Shown in pieces: positions 1-64,000 of a stretch of DNA of 64,000 bases. Positions within the stretch are counted from its first letter, which is position 1; each line of letters opens with the position of its first letter. The stretch is from positions 149,888-213,887 of the forward strand of contig BDDD01001667.1 in NCBI GenBank assembly GCA_001972305.1, written 5' to 3'. A program made the position numbers and the translations under genes. Source of the DNA: Cephalotus follicularis. Taxonomy: Eukaryota; Streptophyta; Magnoliopsida; Oxalidales; Cephalotaceae. Below the pieces are notes generated by a model. That model searched no databases and was not told the origin of the DNA. It saw only the letters and a program-made list of their open reading frames with translations.

Positions 1-137
1 GACTATGTTTATGTTCAATTATTATATGTCTTAGACCATCACGTTTTTTAATAAAGATAAGATTTCAGTTTTATCATCTGTCATGTTTAAGTTCTGTTAT
101 CGTACCTGTAATGACTCCCACCTTCGGCGGTGTTACA
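1..137 (+). repeat. 3' end of the 5' LTR, G1 copy a
   Basis: The stretch ends in GGTGTTACA directly before the primer-binding site. It matches the last 137 bases of the LTR ending at 22087. The LTR terminus TTACA pairs with TGTAA at the start of the 3' LTR (4903). Confidence 0.9.
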
Positions 138-142
138 GATTA

Positions 143-153
143 TGGAATCAGAG
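143..153 (+). promoter_or_regulatory. Primer-binding site, initiator-Met tRNA type
   Basis: TGGAATCAGAG lies five bases after the LTR end and differs by one base from TGGTATCAGAG, the usual plant gypsy site complementary to the 3' end of initiator methionine tRNA. Confidence 0.8.
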
Positions 154-307
154 AGTATGTTTTATTCTTTAGAAGACCTAACTAGGTTTGACCTGTGAGA
201 TTGGGTACACTTTGGGTTAGGGCATTTTCGTTATGGTCGTTTTGATATGTCTATTGTTTCATTTTCTGATTCGTTTGTCATTATCTATCCTAGTTTCTGT
301 TGCATAG

Positions 308-1434
308 ATGGTAAGAACAAGGAACACCCCTCAGAGAACCGCACCAGTTGTGGCTCAGGATGGAGGAAGGAATGAGCTTACTGTGGATGAGGTTGTTCGA
401 CAGGCTATAGCTCAAGAAGTGAACCAGGTGATGCAGCAGCAAAACCCTGGACATGGTCGTCGTGAGCAAGTAGCTGAGGAGAATGTACCAGTTGATGCTC
501 ATGCAGCTAGGAGAGCTAGGGACCGGCCTGACACTCTAGTATAGGTCTGGCTAGAGAGGTTCCAAAAGTAGAGGCCGCAGTCCTTTAGTTCGGCACTAAC
601 ACTTGTGGAGGCTGAGCACTGGATTTCTCATTTGGAAAAGATACTTGACGTGTTGGGGTGCGGTGATGATTAGAAGGTGAAATTAGCTGTATATAAGCTG
701 GAGGGCGATTCCTAGACTTGGTGGAAGACTTTGAAAGTTGCTAAGGGTGAAGGATTTATTGATGCCTTGTCTTGGACTGGTTTTTGTGAGATCTTCTATC
801 ATCAGTATTTTCCCACTGCTGATAAGGAGGCTTATGCAAGAGAGTTCATGATGGCAAGATAGAAGGAGGGTGAGTCTGTTACTGAGTTATTGGCTCGGTT
901 TATCAGATTGGCGGGCTTTGCTGGACCTGCGGCCGGGTTGTCGGCAGAACAAGCTGAAAAGTTTAAATGGAAGTTGCACTATCAGCTCAAAGGTAAGCTG
1001 ATTAAGTCAAGGTTTGCTGATGTTCCAGAGTTTGCAAATGCTGCAAAGAACATAGAGATGGAAAGGTTAGATTTCCAGGCTGCTCGACAAGAAGGTGAAA
1101 GGAAGAGGAACATGGGAGATTCTCAGGGTCAAAACTCTGAACAGCAGGGTAAAGGCCATGATGGTAAACAACAAAGGAAGAATAAAAATTAGAACAAGGT
1201 AGGAGGACAGCAACGAAATCATCAGAGGCAAGCTTAGGGAGCTGGGGGTGGGGGTAACCCCAATGTTAAATTGCATAGAGCGAGACTTGTGGGAAGAGGC
1301 ATCCGGTGGGGACTTCTTACAAATTGACTGGAGCCTGCTTTGTGTGTGGACAGCCAGGTCATCGCTTCATGGATTGTTAGGACCCTCGTGCGAAAGAGAG
1401 GAGAGGTAATGGCGGAGATACGGGATAGCGTAAT
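308..1434 (+). pseudogene. gag remnant, G1 copy a
   Basis: The start MVRTRNTPQRTAP and the stretch LARFIRLAGFAG with downstream LDFQAARQEG are typical of gag of plant gypsy chromoviruses, the particle-forming nucleocapsid precursor. A zinc-knuckle-like stretch is visible near 1330-1380, just before the protease. The minus-strand copy at 22790-23880 encodes close relatives of the same segments. Chosen start: the first ATG after the leader, matching the start of the related copy. Broken fossil. Confidence 0.8.
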
Positions 1435-2031
1435 GTGGGAGGCAGAGTCTTTGCACTGATGACTCATCGGGCAGCTGATGCTCCAGGTACTGTTTCGGGT
1501 TATCTCTCTGTTTGTAATCGTATGGCTTATGTACTGTATGATACTGGATCGACTAACTCTGTGGTAGCGAGGTCTTTTGTTAGGAATCTTGGGGTGCCAC
1601 CTCTGTCTTTGGATCCAGTTCTAGTTCTTTGTACCCCTATAGGTACTTCTTTTATTGTATCTGAGTATTTCTGCGATTGCCCTATTGCTTTTGATGATCG
1701 GGTTTGTGAGGCGAATCTTCTTCTGATTGATATGCATGACTTCGACATGATTCTTTGCATTGATTGGTTAGATCGCCATCGTGCCACGATTGATTGTCAC
1801 GCTAGGAGGATTTTGTTTGGGGATGTTGATAGGCCTGATTTCATTTATCAGGGTTCGCAATCGACGAAGGGTGTCAAGATTGTTTACGCTATGAAGGCTC
1901 AGAAATTGGTGGCTAAGGGCGCTGAAGGATTCTGAGCTGTTGTAAAGGACGTCTCTAAGGATGAGCCTCGCCTTGAGGACTATCCAGTTGTTAGGGCGTT
2001 TTCAGATGTCTTTCTGGATAAGTTACTGGGT
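1435..2031 (+). pseudogene. Retropepsin-like protease region, G1 copy a
   Basis: The translated segment holds LYDTGSTNSVVARSFV, the aspartic protease active-site neighbourhood (D-T/S-G class), followed by the MHDFDMILCIDWL block that marks the protease end in plant gypsy polyproteins. In the family the protease frees gag and pol products. It leads into the reverse transcriptase without a recognisable separate gene. Broken fossil. Confidence 0.85.
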
Positions 2032-3400
2032 TTGACACCGCAACGGGAAGTGGAGTTTACCATCGAGCTCATTCCTGGTGCGGGACCTATATCCAAGGCA
2101 CCGTTAGAATTGCAAGAACTGAAGGAGCAATTGCAAGAGTTGTTGGATAGGGTTTTCATCCGGCCGAGTGTTTCACCGCGGGGTGCTTCGGTTCTGTTTG
2201 TTAAGAAGAAGGACGGTTCTATGAGGCTATGTATAGACTATAAGGTGCTGAATTGGATTACTGTCAGGAACAAATACCCTTTGCCTAGGATTGATGACCT
2301 ATTTGATCAACTCCAAGGTGCACGGTATTTTTCTAAGATCGATTTGAGATTCGGATATCATCAGCTATGGGTGAAATATGAGGATGTACCTAAGACTACT
2401 TTCCGCACAAGGTACGGGCATTACGAGTTTTTGGTGATGCCATTCGGACTTACCAATGCACCGGCAGTTTTCATGGACTTGCTGAATTTGGTATTACATG
2501 AGTTCTTGGATCAGTTTGTGATAGTGTTCATTAGTGATATCCTTTTGTATTCCAAGTCAAGAGAAGAGCATAAGAAACAACTTCATATAGTCTGGGTATT
2601 TTGAGAAAGAATCAGCTTTATGCGAAGTTTTCGAAGTGTGAGTTCTGGTTGGAATAGGTGGCATTTTCGGGTCACGTGGTTACTGCTGAAGACATCAGTG
2701 TGGATCCTGCTAAAGTTGAGGCTATTACTAAATGGCCGAGACCTACCACAGTGACAAAAGTTAGAAGCTTTTTGGGTTTGGAGGGCTACTACAGACGGTT
2801 TGTGGAAGCCTTTTCCTCTATAGCATTACCATTGACTCAGCTTATGAGAAAGGGAGCCAAGTTTGTGTGGAACGAAGAATGTGAGGCCAGCTTTGAGAAG
2901 TTGAAGAATGGTCTTGTCTCGGTACCGATTCTTAGTTTTCCATCTGGGTCAGGTGGATACCAGATTTACAGTGATGCTTCTAAGAAGGGTTTGGGATGTG
3001 TACTGATGTAGCACGGTCATGTTATAGCTTATGCTTCCAGACAACTTAAGCCTTATGAAGTGAATTACCCTACACATGACCTAGAGTTAGCAGCGGTTAT
3101 TGTTGCTCTGAATATCTGGAGACATTATTTGTACCGAAAAACTTGTGACACTTTCACCGATCACAAGAGTCTCAGGTGCATTTTTACTTGGAAGGAGTTG
3201 AACATGCGGTAGAGACGGTGGTTGGAGTTTTTGAAGCATTATGACCTGAATATTCAGTACCACCCTGGTAAGGCTAACCTGGTAGCTGATGCTCTTAGTA
3301 GGAAGAATTCTGGGAGTGTAGTGGCTTTGCTTACTCAACCGCAGTTGATATCAGATATGGAGCGTCTAGATTTGAACTTTTTTGTTCGAGGTTCTTGAGG
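2032..3400 (+). pseudogene. Reverse transcriptase and RNase H region, G1 copy a
   Basis: Blocks typical of Ty3/gypsy reverse transcriptase are easy to read: [39 protein letters not shown], the [17 protein letters not shown] block and the thumb stretch [19 protein letters not shown]. RNase H follows, with [15 protein letters not shown] near 2965-3010. The enzyme would copy the element RNA into DNA inside virus-like particles. Broken fossil. Confidence 0.9.
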
Positions 3401-3499
3401 TTATATGGCTGGTATGAATATTGAACCTACTCTCATATCTCGGATTAAGGCAGCTCAGAGTGACGATGGAGATTTATGGGCCTTAGTCTAGAATGTTGA

Positions 3500-4348
3500 T
3501 GAGGGTAAACAATCAAAGTTTCGCGTGGATGAGCACGAACTTATATGGTTGGGTAGTTGGTTGTGTGTGCCGGCTGATCCTACTATCTGAGAGGCCGTTT
3601 TGTCTGAAGCACAAAGCTCTCCATTCTCTATACATCCGGATTCTACAAAAATGTATAGAGATCTGAAGAGAAATTTCTGTTGGAATGGAATGAAGAGGAG
3701 CCAAGTATGTTGGGAGGTGTTTGGTCTGTCAGTAGGTCAAGATTGAGCACCAACGAGCCAGTGGTTTGTTACAGCCCTTGGAGATTCCAGTTTGGAAATG
3801 GGAGAGCATAGCGAAGGATTTTGTTACTGGTTTGTCGAGAACTTTCAGAAGAAATGATGCCATCTGGGTAGTGGAGGATCGTTTGACCAAATCGGTGCAG
3901 TTCTTGGCTATTCGAGAGGACTTCTTTGTGAACCGGTTGGCGGAAGTTTTCCAGTAGGAGATAGTGAGACTTCACGGGACACTTGTATCCATTGTTTCGA
4001 ATAGGGATCCCCGTTTCACTTCGCGGTTTTGGAAGGGATTTCAGAAGGCTTGGGGAACACGGCTCAATTACAGTACAACTTTCCACTCAAAGACAGATGG
4101 CCAGTCTGAGAGGACTATCCAGACTTTAGAGGACATGCTGAGGTCTTGTGCTTTAGAGTGGACTGCAAAACTGGGATGAGTATTTGAGCTTCATGGAGTT
4201 TTCAAATAATAACAGTTGGCATGCTGGCATTTGGATGGCTCTGTTTCAAGCATTGTATCGGAGAAAATGTCAGGCTCCGACATGCTGGGATGAGGTTAGA
4301 AAAAGAGTTATTGAGGGTCCCGAGCTAGTTTAGATCACTAATGATAAA
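3500..4348 (+). pseudogene. Integrase region, G1 copy a
   Basis: Recognisable pieces include PLEIPVWKWESIAKDFVTGL (start of the catalytic core), [20 protein letters not shown] and the H[18 protein letters not shown] block, all hallmarks of Ty3/gypsy integrase, which joins element DNA to the host chromosome. Broken fossil. Confidence 0.85.
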
Positions 4349-4846
4349 GTGGCTATAGCTATGGAAAGACTGAAGGCAGCTCATTCTCGACAGAAGAGTC
4401 ATGCAGACAAACATCGGAGGGACTTGGAGTTTAGAGTTGGTGAACATGTGTTTCTGAAGGTTTCACCATGGAAAGGAGTCTGTCAGTTTGGGTTGAAAGG
4501 AAAGTTGAGTCCTCAGTTTATAGGACCGTTTGAAGTTCTGGAAAAGGTTGGAGCAGTTGCTTATCGGTTACCTCCACAGTCATCTCACGTCCATAATGTG
4601 TTCCATGTGTCCTTGTTGAGGGGTTACCGGTACCATCCCCTGCACGTGGTCCACTATCCTTTGGACAGTATTCGGGAGGACTTGTCTTGTGATGTGGAGG
4701 CTGAGGCTATTCTGGATAGGCAAGAACGGGTTACTCGTAGCAAGACGATTCCTTTTTTCAAGGTCTTGTGGAAGAACCATCTTGAACGTGAGGCTACATG
4801 GGAGTTGGAGGAGCATATTCGGGAGGAATACCCTCGCTTGTTTGAA
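4349..4846 (+). pseudogene. Integrase C-terminal and chromodomain-like tail, G1 copy a
   Basis: The stretch contains GEHVFLKVSPWKG, LSPQFIGPFEVLEKVG and VHNVFHVSLLRGY, the conserved GPY/F-type C-terminal module, followed by FFKVLWKNHLEREATWELEE, which resembles the chromodomain-like tail of plant chromoviruses (Tekay/Del type). In the family this tail helps steer integration to marked chromatin. It ends about 40 bp before the polypurine tract. Confidence 0.85.
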
Positions 4847-4888
4847 TAAGGTATGAGTATGGTTCTGATTTCGAGACGAAATCCCTTT

Positions 4889-4902
4889 GAAGGGGGGCTG
4901 GA
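4889..4902 (+). promoter_or_regulatory. Polypurine tract, G1 copy a
   Basis: GAAGGGGGGCTGGA sits immediately before the 3' LTR start TGTAATATTTC, the expected place for the plus-strand DNA primer. Confidence 0.85.
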
Positions 4903-5116
4903 TGTAATATTTCATTTCTATGCTTATGTGTTTATAATTGTATGTTGTGTTTATGTCTTCTAATATATGCCATGGTTTTTGGACCCTTTGTTTTTATTTT
5001 GAATTGTGTTGTTTTTGTTTTCTGGGCGCTAAGTGTCAACGCCTTCATTAGAGACGTCGACGCCTTCATCAGACACGTCGACGCTTTGGCTTTGTGGAAC
5101 ACGTCAACGCCCATAG
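4903..5116 (+). repeat. 3' LTR of G1 copy a, first part
   Basis: The LTR starts with TGTAATATTTC after the polypurine tract. It is interrupted at 5116 by copia element C1; CATAG at 5112-5116 is repeated at 19641-19645 on the other side. The LTR continues from 19646. Confidence 0.9.
5035..5110. repeat. GTCGAC-core array 1 (G1 LTR, near its start)
   Basis: Four cores (GTCAAC 5035, GTCGAC 5056, GTCGAC 5077, GTCAAC 5103) lie 21, 21 and 26 bp apart. The array begins after TTTTCTGGGCGCTAAG, a leader nearly repeated before array 8 in the same LTR. Confidence 0.85.
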
Positions 5117-5947
5117 TGAAGGAAACAGACATACCGAGTCCAATGTCAGAAATGGACTTAGGTGTGTAGCGTGTAGAATAAAACTTAAACATACAATCAT
5201 GGCAGCGGAATAACACCCTATATAACAAAACAAGTCCATAATGACACGTCCACAGATCACATGGATCACCACAGCATCTACTGAATTGAATTGGAGTCAC
5301 CATTGCAAACAATGGTGACACACAAGCATGGCATAAAGAAGAAGGACCAAGAATTATACCAGTGGGTGTAGGCTCCTTCGTTCTTTGCTGCTACAAGCTT
5401 GAGTAGATTCCCTTTGATCTTCTCCAAGCCACAGGAACAGCAAGTACTCCAACCAGCATAAACAAAGTGTATGAACTCACTCACTCTCTAACTTAGCTTA
5501 GAAAAAGGTGTATTGATTTTGACCAATGAAGTCAATGATCAATTCACCCTAGATAAGCTCTTGCTTGGTGTATATTAAATAAAGAGAACACACAATCTGC
5601 AGAGAACTTTGAGTTCTTGCCCAGCAAAATGTCTCAACCTCTCTTTTCCATTTTCTACAGAAATGCTTATAACTATCCTACAATTCTCTCTCCAAATCTC
5701 CCATTCACTTAGGATCATGGCCTTCACTCCCTGGGAGTACGAAGCCATGATTCACACGTTTCTAAAACGTGTAGAATCTAAAGAAACCGGCTAAGGATGT
5801 GAGAGAAGTAGTGCCCACGAAGTGAGGTCGTGCACAGGTTGCACGTTCTGCTCAAAGACGTCGACGCCTTCCAAAGGACGTCGACGCCTATGCAACGTGG
5901 CACTGAAGCACGTCGATGCTTTCTAAAAGACATCGATGTCTTTATCA
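5117..5947 (-). repeat. C1 3' LTR, outer part
   Basis: Matches 17478 onward base for base with few differences. It stops at 5947, where a second LTR of another subfamily (TGATGGAATC) begins. Confidence 0.88.
5860..5940. repeat. GTCGAC-core array 2 (C1 LTR)
   Basis: Cores at 5860, 5880, 5912 and 5932 have spacings 20, 32 and 20 bp. C2 begins at 5948, directly at the edge of this array. Confidence 0.85.
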
Positions 5948-7544
5948 TGATGGAATCATACAAACCGATTCCAGTGCCAAAATGGACATAGGGTAGAAGG
6001 GTGTAGAATAAAACTTTAAACAAACAATCACGCAGTGGAATAACACCCTATATAACATAAACAAGTCCACAAAGACACGTCCACAGATCCCATGGATCAC
6101 CACAACATCAACAGAATTGAATTGGTGTCACCATTGCATCCAATGGTGACACACAAACATGGCAAGAAGAAGAGGGGCCAAAGGTTATACAAGAGGGTGA
6201 AGGCTCCTTCTTTCTTTGCCTCTACAAGCTTGAGTAGATTCCCTTGATGTTCTCCAAGTCTCAGTAACAACAAGCAATTCTTTCCAGCAAAAACCAAGAG
6301 CTAGAACTCACTCTCTCTCTCTCTTAGCTTAGAAAAGGAGTATTGATTGTGACCAATGAAGTCAGCAATCAATCCACCCTAGATAAGCCTTGCTTGGTGT
6401 ATATCAATTAAAGGGAACACACACTTGCAGAGAAGAATTCGTAGTCCAATTGCCCAGCAAAAGTGTCTCAACTCTCTTTTTATTTTTCTTTTCTGCAGAA
6501 AATGCTTAATACCAGCCACTAATTCTCTCTCCCAATCTCCCATTTACTTAGAATCATGGCCTTCACTCCCTTGGAGTCCGAAGCCATGATTCCCACGTTT
6601 CTAAAATGTGCAAGAACGGGAGCTGGATGCTGGAAACGAGGGAGAGATCGTGCCCACGATTTGAGCTCGTGCACAGGTTGCACGCTCTGCTCAAAGACGT
6701 CGACGCCTTCCAAAGGACGTCGACGCCTATGCATCGTGGCACAAAAGCACATCGATGCTTTCTAAAAGACATCGACGTCTTTATCAGGGATACGCATCGA
6801 TGTCTTTCTAAAAGACATCGACGCCTTCTAGCTAGCGAAGCACAAAGAGTCTAACTCCTTTAGTGATCTCGTGTATCCTTCGAATATTGGTTAAGTAGGA
6901 TTAAGCATGTGTGTTTCCACAAAATGCAAAATCCACACAACCGATACTTGACACCAAGACTTAATATGTCCAACATATTAAAGAACTGATCATTATAAGG
7001 CAGGGACCCTTTAAAATCTTGGTTAAAACGAGAGGTGTTGTCAAATTACCGAAATACCCATAGGGTTCGGTTTAGCCATTCTAAATAGTCCTCAACCATT
7101 TAAATGCTCTAGGAATAATATCTAATATTATCCAGATGGAAAATTAATCTAATTAATTTTCCCACACCTCATAACACAGATTTTCTAAGTCATCGGTTCG
7201 CGTGCACTATAATCCCTTGTCATGCTTGGCCCCGATTGAGGTCTAGGGTAAGGATATGTGTCAAATGCCCACAAAGTGAACCTATGACTTGGAACAAATT
7301 TGACATAAGGAGTAAGGTAACCAGTCTCACAGCCTCCATGCCAGGCATCCAACCTTATGTCAGGGCATCACTAGTATAAGTAGGCAATTATATAAACTAC
7401 TTCAATTATGTGATAAAATACAAGTGATATAGCCATAACCAATTTAGCATGTACCATATATATATAAGAATAAGATTGTTCCATACATGGTAACATATAA
7501 TATGACAACCCATCTAATGGCTTATCGGGTCACTATATCTAACA
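5948..7544 (-). repeat. C2 3' LTR
   Basis: Runs from TGATGGAATC to TATCTAACA and is followed on the right by ATCTCCCACTTG, the reverse complement of a polypurine tract. That makes it the 3' LTR of a minus-strand element. Confidence 0.85.
6699..6825. repeat. GTCGAC-core array 3 (C2 LTR)
   Basis: Cores at 6699, 6719, 6751, 6771, 6796 and 6817 have spacings 20, 32, 20, 25 and 21 bp. The sequence before it, TTGCACGCTCTGCTC, is shared with arrays 2, 5 and 7. Confidence 0.85.
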
Positions 7545-8150
7545 ATCTCCCACTTGACCCTCAAGCCATGAACTCCTATAGCCTAGACCCATCGTCCCAC
7601 GATGATGCTCCAGAGCCTTGGTGCCCATTGCCTTGGTCAGCGGATCTGCTGTGTTCTCCTCTGAGGAGACCCTCTCAAGCTGTATATCTCCCCTACCAAT
7701 AATCTCTCGGATTAAATGATAGCGCCGCTCGATGTGTTTGGATCGCTGGTGAGACCGTGGTTCCTTGGCTTGTGCTACAGCCCCATTATTATCACACTAT
7801 ACCACAACTGGACTAATAATGGATGGAACAACTCCTAGTTCAGTAATGAATTTGCGCATCCAAACACCCTCCTCGGCGGCGTTTGAGGCTGCTATGTACT
7901 CGGCTTCTGTGGTAGAATCTGCAATAGTCCCTTGCTTTGAACTGCGCCAGCTCACAGCTCCACCGTTAAGTACGAAAACGTACCCAGAGACAGATTTGTG
8001 ATCATCCGAATCACTATCAAAACTGGAGTCTGTGAAGCCCTCCAATTTCAGTTCACTATCCTTTCCATAAATCAAGAACATATCCTGAGTCCTTCTAAGG
8101 TACTTCAGGATTCCCTTGACCGCTTCCCAGTGTTTCTCACCACGATCAGA
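7545..8150 (-). pseudogene. Copia RNase H region, C2
   Basis: The minus-strand translation at 7797-8081 contains [40 protein letters not shown] and MRKFITELG, the standard C-terminal RNase H blocks of Ty1/copia polyproteins. The equivalent region of C1 (13240-13716) is closely similar. It removes the RNA strand during reverse transcription. Broken fossil. Confidence 0.85.
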
Positions 8151-9089
8151 CTAAAAACGACTTGCCATACCGAGGGCAAGCGCGACATCAGGCCTAGTAC
8201 ACAACATGGCATACATGATCGACCCTACTACCGAAGCATAAGGTATCCGACTCATGCATGCACTCTCTTCAGATGTCTGAGGAGACATCTTTCGAGAAAG
8301 ATGAATTCCCTCGCCTATTGGCAATAGGCCTCTCTTGGAATTCTCCATGCTAAACCTCTTCAGCACCTTGCTGATGTACTGGCTTTGGGAAAGCCTGAGC
8401 AACCTATTGGATCTATCCCTGAAGATCCTAATACCCAGTATATAGGTGGCTTCTCCCAAATCTTTCATGGAAATATTCTTAGTTAACCATATCTTTGCAG
8501 ACTGTAACATCCCTACATCATTCCCAGTGAGTAGAATGACATCTACATATAATACTAAGAAAGTGATACTAGGACCCTCTTGCTTTCGATAAACACATGG
8601 CTCATCTACATTTTTAACGAAGTCAAAAGATTTGACTGCTTCATCGAAACGTAGATTCCAGCTACGAGATGCTTGCTTTAATCCATAGATGGACCGTTCG
8701 AGCTTGCACACCATGTGCGGGTGCTCAGAAGATGTAAACCCCTCGGGTTGGGACATATAAATATCCTCTTCAAGACGACCATTCAAGAATGCCGTCTTGA
8801 CATCCATTTGCCATATCTCATAATCGTAATGAGCGGCAATAACAAGCAAAATCCTAATGGATTTAAGCATGGCGACATGTGAGAAAGTCTCAGTATGGTC
8901 GACTCCATGTCGTTGCCTATACCCTTTCGCCACTAATCGAGCTTTGTAAGTCTCGATCTTTCCATCTGCATTCATCTTCTTCTTGAAGATCCGTTTGCAG
9001 CCAATAGGCACTATGCCTTCGGGTGCTTCAACCAAATTCCACACTTGGTTGGAGTACATGGAATCCATCTCGGATTTCATGGCTCCAAC
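8151..9089 (-). pseudogene. Copia reverse transcriptase, C2
   Basis: About 300 residues on the minus strand read as Ty1/copia reverse transcriptase: VWNLVEAPEG, YKARLVAKGYRQRHGVD, MDVKTAFLNGRLEEDIYMSQ, VCKLERSIYGLKQASRSWN and the FLVLYVD block. Plant copia polyproteins keep these in this order. The 5' side of the region is interrupted by the hAT-like element at 9090-9874. Broken fossil. Confidence 0.9.
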
Positions 9090-9874
9090 TTGGGATGGCA
9101 ACGGGTCGGGTACCCGGCAGAATTGCCCATCCCATTTCCGACCCGTTTATGTATCCCAAACCCGAAACCCGTCCCAAACCCGTTTAAATTTTATAACAGT
9201 TTTCCAAACCCGTCCCGTCCCAAACCTGCTATACCCGTTAATTACCCGTCCCACCCGATTATCATTTAATCTGACAGGATACCCGAAACCCGAAATTTAA
9301 AAAGAGTTGATTGGAGAAAAAAAAAAGAAAAATAAATAAATAAGTCTCTAATATCATCTATCACTATAAACCTAATAATAATTCAACATTACACTATTCA
9401 TTAAGATGAAATTTAGCATCCCACTCAATCATCAACAAATTTAACATCCTATTCAACATCACAATGCTAATCAACAACAAAAATCAAATTAGAGTTCAAT
9501 ATACTAATACTCTAAACAATTCAAGTATACCAAGTGACCAATATACATCAACTACACAAGATCAAATTTAACACTAATACCATAAACAAGTCCAACACAA
9601 TAAACAACAATTTCCAATTACACAACTCATGTAACTTTCTTTTTGCACTTCACCTACAGAAGTTAGAAAAACATATTAGAGTATGATTATAACAAATAAA
9701 CGGGTTCGGGTAGCGGGTATCCTAGGGTCAAATCCCAATCCACTCCCAAACCCTAACGAGTATTTTTTTTAAATCCCAAACCCATCCCAAATCCTATTAG
9801 GATTTTATAAACGGGTCCTATTAGGGTCGGGACGGGTCGGATACCCTAATAGTCCCTGAAAATTGCCATCCCTA
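9090..9874. mobile_element. Non-autonomous hAT-like DNA transposon
   Basis: A 785-bp insertion with short terminal inverted repeats: TTGGGATGGCAA on the left and the reverse complement of TAGGGATGGCAA on the right. It is flanked by GCTCCAAC (9082-9089) and GCTCCAAG (9875-9882), an 8-bp duplication with one mismatch, the size expected for hAT elements. The uninterrupted sequence survives in C1 near 14775-14790 (CATGGCTCCTAGCCATGC). Both ends carry runs of GGGTCGGGTACCCG-type repeats; the middle is AT-rich with no transposase, so it would need an autonomous partner. Being inside C2, it is among the youngest insertions here. Confidence 0.87.
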
Positions 9875-10090
9875 GCTCCAAGCCATGCTTCTGATTCAGT
9901 GCTTTGCACTGCCTCTAAGTAGCTGGCAGGCTCATCATCTTCCATGACGTTTATCTCATCAGTACCATCAATGAGGAAACCATAACTCTCAGGTGCTAAT
10001 GGGATTCTGCCTGATCTCCTCAAAGGAGATTTGCCTAACTGAGAACCATTCTCAGTCTGAGATTCAATCTCAGATGTGTCTGTTGAAGGT
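9875..10090 (-). pseudogene. Copia linker upstream of reverse transcriptase, C2
   Basis: The minus-strand translation contains RRSGRIPLAPESYGFLIDGT and DEPASYLEAVQSTESEAWL, the stretch between integrase and reverse transcriptase in copia polyproteins. The same stretch is at 14790-15000 in C1. Broken fossil. Confidence 0.8.
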
Positions 10091-10498
10091 CTAACCTAGT
10101 CCATGATCATGGACCGAAGCTCCCTTTGGCATCTGCGCCTTGAAGAGTTTGCGTGAGAGATTAAGCCTCCGAGTCCTAGACCCGGCCCCATACATCTCCT
10201 CGAGATGTTGAAGTATAGCGGATAAGGTCTCAATCTTCTCATACTTGCATTGCAGCTCCGGTGTCATCCCCAAAAGGGAGATACACCGAGCATGCTCATC
10301 GTCCTCTAGCCACATGGCTAGACGATCGCACTCATTAGGCGTAGGATCATCACCTAGTGATGGAGGCCCCCATTTCATCACATACGCCAATTTATTGGCC
10401 GTTATGATGAATTTGAGGTTGCGGTGCCAATCGTTGAAGTTGGGCCCCTCAAGTTTATTTGTCTCTAGAATGCGGAACATTGCATTTGATAAAGCCAT
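10091..10498 (-). pseudogene. Copia gag remnant, C2
   Basis: The minus-strand product starts MALSNAMFRILETNKLEGPN and continues FNDWHRNLKFIITANKLAYV, the N-terminal gag signature of plant Ty1/copia elements, with LLGMTPELQCKYEKI and LSRKLFKAQM further on. It would form the particle shell. The ATG near 10498 is the natural start. The untranslated leader lies on its right. Broken fossil. Confidence 0.85.
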
Positions 10499-11795
10499 TC
10501 TAGCAACCTAGATAAGGAAATATAAGTTGAGTCAGCATCTATTCCAGTTTTAATATATGACAACCATAACACTTGGTCTTTAGTGCTTATGGTTCCTCCC
10601 ACTATTCTAATCATATCCCATACCCCCATATGGAATTCGAGAAGTCCAACTTCCTAGTGGAGATTGGAATCCATCGCAATCATATTGTAGCCTCAGCTAA
10701 GGCATGACAAACTATAATATATCCAATGGGTAGGCTTTCTTGCCAATTTATATCCAATACAAGATCCAATCATCGTATTCGGCCTTAGATTCAATATGGC
10801 CTCAGCTAGGGCATGACAAACCATTAGAATCTTGATAAGTCAGGTACCCACAATTCTCATTGGAATGCACTAGTTTTAACACCCACACGTAGGCGTGTCC
10901 AAGGGCTAAAACATAGCCACCCTTTGCGGTGCCCAACACCGACGTTGACATAATATCCCAAAGTCATCAGCCTCAGCTAGGGCATGACAAACCAATAACC
11001 CAGGAACACTACTCAACGAACATCGTGGAAGGCCTCGGGGAACCACTCCATGGGTTCCTACGTTAAGACTTATTATTGAATCGAGGGAATTTGCGGTCTC
11101 ATATTTTAATTACCGAGCCATTAATTAATTCATTGGTTATATAAGCCAATTCCAATTAATTACGTCTTAGCATGCAAGACGAGTATCTTATGCACCTTGG
11201 ACATATTTATAAAATATGTCAATGGATTGGCCAGGACAATATTAGTAATGACTTGAGCCCAAAGTCACTACTAGGTCTTCCTAGGTGTAATGTTTTAAAT
11301 CTATTTATTACAACAGTAACCATGCATACATGGCCTTCAAAAGACTTGTACTTCATTTCTCCTTTCCTCCATCTCTCCTTGCAAGGTCTTCTTTTACAAA
11401 AAGAACATTACATTTTCGAAAAGAAAATTACATTTTAAAAATTACAAGGAGAAATAATAAAAGTAAGGAAAAATAAATGGTGCACGCAGGCACCTTATTA
11501 CAGACCTTTAAAGATAATAAATAAATAAAATCCATCCACACATAGAAAACAATAATCTAGGTCAAAGTCCTTTTCGGGCCATCCAATATGCATAAGATCT
11601 ATATTATATCCAATATAATAAAACCACAAATAAAACAAATGTCATAAATGATAACCAATTACATAATTTAATTCAATGATTGTTAATTGATCAAACTCCC
11701 ACAAAATCAAGCAATGATTTTTAATTTTCCAAGTGCCAAAATGTATAAAATCCAATTTTATACAAAAAACAATGTTTTTTTTATTTTATAAAAGA

Positions 11796-12032
11796 CGACG
11801 GCGCCTTACCAAAGGCATCGACGTGTTTTCTGGAAAAACATGAACAAGGCGTCGATGCAAAAAACAGAGCATCAATGCGTTTCACAAGAACAGTTGAAAA
11901 AGGCGTCGACGTCCACCAAGAACATCGACGCGTTTCACAAAAGATGATCCAGACATCGACGTCTATCAAGAACGTCGATGTCTAGCCTGGGAATTTGAAC
12001 ATGACATCGACGTCTTAACAAAGACGTCGACG
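11796..12032. repeat. GTCGAC-core array 4 (C2 leader)
   Basis: Cores near 11796, 11818, 11851, 11871, 11905, 11924, 11955, 11974, 12006 and 12026 give spacings 22, 33, 20, 34, 19, 31, 19, 32 and 20: pairs about 20 bp apart, with about 32 bp between pairs. Confidence 0.85.
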
Positions 12033-12321
12033 TCTATAGCCCCATGGGCATTTTATGTATTTCAAAAAATGCTGAAATCAATTGTTTAGACTATGGAATA
12101 CCATTCTGGCATTCCAAAATGCACTATGCATGTTCCAAACTTAATACTAAACACATTTAAACAACATTCCCAGCACAAAAACACAATGAAATCCAATTTC
12201 ATGTAAGTTTTATTAAGGCACTTAGAAAATTTAGTTTGATCACAAAACACATCCATTGATTAAACTATTAATCAGTACATCATCTAAGGCATACATATTC
12301 AATTAAGGATGATGTGGGACT

Positions 12322-12332
12322 CTCTGATACCA
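12322..12332 (-). promoter_or_regulatory. Primer-binding site, C2
   Basis: CTCTGATACCA is the reverse complement of TGGTATCAGAG and lies one base from the LTR beginning at 12334, fixing the 5' end of the minus-strand element. Confidence 0.85.
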
Positions 12333-12333
12333 C

Positions 12334-13239
12334 TGATGGAATCCTACAAACCGATTCCGGTGCCAAAATGGACATAGGGTAGAAGGGTGTAAAATAAAAC
12401 TTTAAACAAACAATCATGCAGCGGAATAACACCCTATATAACATAAACAAGTCCATAAAGACACATCCACAGATCCCATGGATGACCACAACATCAACAG
12501 AATTGAATTGGTGTCACCATTGCATCCAATGGTGACACACAAACATGGAAAGAAGAAGAGGGGCCAAAGGTTATACCAGTGGGTGAAGGCTCCTTCTTTA
12601 TTTGCCGCTACAAGCTTGAGTAGATTCCCTTGATGTTCTCCAAGTCTCAGGAACAGCAAGCAATCCTTTCCAGCAAAAACCAAGAGCTAGAACTCACACT
12701 CTTTCTCCCTTAGCTTAGAAAAGGAGTATTGATTATGACCAATGAAGTCAGTAATCAATCCACCCTAGATAAGCCTTGCTTAGTGTATATCAATTAAAGG
12801 GAGCACACACTTGCAGAGAAGAATTCGTAGTCCAATTGCCCAGCAAAAGTGTCTCAACTCTCTTTTTATTTTTCTTTTCTGCAGAAAATGCATAATACCA
12901 GCCACTAATTCTCTCTCCCAATCTCCCATTTACATAGAATCATGGCCTTCACTCCCGTGGAGTCCGAAGCAATGATTCCCACGTTTCTAAAATGTGCAAG
13001 AATGGGAGCTGGATGCTGGAAACGAGGGAGAGATCGTGCCCACAATTGGAGCTCGTGCACAGGTTGCACGTTCTGCTCAAAGACGTCGACGCCTTCCAAA
13101 GGACGTCGATGCCTATGCATCGTGGCACAAAAGCACATCGATGCTTTCTAAAAGACATCGACGTCTTTATCAGGGATACGCATCATAAGATATAATGTGA
13201 CAACCCATCTGAATACTTGTCGGGTCACTATATCTAACA
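12334..13239 (-). repeat. C2 5' LTR merging into the C1 LTR end
   Basis: Starts TGATGGAATC like the LTR at 5948. The last part, from about 13187 to TATCTAACA at 13239, resembles the end of the C1 LTR at 19590-19640 instead. This is the mixed boundary expected where C2 sits inside a C1 LTR. A reverse-complement polypurine tract follows from 13240. Confidence 0.75.
13085..13165. repeat. GTCGAC-core array 5 (C2 LTR)
   Basis: Cores at 13085, 13105, 13137 and 13157 have spacings 20, 32 and 20 bp, the same as array 2. Confidence 0.85.
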
Positions 13240-13716
13240 ATCTCCCTCTTGACCCTCAAGCCATGAACTCCTATAACCTAGACCCATCGTCCCACCATGA
13301 TGCTCCAGAGCCTTGGTGCCCATTGCCTTGGTCAGTGGATCTGTTGTGTTCTCCTCTGAGGAGAACCTCTCAAGCTGTATATCTCCCCTACCACTAATCT
13401 CTCGGATCAAATGATAGCGCCGCTCGATGTGTTTGGATCGCTGGTGAGACCGTGGTTCCTTGGCTTGTGCTACAGCCCCATTATTATCACAATATATCAT
13501 AACTGGACTAATAATGGATAAAACAACTCCTAGTTCAGTAATGAACTTGCGCATCCATACACCCTCCTTGGCGGCATCTGAGGTTGCTATGTACTCGGCT
13601 TCTGTGGTAGAATCTGCAATAGTCCCTTGCTTTGAACTGCGCCATCTCACAGCTGCACCATTAAGTATGAACACGTACCCAGAGACAGATTTGTGATCAT
13701 CCAGATCACAAATCAA
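13240..13716 (-). pseudogene. Copia RNase H region, C1
   Basis: The minus-strand translation has [34 protein letters not shown] and a final basic stretch with [15 protein letters not shown], the copia RNase H end followed by the short tail [18 protein letters not shown]. It is almost the same as the C2 copy at 7545-8150. Broken fossil. Confidence 0.87.
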
Positions 13717-15027
13717 AAATGGAGTTTGTAAAGCCCTCCAATTTCATATCACTATCCATTCCATAGATCAAGAACGTGTCCTGAGTCCTTCTAAGGTACT
13801 TCAGGATTCCCTTGACCACTTCCCAGTGCTTCTCACCGGGATCAGACTGAAAACGACTTCCCATACCCAGGGCAAGTGCGACATCAGGCCTAGTACATAA
13901 CATGGCATACATGATTGACCCTACTGCTGAAGCATAAGGTATCCGACTCATGCGTGCTCTCTCTTCCGATGTCTGAGGAGACATCTTTCGAGAAAGATGA
14001 ATTCCTTCACCTATTTGCAATAGGCCTCTCTTGGAATTCTCCATGCTAAACCTCTTCAGCACCTTACTGATGTACTGGCTTTGGGAAATCCCAAGCAACC
14101 TATTGGATCTATCCCTGAAGATCCTAATACCCAGTATATAGGTGGCTTCTCCCAAATATTTCATGGAAAAATTCTTAGTTAGCCATATCTTTGCATACTG
14201 TAACATCCCTACATCATTCCCAATGAGCAGGATGTCATCTACATATAGCACTAAGAAAGTGATACTAGGACCCTCTTGCTTTTGATAAACGCAGGGCTCA
14301 TCTACATTCTTAACGAAGTCAAAAGCCTTGACTGCTTCATCAAAACTTAGATTCCAGCTACGAGATGCTTGCTTTAGTTCATAGATGGACTGTTCGAGCT
14401 TGCACACCATGTGTGGATGCTCGGAAGATGTAAACCCCTCGGGTTGGGACATATAAATATCCTCTTCAAGACGCCCATTTAAGAATGCCGTCTTGACATC
14501 CATTTACCATATCTCATAATCATAATGAGCAGCAATAGCAAGCAAAATCCTAATGGATTTAAGCATGGCGACAGGTGAGAAATTCTCAGTATAGTCGACC
14601 CCATGTCGTTGCCTATACCCTTTCGCCACTAATCGAGCTTTATAAGTCTCGATTTTTCCATCTGCATTCATCTTCTTCTTGAAGATCCATTTGCAGCCAA
14701 TACGCACTATGCCTTCGGGTGCTTCGACCAAATTCCACACTTGGTTGGAGTACATGGAATCCATTTCGAATTTCATGGCTCCTAGCCATGCTTCAGATTC
14801 AGTACCTTGCACTGCCTCTAAATAGCTGGCAGGCTCGTCATCTTCCATGATGTTTATCTCATCAGTACCATCAATAAGGAAACCATACCTCTCAGGTGCT
14901 AATGGGATTCTGCCTGATCTCCTCAAAGGAGCTCTGCCTAACTGAGAACTATTCTCATCCTGAGATCCAATCTTAGCTGTGTCTGTCGAAGGTCTAACCT
15001 CCAACTCCTCCATCTCCTGTGTGGTTT
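13706..15027 (-). pseudogene. Copia reverse transcriptase, C1
   Basis: Long open segments carry EAPEGIVRIGCKWIFKKKMN, KARLVAKGYRQRHGVDYTE, MDVKTAFLNGRLEEDIYMSQ, FLVLYVDDILLIGND (the catalytic YVDD block) and SAVGSIMYAMLCTRPDVALA. These are the ordered blocks of Ty1/copia reverse transcriptase. It copies element RNA in the particle. Much of the region is still open, in line with the low LTR divergence. Broken fossil. Confidence 0.9.
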
Positions 15028-16161
15028 CTACCTGTGGCAACTCCTTGAGTTCCACTTTACTCCCACTGTTTCCTTCAAGAAGGTATTCCTTCTCATAGCA
15101 TTTCGCAAAACAAATATCTTTTGTTCGCAAGGGTGGTAGAAATAGTATCCTTTAGTCTCTTTAGGATACCCCACAAGCCTGCAGCGATCCGACCGCGCTT
15201 CTACCTTATCTGCGTCAAGCCTCTTGACATAAGCAGGACAGCCCCAAACCTTCAAATGGTTCAGGCTGGGTTTCCTCCCTGACCATACCTGGTATGGAGT
15301 AGAAGGCACAGATTTTGAAGGAATCTGATTCAAGATATAAGCAGCTGTATCTAGGGCATAACCCCAGAGATAGCTAGGAAGGTCAGCAAAAGACATCATT
15401 GATCGAGCCATGTCTAACAAAGTACGATTCCTCCTTTCGGACACACCATTATGCTGTGGTGTTCCAGGAGGAGTCCACTGAGATAGAATTCCATTTTCTC
15501 TAAGATAACCGAGGAATTCAGCTGAAAGGTATTCTCCACCTCGGTCCGACCGAAGTATTTTAATGGATTTACCTGTTTGTTTTTCTACTTCAAGTCTGCA
15601 CTCCTTAAATTTCTCAAAGGATTCTGACTTGTGTTTCATCAGATACACATAACCATACCAAGATAAATCGTCGGTAAAAGTTCTGAAGTAGACATAACCA
15701 CCTCGCGCACTGACTGACATAGGACCACATACGTCAGTATGGACTAGACCCAGTAAGTCCATAGCCCTTTCTCCTTGACCAGAGAAGGGTGATTTATTCA
15801 TCTTTCCCAATAAACAGGATTCACAAGTTGGATAGGACTCTAAGTCCTGGATATCAAGGAGATCATCCTTAACCAGCTGTGATAGTCTAGCATCACTAAG
15901 ATGACAAAGTCTACAATGCCAGGTATAGGTTTTATTTAACTCAATTTCTCTTTGTCTTTTCTTATTGTTACTTTTCTCAATGGACAAGATATTTGATTGT
16001 GAAGTATTTAAGACATATAATCCATTGTCGATAATACCATTACCAACATAAACATTGTTTGAATATTCATTGGAATGCACTAGTTTTAACACCCACACAT
16101 AGGCGTGTCCAAGTGCTAAAACATAGCCACCCTTTGCGGTGCCCAACATCGACGTTGACAT
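15028..16161 (-). pseudogene. Copia pre-integrase and integrase, C1
   Basis: One 377-codon minus-strand frame contains the pre-integrase zinc-binding block (TWHCRLCHLSDARLSQL, ESCLLGKMNKSPFSG) and the integrase core with HTDVCGPM, RSDRGGEYLS and TPQHNGVSERRNRTLLDM, the D,D-35-E type pattern. It then runs through PYQVWSGRKPSLNHLKVWGC to a C-terminal stretch. The first part of the frame overlaps sequence that is untranslated leader in C2 (10860-10950), so the annotated start is not the original one. Broken fossil. Confidence 0.9.
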
Positions 16162-16993
16162 AATGTCCCCAAATCATCAGTTTCAGCTAGGGCATGACAA
16201 ACCAACAACCCAGGAGCACTACTCAACGAAAATTGTGGAAGGCCACGGGGAACCACTCCATGGGTTCCTACGTTAAGACTTATTATTGTAGTGAGGGAAT
16301 TTGCGGTCTCAAGTTTTAATTACCGTGCCATTAATTAATTCATTGGTTTTATTAGCCAATCCAAATAATTACGGCTTAGCATGCAAGACGAGTATCTTGT
16401 GCACCTTGGACATATTTTGAAAATATGTCAATGGATCTTGGCAAGGACATTATATGCAATGACTCGAGCCCAAAGTCATTCAAGGTATTCCTAGGTGTAA
16501 AGATTTAAATCTATTTATTACAACAATAACCATGCATACATGGCCTTCAAAAGCCTTGTACTCCATATCTCCTTTCTTCCATCTCTCCTTGCAAAGGCTT
16601 CTTTTACAAAAAGAACAATACATTTTCGAAAAGAAAATTACATTTTAAAAATTACATGGAGAAATATAAAAATAAGGAAAAATAAATAGTGCACGCAGGC
16701 ACCTTATTACAGACCTTTAAAGATAATAAATAAATTAAAATCCATCCACACATAGAAAACATAAAACTAGGTCAAAGTCCTTTTCGGGCCATCCATTGTG
16801 CATAAGATCTATATTATATCCAATATAATAAAACAACAAATGCCATAAATGATAACCAATTACACAATTTAATTCAATGATTATTAACTGAGCAAACTCC
16901 CACTAAATCAAGCAATGATTTTTAATCTTCCAAGTGCCAAAATGTATAAAATCCAATTTTATCAAAAATCAGTTTTTTTTTTAATTAAAAGAT

Positions 16994-17180
16994 GTCGACG
17001 CTTATATAAAGGCATCAACGTGTTTTCTGGAAATACATGAACAAGGCGTCGATGTTCATCCAGAACATCAAAGCGTTTCATGGAAATGATGAACAACGCA
17101 TTGACGTCTTTGAATAACGTCGACGCGTTTTCCAGAAACATGAACAAGACATCGACGTTTATCAAGAACGTCGACGTCTA
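16994..17180. repeat. GTCGAC-core array 6 (C1 leader)
   Basis: Cores near 16994, 17014, 17048, 17067, 17100, 17119, 17151 and 17170 have spacings 20, 34, 19, 33, 19, 32 and 19 bp. The pair-and-gap rhythm is the same as in array 4. Confidence 0.85.
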
Positions 17181-17465
17181 TGGCCCCTTGGGCAGTTTCT
17201 GCATTTCAAAAAATGCTAAAAATAATGGTTTAGACTATGGAATACCATTCTGGCATTCCATAATGCACTATGCATGTTCCAAACATTATTCTAAACACAT
17301 TAAAACAACATTCCCAGCACAAAAACTCAATGAAATCCAATTTCAATCAATTTTCATTAAGGCACTTAGAAAATTTAGTTTGATCACTAAACACATCCAT
17401 TGATTAAACTATTAATCAGTACATCATCTAAGGCATACATATTCAATTAAGGATGATGTGAGACT

Positions 17466-17476
17466 CTCTGATACCA
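17466..17476 (-). promoter_or_regulatory. Primer-binding site, C1
   Basis: CTCTGATACCA, the reverse complement of TGGTATCAGAG, lies one base before the LTR start TGAAGGAAAC at 17478. Confidence 0.87.
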
Positions 17477-17477
17477 C

Positions 17478-19640
17478 TGAAGGAAACGGACATACCGAGT
17501 CCAATGTCAGAAATGGACTTAGGTGTGTAAGGTGTAGAATAAAACTTAAACATACAATCATGGCAGCGGAATAACACCCTATATAACAAAACAAGTCCAT
17601 AATGACACGTCCACAGATCACATGGATCACCACAGCATCTAATGAATTGAATTGAAGTCACCATTGCAAACAATGGTGACACACAAGCATGGAATAAAGA
17701 AGAAGGACCAAAAAATATACCAGTAGGTATAGGCTACTTCGATCATTACCGCTACAAGCTTGAGTAGATTCCCTTTGATCTTCTCCAAGCCACAGGAACA
17801 GCAAGTAATCCAACCAGCATAAACAAAGTGAATGAACTCACTCACTCTCTCACTTAGCTTAGAAAAGGTGTATTGATTTTGACCAATGAAGTCAATGATC
17901 AATCCACCCTAGATAAGCTCTTGCTTGGTGTATATTAAATAAAGAGAACACACAATCTGCAGAGAACTTCGAGTTCTTGCCCAGTAAAATGTCTCAACCT
18001 CTCTTTTCCATTTTCTGCAGAAATGCTTATAACTAGCCTACAATTCTCTCTCCCAATCTCCCATTCACTTAGGATCATGGCCTTCACTCCCTGAGAGTCC
18101 GAAGCCATGATTCCCATGTTTCTAAAATGTGTAGAATCTAAAGAAACCATCTAAGGATGTGAGAGAAGTAGTGCCCACGAAGTGAGGTCGTGCATAGGTT
18201 ACACGTTCTGCTCAAAGACGTCGACGCCTTCCAAAGGACGACGACGCCTATGCAACGTGGCACTGAAGCACATCGATGCTTTCTAAAAGACATCGACGTC
18301 TTTATCAGAGAAAAGCATCGATGTCTTTCTAAAAGACATCGACGCCTTCTGGCCAGTCAAGCATAAATAGTCTAACTCTTTTAGTGATCTCATGTACCTT
18401 ACAAATATTGGTTAAGTAAGATCAAGCATATGTGTTTCCACGAAATACAAAATCCACACAACCGATATTTGACACCAACGCTTAATATGTCCAACATATT
18501 AAAGATCTAATCATTATAAGGCAGGGACCCCTTAAAATCTTGGTTAAAACGAGAGGTGTTCATAAATTACCGAAATACCCCTAGGGTTCAGTTTAGCCAT
18601 TCTAAATGGTCCTCGACCAATTTAAATGCTATTGGAATAATATCCAAATATTATCCATATGGAAAAATTAATCTAATTAATTTTCCCACAATTTATTACA
18701 CACCTCATTAACCCTATATTTGCTAAGTCGTCGGTTCGCGTGCACTATAATCCCTTGTCATACTTAGCCCCGATTAAGGTCTAGGGTAAGGATATGTGTC
18801 AACCTTAGATAGTACCTCAATGGTTAAAATATCTGATCATTACTAGGACCTTTGGTAAGCTCTCCGAAATCTAATTTCCAGTCAACCTCAACCTTGGCCA
18901 AGGACTTCATAAGTCCAAAGTATAATCAGACAATAATAGGGCCGATCACCTTCGCTCAGGTGTGATAATCCCTTATTGCGCACTCACTTATATTCATATA
19001 GATTCGATCATACCCAAAGACCACCCGATTGCCAGCCCTGCGCAAGGACTGGGTAAGGTGGAGATCAAAGCATAACCGTCTCCATACAATATATAGTAGT
19101 TACTCAGGTCTAAGAATCAGACGAGTTTAAGAACTCGCTAAGTGATCACCACTTATACACAACCGCAACAAGTAGGAGTCACTATTGACAAGAGAATAGC
19201 GACTCTCCGAATAGTGTCTCCTACGCGGGTCCTATTCAGTGTTCACGCTCCCAGCGCGGACCCCGTATTTGCCCTAGTGTCCAACACATATGGTAGTGAG
19301 AGAATCCATCCCCCGATTCCATGAGCAGGCAACATACGTGCAAGTCTATCCGGTTCACTAATGCCCACAAAGTGAACCTATGACTTGGAACAAGTTTAAC
19401 ATAAGGAATAAGGTAACCAATCTCACACCCTCCATGCTAGGCATCCAACCTTATGTCAGGGCATCACAAGTGTAAGCAGGTAAATGATAAACTACTTCAA
19501 TTAAGTGATAAAACACAAGTGTTATAGCCATAACATAATTAGCATGCATCATATATTTACAAGGAATAAGATTGTTTCATATATGATAAGATATAATGTG
19601 ACAACCCATCTGATGGCTTGTCGGGTCACTATATATAACA
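17478..19640 (-). repeat. C1 5' LTR
   Basis: A 2,163-bp LTR running TGAAGGAAAC to TATATAACA. The CATAG duplication follows at 19641-19645. Compared with the C2 LTR it carries about 550 extra bases (roughly 18800-19355), a subfamily length difference. Confidence 0.9.
18220..18346. repeat. GTCGAC-core array 7 (C1 LTR)
   Basis: Cores at 18220, 18240, 18272, 18292, 18317 and 18338 have spacings 20, 32, 20, 25 and 21 bp, identical to array 3 in the C2 LTR. Confidence 0.85.
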
Positions 19641-19645
19641 CATAG

Positions 19646-22087
19646 TCGTGACATCATCACGTATGGATGGTGGCTTTGTGGAATACGATCACACCGCCAC
19701 GCTTAAGTCGGTTTTCCTTATCTGTTTGGACGGTGGCTTTGTATGGAAGAAGAGATTCTTGCCATTTCTATTGATCCGATTTTCCTTCTCTGATAGAGTC
19801 TATATCTGCATATAAGGAAATCATTTAGTCACATGATTTTTCCATTAGTTTTACACGTTTTTGTTGTTTTAAAAACTTATCTCTACATTTCTTGAAAAAC
19901 CATATGCATTTTTATCAAACCAGAGGAACACCTTTGTCACTATCATTCTTGATCGATTTTGGCATCTTTTGAAGGTATTTTCTAAATGAAAGTTATAGTT
20001 TTCACTACATAGTTTCAATATCAATCAATAATTGGTATTAAAAACCGGTTAGAATTTATCTTTCAGCATGATTGTAGAGGCTTATTGGAAATAAAATTCT
20101 ATTGTTATTTTTAATTTGTTTATCCATGGGATTTTTATGCATAACTTGCTATACTGATATTTGAAGCAAAGAAACCATGTTATAGACATATATATGTCAC
20201 TATTTTATGATTTATGCATAGAAAAATCAGATTGTAGTTCTTAATTTGTAAACTGCAATATTCCAGAAAATATATCTTCAAGTTGCTATTCATATTGGTA
20301 CCTTGCATTTTATATCATCATGTATTGATATACGTATATAATGATGTTTACAAACTCATAAACCATGTTTCAGAACCTGCATTTTGCCGTTTGTAACTTG
20401 CGTTTATAAATTTGAAGTGTTATGCATGGTTTTCAATTGATTTTCTGCAACTGGTTTTGTGTTCTGGGTGTTAAGCGTCGATGCCTATTGTAAGCGTCGA
20501 TGCATGTGTGTCTAAATTTTTTTGTAAAATGCCATGCATGTGTTTAAACGTCAACGCTTTTGTCTATACACCGACGCTTATGTCGTGTTTTGCTGTTTGA
20601 TTCTTCGACGTTTTGTTCAGTGTTTTTGTCATTGCTATGTCAAAACCGTCGACGCCTATGTTAAGCACCAATGCTTTTGACATGCACGTTGACGCTTCTG
20701 TTCGCACGTCGATGCTTTATTCTTGCAGTTTGATATTTTTTTTTCATATGTTATGGTAATGCTTGGATTAATCTGATTAGGGTATTGATATCATCCGTTG
20801 TGGAGATTAGGATACTTCTTGTTAGCTTTTGTTATGTATTCGGGTTTGTTTAGTTTTCGATCTGCTAAGGTACAAATATTTCTCGTTTCTTGGTTACTCT
20901 TTGATTTTATTGAATTGGATTTGTCATTGTCGGATACTCGATTTTATTTGAATAAAATATGTTTCATTACTAAGATTAATATTACTGATTTTTATAGTCT
21001 GTACATGATTTTCACTATCGAAAATATGTTAAATGAACATGGCTTTCACTTTTGGGAGTATGTTAAATTTCGGATATGAAAGTATGTTGGTGATACTTAC
21101 TAAATAATTTCAGATATGTCTCGAGACAGTATACATATGTATGTTTTAAAATGTTTTAGAAAAAGCAATGTTTTAGCATAATTACATACAGAGAAAAACT
21201 TACTTATGAGCAATGTTTTAGAAAAAGCAATGTTTTAGCATAATTTCAGATAGTCTGTACATATGCATGTTCCTTTGGCACGGAGGACATGACACCTACC
21301 GTGACGGTGTGATCGGTCTACGGCTTCTCTTTATATATGTATCCTGAGAGTAGGGTATGGATCCTTTTGAGGCGTATGAGTTAAGTCTAGCTATTATCAG
21401 ATTCAGATTTAGATTCAGAGGAATTATTGTGTAGTGTCGTACACGTCTTTCCGTCAGAGCATGTGGGCCTCGCGAACCCCTTGCATTTATATATATGTAC
21501 ATCAGATTCTCTGTTATGGAATTATGAAATCAAATAAAGTTTTGAATTATGACTTATGATACTATACTTTTCGGAAAGTTAGGAAAATTTTATAACTGTT
21601 TTATTTGAATATTCTACTTTACATTATAAACAATATTTAATCGTATTATTTGTTGATTTTAGAATTAAGATATTTGTTTATCTTTTACATGTCCGTTTAC
21701 TGTTTTATATTCCTTATCTGTACTGAGGTTTGCTCAACCGCGTTTTTGTTTCCATACGGTAAGTTTTCAGGAGCATCGGGGAAATGTGTGAGAGAGGTAT
21801 CCACCTTGTGTCCGAGGATCACCTAGGAATTCATCCTATTTTGTTTACGTTGTTTCATGGTCATGTTTAGGCCAGTCATTTGAACAATGTTAAGATTTTG
21901 GTTTATGTTTTTAGATTATGGTTTTGAAATTTGTTAAGTAAAGATATCAGACTATGTTTATGTTCAGTTATGATATGTCTTAGACCATCACGTTTTTGTA
22001 TAAAGATAATATTTCAGTTTTATGATCTGTTATGTTTAAGTTCTGTGATCGTATATGTAAGGGCTCCCACCTTTGGGGGTGTTACAA
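19646..22087 (+). repeat. 3' LTR of G1 copy a, second part
   Basis: Resumes after the CATAG duplication and ends GGTGTTACA at 22087. With 4903-5116 the LTR is about 2.65 kb. It contains TACTGAGGTTTGCTCAACCG near 21720, a block shared with the other G1 LTRs. The 20-kb mark is AT-rich with no gene. Confidence 0.9.
20470..20715. repeat. GTCGAC-core array 8 (G1 LTR, second array)
   Basis: About nine cores of the forms GCGTCGATGC, CGTCAACGC, CGTCGACGCC and CGTTGACGC, looser than the others. It begins after TTTTGTGTTCTGGGTGTTAA, near-identical to the leader of array 1. It ends about 1.37 kb from the LTR end. Confidence 0.8.
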
Positions 22088-22793
22088 ATGAGTTCGATGG
22101 TAAACTCCACTTCCCGTTACAGTGGCAATCCTGGTAACTTCTCCGGAAACACATCTGAAAACTCTCTAACCATAGGATAATCGTCAAGGCGAGGTTCATC
22201 CTTAGAGACATTTTTCACAACAGCTAACAATCCCTCAGCGCCCCTAGCAACCACCTTCTGAGTCTTCAAAGCTGAAATTATCTTGACATCCTTCCTCGGT
22301 CGTGAACCATGATAAATAAAATCAGGTCTACACACATCTCCAAACAAAATCCTCAGAGCGTGACAATCGATTGTGGCACAATGGCGATCCAACCAATCCA
22401 TGCCAAGAATCATATCAAAATCATGCATATCAATCTGGAGAAGATCCACCTCACGGAATTATCATAGAACGAAACAGGACAATCACTGAAATACTCGGAT
22501 ATCATAACAGAAGTCCCCATAAAGATCGAAAGAACCAGAACTGGATCCAAAGAGTGAGAAGGCATTCCAAGATGCCGAACAAAAGATCTCGCTACCATAG
22601 AGTGAGTCGATCTAGTATCATACAATACATAAGCCTTACTATTACCAGAGGAAATAAAACCTAAAACTGTACCTGGAGCATTACCAGCCTGATGAGTCGT
22701 CAAAGTGAAGACTCTGCCTCCCACATTACATTGTAGCGCATCAGCACCATTTCCTCTCCTATACTTTGCACAAGGATCAGGACAACCCTTCAC
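22088..22793 (-). pseudogene. Protease and start of reverse transcriptase, G1 copy b
   Basis: The minus-strand translation contains AYVLYDTRSTHSMVARSFV (protease active-site region), IDMHDFDMILGMDWLDRHCA and VREFSDVFPEKLPGLP, the last being the lead-in to reverse transcriptase. All have close matches in copy a at 1435-2060. Broken fossil. Confidence 0.85.
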
Positions 22794-23880
22794 AAAGTGA
22801 CCCGTCTAACCACATACGAAGCAAGCCCCATTGGCCTTATAACAGCTTCTGACCGGATGCTATCTACCACAAGTATCACATCGGGCAATTTGAACATTGG
22901 GGTTACCCCTACCCGCAGCACCCTGAACATTTCTCTGATCATTACCCGGCAGTCTATGTTGTCCTCCATCCTTATTCCGATTGAGATCCTTCTTGTGCTG
23001 CTTGCCATTTCAGCCCTTATTCCATGGACTGCCTGGCCCCTTATTCTATTGTCCAGAATCTTGATCATTTCTATTCCGTTTCTTGTCCCCCTCCTAACGT
23101 GCTGCCTGGAAGTCCAATCTCTCCATATCGATATTCTCTACAACATTTGCAACCTCCGACACATCAGCAAATCTGGAATTTATCAGCTTACCCGTGAGCT
23201 GATAATGCAGCTTCCATTTGAACTTCTTAGCTTGCTCCAATGCCGACCCCGTCGCGGATCCAACAAAGCCGGCCAATCTGGTGAATCGGGCTAAAAACTC
23301 AGTGACTAATTCATCATCCTTCTGCCTTGTATTGACAAACTCCCTTGCATAAGCCTCCTTATCAGTAGTGGGAAAATATTGTGCTGATAGAAGACTTCAC
23401 AGAACTCAGACCATGACAAGGCATCAAAATAACCTCCACCCTTAGCCAACCTCAATGACTTCCACAACTTTGGAGCATCTCCTTCTAGCTTGTAAGTAGC
23501 CAACCAAACTTTCTACTCATCATCCCATCCCAACACATCAAAAATTTTCTCCATGTACGCAATCCAGTGTTCAGCCTGCACAGGTGTCAGGGTTGAACTA
23601 AAAGACTACGACATCTTCGTCTGGAACCGCTCAAGCCAAACATATACATGAGTGTCGTGCCGGTTCCCAGCTTCCCTACCAGTCTGAACATCAGTCGGTG
23701 CATTCTCCTTTGAAACTTGCTTCCTACGACCTTGTCCTGGATTCTGCTGGTGTATCACTCGATTTACCTCTTGAGCAACTGCTTGCCGTACCAACTCTTC
23801 CACATAAGGCTCATTTCTGACCTCTTCCTAAGCCCCAGCTGGTGCAATTCTCTGAGTGGTGTTCCTTGTTCGCACCATCT
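22794..23880 (-). pseudogene. gag remnant, G1 copy b
   Basis: The minus-strand stretches AGFVGSATGSALEQAKKFKW, YKLEGDAPKLWKSLRLAKGG and MEELVRQAVAQEVNRVIHQQ align with gag of copy a (308-1190). A zinc-knuckle-like region lies near 22800-22880. The ATG near 23880 (ATGGTGCGAACAAGG on the minus strand) matches the MVRTR start of copy a. Broken fossil. Confidence 0.82.
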
Positions 23881-24035
23881 ACGAAAAGACACCGAAACAT
23901 GAAATATCAAAAGGACAGAAAAACTAAAACAGAAGACATATCAGAATGACTATAAGGAAATAGCCTAACCAGAATTCTACCCAATCTCACAGGTCAAGCC
24001 GAAATAGGTCTTCTAAGGAAAGAAAAACCTACTAT

Positions 24036-24046
24036 CTGATACCATA
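24036..24046 (-). promoter_or_regulatory. Primer-binding site, G1 copy b
   Basis: TATCTGATACCA includes the reverse complement of TGGTATCAGA and sits four bases from the LTR end at 24050. Confidence 0.8.
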
Positions 24047-24049
24047 TTC

Positions 24050-26723
24050 TGTAACACCCCTGAATGGTGGGAGCCCTTACAGGTCATAATACATAACTTA
24101 ACAAAATAAATGCATAATTTCATTCACATTACGTGGTGGTCTGAAACATAACCTAATAACATATTTGAATCTAAACACAGTCTAAAAACTTTAACATAAA
24201 CCAAAATGTCATAATCTGAAACCATAATCCGAAAAGAATCAAAATTTTCAAAATACTGGCCCTAACATGACCATATGACAATAGAAACATAATAGGATCA
24301 AACTCCTAGATGATCCTCAAACATAGGTGGACACCTCTCACCACACATTGCGCTGATGCTCCTGATAACATGCCGCATGGAAACAAAAACGCGGTTGAGC
24401 AAACCTCAGTACGAATATGGAAAGTAAAAACAGTAAACAATAATTTTAAAACACAGTAAGATTTCATATTGAACTCAAAATAGAAATTTTAATAATCAGT
24501 TTAAACATTCTTTATAAATCACCTCTGAATATTCATATGAACCAAATCCATAACTTTCAAAACATAAAGCATACCTTTCAACACATAAAGTTCCATACCG
24601 AGCATCATAACATATCACATATCGGAACACATATAAGCAAGGGATTCACGACGTCCACATGCCAGATAGAAATGACGTGTACGGCATTACACACTCAATT
24701 CTCATAACATAACATATCACATATTACAAGGATCGATCCATACGCCTCTATCATAAATAACGGATCCATAATCCTCCACATAGGATATCATAACGTAGAG
24801 AGATGCCATGGACTAATCACACCGCCACGGAAACTGTCATGCCTCCGTGCCAAAGGACATGCCTATGGTATGCCCCTTAGGTGGGTACAAAAAAAAGTCA
24901 GTACTTCACAAGTTCAAAAACATTGATTTTATCATAATCAATTTAAAACACATAAAAAAGGTTTTCTGAACATATCCAAAAATCGTTATCAAATGATAGA
25001 ATTTCATATTGCACATATTTTCATAATTGAAAATCAACTTATTTAATTTCACAATAAAAGAGATGATCACAAATCACAGCTGAATTTATAAAGTCAAAAA
25101 TATTGAATTTCATAAAAATATTAAAACTTACTTATTTTCCAAAACATATCAAAATTCGAAGCATAACAGAGTTCATAAAACAGAAGGAATATGACAAGGA
25201 AGGAATTATCCGTACCTTATGCGATCACAGAAATAACTTTATAAATTGATCGGTAAATTTGTAAACTGCCCATTGGTAGGAAAATTATCTCTAAGATACA
25301 AAAGCATTCACATAAGGACTTTAACTTAACTACGGACATTAAATAAAAAATATAACGGTGTTTAAAACAGACCCCGATTTGTCAGAAGAACAAACGGATC
25401 AGAAAATTTGAAAGCAGAAATTTTCTGGACTCACAGCCGACTGTAATAGAGCTCCAGTCGACTATTCAAGGCATGGCAGTTGACTACCCAACTTGGCCAG
25501 CCAACTAACCAAGCAGAACTGTAGCCAGCCGACTGAAACAGGGGTCTAGTCGACTGTGAAAGGCATAGTAGCCGACAGATCAATAAGGCAGCCGACTACA
25601 AATTGCACAACAGCCGACTGTTCAAGAAAATAGCCGACTGTACTGGGCGACAGAACACAAATATCTAACAATCCTATGCAATTTTCTGTCAAAAATATGG
25701 ATATCACATTACCAGAAGGCCACAACCATTTAAATAAGACTCTATATGGTATTAAAATAGTAAAAGAACACTGAACATAAGAGAGATATAACAATAGTGG
25801 CTATACTTAAAGAGAGTGATAAATTCTAATCAATTACATACATATATGTATATGAATATATATATATATATATATAGCCGGATTAGTATCGAAATACCAA
25901 CTACCAGTTTTCAAAACCAGCAAGCAACCTATACAAGACGCCTAAAGAATTGTTAGCAGACTCAGAAACGATAACAGAGCATAGTGTGGAAGGAATCAAA
26001 AGGAAGCAAGATGCAAAAATTTAACAATCGGCAATTTCATACAAAAGCAGGACGAATCATCTCACAAAACAAGAGAACTAACCTGCAATGGTGACCCAAA
26101 AACTGTAAAAGGACCACAACGATTCCCAAGACTTACAGTGGTTGTTTAGTAGGAAGAAGAGAAGGGAAAACATATGGATTCAAAGCCTGCCAATGTTATG
26201 CATATCAAAGAAAAACAATCCATAAACCGAACCAGACAACACTGCAAACGAAACTCAAGGAATCCAAAGGCTTGCAAGACACGATGTTTTCCAGGAAAGA
26301 AAGAGACGAAGATAGAGACAGAGCAATGGCTGATGGCTTACTTAAACAGAAAGGGTAGACAATTTCGGGAGAGATAAGGAAAGAGGGAGAGATTTTGTGA
26401 GAATTTGAGGGAAAGAGGGAGAGAATCGGGTGAGATAGAGAGAAGGAGGGAGATAAAAATAGAATGGGAGAGATATGGGAGAGGGAAGGAAATAAATTAA
26501 AAAGATTTAGTTTTAAAGGATTAAAATAAAAACTGATTTGATATCAGTTAAAAAAATAAAATAAAATGATTCTTACATATGCCTATACACATACTAACAT
26601 ACCCAATAAGCCAAGGCTAGTATCAATCAGCCAAAACACATAGACCAAAATAAAGTAGTCAGACTACTTAACAAAACAGATTAAAGGCCCAAAAATATGT
26701 ACACGAACAAATAGGGTATTGCA
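24050..26723 (-). repeat. 5' LTR of G1 copy b
   Basis: Runs from TGTAACACCCC to GGGTATTGCA, 2,674 bp, close to the length of the copy a LTR. It holds the block AAACGCGGTTGAGCAAACCT near 24390 in reverse. A GA-rich stretch on the plus strand at 26345-26480 is CT-rich in sense direction. TCAGA (26724-26728) would be its flanking duplication; the partner is outside the window. Confidence 0.82.
25436..25642. repeat. CAGTCGACTG-type array 9 (G1 copy b LTR)
   Basis: About ten cores (CAGCCGACTG, CAGTCGACT, CAGTTGACT and so on) with the CGACT base at 25438, 25459, 25481, 25502, 25530, 25551, 25573, 25593, 25615 and 25635. Spacings are 21, 22, 21, 28, 21, 22, 20, 22 and 20. It lies 1.38-1.59 kb from the LTR end, as array 8 does in copy a, but with a different palindrome. 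Confidence 0.87.
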
Positions 26724-27442
26724 TCAGACATGATGGTTTATATTTCAGTACAGTATACATATATATAAACAATATATACAAGAGGCCAAGTGGCTACAAT
26801 CAGGAAGATATCAAGAATACCACAAAGGTGCAAACAATATATTTGTCTGAAGACCAGTGGGTGTCACACACCGCTACCTCCTAGCCCCAACGATGCACCA
26901 CCTAACGATCACCATACACTCCAACGATGAAAGAAAAGGTAAACAGTATTACCGGTATTTAGCGGGCAATTAAAAGTCACGATCTGCATTGCAAATAAGT
27001 TTGGTGTATAAGCTCTAGCCACCTCCTGGCTCCTGGGCCCACCTTTGTAATCAGTGATACACTCCGATCACTAGACCATCAGACTATCAATCACAATCAA
27101 TACAGTTATTACATATATAATGTAATTTAAACAGTAGTTGTCTTTGGAGAAAACAGTAACATTAACAGTAACAGTGGTTGTCCTTAGAGAAAATTGTGGT
27201 TTAAAACATTCAGTTGTGCATATAGCACTTATTCCTTAAAATCCTTGAAACAGTAGCATTTATATAAAATACATTGGTAGATATAAAATACATCTATAAC
27301 AGTGGCAATATGAAATTTGCATAACAGTATAATCAATATCAAGTTAGTAAGGATGCATAACGGTTCACAGTGTGGAAACAAATATAATATCATGAGAATT
27401 GTACATAAACAGGACAAAAATGTTGACTGTATAGTCTTAAGT

Positions 27443-27618
27443 GTCCACGGTTTCTCTTAAAGCGTCCACGGTTCCTCTCAAAGCGTCGACAATTTATATT
27501 AAGCATCGTCGGTTCCCTCACTTAGGCGTCGACAATTTCTACTCAAAGCGTCAACAATTCTCCTTAAGCGTCACCAATTCCCTCTTAAGCGTCGACGATC
27601 CCTTATTAAGCATCGACG
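27443..27618. repeat. GTCGAC-core array 10 (X LTR)
   Basis: Nine consecutive cores at 27443, 27463, 27485, 27505, 27528, 27550, 27570, 27591 and 27612 have spacings 20, 22, 20, 23, 22, 20, 21 and 21. Units look like AAGCGTCGACGGTTCCTCTT with variable spacers. It occupies the position held by CAGTCGACTG array 21 in the plus-strand X LTR. Confidence 0.87.
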
Positions 27619-28375
27619 GTTTACTTCATCCAGGCAATTCACAGTGAAACCAGAAAAAGACCATGCATTTATACTTTTCTATTCAGTCTAATATCGATAT
27701 ATAGATGTATATAAACTATTCTAACAAGAAGTACATGTTATATCTTCATAAACATGTCATAAATCCTACCTCAAAACGCTATCCCAGAATCAATTTGGAT
27801 TGATTCCTCTCTTTACACTCCAATACACTTTCCACCCCACTTAATATTCAATCATCGTAGAAAACAATCCAATTTGCATGTTAATAGTAGATACATAATA
27901 AAATCACTATCTATATGTAAACTGATTGTCCATAACAACAACTGAATTCAATTCAGAAGATTATCAATTCAATTCTAATTTCCAGTTCAACTTTGCCACT
28001 CCATTTTCAGCATGCAACTTATCACAGCAGATAGATTCTTGTTTTATCAACATTTCTAACTCTCTATTCTACTCACTATAACATTTATTATAAAGGAATT
28101 TTCCTTCAGTGATTCAGCAATCTATTAACTCAAATCTTTAACCTTTCTCTTCTCTCTCTCACCACCATCTCACTGTTTTTTATTCAATTTTGCAAGTGAC
28201 AAAGGTACAAGACACTAATCTCCTCAGCAGATAAAAACTGGAATCTCATGCCGCTAAATTCTCCAATGCTTTGCCACGTTTCCTTGTCATTTCACACCGG
28301 CAACACCTGTCTTAAATTACTCAGAACATTGCTCTATTTTGATCAACACGTATCAGACACCTGCTTGGGCTCAAA

Positions 28376-28505
28376 GCGTCAACGGTTTTATCCTTGGCGT
28401 CAGCTGTTACGTGCCTACTCAAACGGTCGCTCTGTTCCAATTGACACGTATCAAATACTTGTCTCGGCACAAAGCATTGACGGTATTCTCTTTGGCGTCA
28501 ATGGG
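28376..28505. repeat. GTCGAC-core array 11 (X LTR, near its start)
   Basis: Two pairs of cores: 28378 and 28399, then 28476 and 28497, each 21 bp apart. The forms are GCGTCAACGG, GCGTCAGC, GCATTGACGG and GCGTCAATGG. The CACGTATCA phrase precedes each pair. Confidence 0.7.
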
Positions 28506-28684
28506 TAGGCGCCATGATTTAGTTTCTTAAGTTTCTTTCAAATAACTTCCGATTTCAATTCAATTTAGTCCTCAATAACAACGATTATCTTAATTAATTG
28601 ATAATTAAGCATTAATTTCAATTCAATGTATCATTTATTTATCATTTGTACAATATACATTAAAATTGAAATTGAGGTTATTAC

Positions 28685-30317
28685 ACTAGGTCTATACGGA
28701 GTGTGGCAGCGGCGACAAATCGTATGAGTAGTCATGCAATGTCTATATGGAGTGTGTTCGGCATGACAAACCGTATGAGTAGACTCCAATTACTGCGTTG
28801 AAAAGCATTCATTCAGCAACGTTCTTATTAACCGACAAAGTGTTTATGGATTTTAATCATACAGACAAAGTGTGTCTGAAGGAAGAAAATTGAAGAACAA
28901 ATCAAAGATTCCAGGATTATATTGATGGAGTTGAATAAATATAATCTAATGGCTTGTTCTAACCCTAAAAACCTTGAGAGTTTAGTTACCAAACATTGAA
29001 ATAAAACCTAAAAACGTTAAGGAAGAAGAAGGAGTCAGCTACTACTCTCTACACTACTCTCTTACTATGGCCGGTTGTTCTATATATATATATATATACT
29101 TACAAAACTGAATAAAAACAGAAGTAAAGTTAACCTAATTACAAAACTAACAAAAATCTGAAACTTTCAAAAAAAATTTCTGCTAGGCGTCGTAAGCAGC
29201 GATGCTTATCTTATGGGTGTCGACGATTTGTCATTTGGCATTGACGCTTTTATATGTAGAAGGCACTAAGCGTCGACTTGTATATTATTTTATTGAGCAG
29301 ACTTGAGTGTTAAACGTCAACGCTATTGAGCGAGGCGTTGACTCTTAAAGTGTGTAATTCTATTCTTAAACTCTGTACCAAAGCATTGACGCTTTAAACT
29401 TAACAGCTGGAGCTTTGAGTCTAGGGGCGTTGACACTTTGCTCTGTTTTTCTGCAGAAAATTGCCATTCTTCAAGTTTTGATCTTTTTGTCTCCAATTCG
29501 CGTCAATTTGACTAGTATTTAAGCACTTTGTTTTTTATGGCCTTGTACCTGAAAATCAAATAAGAACAACCAAAGTAGTCTATTCCATGCATAAAAATAT
29601 CACAAATAAATCATTACAAATAAAACATTTTTATGCTAAACAAATACCTCCACGCTTATACTTTGTCTGTCCTCAAGCAAACAAAACGGAAAGCTAAAAC
29701 AAAACAGAAAGTAGAACAAGAAAACAAAAACCAAGAACAAAAACAAAAACCATAACACACTTTCGTAGGAATCACGATTGCATTTAGCCTATGCAACAAG
29801 CCTTTAAACCCCTAGGTGTCCCTAGTGGACGAGTTTTGTCTCGTGAATGTTTTCAGCGAATAAACACACAAAATTCAGTTCATCATAACTTTGGTAGTAG
29901 GTAAAATGTATCTCCACTCAAGATGTGATTGGTAGTAGGTACAATTCTTAGTACCAAATTTTTAGTTATTCCATACCATTTACCAATCAAGACATGCATT
30001 CTTAGTAACATAAAATCCTAGTTTGGAGTCCGACAATGAACTTTAGCACTCACACATGTTTTTTTCTTTCCTTTTTATTTTATTGATCTCCTCCACTACT
30101 TTTGGTTTGAATGACATGGATGGAGCAAACACCAGACACCCAAATTACTAAGTAGCTTTAGATTTTACCAACTTAAATTCGTGCAATGTCATATTCTCTT
30201 AAGCTTTCTATGAGACCCATGTAGCGAGCTTTGGACCAGTCACTCTCAAACCAGATGGCTTGAAGGAACTAGGTGTAGAACACCCTAAGGCTAACTTAGT
30301 CGAATCAAATAGGCTAC
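28685..30317 (-). mobile_element. Athila/Tat-like gypsy 3' end (LTR and 3' interior)
   Basis: On the minus strand, TTGAGGACAGACAAAGTATA followed by AGCGTGGAGGTATTTGTTT (around 29640-29690) is the polypurine neighbourhood typical of Athila/Tat elements. LTR-like sequence lies left of it (to about 28685) and interior right of it (to 30317), where a G2 LTR cuts it. A tandem pair of about 60-bp units (CTATACGGAGTGTG... at 28691 and 28749) opens the LTR-like part. No reading frame is credible. Fossil fragment; family call moderate. Confidence 0.55.
29190..29430. repeat. GTCGAC-core array 12 (Athila/Tat-like LTR)
   Basis: Scattered cores GTGTCGACGA, GCATTGACGC, GCGTCGACTT, CGTCAACGC, GCGTTGACTC, GCATTGACGC and GCGTTGACAC lie in about 240 bp. 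A gypsy lineage quite different from G1-G3 also carries the motif. Confidence 0.75.
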
Positions 30318-31616
30318 TGTCACACCCCATTTTCGATAAACAACATTTAAGTGGTAAAAGCAATCAACATAACATTATCCATCTTATGAAATTTTACGAA
30401 TAAATTAAAACTTTCAAACCTTATCAAAATCTCGCGGAAGCATTACATAAATAAGCTGAATATAAACACGTACCACGCATCCCATACTACGTGATACTAA
30501 ATTGTTCGTTAACAATACAAAACATCATCGTCGATTGCCCTAAAATGGAGAGTGATATAAAATACAGAACAATATCCATTAAACATGACAAACATATTAT
30601 CATGAATACATAAATTCCCAAATATAATAAAACATGAGTCATTATCCAAATACAAAATGTAAGAGAGGACATCCCAATTTTCTCTTCAAGCCCAAGTGCG
30701 CGCAACCATAAAACCAGTTGCATCAATCCGAAATAGTTGAGGGTTAGCCTTTGTCCTCACTCGGCTAAGTAGTAAAGTCATAAATGCAATTCGTGATAAA
30801 AGATAATGGATGTCATGTGACGTATGCAATCGTGGATGTAATACATAGTATCTCATAATAATACATATATATGTGTGTGTATACATGTATAACTGCCAGT
30901 AGAGAAAACATGCCAATTGGCTACAATCCAACAATCCAATATGCAGACAAATGCTATGAAGACTTCGCCACCTCCTGGACTAGATGCTGTACTCCTCACT
31001 CCTGTCCCGACTCCCGAACAACACAAAGCATGCCACAATCCAATGTTGCTAGTGCGCAGCTAAGTAACCAATCCACCATGGGTAACTCTAGCCAACTCCT
31101 GGCATCTAGAGAGAAACCCACCATTAGCCGGCCATGGCAACCTCCACCACGTGACTAACACCGCAATCCAAACACAATCGAATTCAAGTCATTTAAGAAG
31201 ATAAATACTTGAAAACATATATATTTGTCAAAATATATAACTATCCATTTTTCAAGTAAATTATGCATTAGAAAATACTTGTAACAACATATTTGTCAAA
31301 ATATGTAATAATCCTTTATAAACTGCATGTTTATTCAGAACATGCTTCAATCCATTTTAAAAATTGCATTTCGGTTTGAACATAGCAATTTATACAAAAT
31401 AATGATTTATAATAAATCATGTGTGCAACTTCCTAAAAATGATAATTCATTTTTAAAGCAATTAACAATCCAATTCAATCAACAATCCATAATCCAAACT
31501 CAATGCAATGCAAGTGCAATGCAATCATATGTTTAAACATGACTACAGTCATATCTAGAGTCGTTTCGGAGTTAACGGGTCCAATTCGAGTCAAACTATC
31601 CAAACCAGGGGCATAG

Positions 31617-31768
31617 GCGTCGATGCTTATCCGCTGGTCATCGACGCTTATCCGCTGGGCGTGGATGCTTATGTCCTCTAAGCGTCAATGTTTCGTGCAT
31701 TCAATCCCAGGCGCAGCAAAACCACATGCGTCGACGCTTTCCCAAAGGCGTTGATGCTTTCCTGATAT
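31617..31768. repeat. GTCGAC-core array 13 (G2 LTR)
   Basis: Cores GCGTCGATGC, CATCGACGC, GCGTGGATGC, GCGTCAATG, GCGTCGACGC and GCGTTGATGC, several about 20-24 bp apart. Confidence 0.8.
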
Positions 31769-31959
31769 CATGAGATATCAATTCAGTAATCTCGATTCCA
31801 GGGGGAAATCTAACCCCCAAACTTACATGAAATCCCAGAAACGTTCGTCGCAGGTGTAGTACGCACAACAGGTTATCAACTTATGTAACCAAAACATTCA
31901 ACCAAAAACAATTCATGCAATCCGCAAATGAACATACCAGTACTGTAAATGTTCATATA

Positions 31960-32050
31960 AGGTGTCGACCTCTTCTTTAAGCGTCGACGTCTATTTCCTT
32001 AACACATGTGGGAGTCGACGCTTATAGCGTGAGCGTCGATGCTTAGGCGC
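31960..32050. repeat. GTCGAC-core array 14 (G2 LTR)
   Basis: Four cores: GGTGTCGACC, GCGTCGACGTC, GAGTCGACGC and GCGTCGATGC. It is separated from array 13 by about 200 bp. Confidence 0.8.
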
Positions 32051-32804
32051 CCCAGAACGGCCATATTAATTGTCCCAACTAAACCAGGGGAAAACAACTT
32101 AATAATCATGTACAACCAGTTCGATTATTGACTTAGATTATACATGCATGGTCAGTTTACAGATTACAGTAAACATCTTTAAAACCCAGCAATCGAATAA
32201 TCCAATATTAGATAACAGCAATGACAAAGCAGTAACTTCAATTCCAACTTTGCATGTATAATCCACTAAAATTTTCCCTACCTCTGGTTTCAAGTTAGAA
32301 ATCTTGAAAGTCCATCTCTCTGTGTTCCAAAAACTGGTCACAACAGCCTCAATCCTTGTACAGTAGCTCCAAGCTCGAAGCTCCACTGCTCCAAGGTTTA
32401 ACAATGGTGCCCAACAATGGAGGAAAAGGGGTCTATCCTCCCTTGCCAATTTCTCATTGTTTTGCTATGTCTCTCTTTTTCTTTCAGGTGTTTTGCAGCA
32501 AGAGGGATGGAGTGGAAGGTGCTTTAATACTAATAACAATTCTCTCCCCCTTCCTCCATAATAATTGCATGCGTTGTGCAGGTTCCCTTTTCCCCATTTC
32601 TTTGTCCTTCCCTCTTCTTTTTGCAGGTTTGCATGTACCCACACTTGTCATATTCTTCCCCCCCTTTCAGTCATGCAGGTCAAGGGTTATGGTGCATGCC
32701 CAACACGTCCCATTTCGTGTCTCAAGGCGCATGCAAAGTGATCTTAAATTGCTCCCCTTACACGTTAGTCTGTCAGCATCTGAACGTGCCTAATATTTGA
32801 CAAT

Positions 32805-32960
32805 AGGCATCGACGTTTCCATGCAGGCATGAACGCTTTGGTCATTTCTTGAAATGACGTCAACGCATTACTTTCACGTCGACATGCATGTGTATGTCTT
32901 GTGGCATGTGTTTTATTGGCTTAGGCGGTAACGCTTTCCTCAAGGCGTCGACGCTTTTAA
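32805..32960. repeat. GTCGAC-core array 15 (G2 LTR, near its start)
   Basis: Cores GCATCGACG, ACGTCAACGC, ACGTCGACATG and GCGTCGACGC, 190-350 bp from the LTR start. The minus-strand G2 LTRs at 48932 and 55507 have arrays in the same place. Confidence 0.8.
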
Positions 32961-33150
32961 CCCAATCCAACGTCATTTTTGCCTTCAAATGCACCATTAA
33001 CACTCCTTTAACATTCCTCTCAAAAAATGCAACATTTATAAAAGGGGAACACATTATCAAAGTCGGGAATTCCATTATTCCTATTAATTCTTTAATAAGA
33101 TTACATTTGAAATTCAAATATTACATTATACGAAAATCCTGGGCGTTACA

Positions 33151-33295
33151 TCCACCCCCCATTCAAAGGAATTTCATCCTCGAAATTAAACATTACTAGA
33201 ACAAATGAGGGTAGCTTTCATGTACATCATCCTCACGCTCCCACATAGCCTTATCGGGACGGTGAAACTTCCACTGAACCTTCACCTTCGAAATT
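33151..33295 (-). pseudogene. G2 interior scrap (3' end)
   Basis: It matches the start of the G2 interior at 49263-49400 (TCAAAGGAATTTC, GGTGAAACTTCCACTGAACC), the chromodomain-like end of integrase read on the minus strand. It is cut off by the G3 LTR. Confidence 0.7.
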
Positions 33296-35940
33296 TTAAT
33301 GACCAGAATTTTCAATAAAGATATTATTTATGGAAATGTGTTTATTCCATATTATTCTTGTAATGTATAGAAAGAAAACTTATGTTGCTTCTTCTATTTG
33401 AAGAGGAAGCAGTGTATGTCTTTAGCCAGACGACTAGCATGTGTTGTAATAGTACTTTGATGAAAGAAATAGATGATTCTAGTCCGTGGACTAGTTTTAC
33501 CTTGTCCTTTGATGAATTTTGGTGCTATGAGTTTTTGGCTATCAAATACGTCCGAGGAGCTAAGAAGTCCTCGAATAGTAGGACCGAGGATGGCGGGAGT
33601 TGCCTGCATGTGTTTAAGAGTTTTATCGAGAGGCATGGAGTCCTCGGATGGTTTTATGGGTACATAATGCTCGAGGTGGAGTCCTCAGGTAGCATAGCAG
33701 AGCATGGCAAGGGCATCTAGTTTTGCGTTTGAGGTTTTACCCGAGGAGGGGGGGTGTAGGTAGTTCTCGGATGATGAGATATGGTTTTTAGATATGTGCT
33801 TAGCTTAAGGTGTTTCCCCCTGATGCCTTAGAAGAAAAGAAAAGAGTGGGAGACCTCTGATGGCTATAGAGTTAGACTTGAGGCTCGACGTTGAGTCCTC
33901 GGATGGGTGCCAGGGGAGAAAAAGACATAGGTCAGAGGATGACTTGAGGTTTCATGCGGCAGACTATTATAATAGTTTCTAGCGCTACAGTGTGTTAGGC
34001 CAGTTAAGCTTTGCGTTTTGATGCCCTACAAGTGTATGTTAAGAAGCGCTCTTTAAGGAATAGCAGCGTAGAAATGCCCGTGGAGGAGTTGTGTCCTCGT
34101 GTGTAAGCAAACCTAGGTGTTTAAGTGGTGCATGTTGGAAACATTTGGGTGTTCTCCCCTGGTGTTTTTGAGTAAGCATGTGAGGAGCACAAGGGTGTTC
34201 CCCTAGGCTTTTAGTGATGCGACGTGTTTTGGAGTCTTGGACGAAGAAGTGCTGAGGACTTAATAAAAAGGGGAGTTAGATCCTCTGTTCCTTTGAGTCC
34301 TCTGCCCTTGTGTCCCGCGTCAGTTGCACACCCAACCCTAACTTATAGGGCCTTTCCGTAGAAAATTCGAGGATCCATCTTAGTAGTTTTGGCTGGCAGT
34401 TAAGCAGAGTAGGGTTGATGGCACAAGGCATTCCCTGGGCAGAGCTCATCTTTGGAAGAGGAAACGAGAACGGGTCCTGTCGCTTTGGACTGCAGACAAG
34501 TTACAATATCTACCATTTGTCACTTTGTGAGTTAATTATACTAATAAAGGGACACATGCCAAGATAGGTAATGAGGACTGCTGATATTTAGCCAAATGAC
34601 AAGGCTAAAAATGATAACAAATGACAAATTTCATCAGATGAAAGGAAGGAAATTAGGCACATGGGCAACTACCATGGTGAATCATGAGAGAGAGAAGCTT
34701 GCATCCCAAGTTCACTCATTCTATATATATGAAAGTAGTCTTCACCAGAGAAGAGGTTGGTTTCTGCTGAGCATTGATAGGACAATTCGACTAAGTGAAG
34801 GAGAGGAGGAGATCAAAGCAAAGTAAGGATTCTTATTCATTTTCTAGAGCATAAAATGTTATGTTTTCATCTTATATTTTGCAACAGCTTGTTTTAGTCA
34901 TAACTTATTGGTTTCTGGTTGAAAATTCAAACGGTTGAATGTTTTGGAAACCTTAAGATGTCCTCTAAACCTGTTATGTTTTGTATACTTCAGAATTTTG
35001 TCAATTTCTTGATGAAAATCAATGTTTAAAATTACCGCTCATATATTGTTATTATATGGAACCTGCAACTTTAAAAATTCATTGAGCTTCGTTTCTCAAC
35101 CAAAATTTATGAACTTTATATTCTTGAATTTGTAAAGATGTCTACTTTAATTTTTATATTTTAAGCTTTCTCTATGAAATACTGGTTTTAGAAATTTTGT
35201 ACAATGTTGTTTTGTGAATGCTTTGAGCTGATCACTCAAAGTACTAAGAAATGATTTACGAAAGGTGAAAATGTAATGAACTGAGATGAAAGACTCTTGG
35301 ATTGTGATACAAGGAGAGATAATGGAGCGGAGAGTGCTCACGGACATGCATGGATTGTAAAGATAGTAATCAGGGAGTGCACAATGCCCCGGTGAAGCAT
35401 GGTTCAATATGAGTTCTTTATGTTTTTATAACCCCTCAGTTTTATGAAATGTTTCTGATTCATGAGATATGATCAGAATAAGGACTGTGATGAAGTATGT
35501 TATTTTGAAAACCTTACTAGGCTATTTATGCTCACTTCTTTCAATGTTTTGTTTTCAAACAAAAAAAATATCAGGATAGGATTGAACGTGGAAAGTCGAG
35601 CTTTAGAAGGAGCTCATAAAAGAAGTTTTGGAAAGAAATTATGTTATGAAATGATGTTTTATATAAACTATTTATGATGTAATAAGTTAATATTTTCCAC
35701 TGTATAATGTTTTATGATAGATAATGTATAGGTGTAAGATGTTGACAATGATCCTTATGGAATAAATTGTTAAGAATCAGATTTTAATGTTATGAGGCAT
35801 ATTTGAGATTTTGAGCATTTAATGATAAATATAGCAATAAGTTGGGTTGTTAAAGTGGTTAACGGTTACACCCCACGTAACGCACCGGATCCTCGAGGCT
35901 CGCTTTGATAATAAAGTGAACTCGGATCGGGGGCATTACA
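33296..35940 (+). repeat. 5' LTR of G3
   Basis: About 2.64 kb ending GGGGGCATTACA. Around 35310-35400 it matches, in reverse, 39420-39500 of the minus-strand G3 LTR (the GTGCACAATGCCCCGGTGAA phrase). The region holds no gene; small open frames are chance. It has no GTCGAC array but a TCCTCGGA cluster. Confidence 0.83.
33545..33910 (+). repeat. TCCTCGGA-type motif cluster (G3 LTR)
   Basis: Recurring phrases AGTCCTCGAAT, GACCGAGGAT, GGAGTCCTCGGATGG, GCTCGAGGTGGAGTCCTCAG, TTCTCGGATG and GAGTCCTCGGATGGG. They lie 250-610 bp from the LTR start, overlapping the interval that holds a GTCGAC array in the solo G3 LTR (180-470 bp). Confidence 0.65.
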
Positions 35941-35945
35941 GAGAA

Positions 35946-35956
35946 TGGTATCAGAG
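35946..35956 (+). promoter_or_regulatory. Primer-binding site, G3
   Basis: TGGTATCAGAG, a perfect initiator-Met tRNA type site, five bases after the LTR end. Confidence 0.9.
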
Positions 35957-36011
35957 AATTTTTTATTATATTTGAGGATATCAATTGTATATTTGCTAGC
36001 CTGATTTTCAG

Positions 36012-36293
36012 ATGTCAACAACGAGCGAATCTTATAACTCAAATGCTAGTACGAGATTCTCTCGTTGTGGATCATCTGAACAAGTAGAATGGAAAGTACA
36101 AGTTTTAATGGCTAAGAATCAAGAGCTTCGAGAAGAGAAGGAAAATTTGAGACAAATTATAGCAAATAACCGAGAAGAATTCTATACATATATATATCAA
36201 ATGAAGGAAGAGTATAGTCAAGATATAGCAAGTAAGAACGAAATCCTTAACGGAATCAAGTCAGGTTTAAATGTCCTCTTAAGGTATATTTAG
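36012..36293 (+). CDS. Small coiled-coil reading frame before gag, G3
   Basis: A 93-codon frame opens about 55 bp after the primer-binding site and about 290 bp before gag. The N-terminal 30 residues are Ser/Thr-rich. The middle is a probable coiled coil (VLMAKNQELREEKENLRQII, then YQMKEEYSQDIASKNEILN) with leucine/isoleucine at heptad-like spacing. No zinc knuckle or enzyme motif. It is not part of the usual gag-pol order. It could be an accessory protein, a detached N-terminal piece of gag, or a chance frame. I do not recognise a family. Confidence 0.45.
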   Translation: MSTTSESYNSNASTRFSRCGSSEQVEWKVQVLMAKNQELREEKENLRQIIANNREEFYTYIYQMKEEYSQDIASKNEILNGIKSGLNVLLRYI

Positions 36294-36582
36294 GGAATTA
36301 ACGGAATAATCCTGTGGGGAGTTAGAGAGAATCTGAGGATGATGATAAGGCCTATACAAGAGGAGTTACCCGATGTTGATGGTTCTAGCGATGAAGATTA
36401 GAGAGATCCGAAAGAAGCTTGGTGTATAATATGTATAAATGTAAAATATGTGTAAAAGGGAATTGTGATATAAATAAAGTGTTTGTTTCTTGTAAAATCT
36501 TGAGTTGTAGAATTTAATTGTTTTACCTAACATATGAGTAGAATTGTCTAAGATTAAGAACTAACTTGTGAATGCTAACTAG

Positions 36583-37510
36583 ATGGCTAACGTAAGAAAA
36601 AATCATGGTCAAAGAAGAAATGGGAATGCGCAAGATGAAGGAGAAAATAATTCTCTAACCACGGTGTTGAATCAGTTAGCTCAGGTTATTGAAAATAACA
36701 ACAATCATAACCATCAAGCACCTTTGCCAGCAAGGCCATCCCTTGAGCAATTCGTAAGACAAAAGCTGAAGACTTTTTCGGGAACGGTTGATCCTATTGA
36801 AGTGGAGGAGTCGATCCAAGGGATTGAGAAGATTTTCAGAGCATTAAATTGCACTAACCATCAAAAGGTAGAATTTGCAGTCTACAAGCTAGAAGGAAAA
36901 GCTAACCAATGGGGGAACATGATTGAGAGAACGAAAACCCAACGATAGTTAGAAGCAATGACATGGGAAGAGTTTAAGAAAACATTTATGGACAAGTATT
37001 TTCCTCGGGCAATGAAGGACAAGATGGAGGAGGACTTCCTCCGTTTGGAGCAAGGCGAATCGGAAACCGTAGCCCAATACGAGGCAAACTTTGCGAGATT
37101 GTCTCTATACGCGACTCACATGGTTTCAACAGAAGATAAGAGGGCAAACAGGTTTTGCCAGGGCCTAAAACCCCACATTCAAAGGTTATTGATAGTGCAA
37201 GACCTGCCAACCTACGAAGCAGTATTGAGGTTTGCACTGAGAATAGAAATCGATAATAAAAAATATCAACAGAAATGGGTACAACAAGGACAAGGAAAGA
37301 GAAAGACATGGGAATCCTCTAACAACAGGAATAAAAAAGCAAAGTTTGATCCTAAAACTTGTCAGCAATGTGAGAAGGTTCATCGTGGAAAATGTCTGCA
37401 AGAAACGGGAGCTTGCTATAAGTGTGGAAAACAAGGACATGAGGCAAGTGAGTGTCGGTAAGGGCAAAATCAATCTCAACGACCAGTCAAATGTTGTAAT
37501 TGTGGCAGAG
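36583..37510 (+). pseudogene. gag remnant, G3
   Basis: Starts MANVRKNHGQRRNGNAQDEG. The middle has LEQFVRQKLKTFSGTVDPIE, then MTWEEFKKTFMDKYFPRAMK and LRLEQGESETVAQYEANFAR, all standard plant gypsy gag. It ends with CYKCGKQGHEASECR, a CCHC zinc knuckle that binds element RNA; a second knuckle-like stretch (CCNCGREGHMSNQC) follows. Broken fossil. Confidence 0.88.
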
Positions 37511-38256
37511 AAGGGCACATGTCAAACCAATGCACCCGACCAAAGATGGGAGGACAAGGAGAGGGTGGAGCACAGCAAAGAGCACCGACTAGGACATATT
37601 CTTTGGCAGCTAATGAAGTGGAGAATCCTAATGAGATGGTGACAGGTACTTTTTTCGTATGCTCCAAAGCTACTTATATATTGTTTGATACGGGTGCGAC
37701 ACATTCATTTGTGTCCTTATCTTTTATATGATATTTAAGTACCCCATCACAAGATTTGGAGATAGGTTTAGCAGTTGAAACACGAAATGGAAATGCCATG
37801 ATGGCTGATAAAGTATTCAAGTCTTGTGAACTAGAACTTTGTGATAGGAAATTGCTAGTACAACTAATACCTCTAGCGATCCTGAATTTTGACGTAATAC
37901 TAGGCATGGATTTGCTCTAAAAAATTTAGGCTAGTGTCAACTGTTTTAAGAAAGAAGTTAAGTTTCCTATACCTAATGAAACCGAGTTTATCTTCCGAAG
38001 TACAGGTGTTAGTAAACCTGTAAACTTCATCTCAGCGATTCAAGCTAAACGGTTGTTAAGAATTGGATGCAAAGGTTCTCCTGCCGATGTGGTGGACACC
38101 AGTGAATAGAAGACGAAGATAGAAGATGTTCATATTGTGAAAGAATTTATGGATGTATTTTCTGAACATCTACGTAGCGTACCACCGGATCGAGAAGTAG
38201 AATTTAAAATTGACACAGTTCCTTGAACGGCTCCTATTTCGAAGAGTCCTTACCGA
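37511..38256 (+). pseudogene. Protease region, G3
   Basis: Contains ATYILFDTGATHSFVSLSFI, the D-T-G-A-T-H-S protease active site, and further on the FDVILGMDLL block that ends plant gypsy proteases. The VPPDREVEFKIDTVP lead into reverse transcriptase is near 38180-38225. Broken fossil. Confidence 0.87.
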
Positions 38257-38840
38257 ATGGCACCAACTGAGTTGAAGGAGTTGAAGAATCGGTTACAAGA
38301 ACTTTTAGATAAAGGATTTATCCGACCAAGTGTATCACCAAGGGGTGCACCGGTGTTGTTTGTAAAGAAGAAAGATGGGACAATGAGACTCTGCATAGAT
38401 TATCGAGAACTGAATCGAGTTACAATCAAGAATAAGTATCCACTGCCAAGGATCGACGATCTATTTGATCAACTCAAGAATGCTCAATATTTCTCGAAGA
38501 TTGATCTTCGACTGGGTTACCATCAAGTGAATGTTAAGAAAGATGATATATTGAAAACTGCTTTCCGAACAAGGTATTGACATTACAAGTTTTTGGTAAT
38601 GTCGTTTAGATTAACGAACGCTCCGGCTGCATTCATGGATCTGCTGAATATGACATTTAGTGACTTTTTGGATCAATTTGTGATAGTCTTCATTGATTAC
38701 ATATTGGTATACTCAAATTGTAGAAAAGAGCATGAAGAACACTTGACCAGCGTGTTACAAACACTGAGGAAGGAACGACTTTATGCTAAGTTCAAAAAAT
38801 GCCAATTCTGGATAGAGGAAGTATCATTTTTGGGGCACGT
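38257..38840 (+). pseudogene. Reverse transcriptase 5' part, G3
   Basis: The translation has [73 protein letters not shown] and a recognisable FMDLLN and thumb lead-in. It stops at the minus-strand LTR at 38841. Broken fossil. Confidence 0.9.
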
Positions 38841-40396
38841 TGTAGCGTCCCCGACCCGAGTTTGCTAATTGCTCAAAGCGAACTTTGAGGACCAGTTGCG
38901 TTACGTGGGGTGAACCGTTACATCCTTTAGCATTCTTGTCTAAAGCTACATTACATCTTAAACTCATGCATTTCAACATAAAACATAGCCTTGAATTTCA
39001 AACTTTAAACATTCTCCTCTTATCTAAAGATGTTGTAAACTATAACATTCTTATACATTTACACAGGATCATCATATACTACAGCGGAAAACATTGTCTT
39101 ATTACATATAAAAGCATTTATGCAAACACTATTTCATAGTACATTTCATTCACAAACTTCTTCTTTAGAGGTTCCTCTAAAGCTCGCATTCTCCATTCAG
39201 TCCTTTCCTGAAAAAATTTTTTTTCAAAACAACATAGAAAGGAATGAGCTCAAAATAGCTCAGTAAGGTTTTCATTGTAAAACACATATCACTTTTCTAG
39301 TTAAACTCATAACTAGAACAGTTCGTAAAACACATCTCTTTTCTAGTCAAAATTCGTAACTAGAACATTTCATAAAACCATAACATAGCAGTCATAAAAC
39401 CTTAATGAACCCTTTTACACCGCTTCACCGGGGCATTGTGCACTCCCCGATTACTATCCTTACATCACATGCATGTCCATGAGCATCTCGCTCCATTAAC
39501 ATTAATCCATCTCGGATTCATTCCCCTTGGATCACAATCCAACGGTGGTTCAGTCATCATTTCATAAAACATTTCCTTAATACTTTGAGTGATCAGCTGA
39601 AAGCATTCATAAACATCATTGTATAACATTTCTTTCACAATTCAAAAGCATTTCTCTTCATTTGAGTAATTAACTCAAATGCTTTCATAAAACAGCTTTG
39701 CATAGCATTTCTAAAACTTATAATTCAAATAGAAATACGCATTTTAAGAGGAAACATAAACCATAAACATTAAAGTAGACATCTTCACGAATTTAGAAAG
39801 CTCAAGTTCATAAAATTTGGTTGAGAATCGAATATGTTATAAAATTTTAAAGTGGCTGGTTCCATATGAAAATAGGGCATGAGCAGTAAAATGAAACATG
39901 GATTCTCATCAAGAATTCGACAAAATTTCTAGATATATAAAACATAACAATTAAAGTAGACATCTTAGAGTTTCTAAAACATTAAACCATTTGAAAATTC
40001 ATAAAGAATTGAGAAAGATATGATTAATACAATCTGCTGCATAATTTGAATCAAAACAGGGGAAGCTTTCATAAAAATGGGTTTAGATTTCCATACTTTA
40101 CTTTGGATTTCCTTTCTCTCCCTCTCCTTTTGAATGTTCCACTTTACTGTCAGCAGAAGCACTTTCTTTCTCAGCCAAAATGGCTGCACTTAGCTCTCAA
40201 ATGCCCATAAATAGGCAAATTTCTTTGGGAGCAAGTCTTCTCCCTCTCTATCCCATGAGTCATCACACAAATTGCCCATGTGCCTTAAATTCTCCAATGA
40301 AATTGTGACACTTGGCATCTAAACATAAAATATCTGGCCACTTTAAACACTGGCTTGACATTTGTCCCATATTTAATGATTTTAACTCACAAAAGG
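38841..40396 (-). repeat. G3 LTR, minus strand, partial
   Basis: Starts TGTAGCGTCCCCGACCCGAG inside the plus-strand G3 reverse transcriptase. It matches the reverse complement of 33296-35940. It carries AATGAGCTCAAAATAGCTCA near 39242, shared with 58715. It is cut at 40396 by the plus-strand G2 LTR. No gene and no GTCGAC array. Confidence 0.8.
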
Positions 40397-41848
40397 TGTA
40401 ACGCCCGATATTTTCGTTATTGTAATATTTCGTTTTAAGATGTAATCTTATGCTTGACTTAATGAAAATATTGGAGATTTTGACCTCAATGATGTTTTCC
40501 AAACTCTAAATATTGTTTCGAGGAAAGGAATGTGTATGTTAAACCAAAACGATGCAGCTTTGGGATAAACGCGTCGATGTCTTTGTAAAGACGTCGACGT
40601 CTATGGGAACACGGGCGCACGTGAATGCATGTACATGCACATCGATTTAGATGAAGACATCGACACCCTCTTATGAAAGAGTAAAAGGCATCGACGTCTT
40701 TGAAAGAACATCTGTCACGTTATACACTGACAGAATAACATGCAATGGGGAAACTTTTGAGGCATCATCCAGGCATATTGACATGCACAATGTGACGTGT
40801 TGATCATGCTGGTGTGTTTCCAGGCATGCTCCAAAACGTGTTCCTCACATGATGCATGCAATGGGATATGTGTCTCTTCAGCTGTAACCTGCAGAAGAAA
40901 AGGGAATGAGAACCAAAAACAAGAGGGTGAGAGGGGTGAGCACGGGTGTGTATGGTTACATGTGAAACAAGAGAGAAGGGGAGGACTCCTGCAAGCATAA
41001 AACACCTCTTCCTTCCCCTCCTTCTCAGCTAAACACAGTGAGAAAAGAGACAGAATAGAGAAAGAAAGAGAGAAGATAGGGGAAAGTGTGCTAATAACCT
41101 GTTGATTGTTTAGCGGTCGTGCTATGCAACCTACACGGAGGACTTACCCCAAACCGTTTGCAAACGGGGATGGGGTAAGAGTGCATGACGTTGGGGCCAG
41201 GAGAAGGCGACGGTCATGACGACTTGTTTGTCTGGTTCCTTTTGGGACACACATACTGCTTGTGATGATGTAGCCTCATGAGGTTATACCTGTACTGTGA
41301 ACATGTATATATTTTACATATGTATATTCTGTGATATATATACTACAATATATATATACTGTACTGCATCATAATGCATTCATTCATGATACTCATTATC
41401 ATATACCTCGAACTGCATTTATGAGTTTTTTCACTTAGCTGAGTGAGGACAAAGGCTAACCCCTGAAATAACAGATTGATGGAGTGGGATTTGATATGGA
41501 GCACGCAAGGAGACTTAAGGAGAAGACTGACTTGTTTCTCTTATTTCATGTACTAAATTAATGAACAATGACTATGTTAATTGGATTATTGTAACATGGT
41601 TTATTTCATCCTGTACTGTTTTATCACGCTCCGTTATGGGCGATCGACTAAGATGTTGGGTTTTATATAAACTTGTTGGGTATCACATAGTATGGGATGC
41701 GTGATACATATTTAAATTCAGCTTATTTCATGTTATTGCTTTCGCTAATGAAGGTTTTTGTTTTCACGTATTATCGCATAAGCTGAATTAAGTTGTGTTG
41801 ATTGCCTTACCGCTTTAATGTTGTCCTCTTGGAAAACTGGGTGTGATA
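40397..41848 (+). repeat. 5' LTR of G2 copy a
   Basis: A 1,452-bp LTR from TGTAACGCCCG to GGTGTGATA, shorter than the other G2 LTRs (2.25-2.83 kb) and with only one array. GA-rich tracts lie at 40970-41090. The block TGAGTGAGGACAAAGGCTAA is near 41440, and a 3' AT-rich part follows. Confidence 0.85.
40572..40700. repeat. GTCGAC-core array 16 (G2 LTR)
   Basis: Cores at 40572, 40592, 40641, 40662 and 40691 have spacings 20, 49, 21 and 29 bp. The forms are GCGTCGATGTC, GACGTCGACGTC, ACATCGAT, ACATCGAC and GCATCGACGTC. Confidence 0.83.
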
Positions 41849-41851
41849 GAG

Positions 41852-41862
41852 TGGTATCAGAG
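41852..41862 (+). promoter_or_regulatory. Primer-binding site, G2 copy a
   Basis: TGGTATCAGAG followed by C, a perfect initiator-Met tRNA type site, three bases after the LTR end. Confidence 0.9.
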
Positions 41863-41954
41863 CATATTCCATATATGCTTAGCTAGGATACTTTCCTTGG
41901 CAATCAATAGATTGTTTTCCTAAAGTCGTGACTAACCGTCATCCTTCTTATAGG

Positions 41955-43159
41955 AACAAATAGACCGAAGGAGAACACGTGCTTGGGCTAGAGCTGTTGG
42001 AGCCAATGCACCTGAGGGAACGAATATGCCGCAAGGAATGAATGTCCCCCAGGATGATAGGGATCCGATGACCCAGATTGCGGATTATTTCCATCAACAG
42101 ATGGCCTTTAATATGACTAATGCGGAGGGGATGCGCCAGTACTATGCGCAAGCTCGGCCGCAACATAGAGCTCCCGATCACTACCCGGGAGAGGATAATA
42201 ACCAGTTTGGGAGGGACATTGAAAGGTTTATGAGACAGAATCCACCGAATTTTCTGGGAGAACTTGATGCTACTGTGGCTGAGAGATGGCTGTAGGACTT
42301 GAAGAAAATCTTTGAAGTAATGGACTGTACTGACACTCAAAAACTGAAGTTTGCTGTATACCGACTATGGGGTGAGGCCACTCATTGGTGGGAGATGGTC
42401 AAGGCGAAATGGGAATCTCAGAGGCTTGACAGTACTTGGGGAAGATTCCAGACAGAATTCTTGGAGACATATGTTCCACGGATTGAATAGGAGCGCCAGG
42501 AGATGGAGCTCTCGGAGTTGCGATAGGGGGAAATGACAGTGACCGAGTATCAGGCAAGGTTCATGGAGCTAGCCAAGCATTCACCTTATCTGGTAGCTGA
42601 TGAAGTGAAGAAGATATGGAGACTTCTGAGGGTTCTGCGACAGGATCTTCGGTCAAGGATCAGAGTTAAGTAGTTGGGAACTTTTGTGGAGGTTGCTCAG
42701 AAAGCGAGATTGCTGGAGAGCATATCCAATGAGGACCAAGCAGAGAGCTCCCGAGCACAACAAAATAAACAGAGCCCGACGAGACCAGCTTCTTCGAAAT
42801 GGCAAGGCCGTGGTTCTCCGACGAAATCATCGAAGAACAAATCTGGGCAGACTGTCACACAGGGTACTCCTAGTCAGGGGAGGAATGCGGGAACTGGGGC
42901 TTGTTATCACTGTGGTCGTAAAGACCACTTACAGAAATATTGCTGGAGGATGAACGGACTGAGTTTGAGGTATGGGGCATCTGGCCATTCCGTGAGAGAT
43001 TGCCCGAAGAGTCAGGCTACAGCACCTACTGGACCAGCTAGTGGCAGTGGGGCCGCAGCGGGGCCTTCACAGCGAAGTGACACCGGCAAGGGCATTGCGA
43101 AAGGTAGTGTTTTTACCCTTTCACAGACAGAGGTTCCAGAGTCTACCTCGGTCGTTTGA
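41955..43159 (+). pseudogene. gag remnant, G2 copy a
   Basis: The frame includes MPQGMNVPQDDRDPMTQIAD, QFGRDIERFMRQNPPNFLGE and KKIFEVMDCTDTQKLKFAVY, with a zinc knuckle CYHCGRKDHLQKYCW near 42900 and a second knuckle-like RYGASGHSVRDCP. All are typical gag of plant gypsy chromoviruses. The minus-strand copy at 52702-53163 encodes the same N-terminus. Broken fossil. Confidence 0.87.
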
Positions 43160-43192
43160 GGTACACTGTATATTTATGGTTTTTCTGCTAGA

Positions 43193-43712
43193 GTGTTGAT
43201 GGACCTTGGAGCATCACATTCTTTTATTTCATCACAATTTGCATCATGTTTAGATGTAACACCAGACTATATACCATATACCTTGGATGTGAGCACACCT
43301 GCTAGAGTTTCTATGTATATAGATACCGTATATAGGAGTTGTGAGGTATCTATGGCAGGCATTTCCTTGTATGCAGATTTGATAGTATTGCCTATCCGCG
43401 ACTTCGATGTTATATTGGGGATGGATTGGCTGTCAGCACATCATGCTTACATGGACTGCTACAGCAAGACTATTGATTTTTGTTTGCCCGATGGTACTGT
43501 TTTCCAGTTTAAGGGAGACAAGGGGTTTTCTACACCGATTATATCCTTTATTCGTGCATCGAGGTGTCTCGAGAAAGGATGCGAAGGATATCTTGCCTAT
43601 GTGACTGATCGGAGGAAAGAGAAGGGTTTGAGCCTGGAGGAGATCCCAGTGCTGTGTGAATTTCCAGATGTATTTCGTGATGACTTTGGATCTTTGTCGC
43701 CAAAGAGATATG
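43193..43712 (+). pseudogene. Protease region, G2 copy a
   Basis: Reads [17 protein letters not shown] at the protease active site and [20 protein letters not shown] at its end, then [18 protein letters not shown], the lead to reverse transcriptase. Very similar to 52100-52632 on the minus strand. It stops at the G4 LTR. Broken fossil. Confidence 0.87.
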
Positions 43713-44216
43713 GGTACAATATGTGAGATGTATGCATGTCAAGAGATGTATGAATGACAATTCAGAGCAATGTAACTCATAATATAAAGGTCATGCACCA
43801 TAACCTTGAGAACAATAGAACCTGTGATCTACCATTCATATACGACTGTCCCATACCGGTGTATAGGAATGGGATCAAATCAATCATCACTCTTTAATAG
43901 GCCAATGCCAGACCCCAAAGGTTCTAGCCCATCACAACCATTCCCCTAGATTCTCATACCCTAGTGATATACCATTCGTATACAACCGTCCCAGACCGGC
44001 GTATAAGAATAGGATCAACAACAACCATCTGGGGATACATACCATGGTCCTACCGTAACCATATCATAGCCATACCATAACAATTAAGACCATCACAATC
44101 CATAACGATACGGTCCATGTCAGATAACGGTCCATAACTGTTTGCAATCCATGACGATTCGATTCATAATGATTCGATAATGATACGATACAATCTATAA
44201 CAATACAATACGATTC

Positions 44217-44460
44217 GATAACGATACGATAAGATTACCTAGTTCCCGAAGGTCCTGGTCCGATAACGATACGATTACCCAGTTCCCAAAGGTCCTGGTC
44301 CGATAACGATACGATTACCCAGTTCCCGAAGGTCCTGGTCTGATAACGATACGATTACCAAGTTCCCGAATGTCCTGGTCCGATAACGATACGATTACCC
44401 AATTCCGGAAGGTCTTGGTCCGATAACGATACGATTACCCAGTTCCCAAAGGTCCTGGTC
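44217..44460 (+). repeat. 40-bp tandem repeat in the G4 LTR
   Basis: Five exact-length 40-bp units (44261, 44301, 44341, 44381, 44421) with consensus CGATAACGATACGATTACCC followed by AGTTCCCGAAGGTCCTGGTC. A sixth, variant unit precedes them. Only one to four differences per unit, so amplification is recent. Confidence 0.95.
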
Positions 44461-44700
44461 CGATAGCGATACCGATACGATCTATAACGATGTGATACGA
44501 TAATGATACGATACGATTCGATTACAATAACGATACGATACGATTCGATATCGATACGATCCATAACGATACGATATCCATACGATACAATAACGATACG
44601 ATACAATTCGATTACGATAATGATATGATATCGATACGATCCATAACGATACGATATCGATACGATACAATAACGATATGATACGATTCGATTATGATAC
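44461..44700 (+). repeat. CGATAACGATACGAT degenerate short-period repeat
   Basis: The 5' half of the 40-bp unit continues as an irregular run of ACGATACGAT and ATCGATACGATCC blocks. It makes a long tyrosine/arginine-rich open frame on the minus strand that is not a gene. Confidence 0.9.
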
Positions 44701-45639
44701 ATTCAATAGCGATCCATAAGGTCCATTCCATTATCTACGCACTCTTAGTGTCGTAGACGAATAGGGTCGAGATAACACTAACCACATCATCCATACCAGA
44801 TGGCATGTTCACTTTGTCCCAGCCATCCATATCATAACCATAAGGCTTGTTCAGAATGTTTCCCAGCCTTTACCATACCATAGAGATGGTTCACTTAGTC
44901 CCAGCCCTTCCATATCATGATTCGACTTGTTCACAATGGTCCCAATACAATATTATCATAGACTTGTTCACTTGGTCCCAGCCTATGTTACCATATTCTA
45001 TTAATTCCATAAGATGTGGTTTGACACTCATAATTCCCATGACAAAAATGAAGATTATGAATGAGATATCTCATTAAGTCTCAAACAATAGCAATCAATA
45101 ATCATAACCATTTTCCATAAACCATTTGTCATTTCCATAAACCATTTCCATATCATAACCTTTAAATTGAGAGAAGGCAGAAGCTCAACTTCTCTCAATT
45201 CTCCATTTAGTCCATTATACCCGTATACAGTTCTTTAAACCATGTAATCAGTAATCATGCATAACAATAACAATCAATTTAGCATACAATCATCAATGAA
45301 CAGTCATGTCCATACAACCCATTCAAAATGCATGAATGCAAGTAAAGTAGTATAACCGTACTCTAGTGATCTACCATTCGTATACTTCCATCCCTTACCG
45401 GCGTATACAAAGGGGATCAAGCCCATAATCATCTGGGCATATACCATTGGAGCATATGTATACCTACCTCTTAACAGCTGAGCTTGTGAGTTGGGAGGAC
45501 TTGCAGAGGAATCCATGAACTGCCACCTCCTCTAAGCTTCACTCGTTGTTACGAGCACAGCTCCATCTTGTGTCAACAAAGTTCCCTTTCTCTCCTTCAG
45601 CATCGCTACAATAACAACCACATAGTCCGTTACGATCTA

Positions 45640-46030
45640 CACATTGATAACCACGACTCGCCGCGAATCGTGCAGTCACAGCCGAAAATGAGTCAACTCA
45701 CTGAGTTGACTCACCGGACGTTGAAAAACACCGGCCACCACCCAAAAACACCTCACTATCATCATATTAACACATTCCCGCCTTAAACTCGTCGAGACTC
45801 GCCAAGGAACCGGCGGTCACAACAGGTAGCGAGTCAAGCTCACTGGGTTAACTCAGTGAACCATTCCCGGTCGTTTTCGGCCGAACAACGCCTCAACAGC
45901 CACCCAATCATCATATCAACACACCACTGCCCGAGAATCGCTGAGACTCGCCGCTAAACGAGCGGTCAAAGGTGGCAGCGAGTTGGCTTCACTGAGTCAA
46001 CTCGTCAGTTTGAATCCGGCCGTTTCCGGC
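45640..46030. repeat. Diverged ~150-bp tandem repeat with GAGTCAACTC palindromes
   Basis: Three units each hold, in order, a GACTCGCC phrase, a GGTCACA phrase, a palindromic block (AGTCAACTCACTGAGTTGAC at 45690; GTCAAGCTCACTGGGTTAAC near 45832; TTCACTGAGTCAACTCG near 45990) and a CGGCCGAA-type block. They lie 370-760 bp from the LTR start. Confidence 0.75.
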
Positions 46031-46339
46031 CGAATGGTGCCAAGCCAGCCACCGAAATAGGTGTAGCTGGCCTCCTAGGTGAGGACCGAACCTTCCCGCG
46101 ATGCTAACCGGCGGTGGAACGCATAGCAGTGGCAAGGCGTCGGGCGATAGAGGAAAGAAAAGAAAAGAGTGGAGAAGGAAGGAGCTCACTGTTGGTAGTG
46201 GAGGACTTCCGACGTTCGCTCGCCGGCGTCGTCATCTTCTCCGAAGCCTCTCTCTCCCGCTCTGGTTCTCTCTCCCGCTCTCTCTTTCGTGTCTCTCGCT
46301 CTTTTGCTTGAAGTGCATGGCGTTTTAACTCCAGGCGTT

Positions 46340-46364
46340 TCTCTTTATATATATATATATATAT
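46340..46364 (-). promoter_or_regulatory. Probable core promoter of the G4 LTR (TATA box)
   Basis: TATATATATAAAGAGAAACG on the minus strand, with a GA-rich run starting about 30-40 bp downstream (46312 leftward). The spacing is right for a TATA box ahead of a transcription start. Inference from position and sequence only. Confidence 0.5.
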
Positions 46365-46402
46365 AAATGCATATATATTATATATATATTAGGGACACTA
46401 CA

Positions 46403-47012
46403 AATGGATAGTCCGAGCGTACCATTCAAACACTTGAAGATATGCTGTGGGCTTGTATGATTGATTTCGCTGGGAGTTGGGAGGATCATCTGTTACTGAT
46501 TGAGTTCTCTTACAACAACAACTATCACACCAGCATTGGAATGGCTCCCTATGAAGCCTTGTATGGGAGAAAGTGCAGATTGCCTATTTGCTTGGACAAG
46601 CTGGGTGAGAGACAAGTGCTGGGACCCGACTTGGTACAAGAGACTATTGATAAAGTGGAAGTGATCAAGAAGTGACTACTAGCAGCACAGAGCCGGCAAA
46701 AGAGTTACGCCGATATAAAGAGGAGGAACCTAGAATTCGAGAAGGGGGATCATGTTTTCCTGAAGATCTCGCCTTCGAAAGGGATACACCGTTTTGGCCT
46801 CAAGGGGAAGTTGGCTCCAAGGTACATTAGACCTTATGAGATACTGGAAAGAGTGGGGGAAGTGGCATATCAGATTGCACTACCGCCCAGTTTGTCGAAT
46901 GTTCATAACGTATTTCATGTTTCCATGTTATGGAAATACGTACCCGACCCATCTCAAATATTTAGCTACGACCCGGGATTCATCAGTGATAACTTATCTT
47001 ATGAAGAGTGGA
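46403..47012 (+). pseudogene. Integrase 3' part, G2 copy a
   Basis: From [12 protein letters not shown] through SYNNNYHTSIGMAPYEALYG and KCRLPICLDKLGE, then GDHVFLKISPSKG, MAPRYIRPYEILERVGEVAY and SNVHNVFHVSMLWKYV, the C-terminal half of gypsy integrase with its GPY/F-type module. The same blocks are on the minus strand at 49345-50235. It ends at the LTR beginning at 47013. Broken fossil. Confidence 0.88.
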
Positions 47013-47832
47013 TGTCACGCCCCCGTTTATCGAGAAGACAACATTAAAGTGGTAAGGCAATTAACACACAAATACAGCTCATGTAAAAACCATAAAATTT
47101 AAACTTTTAAGCAAGATGTCAGTTGTGGAAGCATAAAAATTCATAAGCTGTAAACTCGTAGCGTGCATCCCATACTACACGCTACCCAAAACAAGTCCAT
47201 CATTGTTAATCGCCCACAAACGGAGCGTGATCACAGTACAATATAAAATCCATGATTAACATCACCATAAGTACAGTACATCGGAAATCCTTTAACGAAG
47301 CAGTTTATTACAAACAAGAGAACAAATAAACTAAGAACAACATAACAACTTCGTTCTGCGTCCATGCCAGTCCAAACGGTCCACTACATCAATATGTAAA
47401 GTAGGGGGTTAGCCTTTGTCCTCACTCGGCTAAGTCATAACATAGCTTGGGATCAACATTAATTGCATGTCATGTAATGTATGTATAAATGATGCAGTGC
47501 AGGAAATATGGGAGTAGTAAATATTTGAAATAAGTATTTTCAGTGGTAAAAGTACTTTTTGAACAACTCAGTAGTGTAAATCATTTCCCAGTTCATTCAA
47601 AAATACGTTATTAATCCATACATACTTTCATACTCAAAATAGCGCATTCTAAGTTCACATATGCATTTCTAAATATCATAACTTTAGAAATCACCAATGA
47701 TTTACAAACAGTAACCAAACAGGCAGCAAACAGTGTATATGCGATGCATACACATGCTCAAATGCACCCTAACAGGAATCGGGATCGTTTCGCATCGTTA
47801 GCTGAGGAAACCTTCAAACAGTACCAAAAGAC

Positions 47833-48150
47833 GTCGATGTCTATTAAAAGGTGTCGATGCCTTTCTCCATCAACGTTGATGTACAGGTCCTTAGTGTCTG
47901 GGCGTTCTACTGCTAAAGACATCGATGTCCATCTTTTACGCATCGACGCTCAAGGTCTGGAACCTTAAAACGTCAGTGTATTGCTTATGGCGTCGACGCG
48001 TTAGGGTAGGAACCCTAAGCGTCGACGTGTAATACGTCAAAACCTAAACATGTGGCCTAAGGCATCGATGTCTTTCTATAGACGTCGATCTGTTTCACAT
48101 CAGTAACCGAGAAATAACCCAAAGACGTCGATATTTATTAAAAGGCGTCA
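47833..48150. repeat. GTCGAC-core array 17 (G2 copy b 3' LTR)
   Basis: Cores near 47833, 47853, 47875, 47921, 47942, 47972, 47992 and 48021, then three more by 48150. Spacings are mostly 20-22 and 29-30 bp. Almost the same as array 19 in the other LTR. Confidence 0.85.
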
Positions 48151-48931
48151 ACGATTATCGTGTAGCAGTCGTCTTCTTCCTCACAACTTAACGGACAGTA
48201 GCCATTTAAACCATATATATGCAAGACAACATCAAATCAAGGCAGGAAACCAACATGCAGATACATATTACATATCTAGCATAACATGGCATTAATCCAG
48301 TGAGCAAAATCAATTCAATACTCATGAAATTTATACACCAAAACATAACCCATGCATGAACGTTAATCTCAGAATTAATGTTATGGCTTTCCCCTACCTC
48401 TTGTTCCAAGTTAGGAACTGGAAAGTCCACCTCTTTGCGTTCCAAACTGGTCACAGCAGCCCCTCCAGGTCCGTCCCGTTGCTGCTAGCCCACAAGCTCC
48501 AACTACCAAGCTCCAAATTGCTTCAACCATGGTAGTTTAGGTCTCTCTCTCCTTAAGTTTTTGTTTTCTTACCGTCACTGTGTTTTCCTCTTCCTTATTT
48601 TCTCCTCCTTCATTTTTGGCAGAGAAGGGTGTTTTATGTTGGTTGGAGTTTGTTTCCTTCTGCTCCAACGCCAGAATCCCCACTTCTTCACACCCTCCCC
48701 ACACCTGGGTGCATGGCGCACCAAGTGTCTCCCTTTTGCTGCCAAGGCCCATGCATGCCCTCACATGCCTTCCCATTTCTGCCATTTCAGTCCTAGCAAT
48801 GTAGGGTACCATATTGCATGCTCAACATGTCTTGATTTTGATGTTAAAATGCATGGATAAAGCCCCCCCCCCCCCCCCCATTGCATGTTATTCTGTCAGC
48901 AGAGTAACGTGCCTGACATTCGATATCTACG

Positions 48932-49085
48932 CATCGATGTCTTCTTCAAAGACGTCGACATCTTTTCCCCCTTTACACGAGGGCGTCGATGTCCTTTCCT
49001 ACATCGACATGCATGTGCATGCAGTTACGTGCGCCCCTTTGCTTCAAGGACGTCGATGTGTTTCTAAAGGCATCGACGCGTTTCC
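48932..49085. repeat. GTCGAC-core array 18 (G2 copy b 3' LTR, near its start)
   Basis: Cores GCATCGATGTC, GACGTCGACATC, GCGTCGATGTC, ACATCGACATG, GACGTCGATGTG and GCATCGACGCG. Confidence 0.85.
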
Positions 49086-49262
49086 TCCAAAACAGTGTCG
49101 TTTCACCCTTTTAACATTCCTTTAATATTTTACTCTAAAATTCAACCTTATTGGAGTTTGGAAAACATCATCAAAGCCTTGGAAATCCATTCTTTATTTA
49201 ATTCTACAATAAAAACACATTACATTGTGAAATTACAAAATGGGAAAATCTCGGGCGTTTCA

Positions 49263-49276
49263 TCCACCCCCCCTTC
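49263..49276 (-). promoter_or_regulatory. Polypurine tract, G2 copy b
   Basis: TCCACCCCCCCTTC is the reverse complement of GAAGGGGGGGTGGA, directly before the 3' LTR in the minus-strand sense. Confidence 0.87.
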
Positions 49277-50478
49277 AAAGAATTTCGCCCCCGAAATTCA
49301 AAACGAGACTAGAACAGGTGCGGGTAGCGTTCTCGGATATCCTCCTAACGTTCCCAAGTCACTTCATATGGTCGGTGAAACTGCCATTGAACCTTGACCA
49401 TGGAGATGGCTCGGTTCCTCAAAACCTGCGTCTTCCAATCTTGAATCCGTACAGGCAACTCTTCACAAGATAGGTCATCTTGTACAAGAACAGTATCATA
49501 ATCCAGGACATGTGACGGGTCCAGGATATATCTCCTCAGCATAGATACATGAAAGACGTCATGCACGTTTGACAGTGCAGGAGGTAAGGCAAGCTGATAG
49601 GCTACCTCCCTAACTCTCTCAAAAAACTCGAAAGGACCAATGTAGCGAGGAGCTAATTTGCCCTTTCTCCCAAACCTTTGCACGCCCTTCCATGGTGAGA
49701 CCTTTAAGAACACATGATCGCCCATACTAAAGGTCAAAGGCCTCCTCTTGACACTATCCTCATAGCTCTTTTACTGGCTCTGAGCAGCAAGCAGCCTCCT
49801 TTTGATCATCCTGATCTTTTCTGAAGTCTCCTCCACTAACTCAGTCCCAAGTAAAGGTCGCTCCCTGACCTCATCCCAACATACAGGAGATCTGCACTTC
49901 CTTCCGTACAGTGCTTCAAACGGTGCCATGCCGATACTAGAATGATAGCTGTTATTATAAGAGAACTCTATCACAGGAATGTGATCCTCCCAGGTACTAG
50001 CAAAATCAATAATGCAAGCCCTTAGCATATCCTCCAAGGTCTGGATGGTACGCTCAGACTGCCCATCAGTCTGAGGGTGGAAGGCAGTACTCTGGTTTAG
50101 CTTCGTCTCGAAAGCTGTCTGGAATCTCTTCCAAAAGTTGGAAGTGAAGATGGCATCTCTATCACATACGATGCTGACTGGAACACCCTGTAGCCTCAAT
50201 ATCTCCTTCACATTCAAACGAGCTAGCTTGCTCACAGAATCAGTAACATGTGTAGGCAGAAAGTGTGCTTATGTTGTGAGTCTATCCATGACAACCCACA
50301 CGGCGTTGTGACGGTTCCGAGTCAGATTTAAACCCAAAACAAAATCCATCGTAACATGTTCCCATTTCCACTCTAGAATCGGTAAAGGTTGTAGCAAACC
50401 TGCCAGTCTCTGGTGTTCGGCCTTAACTGTCTGGCAAGTCAAACACCTTGCCACATACTCGGCGATCTCTCGTTTCAT
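49277..50478 (-). pseudogene. Integrase with C-terminal tail, G2 copy b
   Basis: Minus-strand blocks: YVARCLTCQTVKAEHQRLAG and LPILEWKWEHVTMDFVLGL, then [40 protein letters not shown] and SYNNSYHSSIGMAPFEALYG, ending MGDHVFLKVSPWKGVQRFG, LAPRYIGPFEFFERV and VQWQFHRPYEVTWE, the chromodomain-like tail. Standard Ty3/gypsy integrase. Broken fossil. Confidence 0.92.
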
Positions 50479-51500
50479 GCCAGGCCACTAGTAAGTCTTC
50501 TTCATATCCTGATACATTTTAGTGCTACCAGGATGGATACTATACAGAGATTTATGAGCCCCATGAAGTAACTCATTCTTCAATCCTGGTTCATTCGGAA
50601 GACACACACGTCCCTGATATCTCAGAATACCATCAGCATGTACTCAAAAATCGAATTCCGAGTCCAGGTTCTCACGAATCCGTTGTAGCTCTGGATCGTG
50701 CGGTTGTGCATCCCTGATGTGATCCAGTAACATAGGTTGTACTCGCATGTCGGCCACAAAGATCCCCGGTGACTGATTGAACGGAGACCACTCTTGGAAG
50801 TCTTCTAACATCTTCCATTGCGACACCATCGTGCTGGCAACCATAGCCTTGCGGCTCAAGGCATCAACGACTACATTCGCTTTCCCCGGGTGGTACTGAA
50901 CACTGCAATCATAATCATTAAAGAATTCTACCCACCTGCGTTGCCTCATGTTTAGTGTTGCCTGACCAAACAGGTACCTCAATCTCTTATGATCGGTAAA
51001 GATCTCAAACTGGGCCCCATAAAGATAGTGCCTCCACTTCTGTAGGGCGAACATAATAGCTGCAAGTTCGAGGTCATGAGTCGGGCAGTTTTCTTCATAC
51101 GGCTTTAGCTTCCTCGAGGCATATGCAATCACTCTGCCTCGCTGCATCAATACACATCCCAAACCCTTACCTGATGCATCACTGTAGACCGCAAAGCACT
51201 CATTACCATCAGGTAATGCCAAGACAGGAGCGGAATCCAACTGATCCTTCAGTTCATGGAAACCAGCTTCACAGTCTTTGTCCCAGACAAAAGGGGTTTT
51301 CTTCTGGGTTATTCTAGTCAAGGTCTCGGCTATCCTTGAAAAGTTCTGGATAAACCTTCCGTAATACCCTGCCAATCCAAGGAAACTGCGCACCTCCGTC
51401 ACATTCTTCGGCTGTGTCCAGTCTCGTACCACTTCAGTCTTTGACGGATCCACCGTCAAGCCTTCCCCATATACTATGTGACCGAGAAAGATTACATGAT
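50479..51500 (-). pseudogene. RNase H and zinc-binding linker, G2 copy b
   Basis: A long minus-strand frame carries [20 protein letters not shown] (reverse transcriptase thumb), [60 protein letters not shown] and [19 protein letters not shown], the full set of gypsy RNase H blocks, then the [15 protein letters not shown] linker. Broken fossil, but this part is well kept. Confidence 0.92.
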
Positions 51501-52120
51501 CAATTCAGAACTCACACTTGCCAAACTTGGCGTACAACCGGTGTTCTCTGAGAACTTGCAATACTAGCCTCAGATAATGAGCGTGCTCCTCCTCACTCCT
51601 CGAATATACCAGTATGTCATCGATAAATACCACAACAAATTGGTCCAGGTCTGGTCGGAATACGTCATTCATCAATGACATAAAAGCTGCCGGTGCATTG
51701 GTAACACCAAACGGCATAACCAAGAACTCGTAATTACCATACCATGTCTGGAAGGCAGTCTTCTCAATGTCTCCTCCCCTCACTCGCAGTCGGTGATAAC
51801 CTGACCTCAAGTCGAGCTTGGAAAACACCCTTGATCCTTACAACCGGTCAAACAACTCCTCAATGTGGGGTAAAGGATACTTATTCTTGATAGTTTCCTT
51901 GTTCAACATTCTGTAGTCGATGCAGAGCCTCATCGACCCATCCTTCTTCTTAACAAACAGTACAGGCGCACCCCACGGAGAAACACTAGGTCGAATAAAA
52001 CCCTTATCGATCAGATCTTGCAACTGCAATTTCAGTTCCCTCAATTCTGCAGGGGACATTCTATATGGTGCTTTAAAAATAGGAGCTGTACCTAGTATAA
52101 TATCGATAACAAACTCCATA
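51501..52120 (-). pseudogene. Reverse transcriptase, G2 copy b
   Basis: Minus-strand blocks [80 protein letters not shown] and [20 protein letters not shown] are the Ty3/gypsy reverse transcriptase palm with its catalytic DD pair. Broken fossil. Confidence 0.92.
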
Positions 52121-52632
52121 TTTCTCTTCGGTGGGAAAGATCCCAAATCATCAGGAAATACATCTAGAAATTCACACACAACTGGAATTTCCTCCAAGCT
52201 TAAGCCTTTCTCTTTCCTTCGATCAATCACATAGGCCATATATCCCTCGCATCCCTTCTCTAGGTATCTCGATGCCCGAATAAAGGATATCGGCGTCGAG
52301 AACCCTTTGTCTCCATTGAACTGAAAAGTCGTTCCATCAGGCAGACAAAAATCCATAGTCTTATTACAGCAATCCATATGAGCACGGTGTGCTGATAGCC
52401 AACCCATCCCCAATATAACATCGAAGTCACGGATAGGCAGCACTATCAAATGTGCATACAAGGGAATAACTGCCATAGACATCTCACAACTCCTATATAT
52501 CGAATCAGTATACATAGAAGCTCCGATCGGTGTACTCACATCAAGTATGTATGACATGTATTCAGGGGAAACATCTAAGCAAGATGCAAAACGTGCAGAT
52601 ATAAAAGAATGCGATGCTCCAGAATCCATCAA
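52121..52632 (-). pseudogene. Protease region, G2 copy b
   Basis: Reads [20 protein letters not shown] (D-S-G active-site class) and [20 protein letters not shown], with [20 protein letters not shown] before reverse transcriptase. Near twin of 43193-43712. Broken fossil. Confidence 0.88.
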
Positions 52633-52699
52633 TACTCTAGCAAAAAAACCATATATGTACAGAGTACCTCCAACACAAGAAGTCGACTCTGGAACCTCT

Positions 52700-53163
52700 G
52701 TCTAAGCAAGTACAAAAACTCTACCTTTTATGATGCCCTTGCCGGTGTCCTTCCTCTGTGACGGTCCCGCCGCCGCACCACTACTACTCCCCGGCCCAGT
52801 ATGCGCTGTAGCAGAACTCTTCGGCCTCATGAACTTCTCGATATCTATCCCAAACTGGTTCCCATCCTCCCCCGGGAAGTGGTCGGGAGCCCTATGTTGC
52901 GGTCGAGCTTGCGCATAGTACTGGCACATCTCCTCCGCATTAGCCCTATTAAAGGACATATGTTGCTGAAAATAGTCCGCAATCTGAACCATCGGATCTC
53001 TGTCATCTTGGAAAATATTCATCCCTTGCGGAATATTTGCTTCCTCAAGGGCATTAGCTCCAACAGCTCTAGCCCTAGCATGTGTCCTCCTTCGATCCAT
53101 TCGGTTCCTATAAGAAGGTTGACGGTTAGTCACGACTTCAGGCAAACAATTTATTAATTGCAA
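52700..53163 (-). pseudogene. gag remnant, G2 copy b
   Basis: Minus-strand RNRMDRRRTHARARAVGANA, IPQGMNIFQDDRDPMVQIAD and QFGIDIEKFMR match gag of copy a. A Ser/Gly/Ala-rich end (TGPGSSSGAAAGPSQRKDTG) matches the gag tail of copy a near 43030-43100. Broken fossil, shorter than the copy a gag. Confidence 0.85.
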
Positions 53164-53197
53164 AGGAAAGTATCCTAGCTAAGCATATATGCAATAT

Positions 53198-53209
53198 GCT
53201 CTGATACTA
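53198..53209 (-). promoter_or_regulatory. Primer-binding site, G2 copy b
   Basis: GCTCTGATACTA is the reverse complement of an initiator-Met tRNA type site with one difference, three bases from the 5' LTR. Confidence 0.82.
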
Positions 53210-54418
53210 CTCCGTCACGCCCCCGTTAATCAAGAAGACAACATTAAAATGGTAAGGCAATTAACACATAAATACAACTCATGTGAAAACCATAAAATTT
53301 AAACTTTTAAGCAATATGTCAGTTGCGGAAGCATAAAAATTCATAAGCTATAAACTCATAGCGTGCATCCCATACTACACGCAACCCAAAACAAGTCCGT
53401 CATTGTTAATCACCCACAAATGGACCGTGATCACAGTATAATATTAAATCCATCATTAACATCACCATAAGTATAGTACATCAGAAATCCTTTAACGAAG
53501 CAAATTATTACAAACAGGAGAACAAATAAACTAAGAACAACATAACAACTTCGTTCTTCGTCCATGCCAGTCCAATCGGTCCACTGCATCAATCTGTAAA
53601 GTAGGGGGTTAGTCTTTGTCCTCACTCGGCTAAGTCATAACGTAGCTCGGGATCAACATTAATTTCATGTCATGTAATATATGTATAAATGATGCAGTGC
53701 AGGAAATACCAGTTTATATATATGAGAAATATATATATTTAACAGTACAGTAAAATAACAGTGGATACATATATAGGAAAATATGTATGCAAGAACAGCA
53801 CAGTAGTGATCCGGCCAGGATCACATCCACAATCACAGTAATGTCCATCATGGACCAACAGGCAGTATAGTATGTCCATAAGAGGACCACAACAGTCAGG
53901 CAATTCATGCTCCTGGCCCCTAGGTCAACCCTACCACTAGCCAGGGCTGGCAACCTCCGCCATGCAACTAGTGGCTCAAGCACAAACACATAGAAATTCA
54001 CAGAGCAACTAGTGAATCAAAAATTAAATAGTGCAATAACAGTACAGTAGTGATCGATTAGATCGACAACAGGCAGTTCATTTTCAAATATTTCTGAGAG
54101 TAGTAAATATTTGAAATAAGTATTTTCAGTGGTAAAAGTAATTTTTGAACAACTCAGTAGTGTAAATCATTTCCCAGTTCATTCAAAAATACGTTATTAA
54201 TCCATACATATTTTCATACTCAAAACAGCACATTCCGAGTTCACATATGCATTTCTAAATATCATAACTTTAGAAATCACAAACGATTTACAAACAGTAA
54301 CCAAACAGGCAGTAAAAAGTGTATATGCGATGCATATAAATGCTCAAATGCACCCTAACAGGAATCGGGATAGTTTCGCATCGTTAGATGAGGAAACCTT
54401 CAAACAGTACCAAAAGAC

Positions 54419-54748
54419 GTCGATGTCTATTAAAAGGGATCGATGTCTTTGTCCATCAACGTCGATGTACAAGTCCTTAGTGTCAGCGTGTTCTACTGCT
54501 AAAGACGTCGATGTCCATCTTTTACGCATCGACGCTCAAGGTCTGGAACCTTAAAACGTCAGCGTATTGCTTATGGTGTCGACGAGTTAGGGTAGGAACC
54601 CTAGGCGTCGACGTGTAATACGTCAAAACCCAAACAGGTGGCCTAAGGCATCGATGTCTTTCTATATACGTTGATCTGTTTCACATCAGTAACCAAGCAA
54701 TAACCCAAAGAAGTCGATGTTTATTAAAAGGCGTCGACGTTTATCGTG
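54419..54748. repeat. GTCGAC-core array 19 (G2 copy b 5' LTR)
   Basis: The counterpart of array 17. Many of the differences between the two are C/T or G/A at CG positions of the core. Confidence 0.85.
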
Positions 54749-55506
54749 TAGCAGTCGTCTTCTTCCTCACAACTTAACAGGCAATAGCCATTTCAACCAT
54801 ATACATGCAAGATAGCATGAAATCAAGGTAGGAAACCAACATGCAGATACATATTACATATCTAGCATATCATGGCATTAATCCAGTGAGCAAAATCAAT
54901 TCAATACTCATGCAATTTATACACCAAAACATAACCCATGCATGAACGTTAATCTCAGAATTATAGTTATGGCTTTCCCCTACCTCTTGTTCCAAGTTAG
55001 GAACTGGAAAGTCCACCTATTTGTGTTCCAAACTGGTCACAGCATCCCCTCCACATCCGTCCTGTTGCTGCTATCCCACAAGCTCTAAGTCCCAAGCTCC
55101 AAATTGCTTCAACAATGGTAGTTTTGGTCTCTCTCTCCTTAAGTTTCTGTTTTCTTACCCTCACTGTGTTTTCCTTCTTCTTATTTTCTCCTCCTTCATT
55201 TTTGGCAGAGAAGGGTGATTTATGTTGGTTGGAGTTTGTTTCCTTCTGCACCAATGCCAGAATCCCCACTTCTTCACACCCTCCCCACACCTGCGTGCAT
55301 GGCACACCAGGTGTCTCCCTTTTGCTTCCACGGCCCATGCATGCCCTCACATGCCTTCCCATTTCTTCCATTTCGGTCCTAGCAGTGTAGGGTACCATAT
55401 TGCATGCTCAACACGTTTTGATTTGCATGTTAAAATGCATGGATAAAGCCCCCCCTTTGCATGTTATTCTGTCAGCAGAGTAACGTGCCTGACATTCGAT
55501 ATCTAC

Positions 55507-55662
55507 GCATCGACGTCTTCTTCAAAGACGTTGACATTTTTTTTCCCCTTTACACGAGGGTGTCGATGTCCTTTCCTGTATCGACGTGCATGTGGATGCG
55601 ATTACGTGCGCCCCTTTGCTTCAAGGACATCGATGTGTTTCTAAAGGAGTCGACGCGTTTCC
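55507..55662. repeat. GTCGAC-core array 20 (G2 copy b 5' LTR, near its start)
   Basis: The counterpart of array 18: GCATCGACGTC, GACGTTGACAT, GTGTCGATGTC, TATCGACGTG, GACATCGATGTG and GAGTCGACGCG. Confidence 0.85.
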
Positions 55663-55675
55663 TCCAAAAAGAAAT

Positions 55676-57982
55676 AGCATGTAATGTAAAACAGACATAT
55701 GTCTTTGCATGGCATGTAAAACAGAGCAGTGGCAGCCTAAACGTGTCATGCATGATAGATGTATGCCATCAGGTGTACAACATGCAAGAGTGGTGACTTG
55801 CATGTGCTCTATTCCATCTGCAAACCTACAACCTGCAAAACATAAGAGAAAAGAGTGAGAAGAGGTGCATGTGAGAGAGAGAAGAGAAAAGTGGGAACCT
55901 TGAGTTATGACTAGAACTGGTCACTGGATCCACGAGTTCTATATATCAGTGTTGCATGAGTGTTCAGAGAGGTTAGTAATCGTCTGGAGAGAAGAGTTCA
56001 ACCACTGGATTGATTGTGCATGTTAGTTGGGGTTCCAAGTGGAGTTAGAAGCTTGAATTTAAGAGGTAAGCTTCTGCATGATTTCAAATGTGTTATAATC
56101 GTTAAATAGGTATATATGTACTGATTGTGTACTATATATATCTCCTGTTAACAAGCACATAGAGTTTAATTGCTGGAATTGGGGTTCAGTTGATATAAGG
56201 TTGGAACTCAAAAGGAAGTTTGAGGCTTAGGAATCCCTGGTAAGTTGTTGGTTTAATTTAGTGTTGATATGGTAGTTAGGCAACCATGTTCGGTTACTGA
56301 TTTTCGTTGCATATACATGTTAACATGCACCTATAGCATTAAACGTCTGTATTGTTGGTGTTGAGTGAAGTTGGAACTCAAGGAGAAGAATCAATCAAAT
56401 TTGATTCTGGGATAGCACTTGAGGCAGGGGTTTTTACATGTTTTAGAAGATATGATATGTATAGCATGTCTGGATAATTTCTCTGTGATTGCGTGTTATT
56501 ATTTTGGTTTGAATTGGAAGTTGAACGTGCATACTATGTTTTGGTTAAACCACTGCCTGACGTTTCTGCACAAAAACAATCGACTGTTGAACCTAACAGT
56601 CGACTGTTCAATGTAACCAGCCGACTGTTAGGGACAAACAGTCGACTGCTTAATGAAAACAGCTGGCTATTCTTATGAACAGGCGACTGTTAAGCGGCAA
56701 ATTATAGATATTAGTTGCTGTTAGGCTTTAAATTGTATGCAATTACCCTGGTCTCCTCATGGGATGATTGTAACAGTCAATCCTGGTCTTATGTAGTTAC
56801 ATTACAGAAAGTAAACAACTTATGCACTCCTTGTGAGAGTTGTGGAAGAACGACTAGGGTTTACTAACATCTTTTTTGAACCCTTGAATTGTGTTTGTTC
56901 CGCTGCTGCTTAATGATGCTGTATAGATCTTGTATAGCTATGAAGTGTTCATAATTAATATTGTTATACTTAATATTAATGATTGAACCAACTAGTTCTA
57001 TAAGCACAAATATGGATTTTCTTCTGATTGTTTTCAAAATGAAAACTTATTGTCAAATGATTTACTAATTTTCCTCCATTGAGAGGCACAACCACTGTAT
57101 TGAATATCGTTTCCTCCAACGAGAGGTACGGTTACTGAACTGTTAAATGTTTCCAAAACAAACCACTACTATATTGCATATTATAGATATATGTAATATT
57201 GCTATTGAATTGATTGAATTATTTGTCTATGTTATTGCCATTAGTCGAGTGATAGGAGACATCACTGGCTACGGGGTGGTCCTATGTGCCAGGAGTTGGC
57301 TAGAGCTTCCACCACACTTATCTGCAATGCAGAGCCTGATTGTTACTTGGCCGCTAAATACTGGCATAATTGATCTGATCTATCATCTTCGGAGAGTAGG
57401 GTGATGGTTAGGTGGTGCACAGTTGGTGCTAGGAGTTAGCGACATGTGACACCCAAACCACTGTATTGATTGATTTTACCCTTGTGCGGTATTCTTGAAT
57501 TGTATTGCTATGGCCACTTGGCATGATTTCTTATATATATTGGAATACTTATTACATATAATATTCAAAATAATTGTCATACATGTTTACATTTGTATAT
57601 TCTTTCTCATGCTTTATTCGTACTTAGCCAAGTGAGGACAACCGCTAACCCCTTACAATTTCAGATTAAGTGAAGGCGTTCGGGGAAGTGCTGCTGAAGC
57701 TTATTAGAGAGCTTCTATTTTGTTAAGGTTGTTATTCACTATGTTTTGTATTGAAATGAACGATCATACTCCGTTGTTTTTTTACATTTCCAATATGTAA
57801 AAGGATAATTGTTAGTATTGTATAAGCACGTAGTATGGGCTGCGTGCGGATAATTTTTATAATCCGGCAATGAAATGCTTCTGCTTATGTTAATGAAATT
57901 TTGTTTACTGTTGAATGTTGGATTATCATTATTATAACTAGTATCTCCAAATATGTTGTCTTTTTGGAAAATGGGGTGGACA
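55676..57982 (+). repeat. LTR of X family (G2-like), plus strand
   Basis: Ends TTTTTGGAAAATGGGGTGGACA, which resembles the G2 LTR end. It contains CTTAGCCAAGTGAGGACAAC near 57626 and a GA-rich tract at 55840-55895. It corresponds, inverted, to 26724-28684. The left end is undefined. The open frame at 57147-57404 is not supported as a gene. Confidence 0.7.
56579..56692. repeat. CAGTCGACTG-type array 21 (X LTR)
   Basis: Cores with CGACTG at 56581, 56601, 56622, 56643 and 56684, and a decayed one near 56664. Spacings are 20, 21, 21, about 21 and 20. A CCCAGAATCAA-type flank lies about 170 bp upstream here and at the matching distance from array 10 in the inverted X LTR. Confidence 0.87.
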
Positions 57983-59968
57983 CCTTTTGTAACGCCCCCG
58001 ATCCGAGTTCACTTTATGCTCAAAACGAACCTTAAGAATCGGTTGCGTTACNACCATCATCAAATCGTTTAATCATTTAACGATATTGGACATCATTAAC
58101 CATTCAAGGATATTACTTAAATCGTATTCAATAAACTCATAACTTCAAAATATGCTTAGAATTATCATTAATCATTTTCATCATAAACATCACAGGATAC
58201 CTTCACAATCTTTAACACCAACTTTTAGAATTATCATACTTCTCACCTAAAACCATTAATCACAATGACGATCATTTCTAACAGCGATACATAATAGCGA
58301 AAACATCACATCGTATTTGATAACTTGATATCTTAAATATCCTTATTTCAAAAGAAAAAAAATTCTCATATTCATAACAATTTACAACAAATTATAAACC
58401 TCGAATATATTCTATAATTTTCAGCGCCAACTTCTAAACGATAACACTTTATGAAAACATCGTAATTATAGCGTTCATTTCTATACATATATGTCTACAC
58501 GTCATCTGTCATAATACCTTCCACAGCGGAAAACATAGACTTGTCATAAAACCGTTATACAGTGGAAACATAAACTCGTTATGTCAAAATCAGTGGATAT
58601 AAAACCATACTTTCTTTCCAAAACTTCCTTTACGAATTTTCTCTAAAGCTCGCAAATCCTCCTTTGATCATCTGCTGGAAAAACTTTTATTTGGAAACAA
58701 AAATATTGAAAGGAATGAGCTCAAATAGCCCAGTAAGAATCATAGTTATAAAAACAATTTTGAAATTCCCTTTTGAAAATATTGGCATATAATATAGCCA
58801 TACTTTTGAAAAACATCATTAAAAAAATTCCTTTTTGAAAACATTTTGAAAACATTTCAAAAATCCTTTTGAAAATCACATTGTTTTATGTTCATATCTC
58901 ATGAAACAGGACATTTCGTAAATAACTGAGGGGTCATAAAAACATAAAACAGACCCAATGGATCTAGTCACTGGGGCAAGGTCCAAATCCCCGATCACCA
59001 ATTTACATCACATGCATGCCCGTGAGCACTCCCTGCTCATAACATTAATCTTTTACTAGATTAATCCTCCCTAGATCGCAATCCAGTAGTTGTTCATCTC
59101 AGTTCGTTGCATTTTCTCATTTTGTAAAAACATTTCTTAATACTTCGAGTGATTATCTCAAAGCATTAATAAAACAATTTTGTAAAACATTTGAAAACAT
59201 TTTGAAAAGTTTTGGAAAACCTTTTGAAAAACTGAGTTTAAAAACCATTTCGGAAAACATTTTGAAAAACATTTGAAAAACTGGGTTTAAAACCATTTCG
59301 TAAAACATTTTTGTAAAATAATAATAATTATAATTTTCCAAAAAATACTTTAAAATAGGTATAAAATACTTTGGTGAAAATATAGAATTTTCGTAAATTA
59401 CTTTGATATAAAAAGAAATAGCATTTTCCTTGCCACCATATAATACTTTGGAAAGGTGATCAGGAATCCTTACATAACTTTTATAATAAGGAACATATAA
59501 TTTTTGCCGAGAATTTGGCAGAGTTTTGGAATAGATAGAACGTAGTAATAAGTTGTAGAAAATACTTTGGCATAAAAGTTCAAATAATTCGGAAAAATGA
59601 GCATAAAAATATTTTCGACAAAAGAGGTTACTGTAGAATAAAAACATTTGATATTTTTGAAAATTAATAGGAATCCTTATTGCAGGATAAAAAAACATTT
59701 GATACTTTGGAAAAATATCGGAATCCTTACCTTTTTTTAATGTCCTTCATCCTTTGTCTACACTGGACTACCTTCTATACTGAAATCTCAGCAGAAATCC
59801 CCTTCTTTTTCTCTTCTCCTCTCTTTCCTCTCCTTCTTTCTCTCCTTCTCCTTTCTCTTTTTCTCTCCATCTCTTCTTCTTTCTCTCCCTTTCTTCCTAT
59901 CTTCTTCTTTCTCTCCCATCCGCCACTTCTCTCTTTCCCTCTGTGCTGAGTAATGAAGCCGAATGGGG

Positions 59969-59976
59969 TATTTATA
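59969..59976 (-). promoter_or_regulatory. TATA box of the G3 solo LTR
   Basis: Minus-strand CCTATAAATACCCC, with a GA-rich leader (59945 leftward to about 59800) starting some 30 bp downstream, the arrangement of a plant RNA polymerase II start. The other minus G3 LTR has CCTATTTATGGGC at the same place (40203-40215). Confidence 0.65.
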
Positions 59977-60063
59977 GGAAGTCTTCAGCCGCCTTGGTTT
60001 TGTCATTTTCTGACACGTGTCTTCTTCTTTCGTCCGTTTCTTGACATGCATCCTTTTTCTTAA

Positions 60064-60345
60064 AGCGTCGGCGGTTAAGCGCTAAGCGTCACCGCTTAAG
60101 CCCCAAAGTACTGCCGCTTTTCCCTCTAAGCGCTGCCTGTTGACGTGTAACAAAGGAAAATTAACGCTTGAAAGCGTCGTCGCTTTCTCCATTACACTAT
60201 AACAAATTGTCGACGCTTTAACTCACAAATTTGGTAACCAGAAAAGAAGCCAAACTGTCGACGCCTTAAAATAACTGTCGACGCTTAATGGAATTTCACC
60301 AAACTATCGACGCTTTAAAATAGGCAGTTGACGCTTTCAATGTTC
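60064..60345. repeat. GTCGAC-core array 22 (G3 solo LTR)
   Basis: About nine cores: AGCGTCGGCGG, AGCGTCACCGC, AGCGTCGTCGC, TTGTCGACGC, CTGTCGACGCC (60257), CTGTCGACGC (60277), CTATCGACGC (60306) and CAGTTGACGC (60327). Spacings in the last four are 20, 29 and 21. It lies upstream of the TATA box in the LTR sense. Confidence 0.83.
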
Positions 60346-60531
60346 CAAGACGCGTAAACATGCTTACGGCACACAGTAACCATATATCTATCGTATATCC
60401 ATGAATAATGACTTCAAAATGTTCCAGGCATTAGGGTTATATTACGGGTCCCTTGTAGCATTTGTCGATTTCAACAACAAAAATCATACTTTTATAAATA
60501 ATATCTCTAATGAAAATTTATGGTCATTACA

Positions 60532-60985
60532 CCTTTGGTTGAACAATCCTAGTGATTGTTGATTTTGAAACTGGTTTTGTGGTGGGAAGGATGGTCAGTC
60601 ATTGTTTGAATTTGGGGGAAACCTTTGAAAAGTATGCTGAGGTGCAGGTTACCCTGAAAATTTTGAATTGGGTCCTGAAAAAATTTGTAGGTCCTCTCGT
60701 GTTTTGCCCTTGACTCCATAAGAATTTTAGAGGATTTCGCCCACCTGAGTTGTAAGTATTACTATACGGGTTGTATTGATTCATTGCGGACACATTCTCA
60801 ACGGGGTATTGATTTTCAATGAAATTTTGGCATTGTTCAACAACATGATTCGGTGATTGACAGCAAGAGCACATAGGGATGCTCTGATTTACATGATTCG
60901 CGTGCTCGAGTCCCCTAATTATTGACTCAAATCTCTTGAGCCGACTATCTAACTATGCCACCAGAGCTACTGATCCCTCAATAAC
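60532..60985 (-). pseudogene. Athila/Tat-like gag fragment
   Basis: The minus-strand frame 60599-60874 reads CSCCQSPNHVVEQCQNF, a CCHC-type knuckle, then NQYNPYSNTYNSGGRNPLKF, the NPYSNTYNPGWRNHPNF-like phrase of Athila/Tat gag. RLKRFESIIRG upstream also fits. It is bounded by the solo G3 LTR and the G1 LTR at 60986. It has the same orientation as the Athila/Tat-like 3' end at 28685-30317 and could be the same host element. Broken fossil. Confidence 0.75.
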
Positions 60986-62785
60986 TGTAACACCCCCGAT
61001 TCAAAACTGGGAACACCACCGATTTGGGATCGGGATGTCACACAAAACTGAACTATAGAAACATGTCAAAATATCTTAATCTTTATTTAAATCATCAAAT
61101 TTAGTTAAACTATCTTTCATTAAGAATCCTGAAGCTGTAAATCCAAAACATTACGATAAACATAAAACCTTAAATAATATTCAAATTCAAACCTAAGCTG
61201 AAGTCTCAAAAATATCTGAAGGTCCACACATGACCACAACATCACTAAAAGAAAAGAATTCAACTTATTAGAACTCCTCAAGACATAGGTGTTGCTCTCA
61301 TCACACTTTCCCCTGATTCCTCTGAATACCTGCCGCATCGAAAACAAAAACGCGGTTGAGCAAACCTCAGTACAGATATAGAATAATAAAACAGTTTATG
61401 AACAAAACAGTTTACGAAACATAATAGTACGCTATTTTTTCAAAAACAGAACAATTCATAAATAAACCAAATTTATGCAATTCAATGGTGCTCATGTCAA
61501 ATATATATATATATATATCTGTTCACAAACTTTCATATCTGTTTCCATAACTTTTCATGACGGTGGTTCATACTGAGATATGCAATACGGTTTAAATACA
61601 TTTATATATATGCAAGGGATCCTGCAGAATCAACATGGCCGACGGAACGACATGTACGGCACTACACAATGAATTCCCATATCCGAATCAGAACAGAACA
61701 TATTTTTCCTAGGGCCGACCCATGCGCCTCTATCAAAAATGGGATCCAAATCCTATTAACAGGATATAAAAACCAGTGAGAGACACCGTAGACTGATTAC
61801 AGCGCTACGGATAGTGTCATGTCCCCGTGCCAGGCTTGCGACATGCCTATGGTACCCCAATAGATGGTTATATTCTAAGTAGTAACAATTTCAAAGTAAT
61901 GACTATATCAAAAATTATTTCAAAATATTGATTTACTCCAAAACCAATTCAAATCATAAACGGTTTTTCTGAACATTTTCCGAACATATCCGAAATCATT
62001 ACCATATCCGTATTATCAAAAGTCAACATACTTTTATAATTGAAAATTGTACTCATTGAATTTCACAAATAATTAAAAGAGATGATAATAGTAAAATCCG
62101 TATTTTATTCATATAAATTAGAATACGAAAATCAAAATAAAAGATCAATACATCTTTCATAAAATAATGTTTAAAACAATAGAGGTATCCATGAAAATCC
62201 GTACTAAAAGAAAAACTGAATTCATTTCAATAAAAACATAGGAAAGATCCACGAGCGAAGAATCCATACTTATTTCACCAAAAGCAAAAACTAAACTTTT
62301 CTAATAAAATCGTGAAGATAACCAAGAACGAGAAAATCCATACATTATTCATAAAAACATAAATGTGATTTCTTTCAATAAAATCACTGGAATATAATCA
62401 AGAACGAAACATCTGTACATTGCTTATAAACGGAATTTATTGTAACAAAATCATAGGGTGATAACCAAGGAAGAAAAATCCATACATGTTCATAAAAGCA
62501 AAACTGAATTTAATTTAATAAAATAAAGTGCAGATAGCCAAGAATGAACGTATCCGTACAACATTCATGAAACAAAACTAAATTTATTTCAATAAAATCG
62601 AATGATGATAATCAAACATGACGAATCCGTACCTTAGCCGCCCAAATCTAAACAATCACAACAACGAATCTAAAGCATACGCGGAATCACTCTAACCTTC
62701 ACCACAGATGTTTTGGAATCCAAAGCAGATAAACCAAACCATGTTACAAACTATCAGACACATATTACAATTTCCAGGAGGATAA

Positions 62786-63070
62786 GCGTCGACGTATACG
62801 ACCTGAGCGTCGATGTTTACAACATAAGCGTCCACTCTAAAACATGGCGTTGGCAAAAATCATGACTAAGCGTCGAGGAAAAGATGATAGTTCATGACAT
62901 GCACGCCGACGTCTAAACAAAGTGTTGACGCTTATCATCAATGCGTTGACATGAAACCAAAATAGTCGACGCTTTGACACAAGCAGCACGATGAAAAATA
63001 ATTTTCTATGCATAGACGTCGACGTATACGACATAGGCATCCATGCTATGGGTTAAAAACATGAAAACGC
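62786..63070. repeat. GTCGAC-core array 23 (G1 copy c LTR)
   Basis: Cores at 62788, 62809, 62830, 62849, 62872, 62905, 62924, 62945 and 62965 have spacings 21, 21, 19, 23, 33, 19, 21 and 20; further cores lie near 63018 and 63068. Confidence 0.87.
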
Positions 63071-63537
63071 ATCGATACAACAATTACAGTATGAACAAAA
63101 ATCCATTTTCTTAAACTTAAATCATTAAAACAGTAATATGCATGTTCTAAAACATGACTTCTATTATTGAAAATACCATTATAACATTTCAAATGCATAA
63201 ACATATTGATTACCTCTAGAATATAGCAATAGAAATTCTTCAAAACATATTTTCTGGTATTGCATAATTTAAAACAGGTTTTATAGATTAACAGTGGATT
63301 TTAGAATAATCTATAACTTGATAGTCAACAATAATAGTAATATATGATGGTAAAAAGCGACAGAGTTTTAAAGAGAGAAATTGTAAGTTTTGATGGTGAA
63401 AGCGTGTAGGATTAAAGCTTACCATATCAACAGAAAATGAGGCAAACATAGAAGGAAACAAATAACCGGATTATGGAAAGAAAATCCCACTTTCCCTACA
63501 AAGCCACCAACTACTTTCAGATAAGGAAGATGGGTGT

Positions 63538-63670
63538 AAGCGTCAATGTTATTTAAAGCTTTAACGCCTAACCCTTCGCATACAAAGGCATAGACGTTAT
63601 GACAGAGCGTTGACACTTTCACTACTGGAAGAAAAATGAGAAATAATGCTAAGGCGTCAACGCTTAACAC
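63538..63670. repeat. GTCGAC-core array 24 (G1 copy c LTR, near its start)
   Basis: GCGTCAATG, GCATAGACG, GCGTTGACAC and GCGTCAACGC. On the minus strand the array follows TTCTGGGTGTTAAGCGTTG, the same leader as arrays 1 and 8 in G1 copy a. Confidence 0.78.
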
Positions 63671-63815
63671 CCAGAATCAAAGAGTTTTCAAAACGAAATT
63701 CAAACGATCCAAATAACACATAACTTATAACATATGTCAAGAACGTAGCATATAGCATATGACAAAAATGTAACTTGTGGCGATAAACACCTACTCAACA
63801 AACCGGGATATTACA

Positions 63816-64000
63816 TCCTCGACCCCTTTAAAATATTTATTTCCAAAATCTAAGCAACTACTAATTTATATCTAATAGATGAGAGCATACCTTTCGGATA
63901 AGATACTCGAACTCCTGAACATCACATCAAAAATGTGAATCTCTATCGGAAGAGGATCTTCCTCATGAAATTTCATCATCGAACATAATAGCGCAATCAC
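63816..64000 (-). other. Start of the G1 copy c interior (3' side), cut by window end
   Basis: TCCTCGACCCCTTTAAA (63816-63832) is the reverse complement of a polypurine-like tract. The remaining ~170 bp show no recognisable protein motif. Confidence 0.6.

Follow-up and report, generated by a model that had tools for sequence, protein, structure and literature searches.

The window, by which we mean the whole 64-kb stretch of DNA analysed, contains arrays of short palindromes which, where they can be assigned, lie in the LTRs or leaders of Ty1/copia and gypsy chromovirus elements. Type I arrays repeat a discrete palindrome of 16 bp, WAAGCGTCGACGCTTW, beyond whose edges information is close to zero; its 14-mer core is AAGCGTCGACGCTT and a subtype reads GACGTCGACGTC. 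A second class of array, type II, is built from the palindrome AACAGTCGACTGTT, and the core of both is GTCGAC. A preliminary description of this DNA had counted at least two dozen palindrome clusters, and the learned matrices bear this out, calling 144 type I sites that form 22 arrays and 16 type II sites that form 2 arrays. These features are as follows (arrays have no strand).

5030..5113, type I array, 4 sites, between the copia LTR block and the end of a gypsy integrase
5855..5942, type I array, 4 sites, inside the neighbouring partial copia LTR (5117-5947)
5948..7544, minus strand, Ty1/copia LTR (TGTTAGATATAG...TCCATCA), left of a tandem LTR-internal-LTR-internal-LTR block (repeats, copia domains; boundaries by eye)
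6694..6827, type I array, 6 sites, within the left copia LTR, ~718-851 nt into it
11792..12036, type I array, 10 sites, copia leader, ~296-540 nt past the primer-binding site
13080..13167, type I array, 4 sites, middle copia LTR
16989..17180, type I array, 7 sites, leader of the second copia copy
18215..18348, type I array, 6 sites, right copia LTR
20472..20718, type I array, 8 sites
25431..25643, type II array (CAG[T/C]CG[A/G]CTG), 9 sites
27438..27622, type I array, 8 sites
28373..28507, type I array, 3 sites
29193..29439, type I array, 8 sites, flank common to loci L017 and L024, whose gypsy signals are of non-chromovirus type
31614..31760, type I array, 6 sites, gypsy LTR starting near 33150 (minus strand), ~1391-1537 nt from its start
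31959..32045, type I array, 4 sites, same LTR, ~1106-1192 nt from its start
32804..32957, type I array, 5 sites, same LTR, ~194-347 nt from its start
40397..41850, plus strand, gypsy chromovirus-type LTR (TGTAACGCCCGA...), ending right before the primer-site word at 41852 (boundaries by eye)
40568..40700, type I array, 4 sites, in LTR 40397-41850, ~172-304 nt from its start
47828..48157, type I array, 10 sites, gypsy LTR starting near 49262 (minus strand), 481-810 nt downstream of the TATA-like box
48928..49082, type I array, 5 sites, same LTR, 290-444 nt upstream of the TATA-like box at 48638
54414..54743, type I array, 10 sites, in the partner of the LTR that starts near 49262
55504..55659, type I array, 5 sites, same partner LTR
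56574..56692, type II array (AACAGTCGACTGTT), 6 sites
60062..60337, type I array, 9 sites
62783..63049, type I array, 8 sites, with a flank that bears a distant resemblance to copia locus L006
63537..63666, type I array, 5 sites

Placement in an LTR or leader applies to the 24 window arrays other than the one at 5030, which lies between two elements, the type I arrays at 20472, 27438, 28373, 29193, 60062, 62783 and 63537, and both type II arrays. The LTR location given in the preliminary description was read directly for copia, whose block carries minus-strand primer-site words at 12332 and 17476, and for three gypsy chromovirus-type LTRs; the Athila/Tat-like assignment, at L017, rests on weaker signs, and there are likewise weaker indications that TGGCGCC-primer gypsy elements carry arrays. 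RVT_1, Tf2-1-like SH3 and chromodomain integrase matches lie near the arrays of the gypsy carriers. Detected coding-domain matches, spanning 30,461 of the 264,000 bp scanned, overlap none of 57 arrays and 6 of 450 single sites. The arrays are found both upstream and downstream of the presumed promoter: in two gypsy LTRs the TATA-like sequence CATAAAACACC follows them (it stands at 40996, 296-428 nt beyond array 40568..40700), and other arrays lie downstream of a TATA-like box, the start site being presumed in each case. One LTR of the 47-49 kb gypsy element holds 15 sites, and other LTRs have fewer, such as the 4 in LTR 40397-41850.

To ask how far composition could account for these arrays is to compare them with shuffled and reversed words. 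Exact words are scarce in the window (GTCGAC 46, GCGTCGACGC 3 and GACGTCGACGTC 2), and decayed copies of the palindrome are plentiful. With the degenerate word AARRCRTCGAYGYYTT, a match of at least 13/16 and a cluster defined as 3 or more sites, the window holds 119 sites, 112 of them within 21 clusters. Fifty local-Markov shuffles of the window gave a mean of 7.5 sites (maximum 16) and no cluster; similarly, 200 permuted palindromes gave a mean of 7.3 sites (maximum 23) and at most one cluster, and none reached the observed value. Shuffles scanned with the learned matrices yielded almost no arrays. Because the matrices scanned the very sequences that had served to train them, exact genome-wide counts provide an independent test: there are 18,108 copies of AAGCGTCGACGCTT and 15 of its reversed form, 9,879 against 204 for GACGTCGACGTC, and 4,236 against 7 for paired GCGTCGACGC. 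Together, the shuffles and the genome-wide reversed-word controls lead us to reject an origin by chance or composition. Twenty haphazardly placed 10-kb stretches contained 24 type I and 9 type II arrays, with at least one array in 13 of the 20; these counts, like those of the window, leave out loci L001-L004.

Neighbouring sites keep a characteristic distance. After removal of pairs with spacer identity above 60% (304 raw type I spacings reduced to 225, 82 raw type II spacings to 74), the centres of type I neighbours are 19-22 bp apart, about two helical turns, in 118 of 225 cases, with 8 spacings of 23-27 bp, 34 of 28-34 bp and none of 35-40 bp. Type II neighbours obey the same spacing (55/74). 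Genome-wide, among the first 50 pairs of each type in the matches listed, 41 of type I (10-40 bp allowed) and 35 of type II (12-38 bp allowed) are spaced at 19-22 bp, as counted by hand with homologous copies retained. The best period is 11.4 for type I (p ~0.006 against jitter) and 11.1 for type II (p 0.09). Support for strict 10.5-bp multiples past the first two peaks is modest, as is periodicity past the first peak, and strict helical phasing is therefore unproven.

The preliminary description held that spacers differ between clusters, and this extends to the inside of single arrays, where spacers are nearly unrelated: after de-duplication, spacer similarity is 0.303 within one array (n=430 pairs) and 0.263 between arrays. 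This small difference bears on whether the arrays are minisatellites, 21-bp tandem repeats grown by slippage. TRF does find short tandem stretches of 20-21 bp, and site number differs among some copies with near-identical flanks, so slippage may contribute locally; as a full account we reject it, since among de-duplicated sites the spacer is not copied with the site, and we regard slippage as the origin of the arrays as extremely improbable. Very recent local duplications are under-counted in this comparison because de-duplication drops near-identical repeat units.

The sites are also better conserved than the DNA between them. Among 65 directed pairs (restricted to alignments 250 columns or longer, with identity no higher than 88% and 48 or more aligned site bases), sites were more conserved than spacers in 61 of 65 non-independent comparisons, into which the overlap of L002 and L003 enters as a duplication; L027 is the L020 locus itself. 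Pooled conservation at non-CpG positions was 0.846 in sites against 0.746, and CpG conservation 0.915 inside sites against 0.808 in flanks; for non-CpG site positions against flanks the mean difference was only 0.016, with sites ahead in 40 of 65 pairs. Within a site, mirrored positions 4-6 covary weakly (p 0.002-0.02) and mirrored positions ±1 to ±3 do not (p 0.16-0.92), and adjacent sites covary at positions 5-6. We read this covariation as reflecting family-specific variants, because at most of positions 5-6 the same-position (tandem) test gives a signal of equal or greater strength. The same test weighs against a function at the level of RNA, in which adjacent self-complementary copies would form hairpins, dimerise the RNA or feed small-RNA production. 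Palindromes 20-21 bp apart could pair with a short loop, some arrays lie in the leader or downstream of the presumed start site, and positions -6 and +5 of adjacent sites covary in the hairpin sense. However, the inner mirrored positions show no such pairing signal, other arrays lie upstream of the presumed promoter, and the spacings of 30-32 bp would leave long loops; we consider an RNA-level role very unlikely.

A at position 5 is favoured in copia C1 (0.51) and in the gypsy family at 47-56 kb (0.59), and G at that position in the gypsy LTR at 31-33 kb (0.80), L015 (0.64) and L020 (0.84); superfamily, copia or gypsy, does not dictate the motif subtype. Nor is the separation of types I and II absolute: 11 sites are called by both matrices, and the type II array of L002 passes also as a small type I array by way of three doubly called sites. 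A third class, AAGAAGTCGACTTCTT, hinted at by L024, was dropped, its 14-mer core giving 0 perfect pairs genome-wide, and in the sample and with the filter used no pile-up of further palindromes at a 20-21 bp pitch appeared besides types I and II.

Type II arrays occupy places equivalent to those of type I in related gypsy LTRs. Near-identical LTR copies (up to 99.5% over 213-214 bp) carry a type I array in one case and a type II array in another, the change falling at the array edge; in such swap pairs flank identity is 96-99.5% and the array differs from its edge onward, and in 6 of the 8 swapped copies read, type I sites lie just past the type II block. Mean flank identity between a mainly type I family and a type II family is 88%. 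LTR subfamilies have thus traded modules, the junctions falling at the array edge, and recombination therefore contributes, so that the repeated gain proposed in the preliminary description is only part of the history. With sites masked, the 50 array entries (48 distinct places, because L002 and L003 overlap) fall into 10 flank groups; the earlier statement that the lineages have no LTR sequence in common accords with this grouping and has to be qualified for the gypsy families, which have short LTR segments in common. These exchanges also speak for the possibility that one ancestral array was spread by template switching or recombination and is now selfish or neutral, decayed and diversified, since both the edge changes and the flank identity across types indicate that modules move. 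However, with sites masked, the comparison of the copia C1 arrays with the main gypsy group turned up no match in spacer or flank. Furthermore, neutrality predicts neither the conservation of sites, CpGs included, above spacers nor a pitch kept despite nearly unrelated spacers. Such a transfer would account for the spread of the arrays but not for their maintenance, and as a complete explanation we find it decidedly unlikely.

Host transcription-factor sites in LTRs are known to drive transcription in the ONSEN heat elements, in Tnt1 (BII box) and in Tto1 (repeats), with few sites, one family each and known factors. The arrays here would resemble these in providing LTR sites for a host factor; among such stress-responsive elements we know of no motif common across superfamilies. 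In maize, a Sirevirus study (Genome Research 2016) reportedly placed palindromic structures in the LTR cis-region of one copia lineage. Among the matches listed in open-licence PMC full text, a corpus outside which most subscription papers lie, we found no description of arrays common to copia and gypsy. The nearest known parallel is the repeated-motif (RM) boxes of Ty1/copia Sireviruses, which are reported to be palindromic, CpG-bearing and clustered in the LTR upstream of the TATA box, with at least 8 motif copies in each RM-bearing element (PMC2829016). The arrays described here are likewise a palindrome repeated in the LTR, with at least 8 copies per element (15 in the gypsy 47-49 kb LTR, 10 in the copia leader). 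According to the same paper, some eudicot RMs are TCGA-centred (Vitis CGGTCGACCG, Tnd-1 ACAATCGATTGT), 12 of 13 published RMs carry a CGG-CCG signature, Tnd-1 being the exception, and RM boxes are Sirevirus-specific and missing from classic elements (Bousios et al. 2010; PMC2829016). In contrast to RM boxes as described there, one motif is here common to copia and gypsy LTRs, many carriers being gypsy rather than Ty1/copia Sirevirus; the arrays are GTCGAC-centred, lack the CGG-CCG signature and have a fixed 20-21 bp pitch; and they come in two interchangeable classes, some lying downstream of the presumed promoter.

The preliminary description had instead named VANC proteins as the closest parallel, which we find a looser one than the RM boxes. 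In the published account, the VANC target YAGTATTAY is non-palindromic, occurs in one orientation and multiplies by tandem duplication, and VANC is specific to one DNA-transposon family, VANDAL, and encoded by the element (Hosaka et al. 2017; PMC5735166). A further mark of VANC targets is that they lose DNA methylation when bound. Both systems have clustered short motifs in transposon noncoding DNA, in sets that vary between related elements, whereas the sites here are dyad-symmetric, at a fixed pitch and separated by nearly unrelated spacers. A VANC-like anti-silencing or transposase-type protein from another element could nevertheless bind the arrays and be exploited by unrelated LTR elements, the two classes then answering to its diverged relatives. 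Two specificities coexisting at the same pitch and in equivalent positions would suit such a protein, as would an array turnover that resembles the reported VANC-target dynamics (PMC5735166). The preliminary description saw no encoded factor, and our frame-by-frame check of the array-bearing gypsy element L022 agrees: frames of at least 90 aa outside gag-pol gave no Pfam family match, which would fit a protein supplied by another element or by the host. The VANC domain DUF1985 (PF09331) had 0 matches in the genome, but control genomes were equally silent. Given the direct repeats of VANC targets on one side and the palindromes on the other, we hold an element-encoded factor to be unlikely.

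In the explanation that we favour as probable, each array is a modular platform bound by dimeric DNA-binding proteins that act in trans and most likely come from the host. The pattern fits a binding-site array, as first proposed, and by their domains (copia RT/INT, gypsy RT and chromodomain integrase) the carriers are unrelated. We infer protein binding, dimerisation, cooperativity, a host origin and an effect on transcription or silencing. A putative symmetric dimer would sit on each 16-bp palindrome, and adjacent dimers, separated by two or sometimes three helical turns, would face the same side of the DNA and may bind cooperatively. Arrays on either side of the LTR promoter would raise transcription or block LTR silencing in cells that make the protein. 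Two or more specificities would exist side by side, type I (AAGCGTCGACGCTT, subtype GACGTCGACGTC) and type II (AACAGTCGACTGTT), and LTR families would gain, lose and swap array modules with module positions kept. A CBF/DREB-like core, RYCGAC, may point to the putative array-binding factor, a suggestion that we offer as speculation. More tentatively, the arrays may amount to a shared regulatory code, in which unrelated LTR lineages depend on a few host proteins reading palindromic arrays of fixed pitch and switch between at least two such codes by cassette swap in an evolutionary contest over transcription and escape from silencing.

To our knowledge, how plant LTR retrotransposons are transcribed despite silencing is understood for few families only. 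The type II class, the 20-21 bp pitch and the arrays on both sides of the presumed promoter are new relative to the preliminary description. One 16-bp word recurs in the LTRs of unrelated lineages under a strict grammar, and a second word can be swapped in for it. Because this word is abundant and its grammar strict, the putative protein should be directly fishable by affinity methods, and the natural swap pairs, with near-identical flanks and different arrays, are ready-made comparisons.

The window consists of LTR retrotransposons nested in one another, namely Ty1/copia copies arranged in tandem on the minus strand (domains RVT_2, integrase and gag_2) and several gypsy elements in which RVP_2 and RVT_1 were detected. 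According to Pfam, one of the gypsy elements carries a Tf2-1-like SH3 and chromodomain, and others match the same integrase end by tblastn. The clusters of GTCGAC-core palindromes reported here in the preliminary description are real: a degenerate palindrome gave 119 sites, 112 of them in 21 clusters, against a mean of 7.5 sites and no clusters in local shuffles of the window, and none of 200 permuted palindromes matched the observed value. When a matrix for this palindrome (type I) was applied to the window and 20 haphazardly placed 10-kb stretches, it called 340 sites and 46 arrays; the corresponding averages were 48 and 0.2 in 10 shuffles, and 46.5 and 0.4 (at most 4 arrays) with 20 column-permuted matrices. 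At least one array was present in 13 of the 20 haphazard stretches, where arrays occupied 6,539 of 200,000 bp. This matrix and that for type II, a second palindrome class, were trained on the sequences scanned, and exact counts across the whole genome (1.577-Gb assembly, 9,746 contigs) serve as the independent test. AAGCGTCGACGCTT occurs 18,108 times against 15 for the reversed word, GACGTCGACGTC 9,879 times against 204, and paired GCGTCGACGC 4,236 times against 7.

The type I unit is a 16-bp dyad, WAAGCGTCGACGCTTW, with information falling to about zero beyond ±8. After de-duplication, 118 of 225 distances between neighbouring centres measured 19-22 bp, mostly 20-21; spacings of 23-27 bp (8 cases) and 28-34 bp (34 cases) also occurred, and none fell at 35-40 bp. 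Similarly, among the first 50 pairs in the genome-wide listing (10-40 bp allowed, homologous copies included), 41 were at 19-22 bp by hand count. De-duplicated spacers are barely more alike within one array (identity 0.303) than between arrays (0.263), which rules out a repeat unit copied by slippage as the main account. Comparison of homologous arrays no more than 88% identical (65 directed, non-independent pairs) gave identities of 0.864 for sites, 0.753 for spacers and 0.836 for flanks. At non-CpG positions sites exceeded spacers in 61 of these 65 non-independent pairs and flanks in just 40; this margin over flanks is slight, so the contrast between sites and flanks rests mainly on CpGs, whose identity was 0.915 inside sites versus 0.808 in flanks. 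CpGs, if methylated, are expected to decay fastest.

Type II comprises AACAGTCGACTGTT and GCCGAC-bearing variants, and its arrays share the type I pitch. Its matrix called 105 sites and 11 arrays, compared with 20.5 and 0 in shuffles and 23.6 and 0 with permuted matrices, and paired ACAGTCGACTGT occurs 1,425 times genome-wide versus 7 for the control. De-duplicated neighbours were 19-22 bp apart in 55 of 74 cases, as were 35 of the first 50 pairs listed (counted by hand), with a further 12 at 30-31 bp. Two arrays lie in the window:

25431-25643, type II array
56574-56692, type II array

No separate type I site was found inside, or within 60 bp of, 12 type II arrays; 11 sites overall scored with both matrices, including three in the array of L002 (L-numbers denote other loci from this genome). 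Asymmetric type II cores, GCCGAC or GTCGGC, are common (44 of 104 sites, for example at L020 5932-6424), and the symmetric double-C form falls below the independence expectation (6 observed versus 15). No further palindrome piled up at 20-21 bp pitch in the sample. A suspected third class, a variant in L024, was rejected, there being no perfect AGAAGTCGACTTCT pairs genome-wide; the array concerned (L024 1142-1277, with a GTCGACTTC-like variant) has a flank related to those of type I arrays at window position 29193 and in L017.

The arrays lie outside detected coding domains: none of 57 arrays and 6 of 450 single sites overlapped detected coding-domain matches, which span 30,461 of the 264,000 bp scanned. 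All LTR starts given here were read by eye from the printed sequence. In three window gypsy LTRs (starts near 40397, 49262 and 33150), the first array falls within about 172-347 nt of the start; the latter two bear additional arrays at about 1106-1537 nt, and the LTR starting at 40397 has no second, downstream array. L022, a gypsy element, resembles these LTRs in layout and uses type II in place of type I: its arrays lie about 172-256 and 1334-1452 nt from the LTR start (near 5761). The TATA-like CATAAAACACC was found near arrays in only two LTRs: at 48638, between arrays at -444..-290 and +481..+810, and at 40996, with an array upstream at -428..-296, both with putative start sites. In copia, one array lies within the LTR and another in the leader, about 296-540 nt downstream of the primer-binding site:

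6694-6827, array inside the copia LTR at 5948-7544

L017 combines a gypsy-type gag with the primer-site word TGGCGCC; upstream of this word, at 190-1860 bp, lie three smaller arrays of 3, 4 and 4 sites, a candidate LTR placement. Carriers include both copia and gypsy, in agreement with the claim that unrelated lineages share the word.

Once the sites had been masked, comparison of flanks sorted 50 array entries, representing 48 places, into 10 groups, and copia C1 arrays showed no flank match to the main gypsy group at the thresholds used. Motif subtype crosses superfamilies, A being favoured at position 5 in copia C1 (0.51) and the gypsy 47-56 kb family (0.59), and G in gypsy 31-33 kb, L015 and L020. 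The L020 type II flank is 84% identical to the L015 type I flank up to the array edge, with no convincing match beyond. When the L015 flank was compared with the genome, the best 40 matches stopped at one of two places, query 219-221 (27 matches) or 214-215 (13); type I arrays (9-13 sites) followed in 8 of 8 checked of the longer matches (one being L015 itself) and type II arrays (8-15 sites) in 8 of 8 checked of the shorter. Loci with the L020 flank had type II arrays in 12 of 12 (one being L020 itself). Furthermore, over 213-214 bp L047 and L048 (type II) are 99.5% identical to L050 (type I); to L049, another type I copy with this flank, they are 97.2% and 96.3% identical, respectively. Past the array edge, identity in their best matches drops to 70-74% for about 1 kb, with L048 reaching 79% further on. 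Such copies therefore look like recombinant LTRs with the junction at the array edge, and this apparent recombination between LTR subfamilies, judging by the L047, L048 and L050 sequences, is recent. A few type I sites lie beyond the type II block in 6 of 8 swapped copies, so mixed arrays exist. The proposal that no single repeat had been copied by homology holds for the near-unrelated spacers and the unmatched copia C1 and gypsy flanks, but array modules do move between LTRs. In the L015-flank orientation the 99.5%-identical segments are L047 1-213, L048 1-214 and L050 1-214, and the LTR bodies are about 70-79% identical.

Site symmetry, site length and two-turn pitch would suit a dimeric protein binding each site, with neighbours two turns apart bound cooperatively on one DNA face. 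In L022, Pfam assigns the sense frames from 1340 to 5719 to pieces of gag, RNase H and integrase, and the domain models find protease, reverse transcriptase and RNase H; no other scanned frame of at least 90 aa matched Pfam. In this single gypsy element, then, there is no extra recognised gene. Together with the sharing of the word by copia and gypsy, this points to a putative array-binding protein that would act in trans and is probably host-encoded. Two words under one grammar point to two related putative proteins, or one with two modes, and arrays flanking the presumed promoter would suit activation or protection from silencing.

According to PMC2829016, the TATA box of Sirevirus LTRs is preceded by palindromic repeated-motif boxes, which are termed Sirevirus-specific and contain CGG-CCG in all but one; those of Vitis (CGGTCGACCG) and Tnd-1 (ACAATCGATTGT) have a TCGA centre, as do the present words. 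VANC targets, as described in PMC5735166, are same-orientation motifs often within tandem repeats, whereas the present sites are palindromes with near-unrelated spacers. As portrayed there, neither system has one word common to copia and gypsy together with a fixed pitch and swappable classes; palindrome arrays in LTRs are as such a known kind.

The copia block (5948-19640, minus strand) is ordered LTR-internal-LTR-internal-LTR with an extra partial LTR at 5117-5947, which suggests unequal or template-switch recombination between copies. At 44166-44700, in a gypsy internal region directly past the protease domain, lie dense CGATA / CGATAACGATACG tandem repeats with a 40-bp unit in 6.3 copies and additional periods of 5, 16 and 80 bp.
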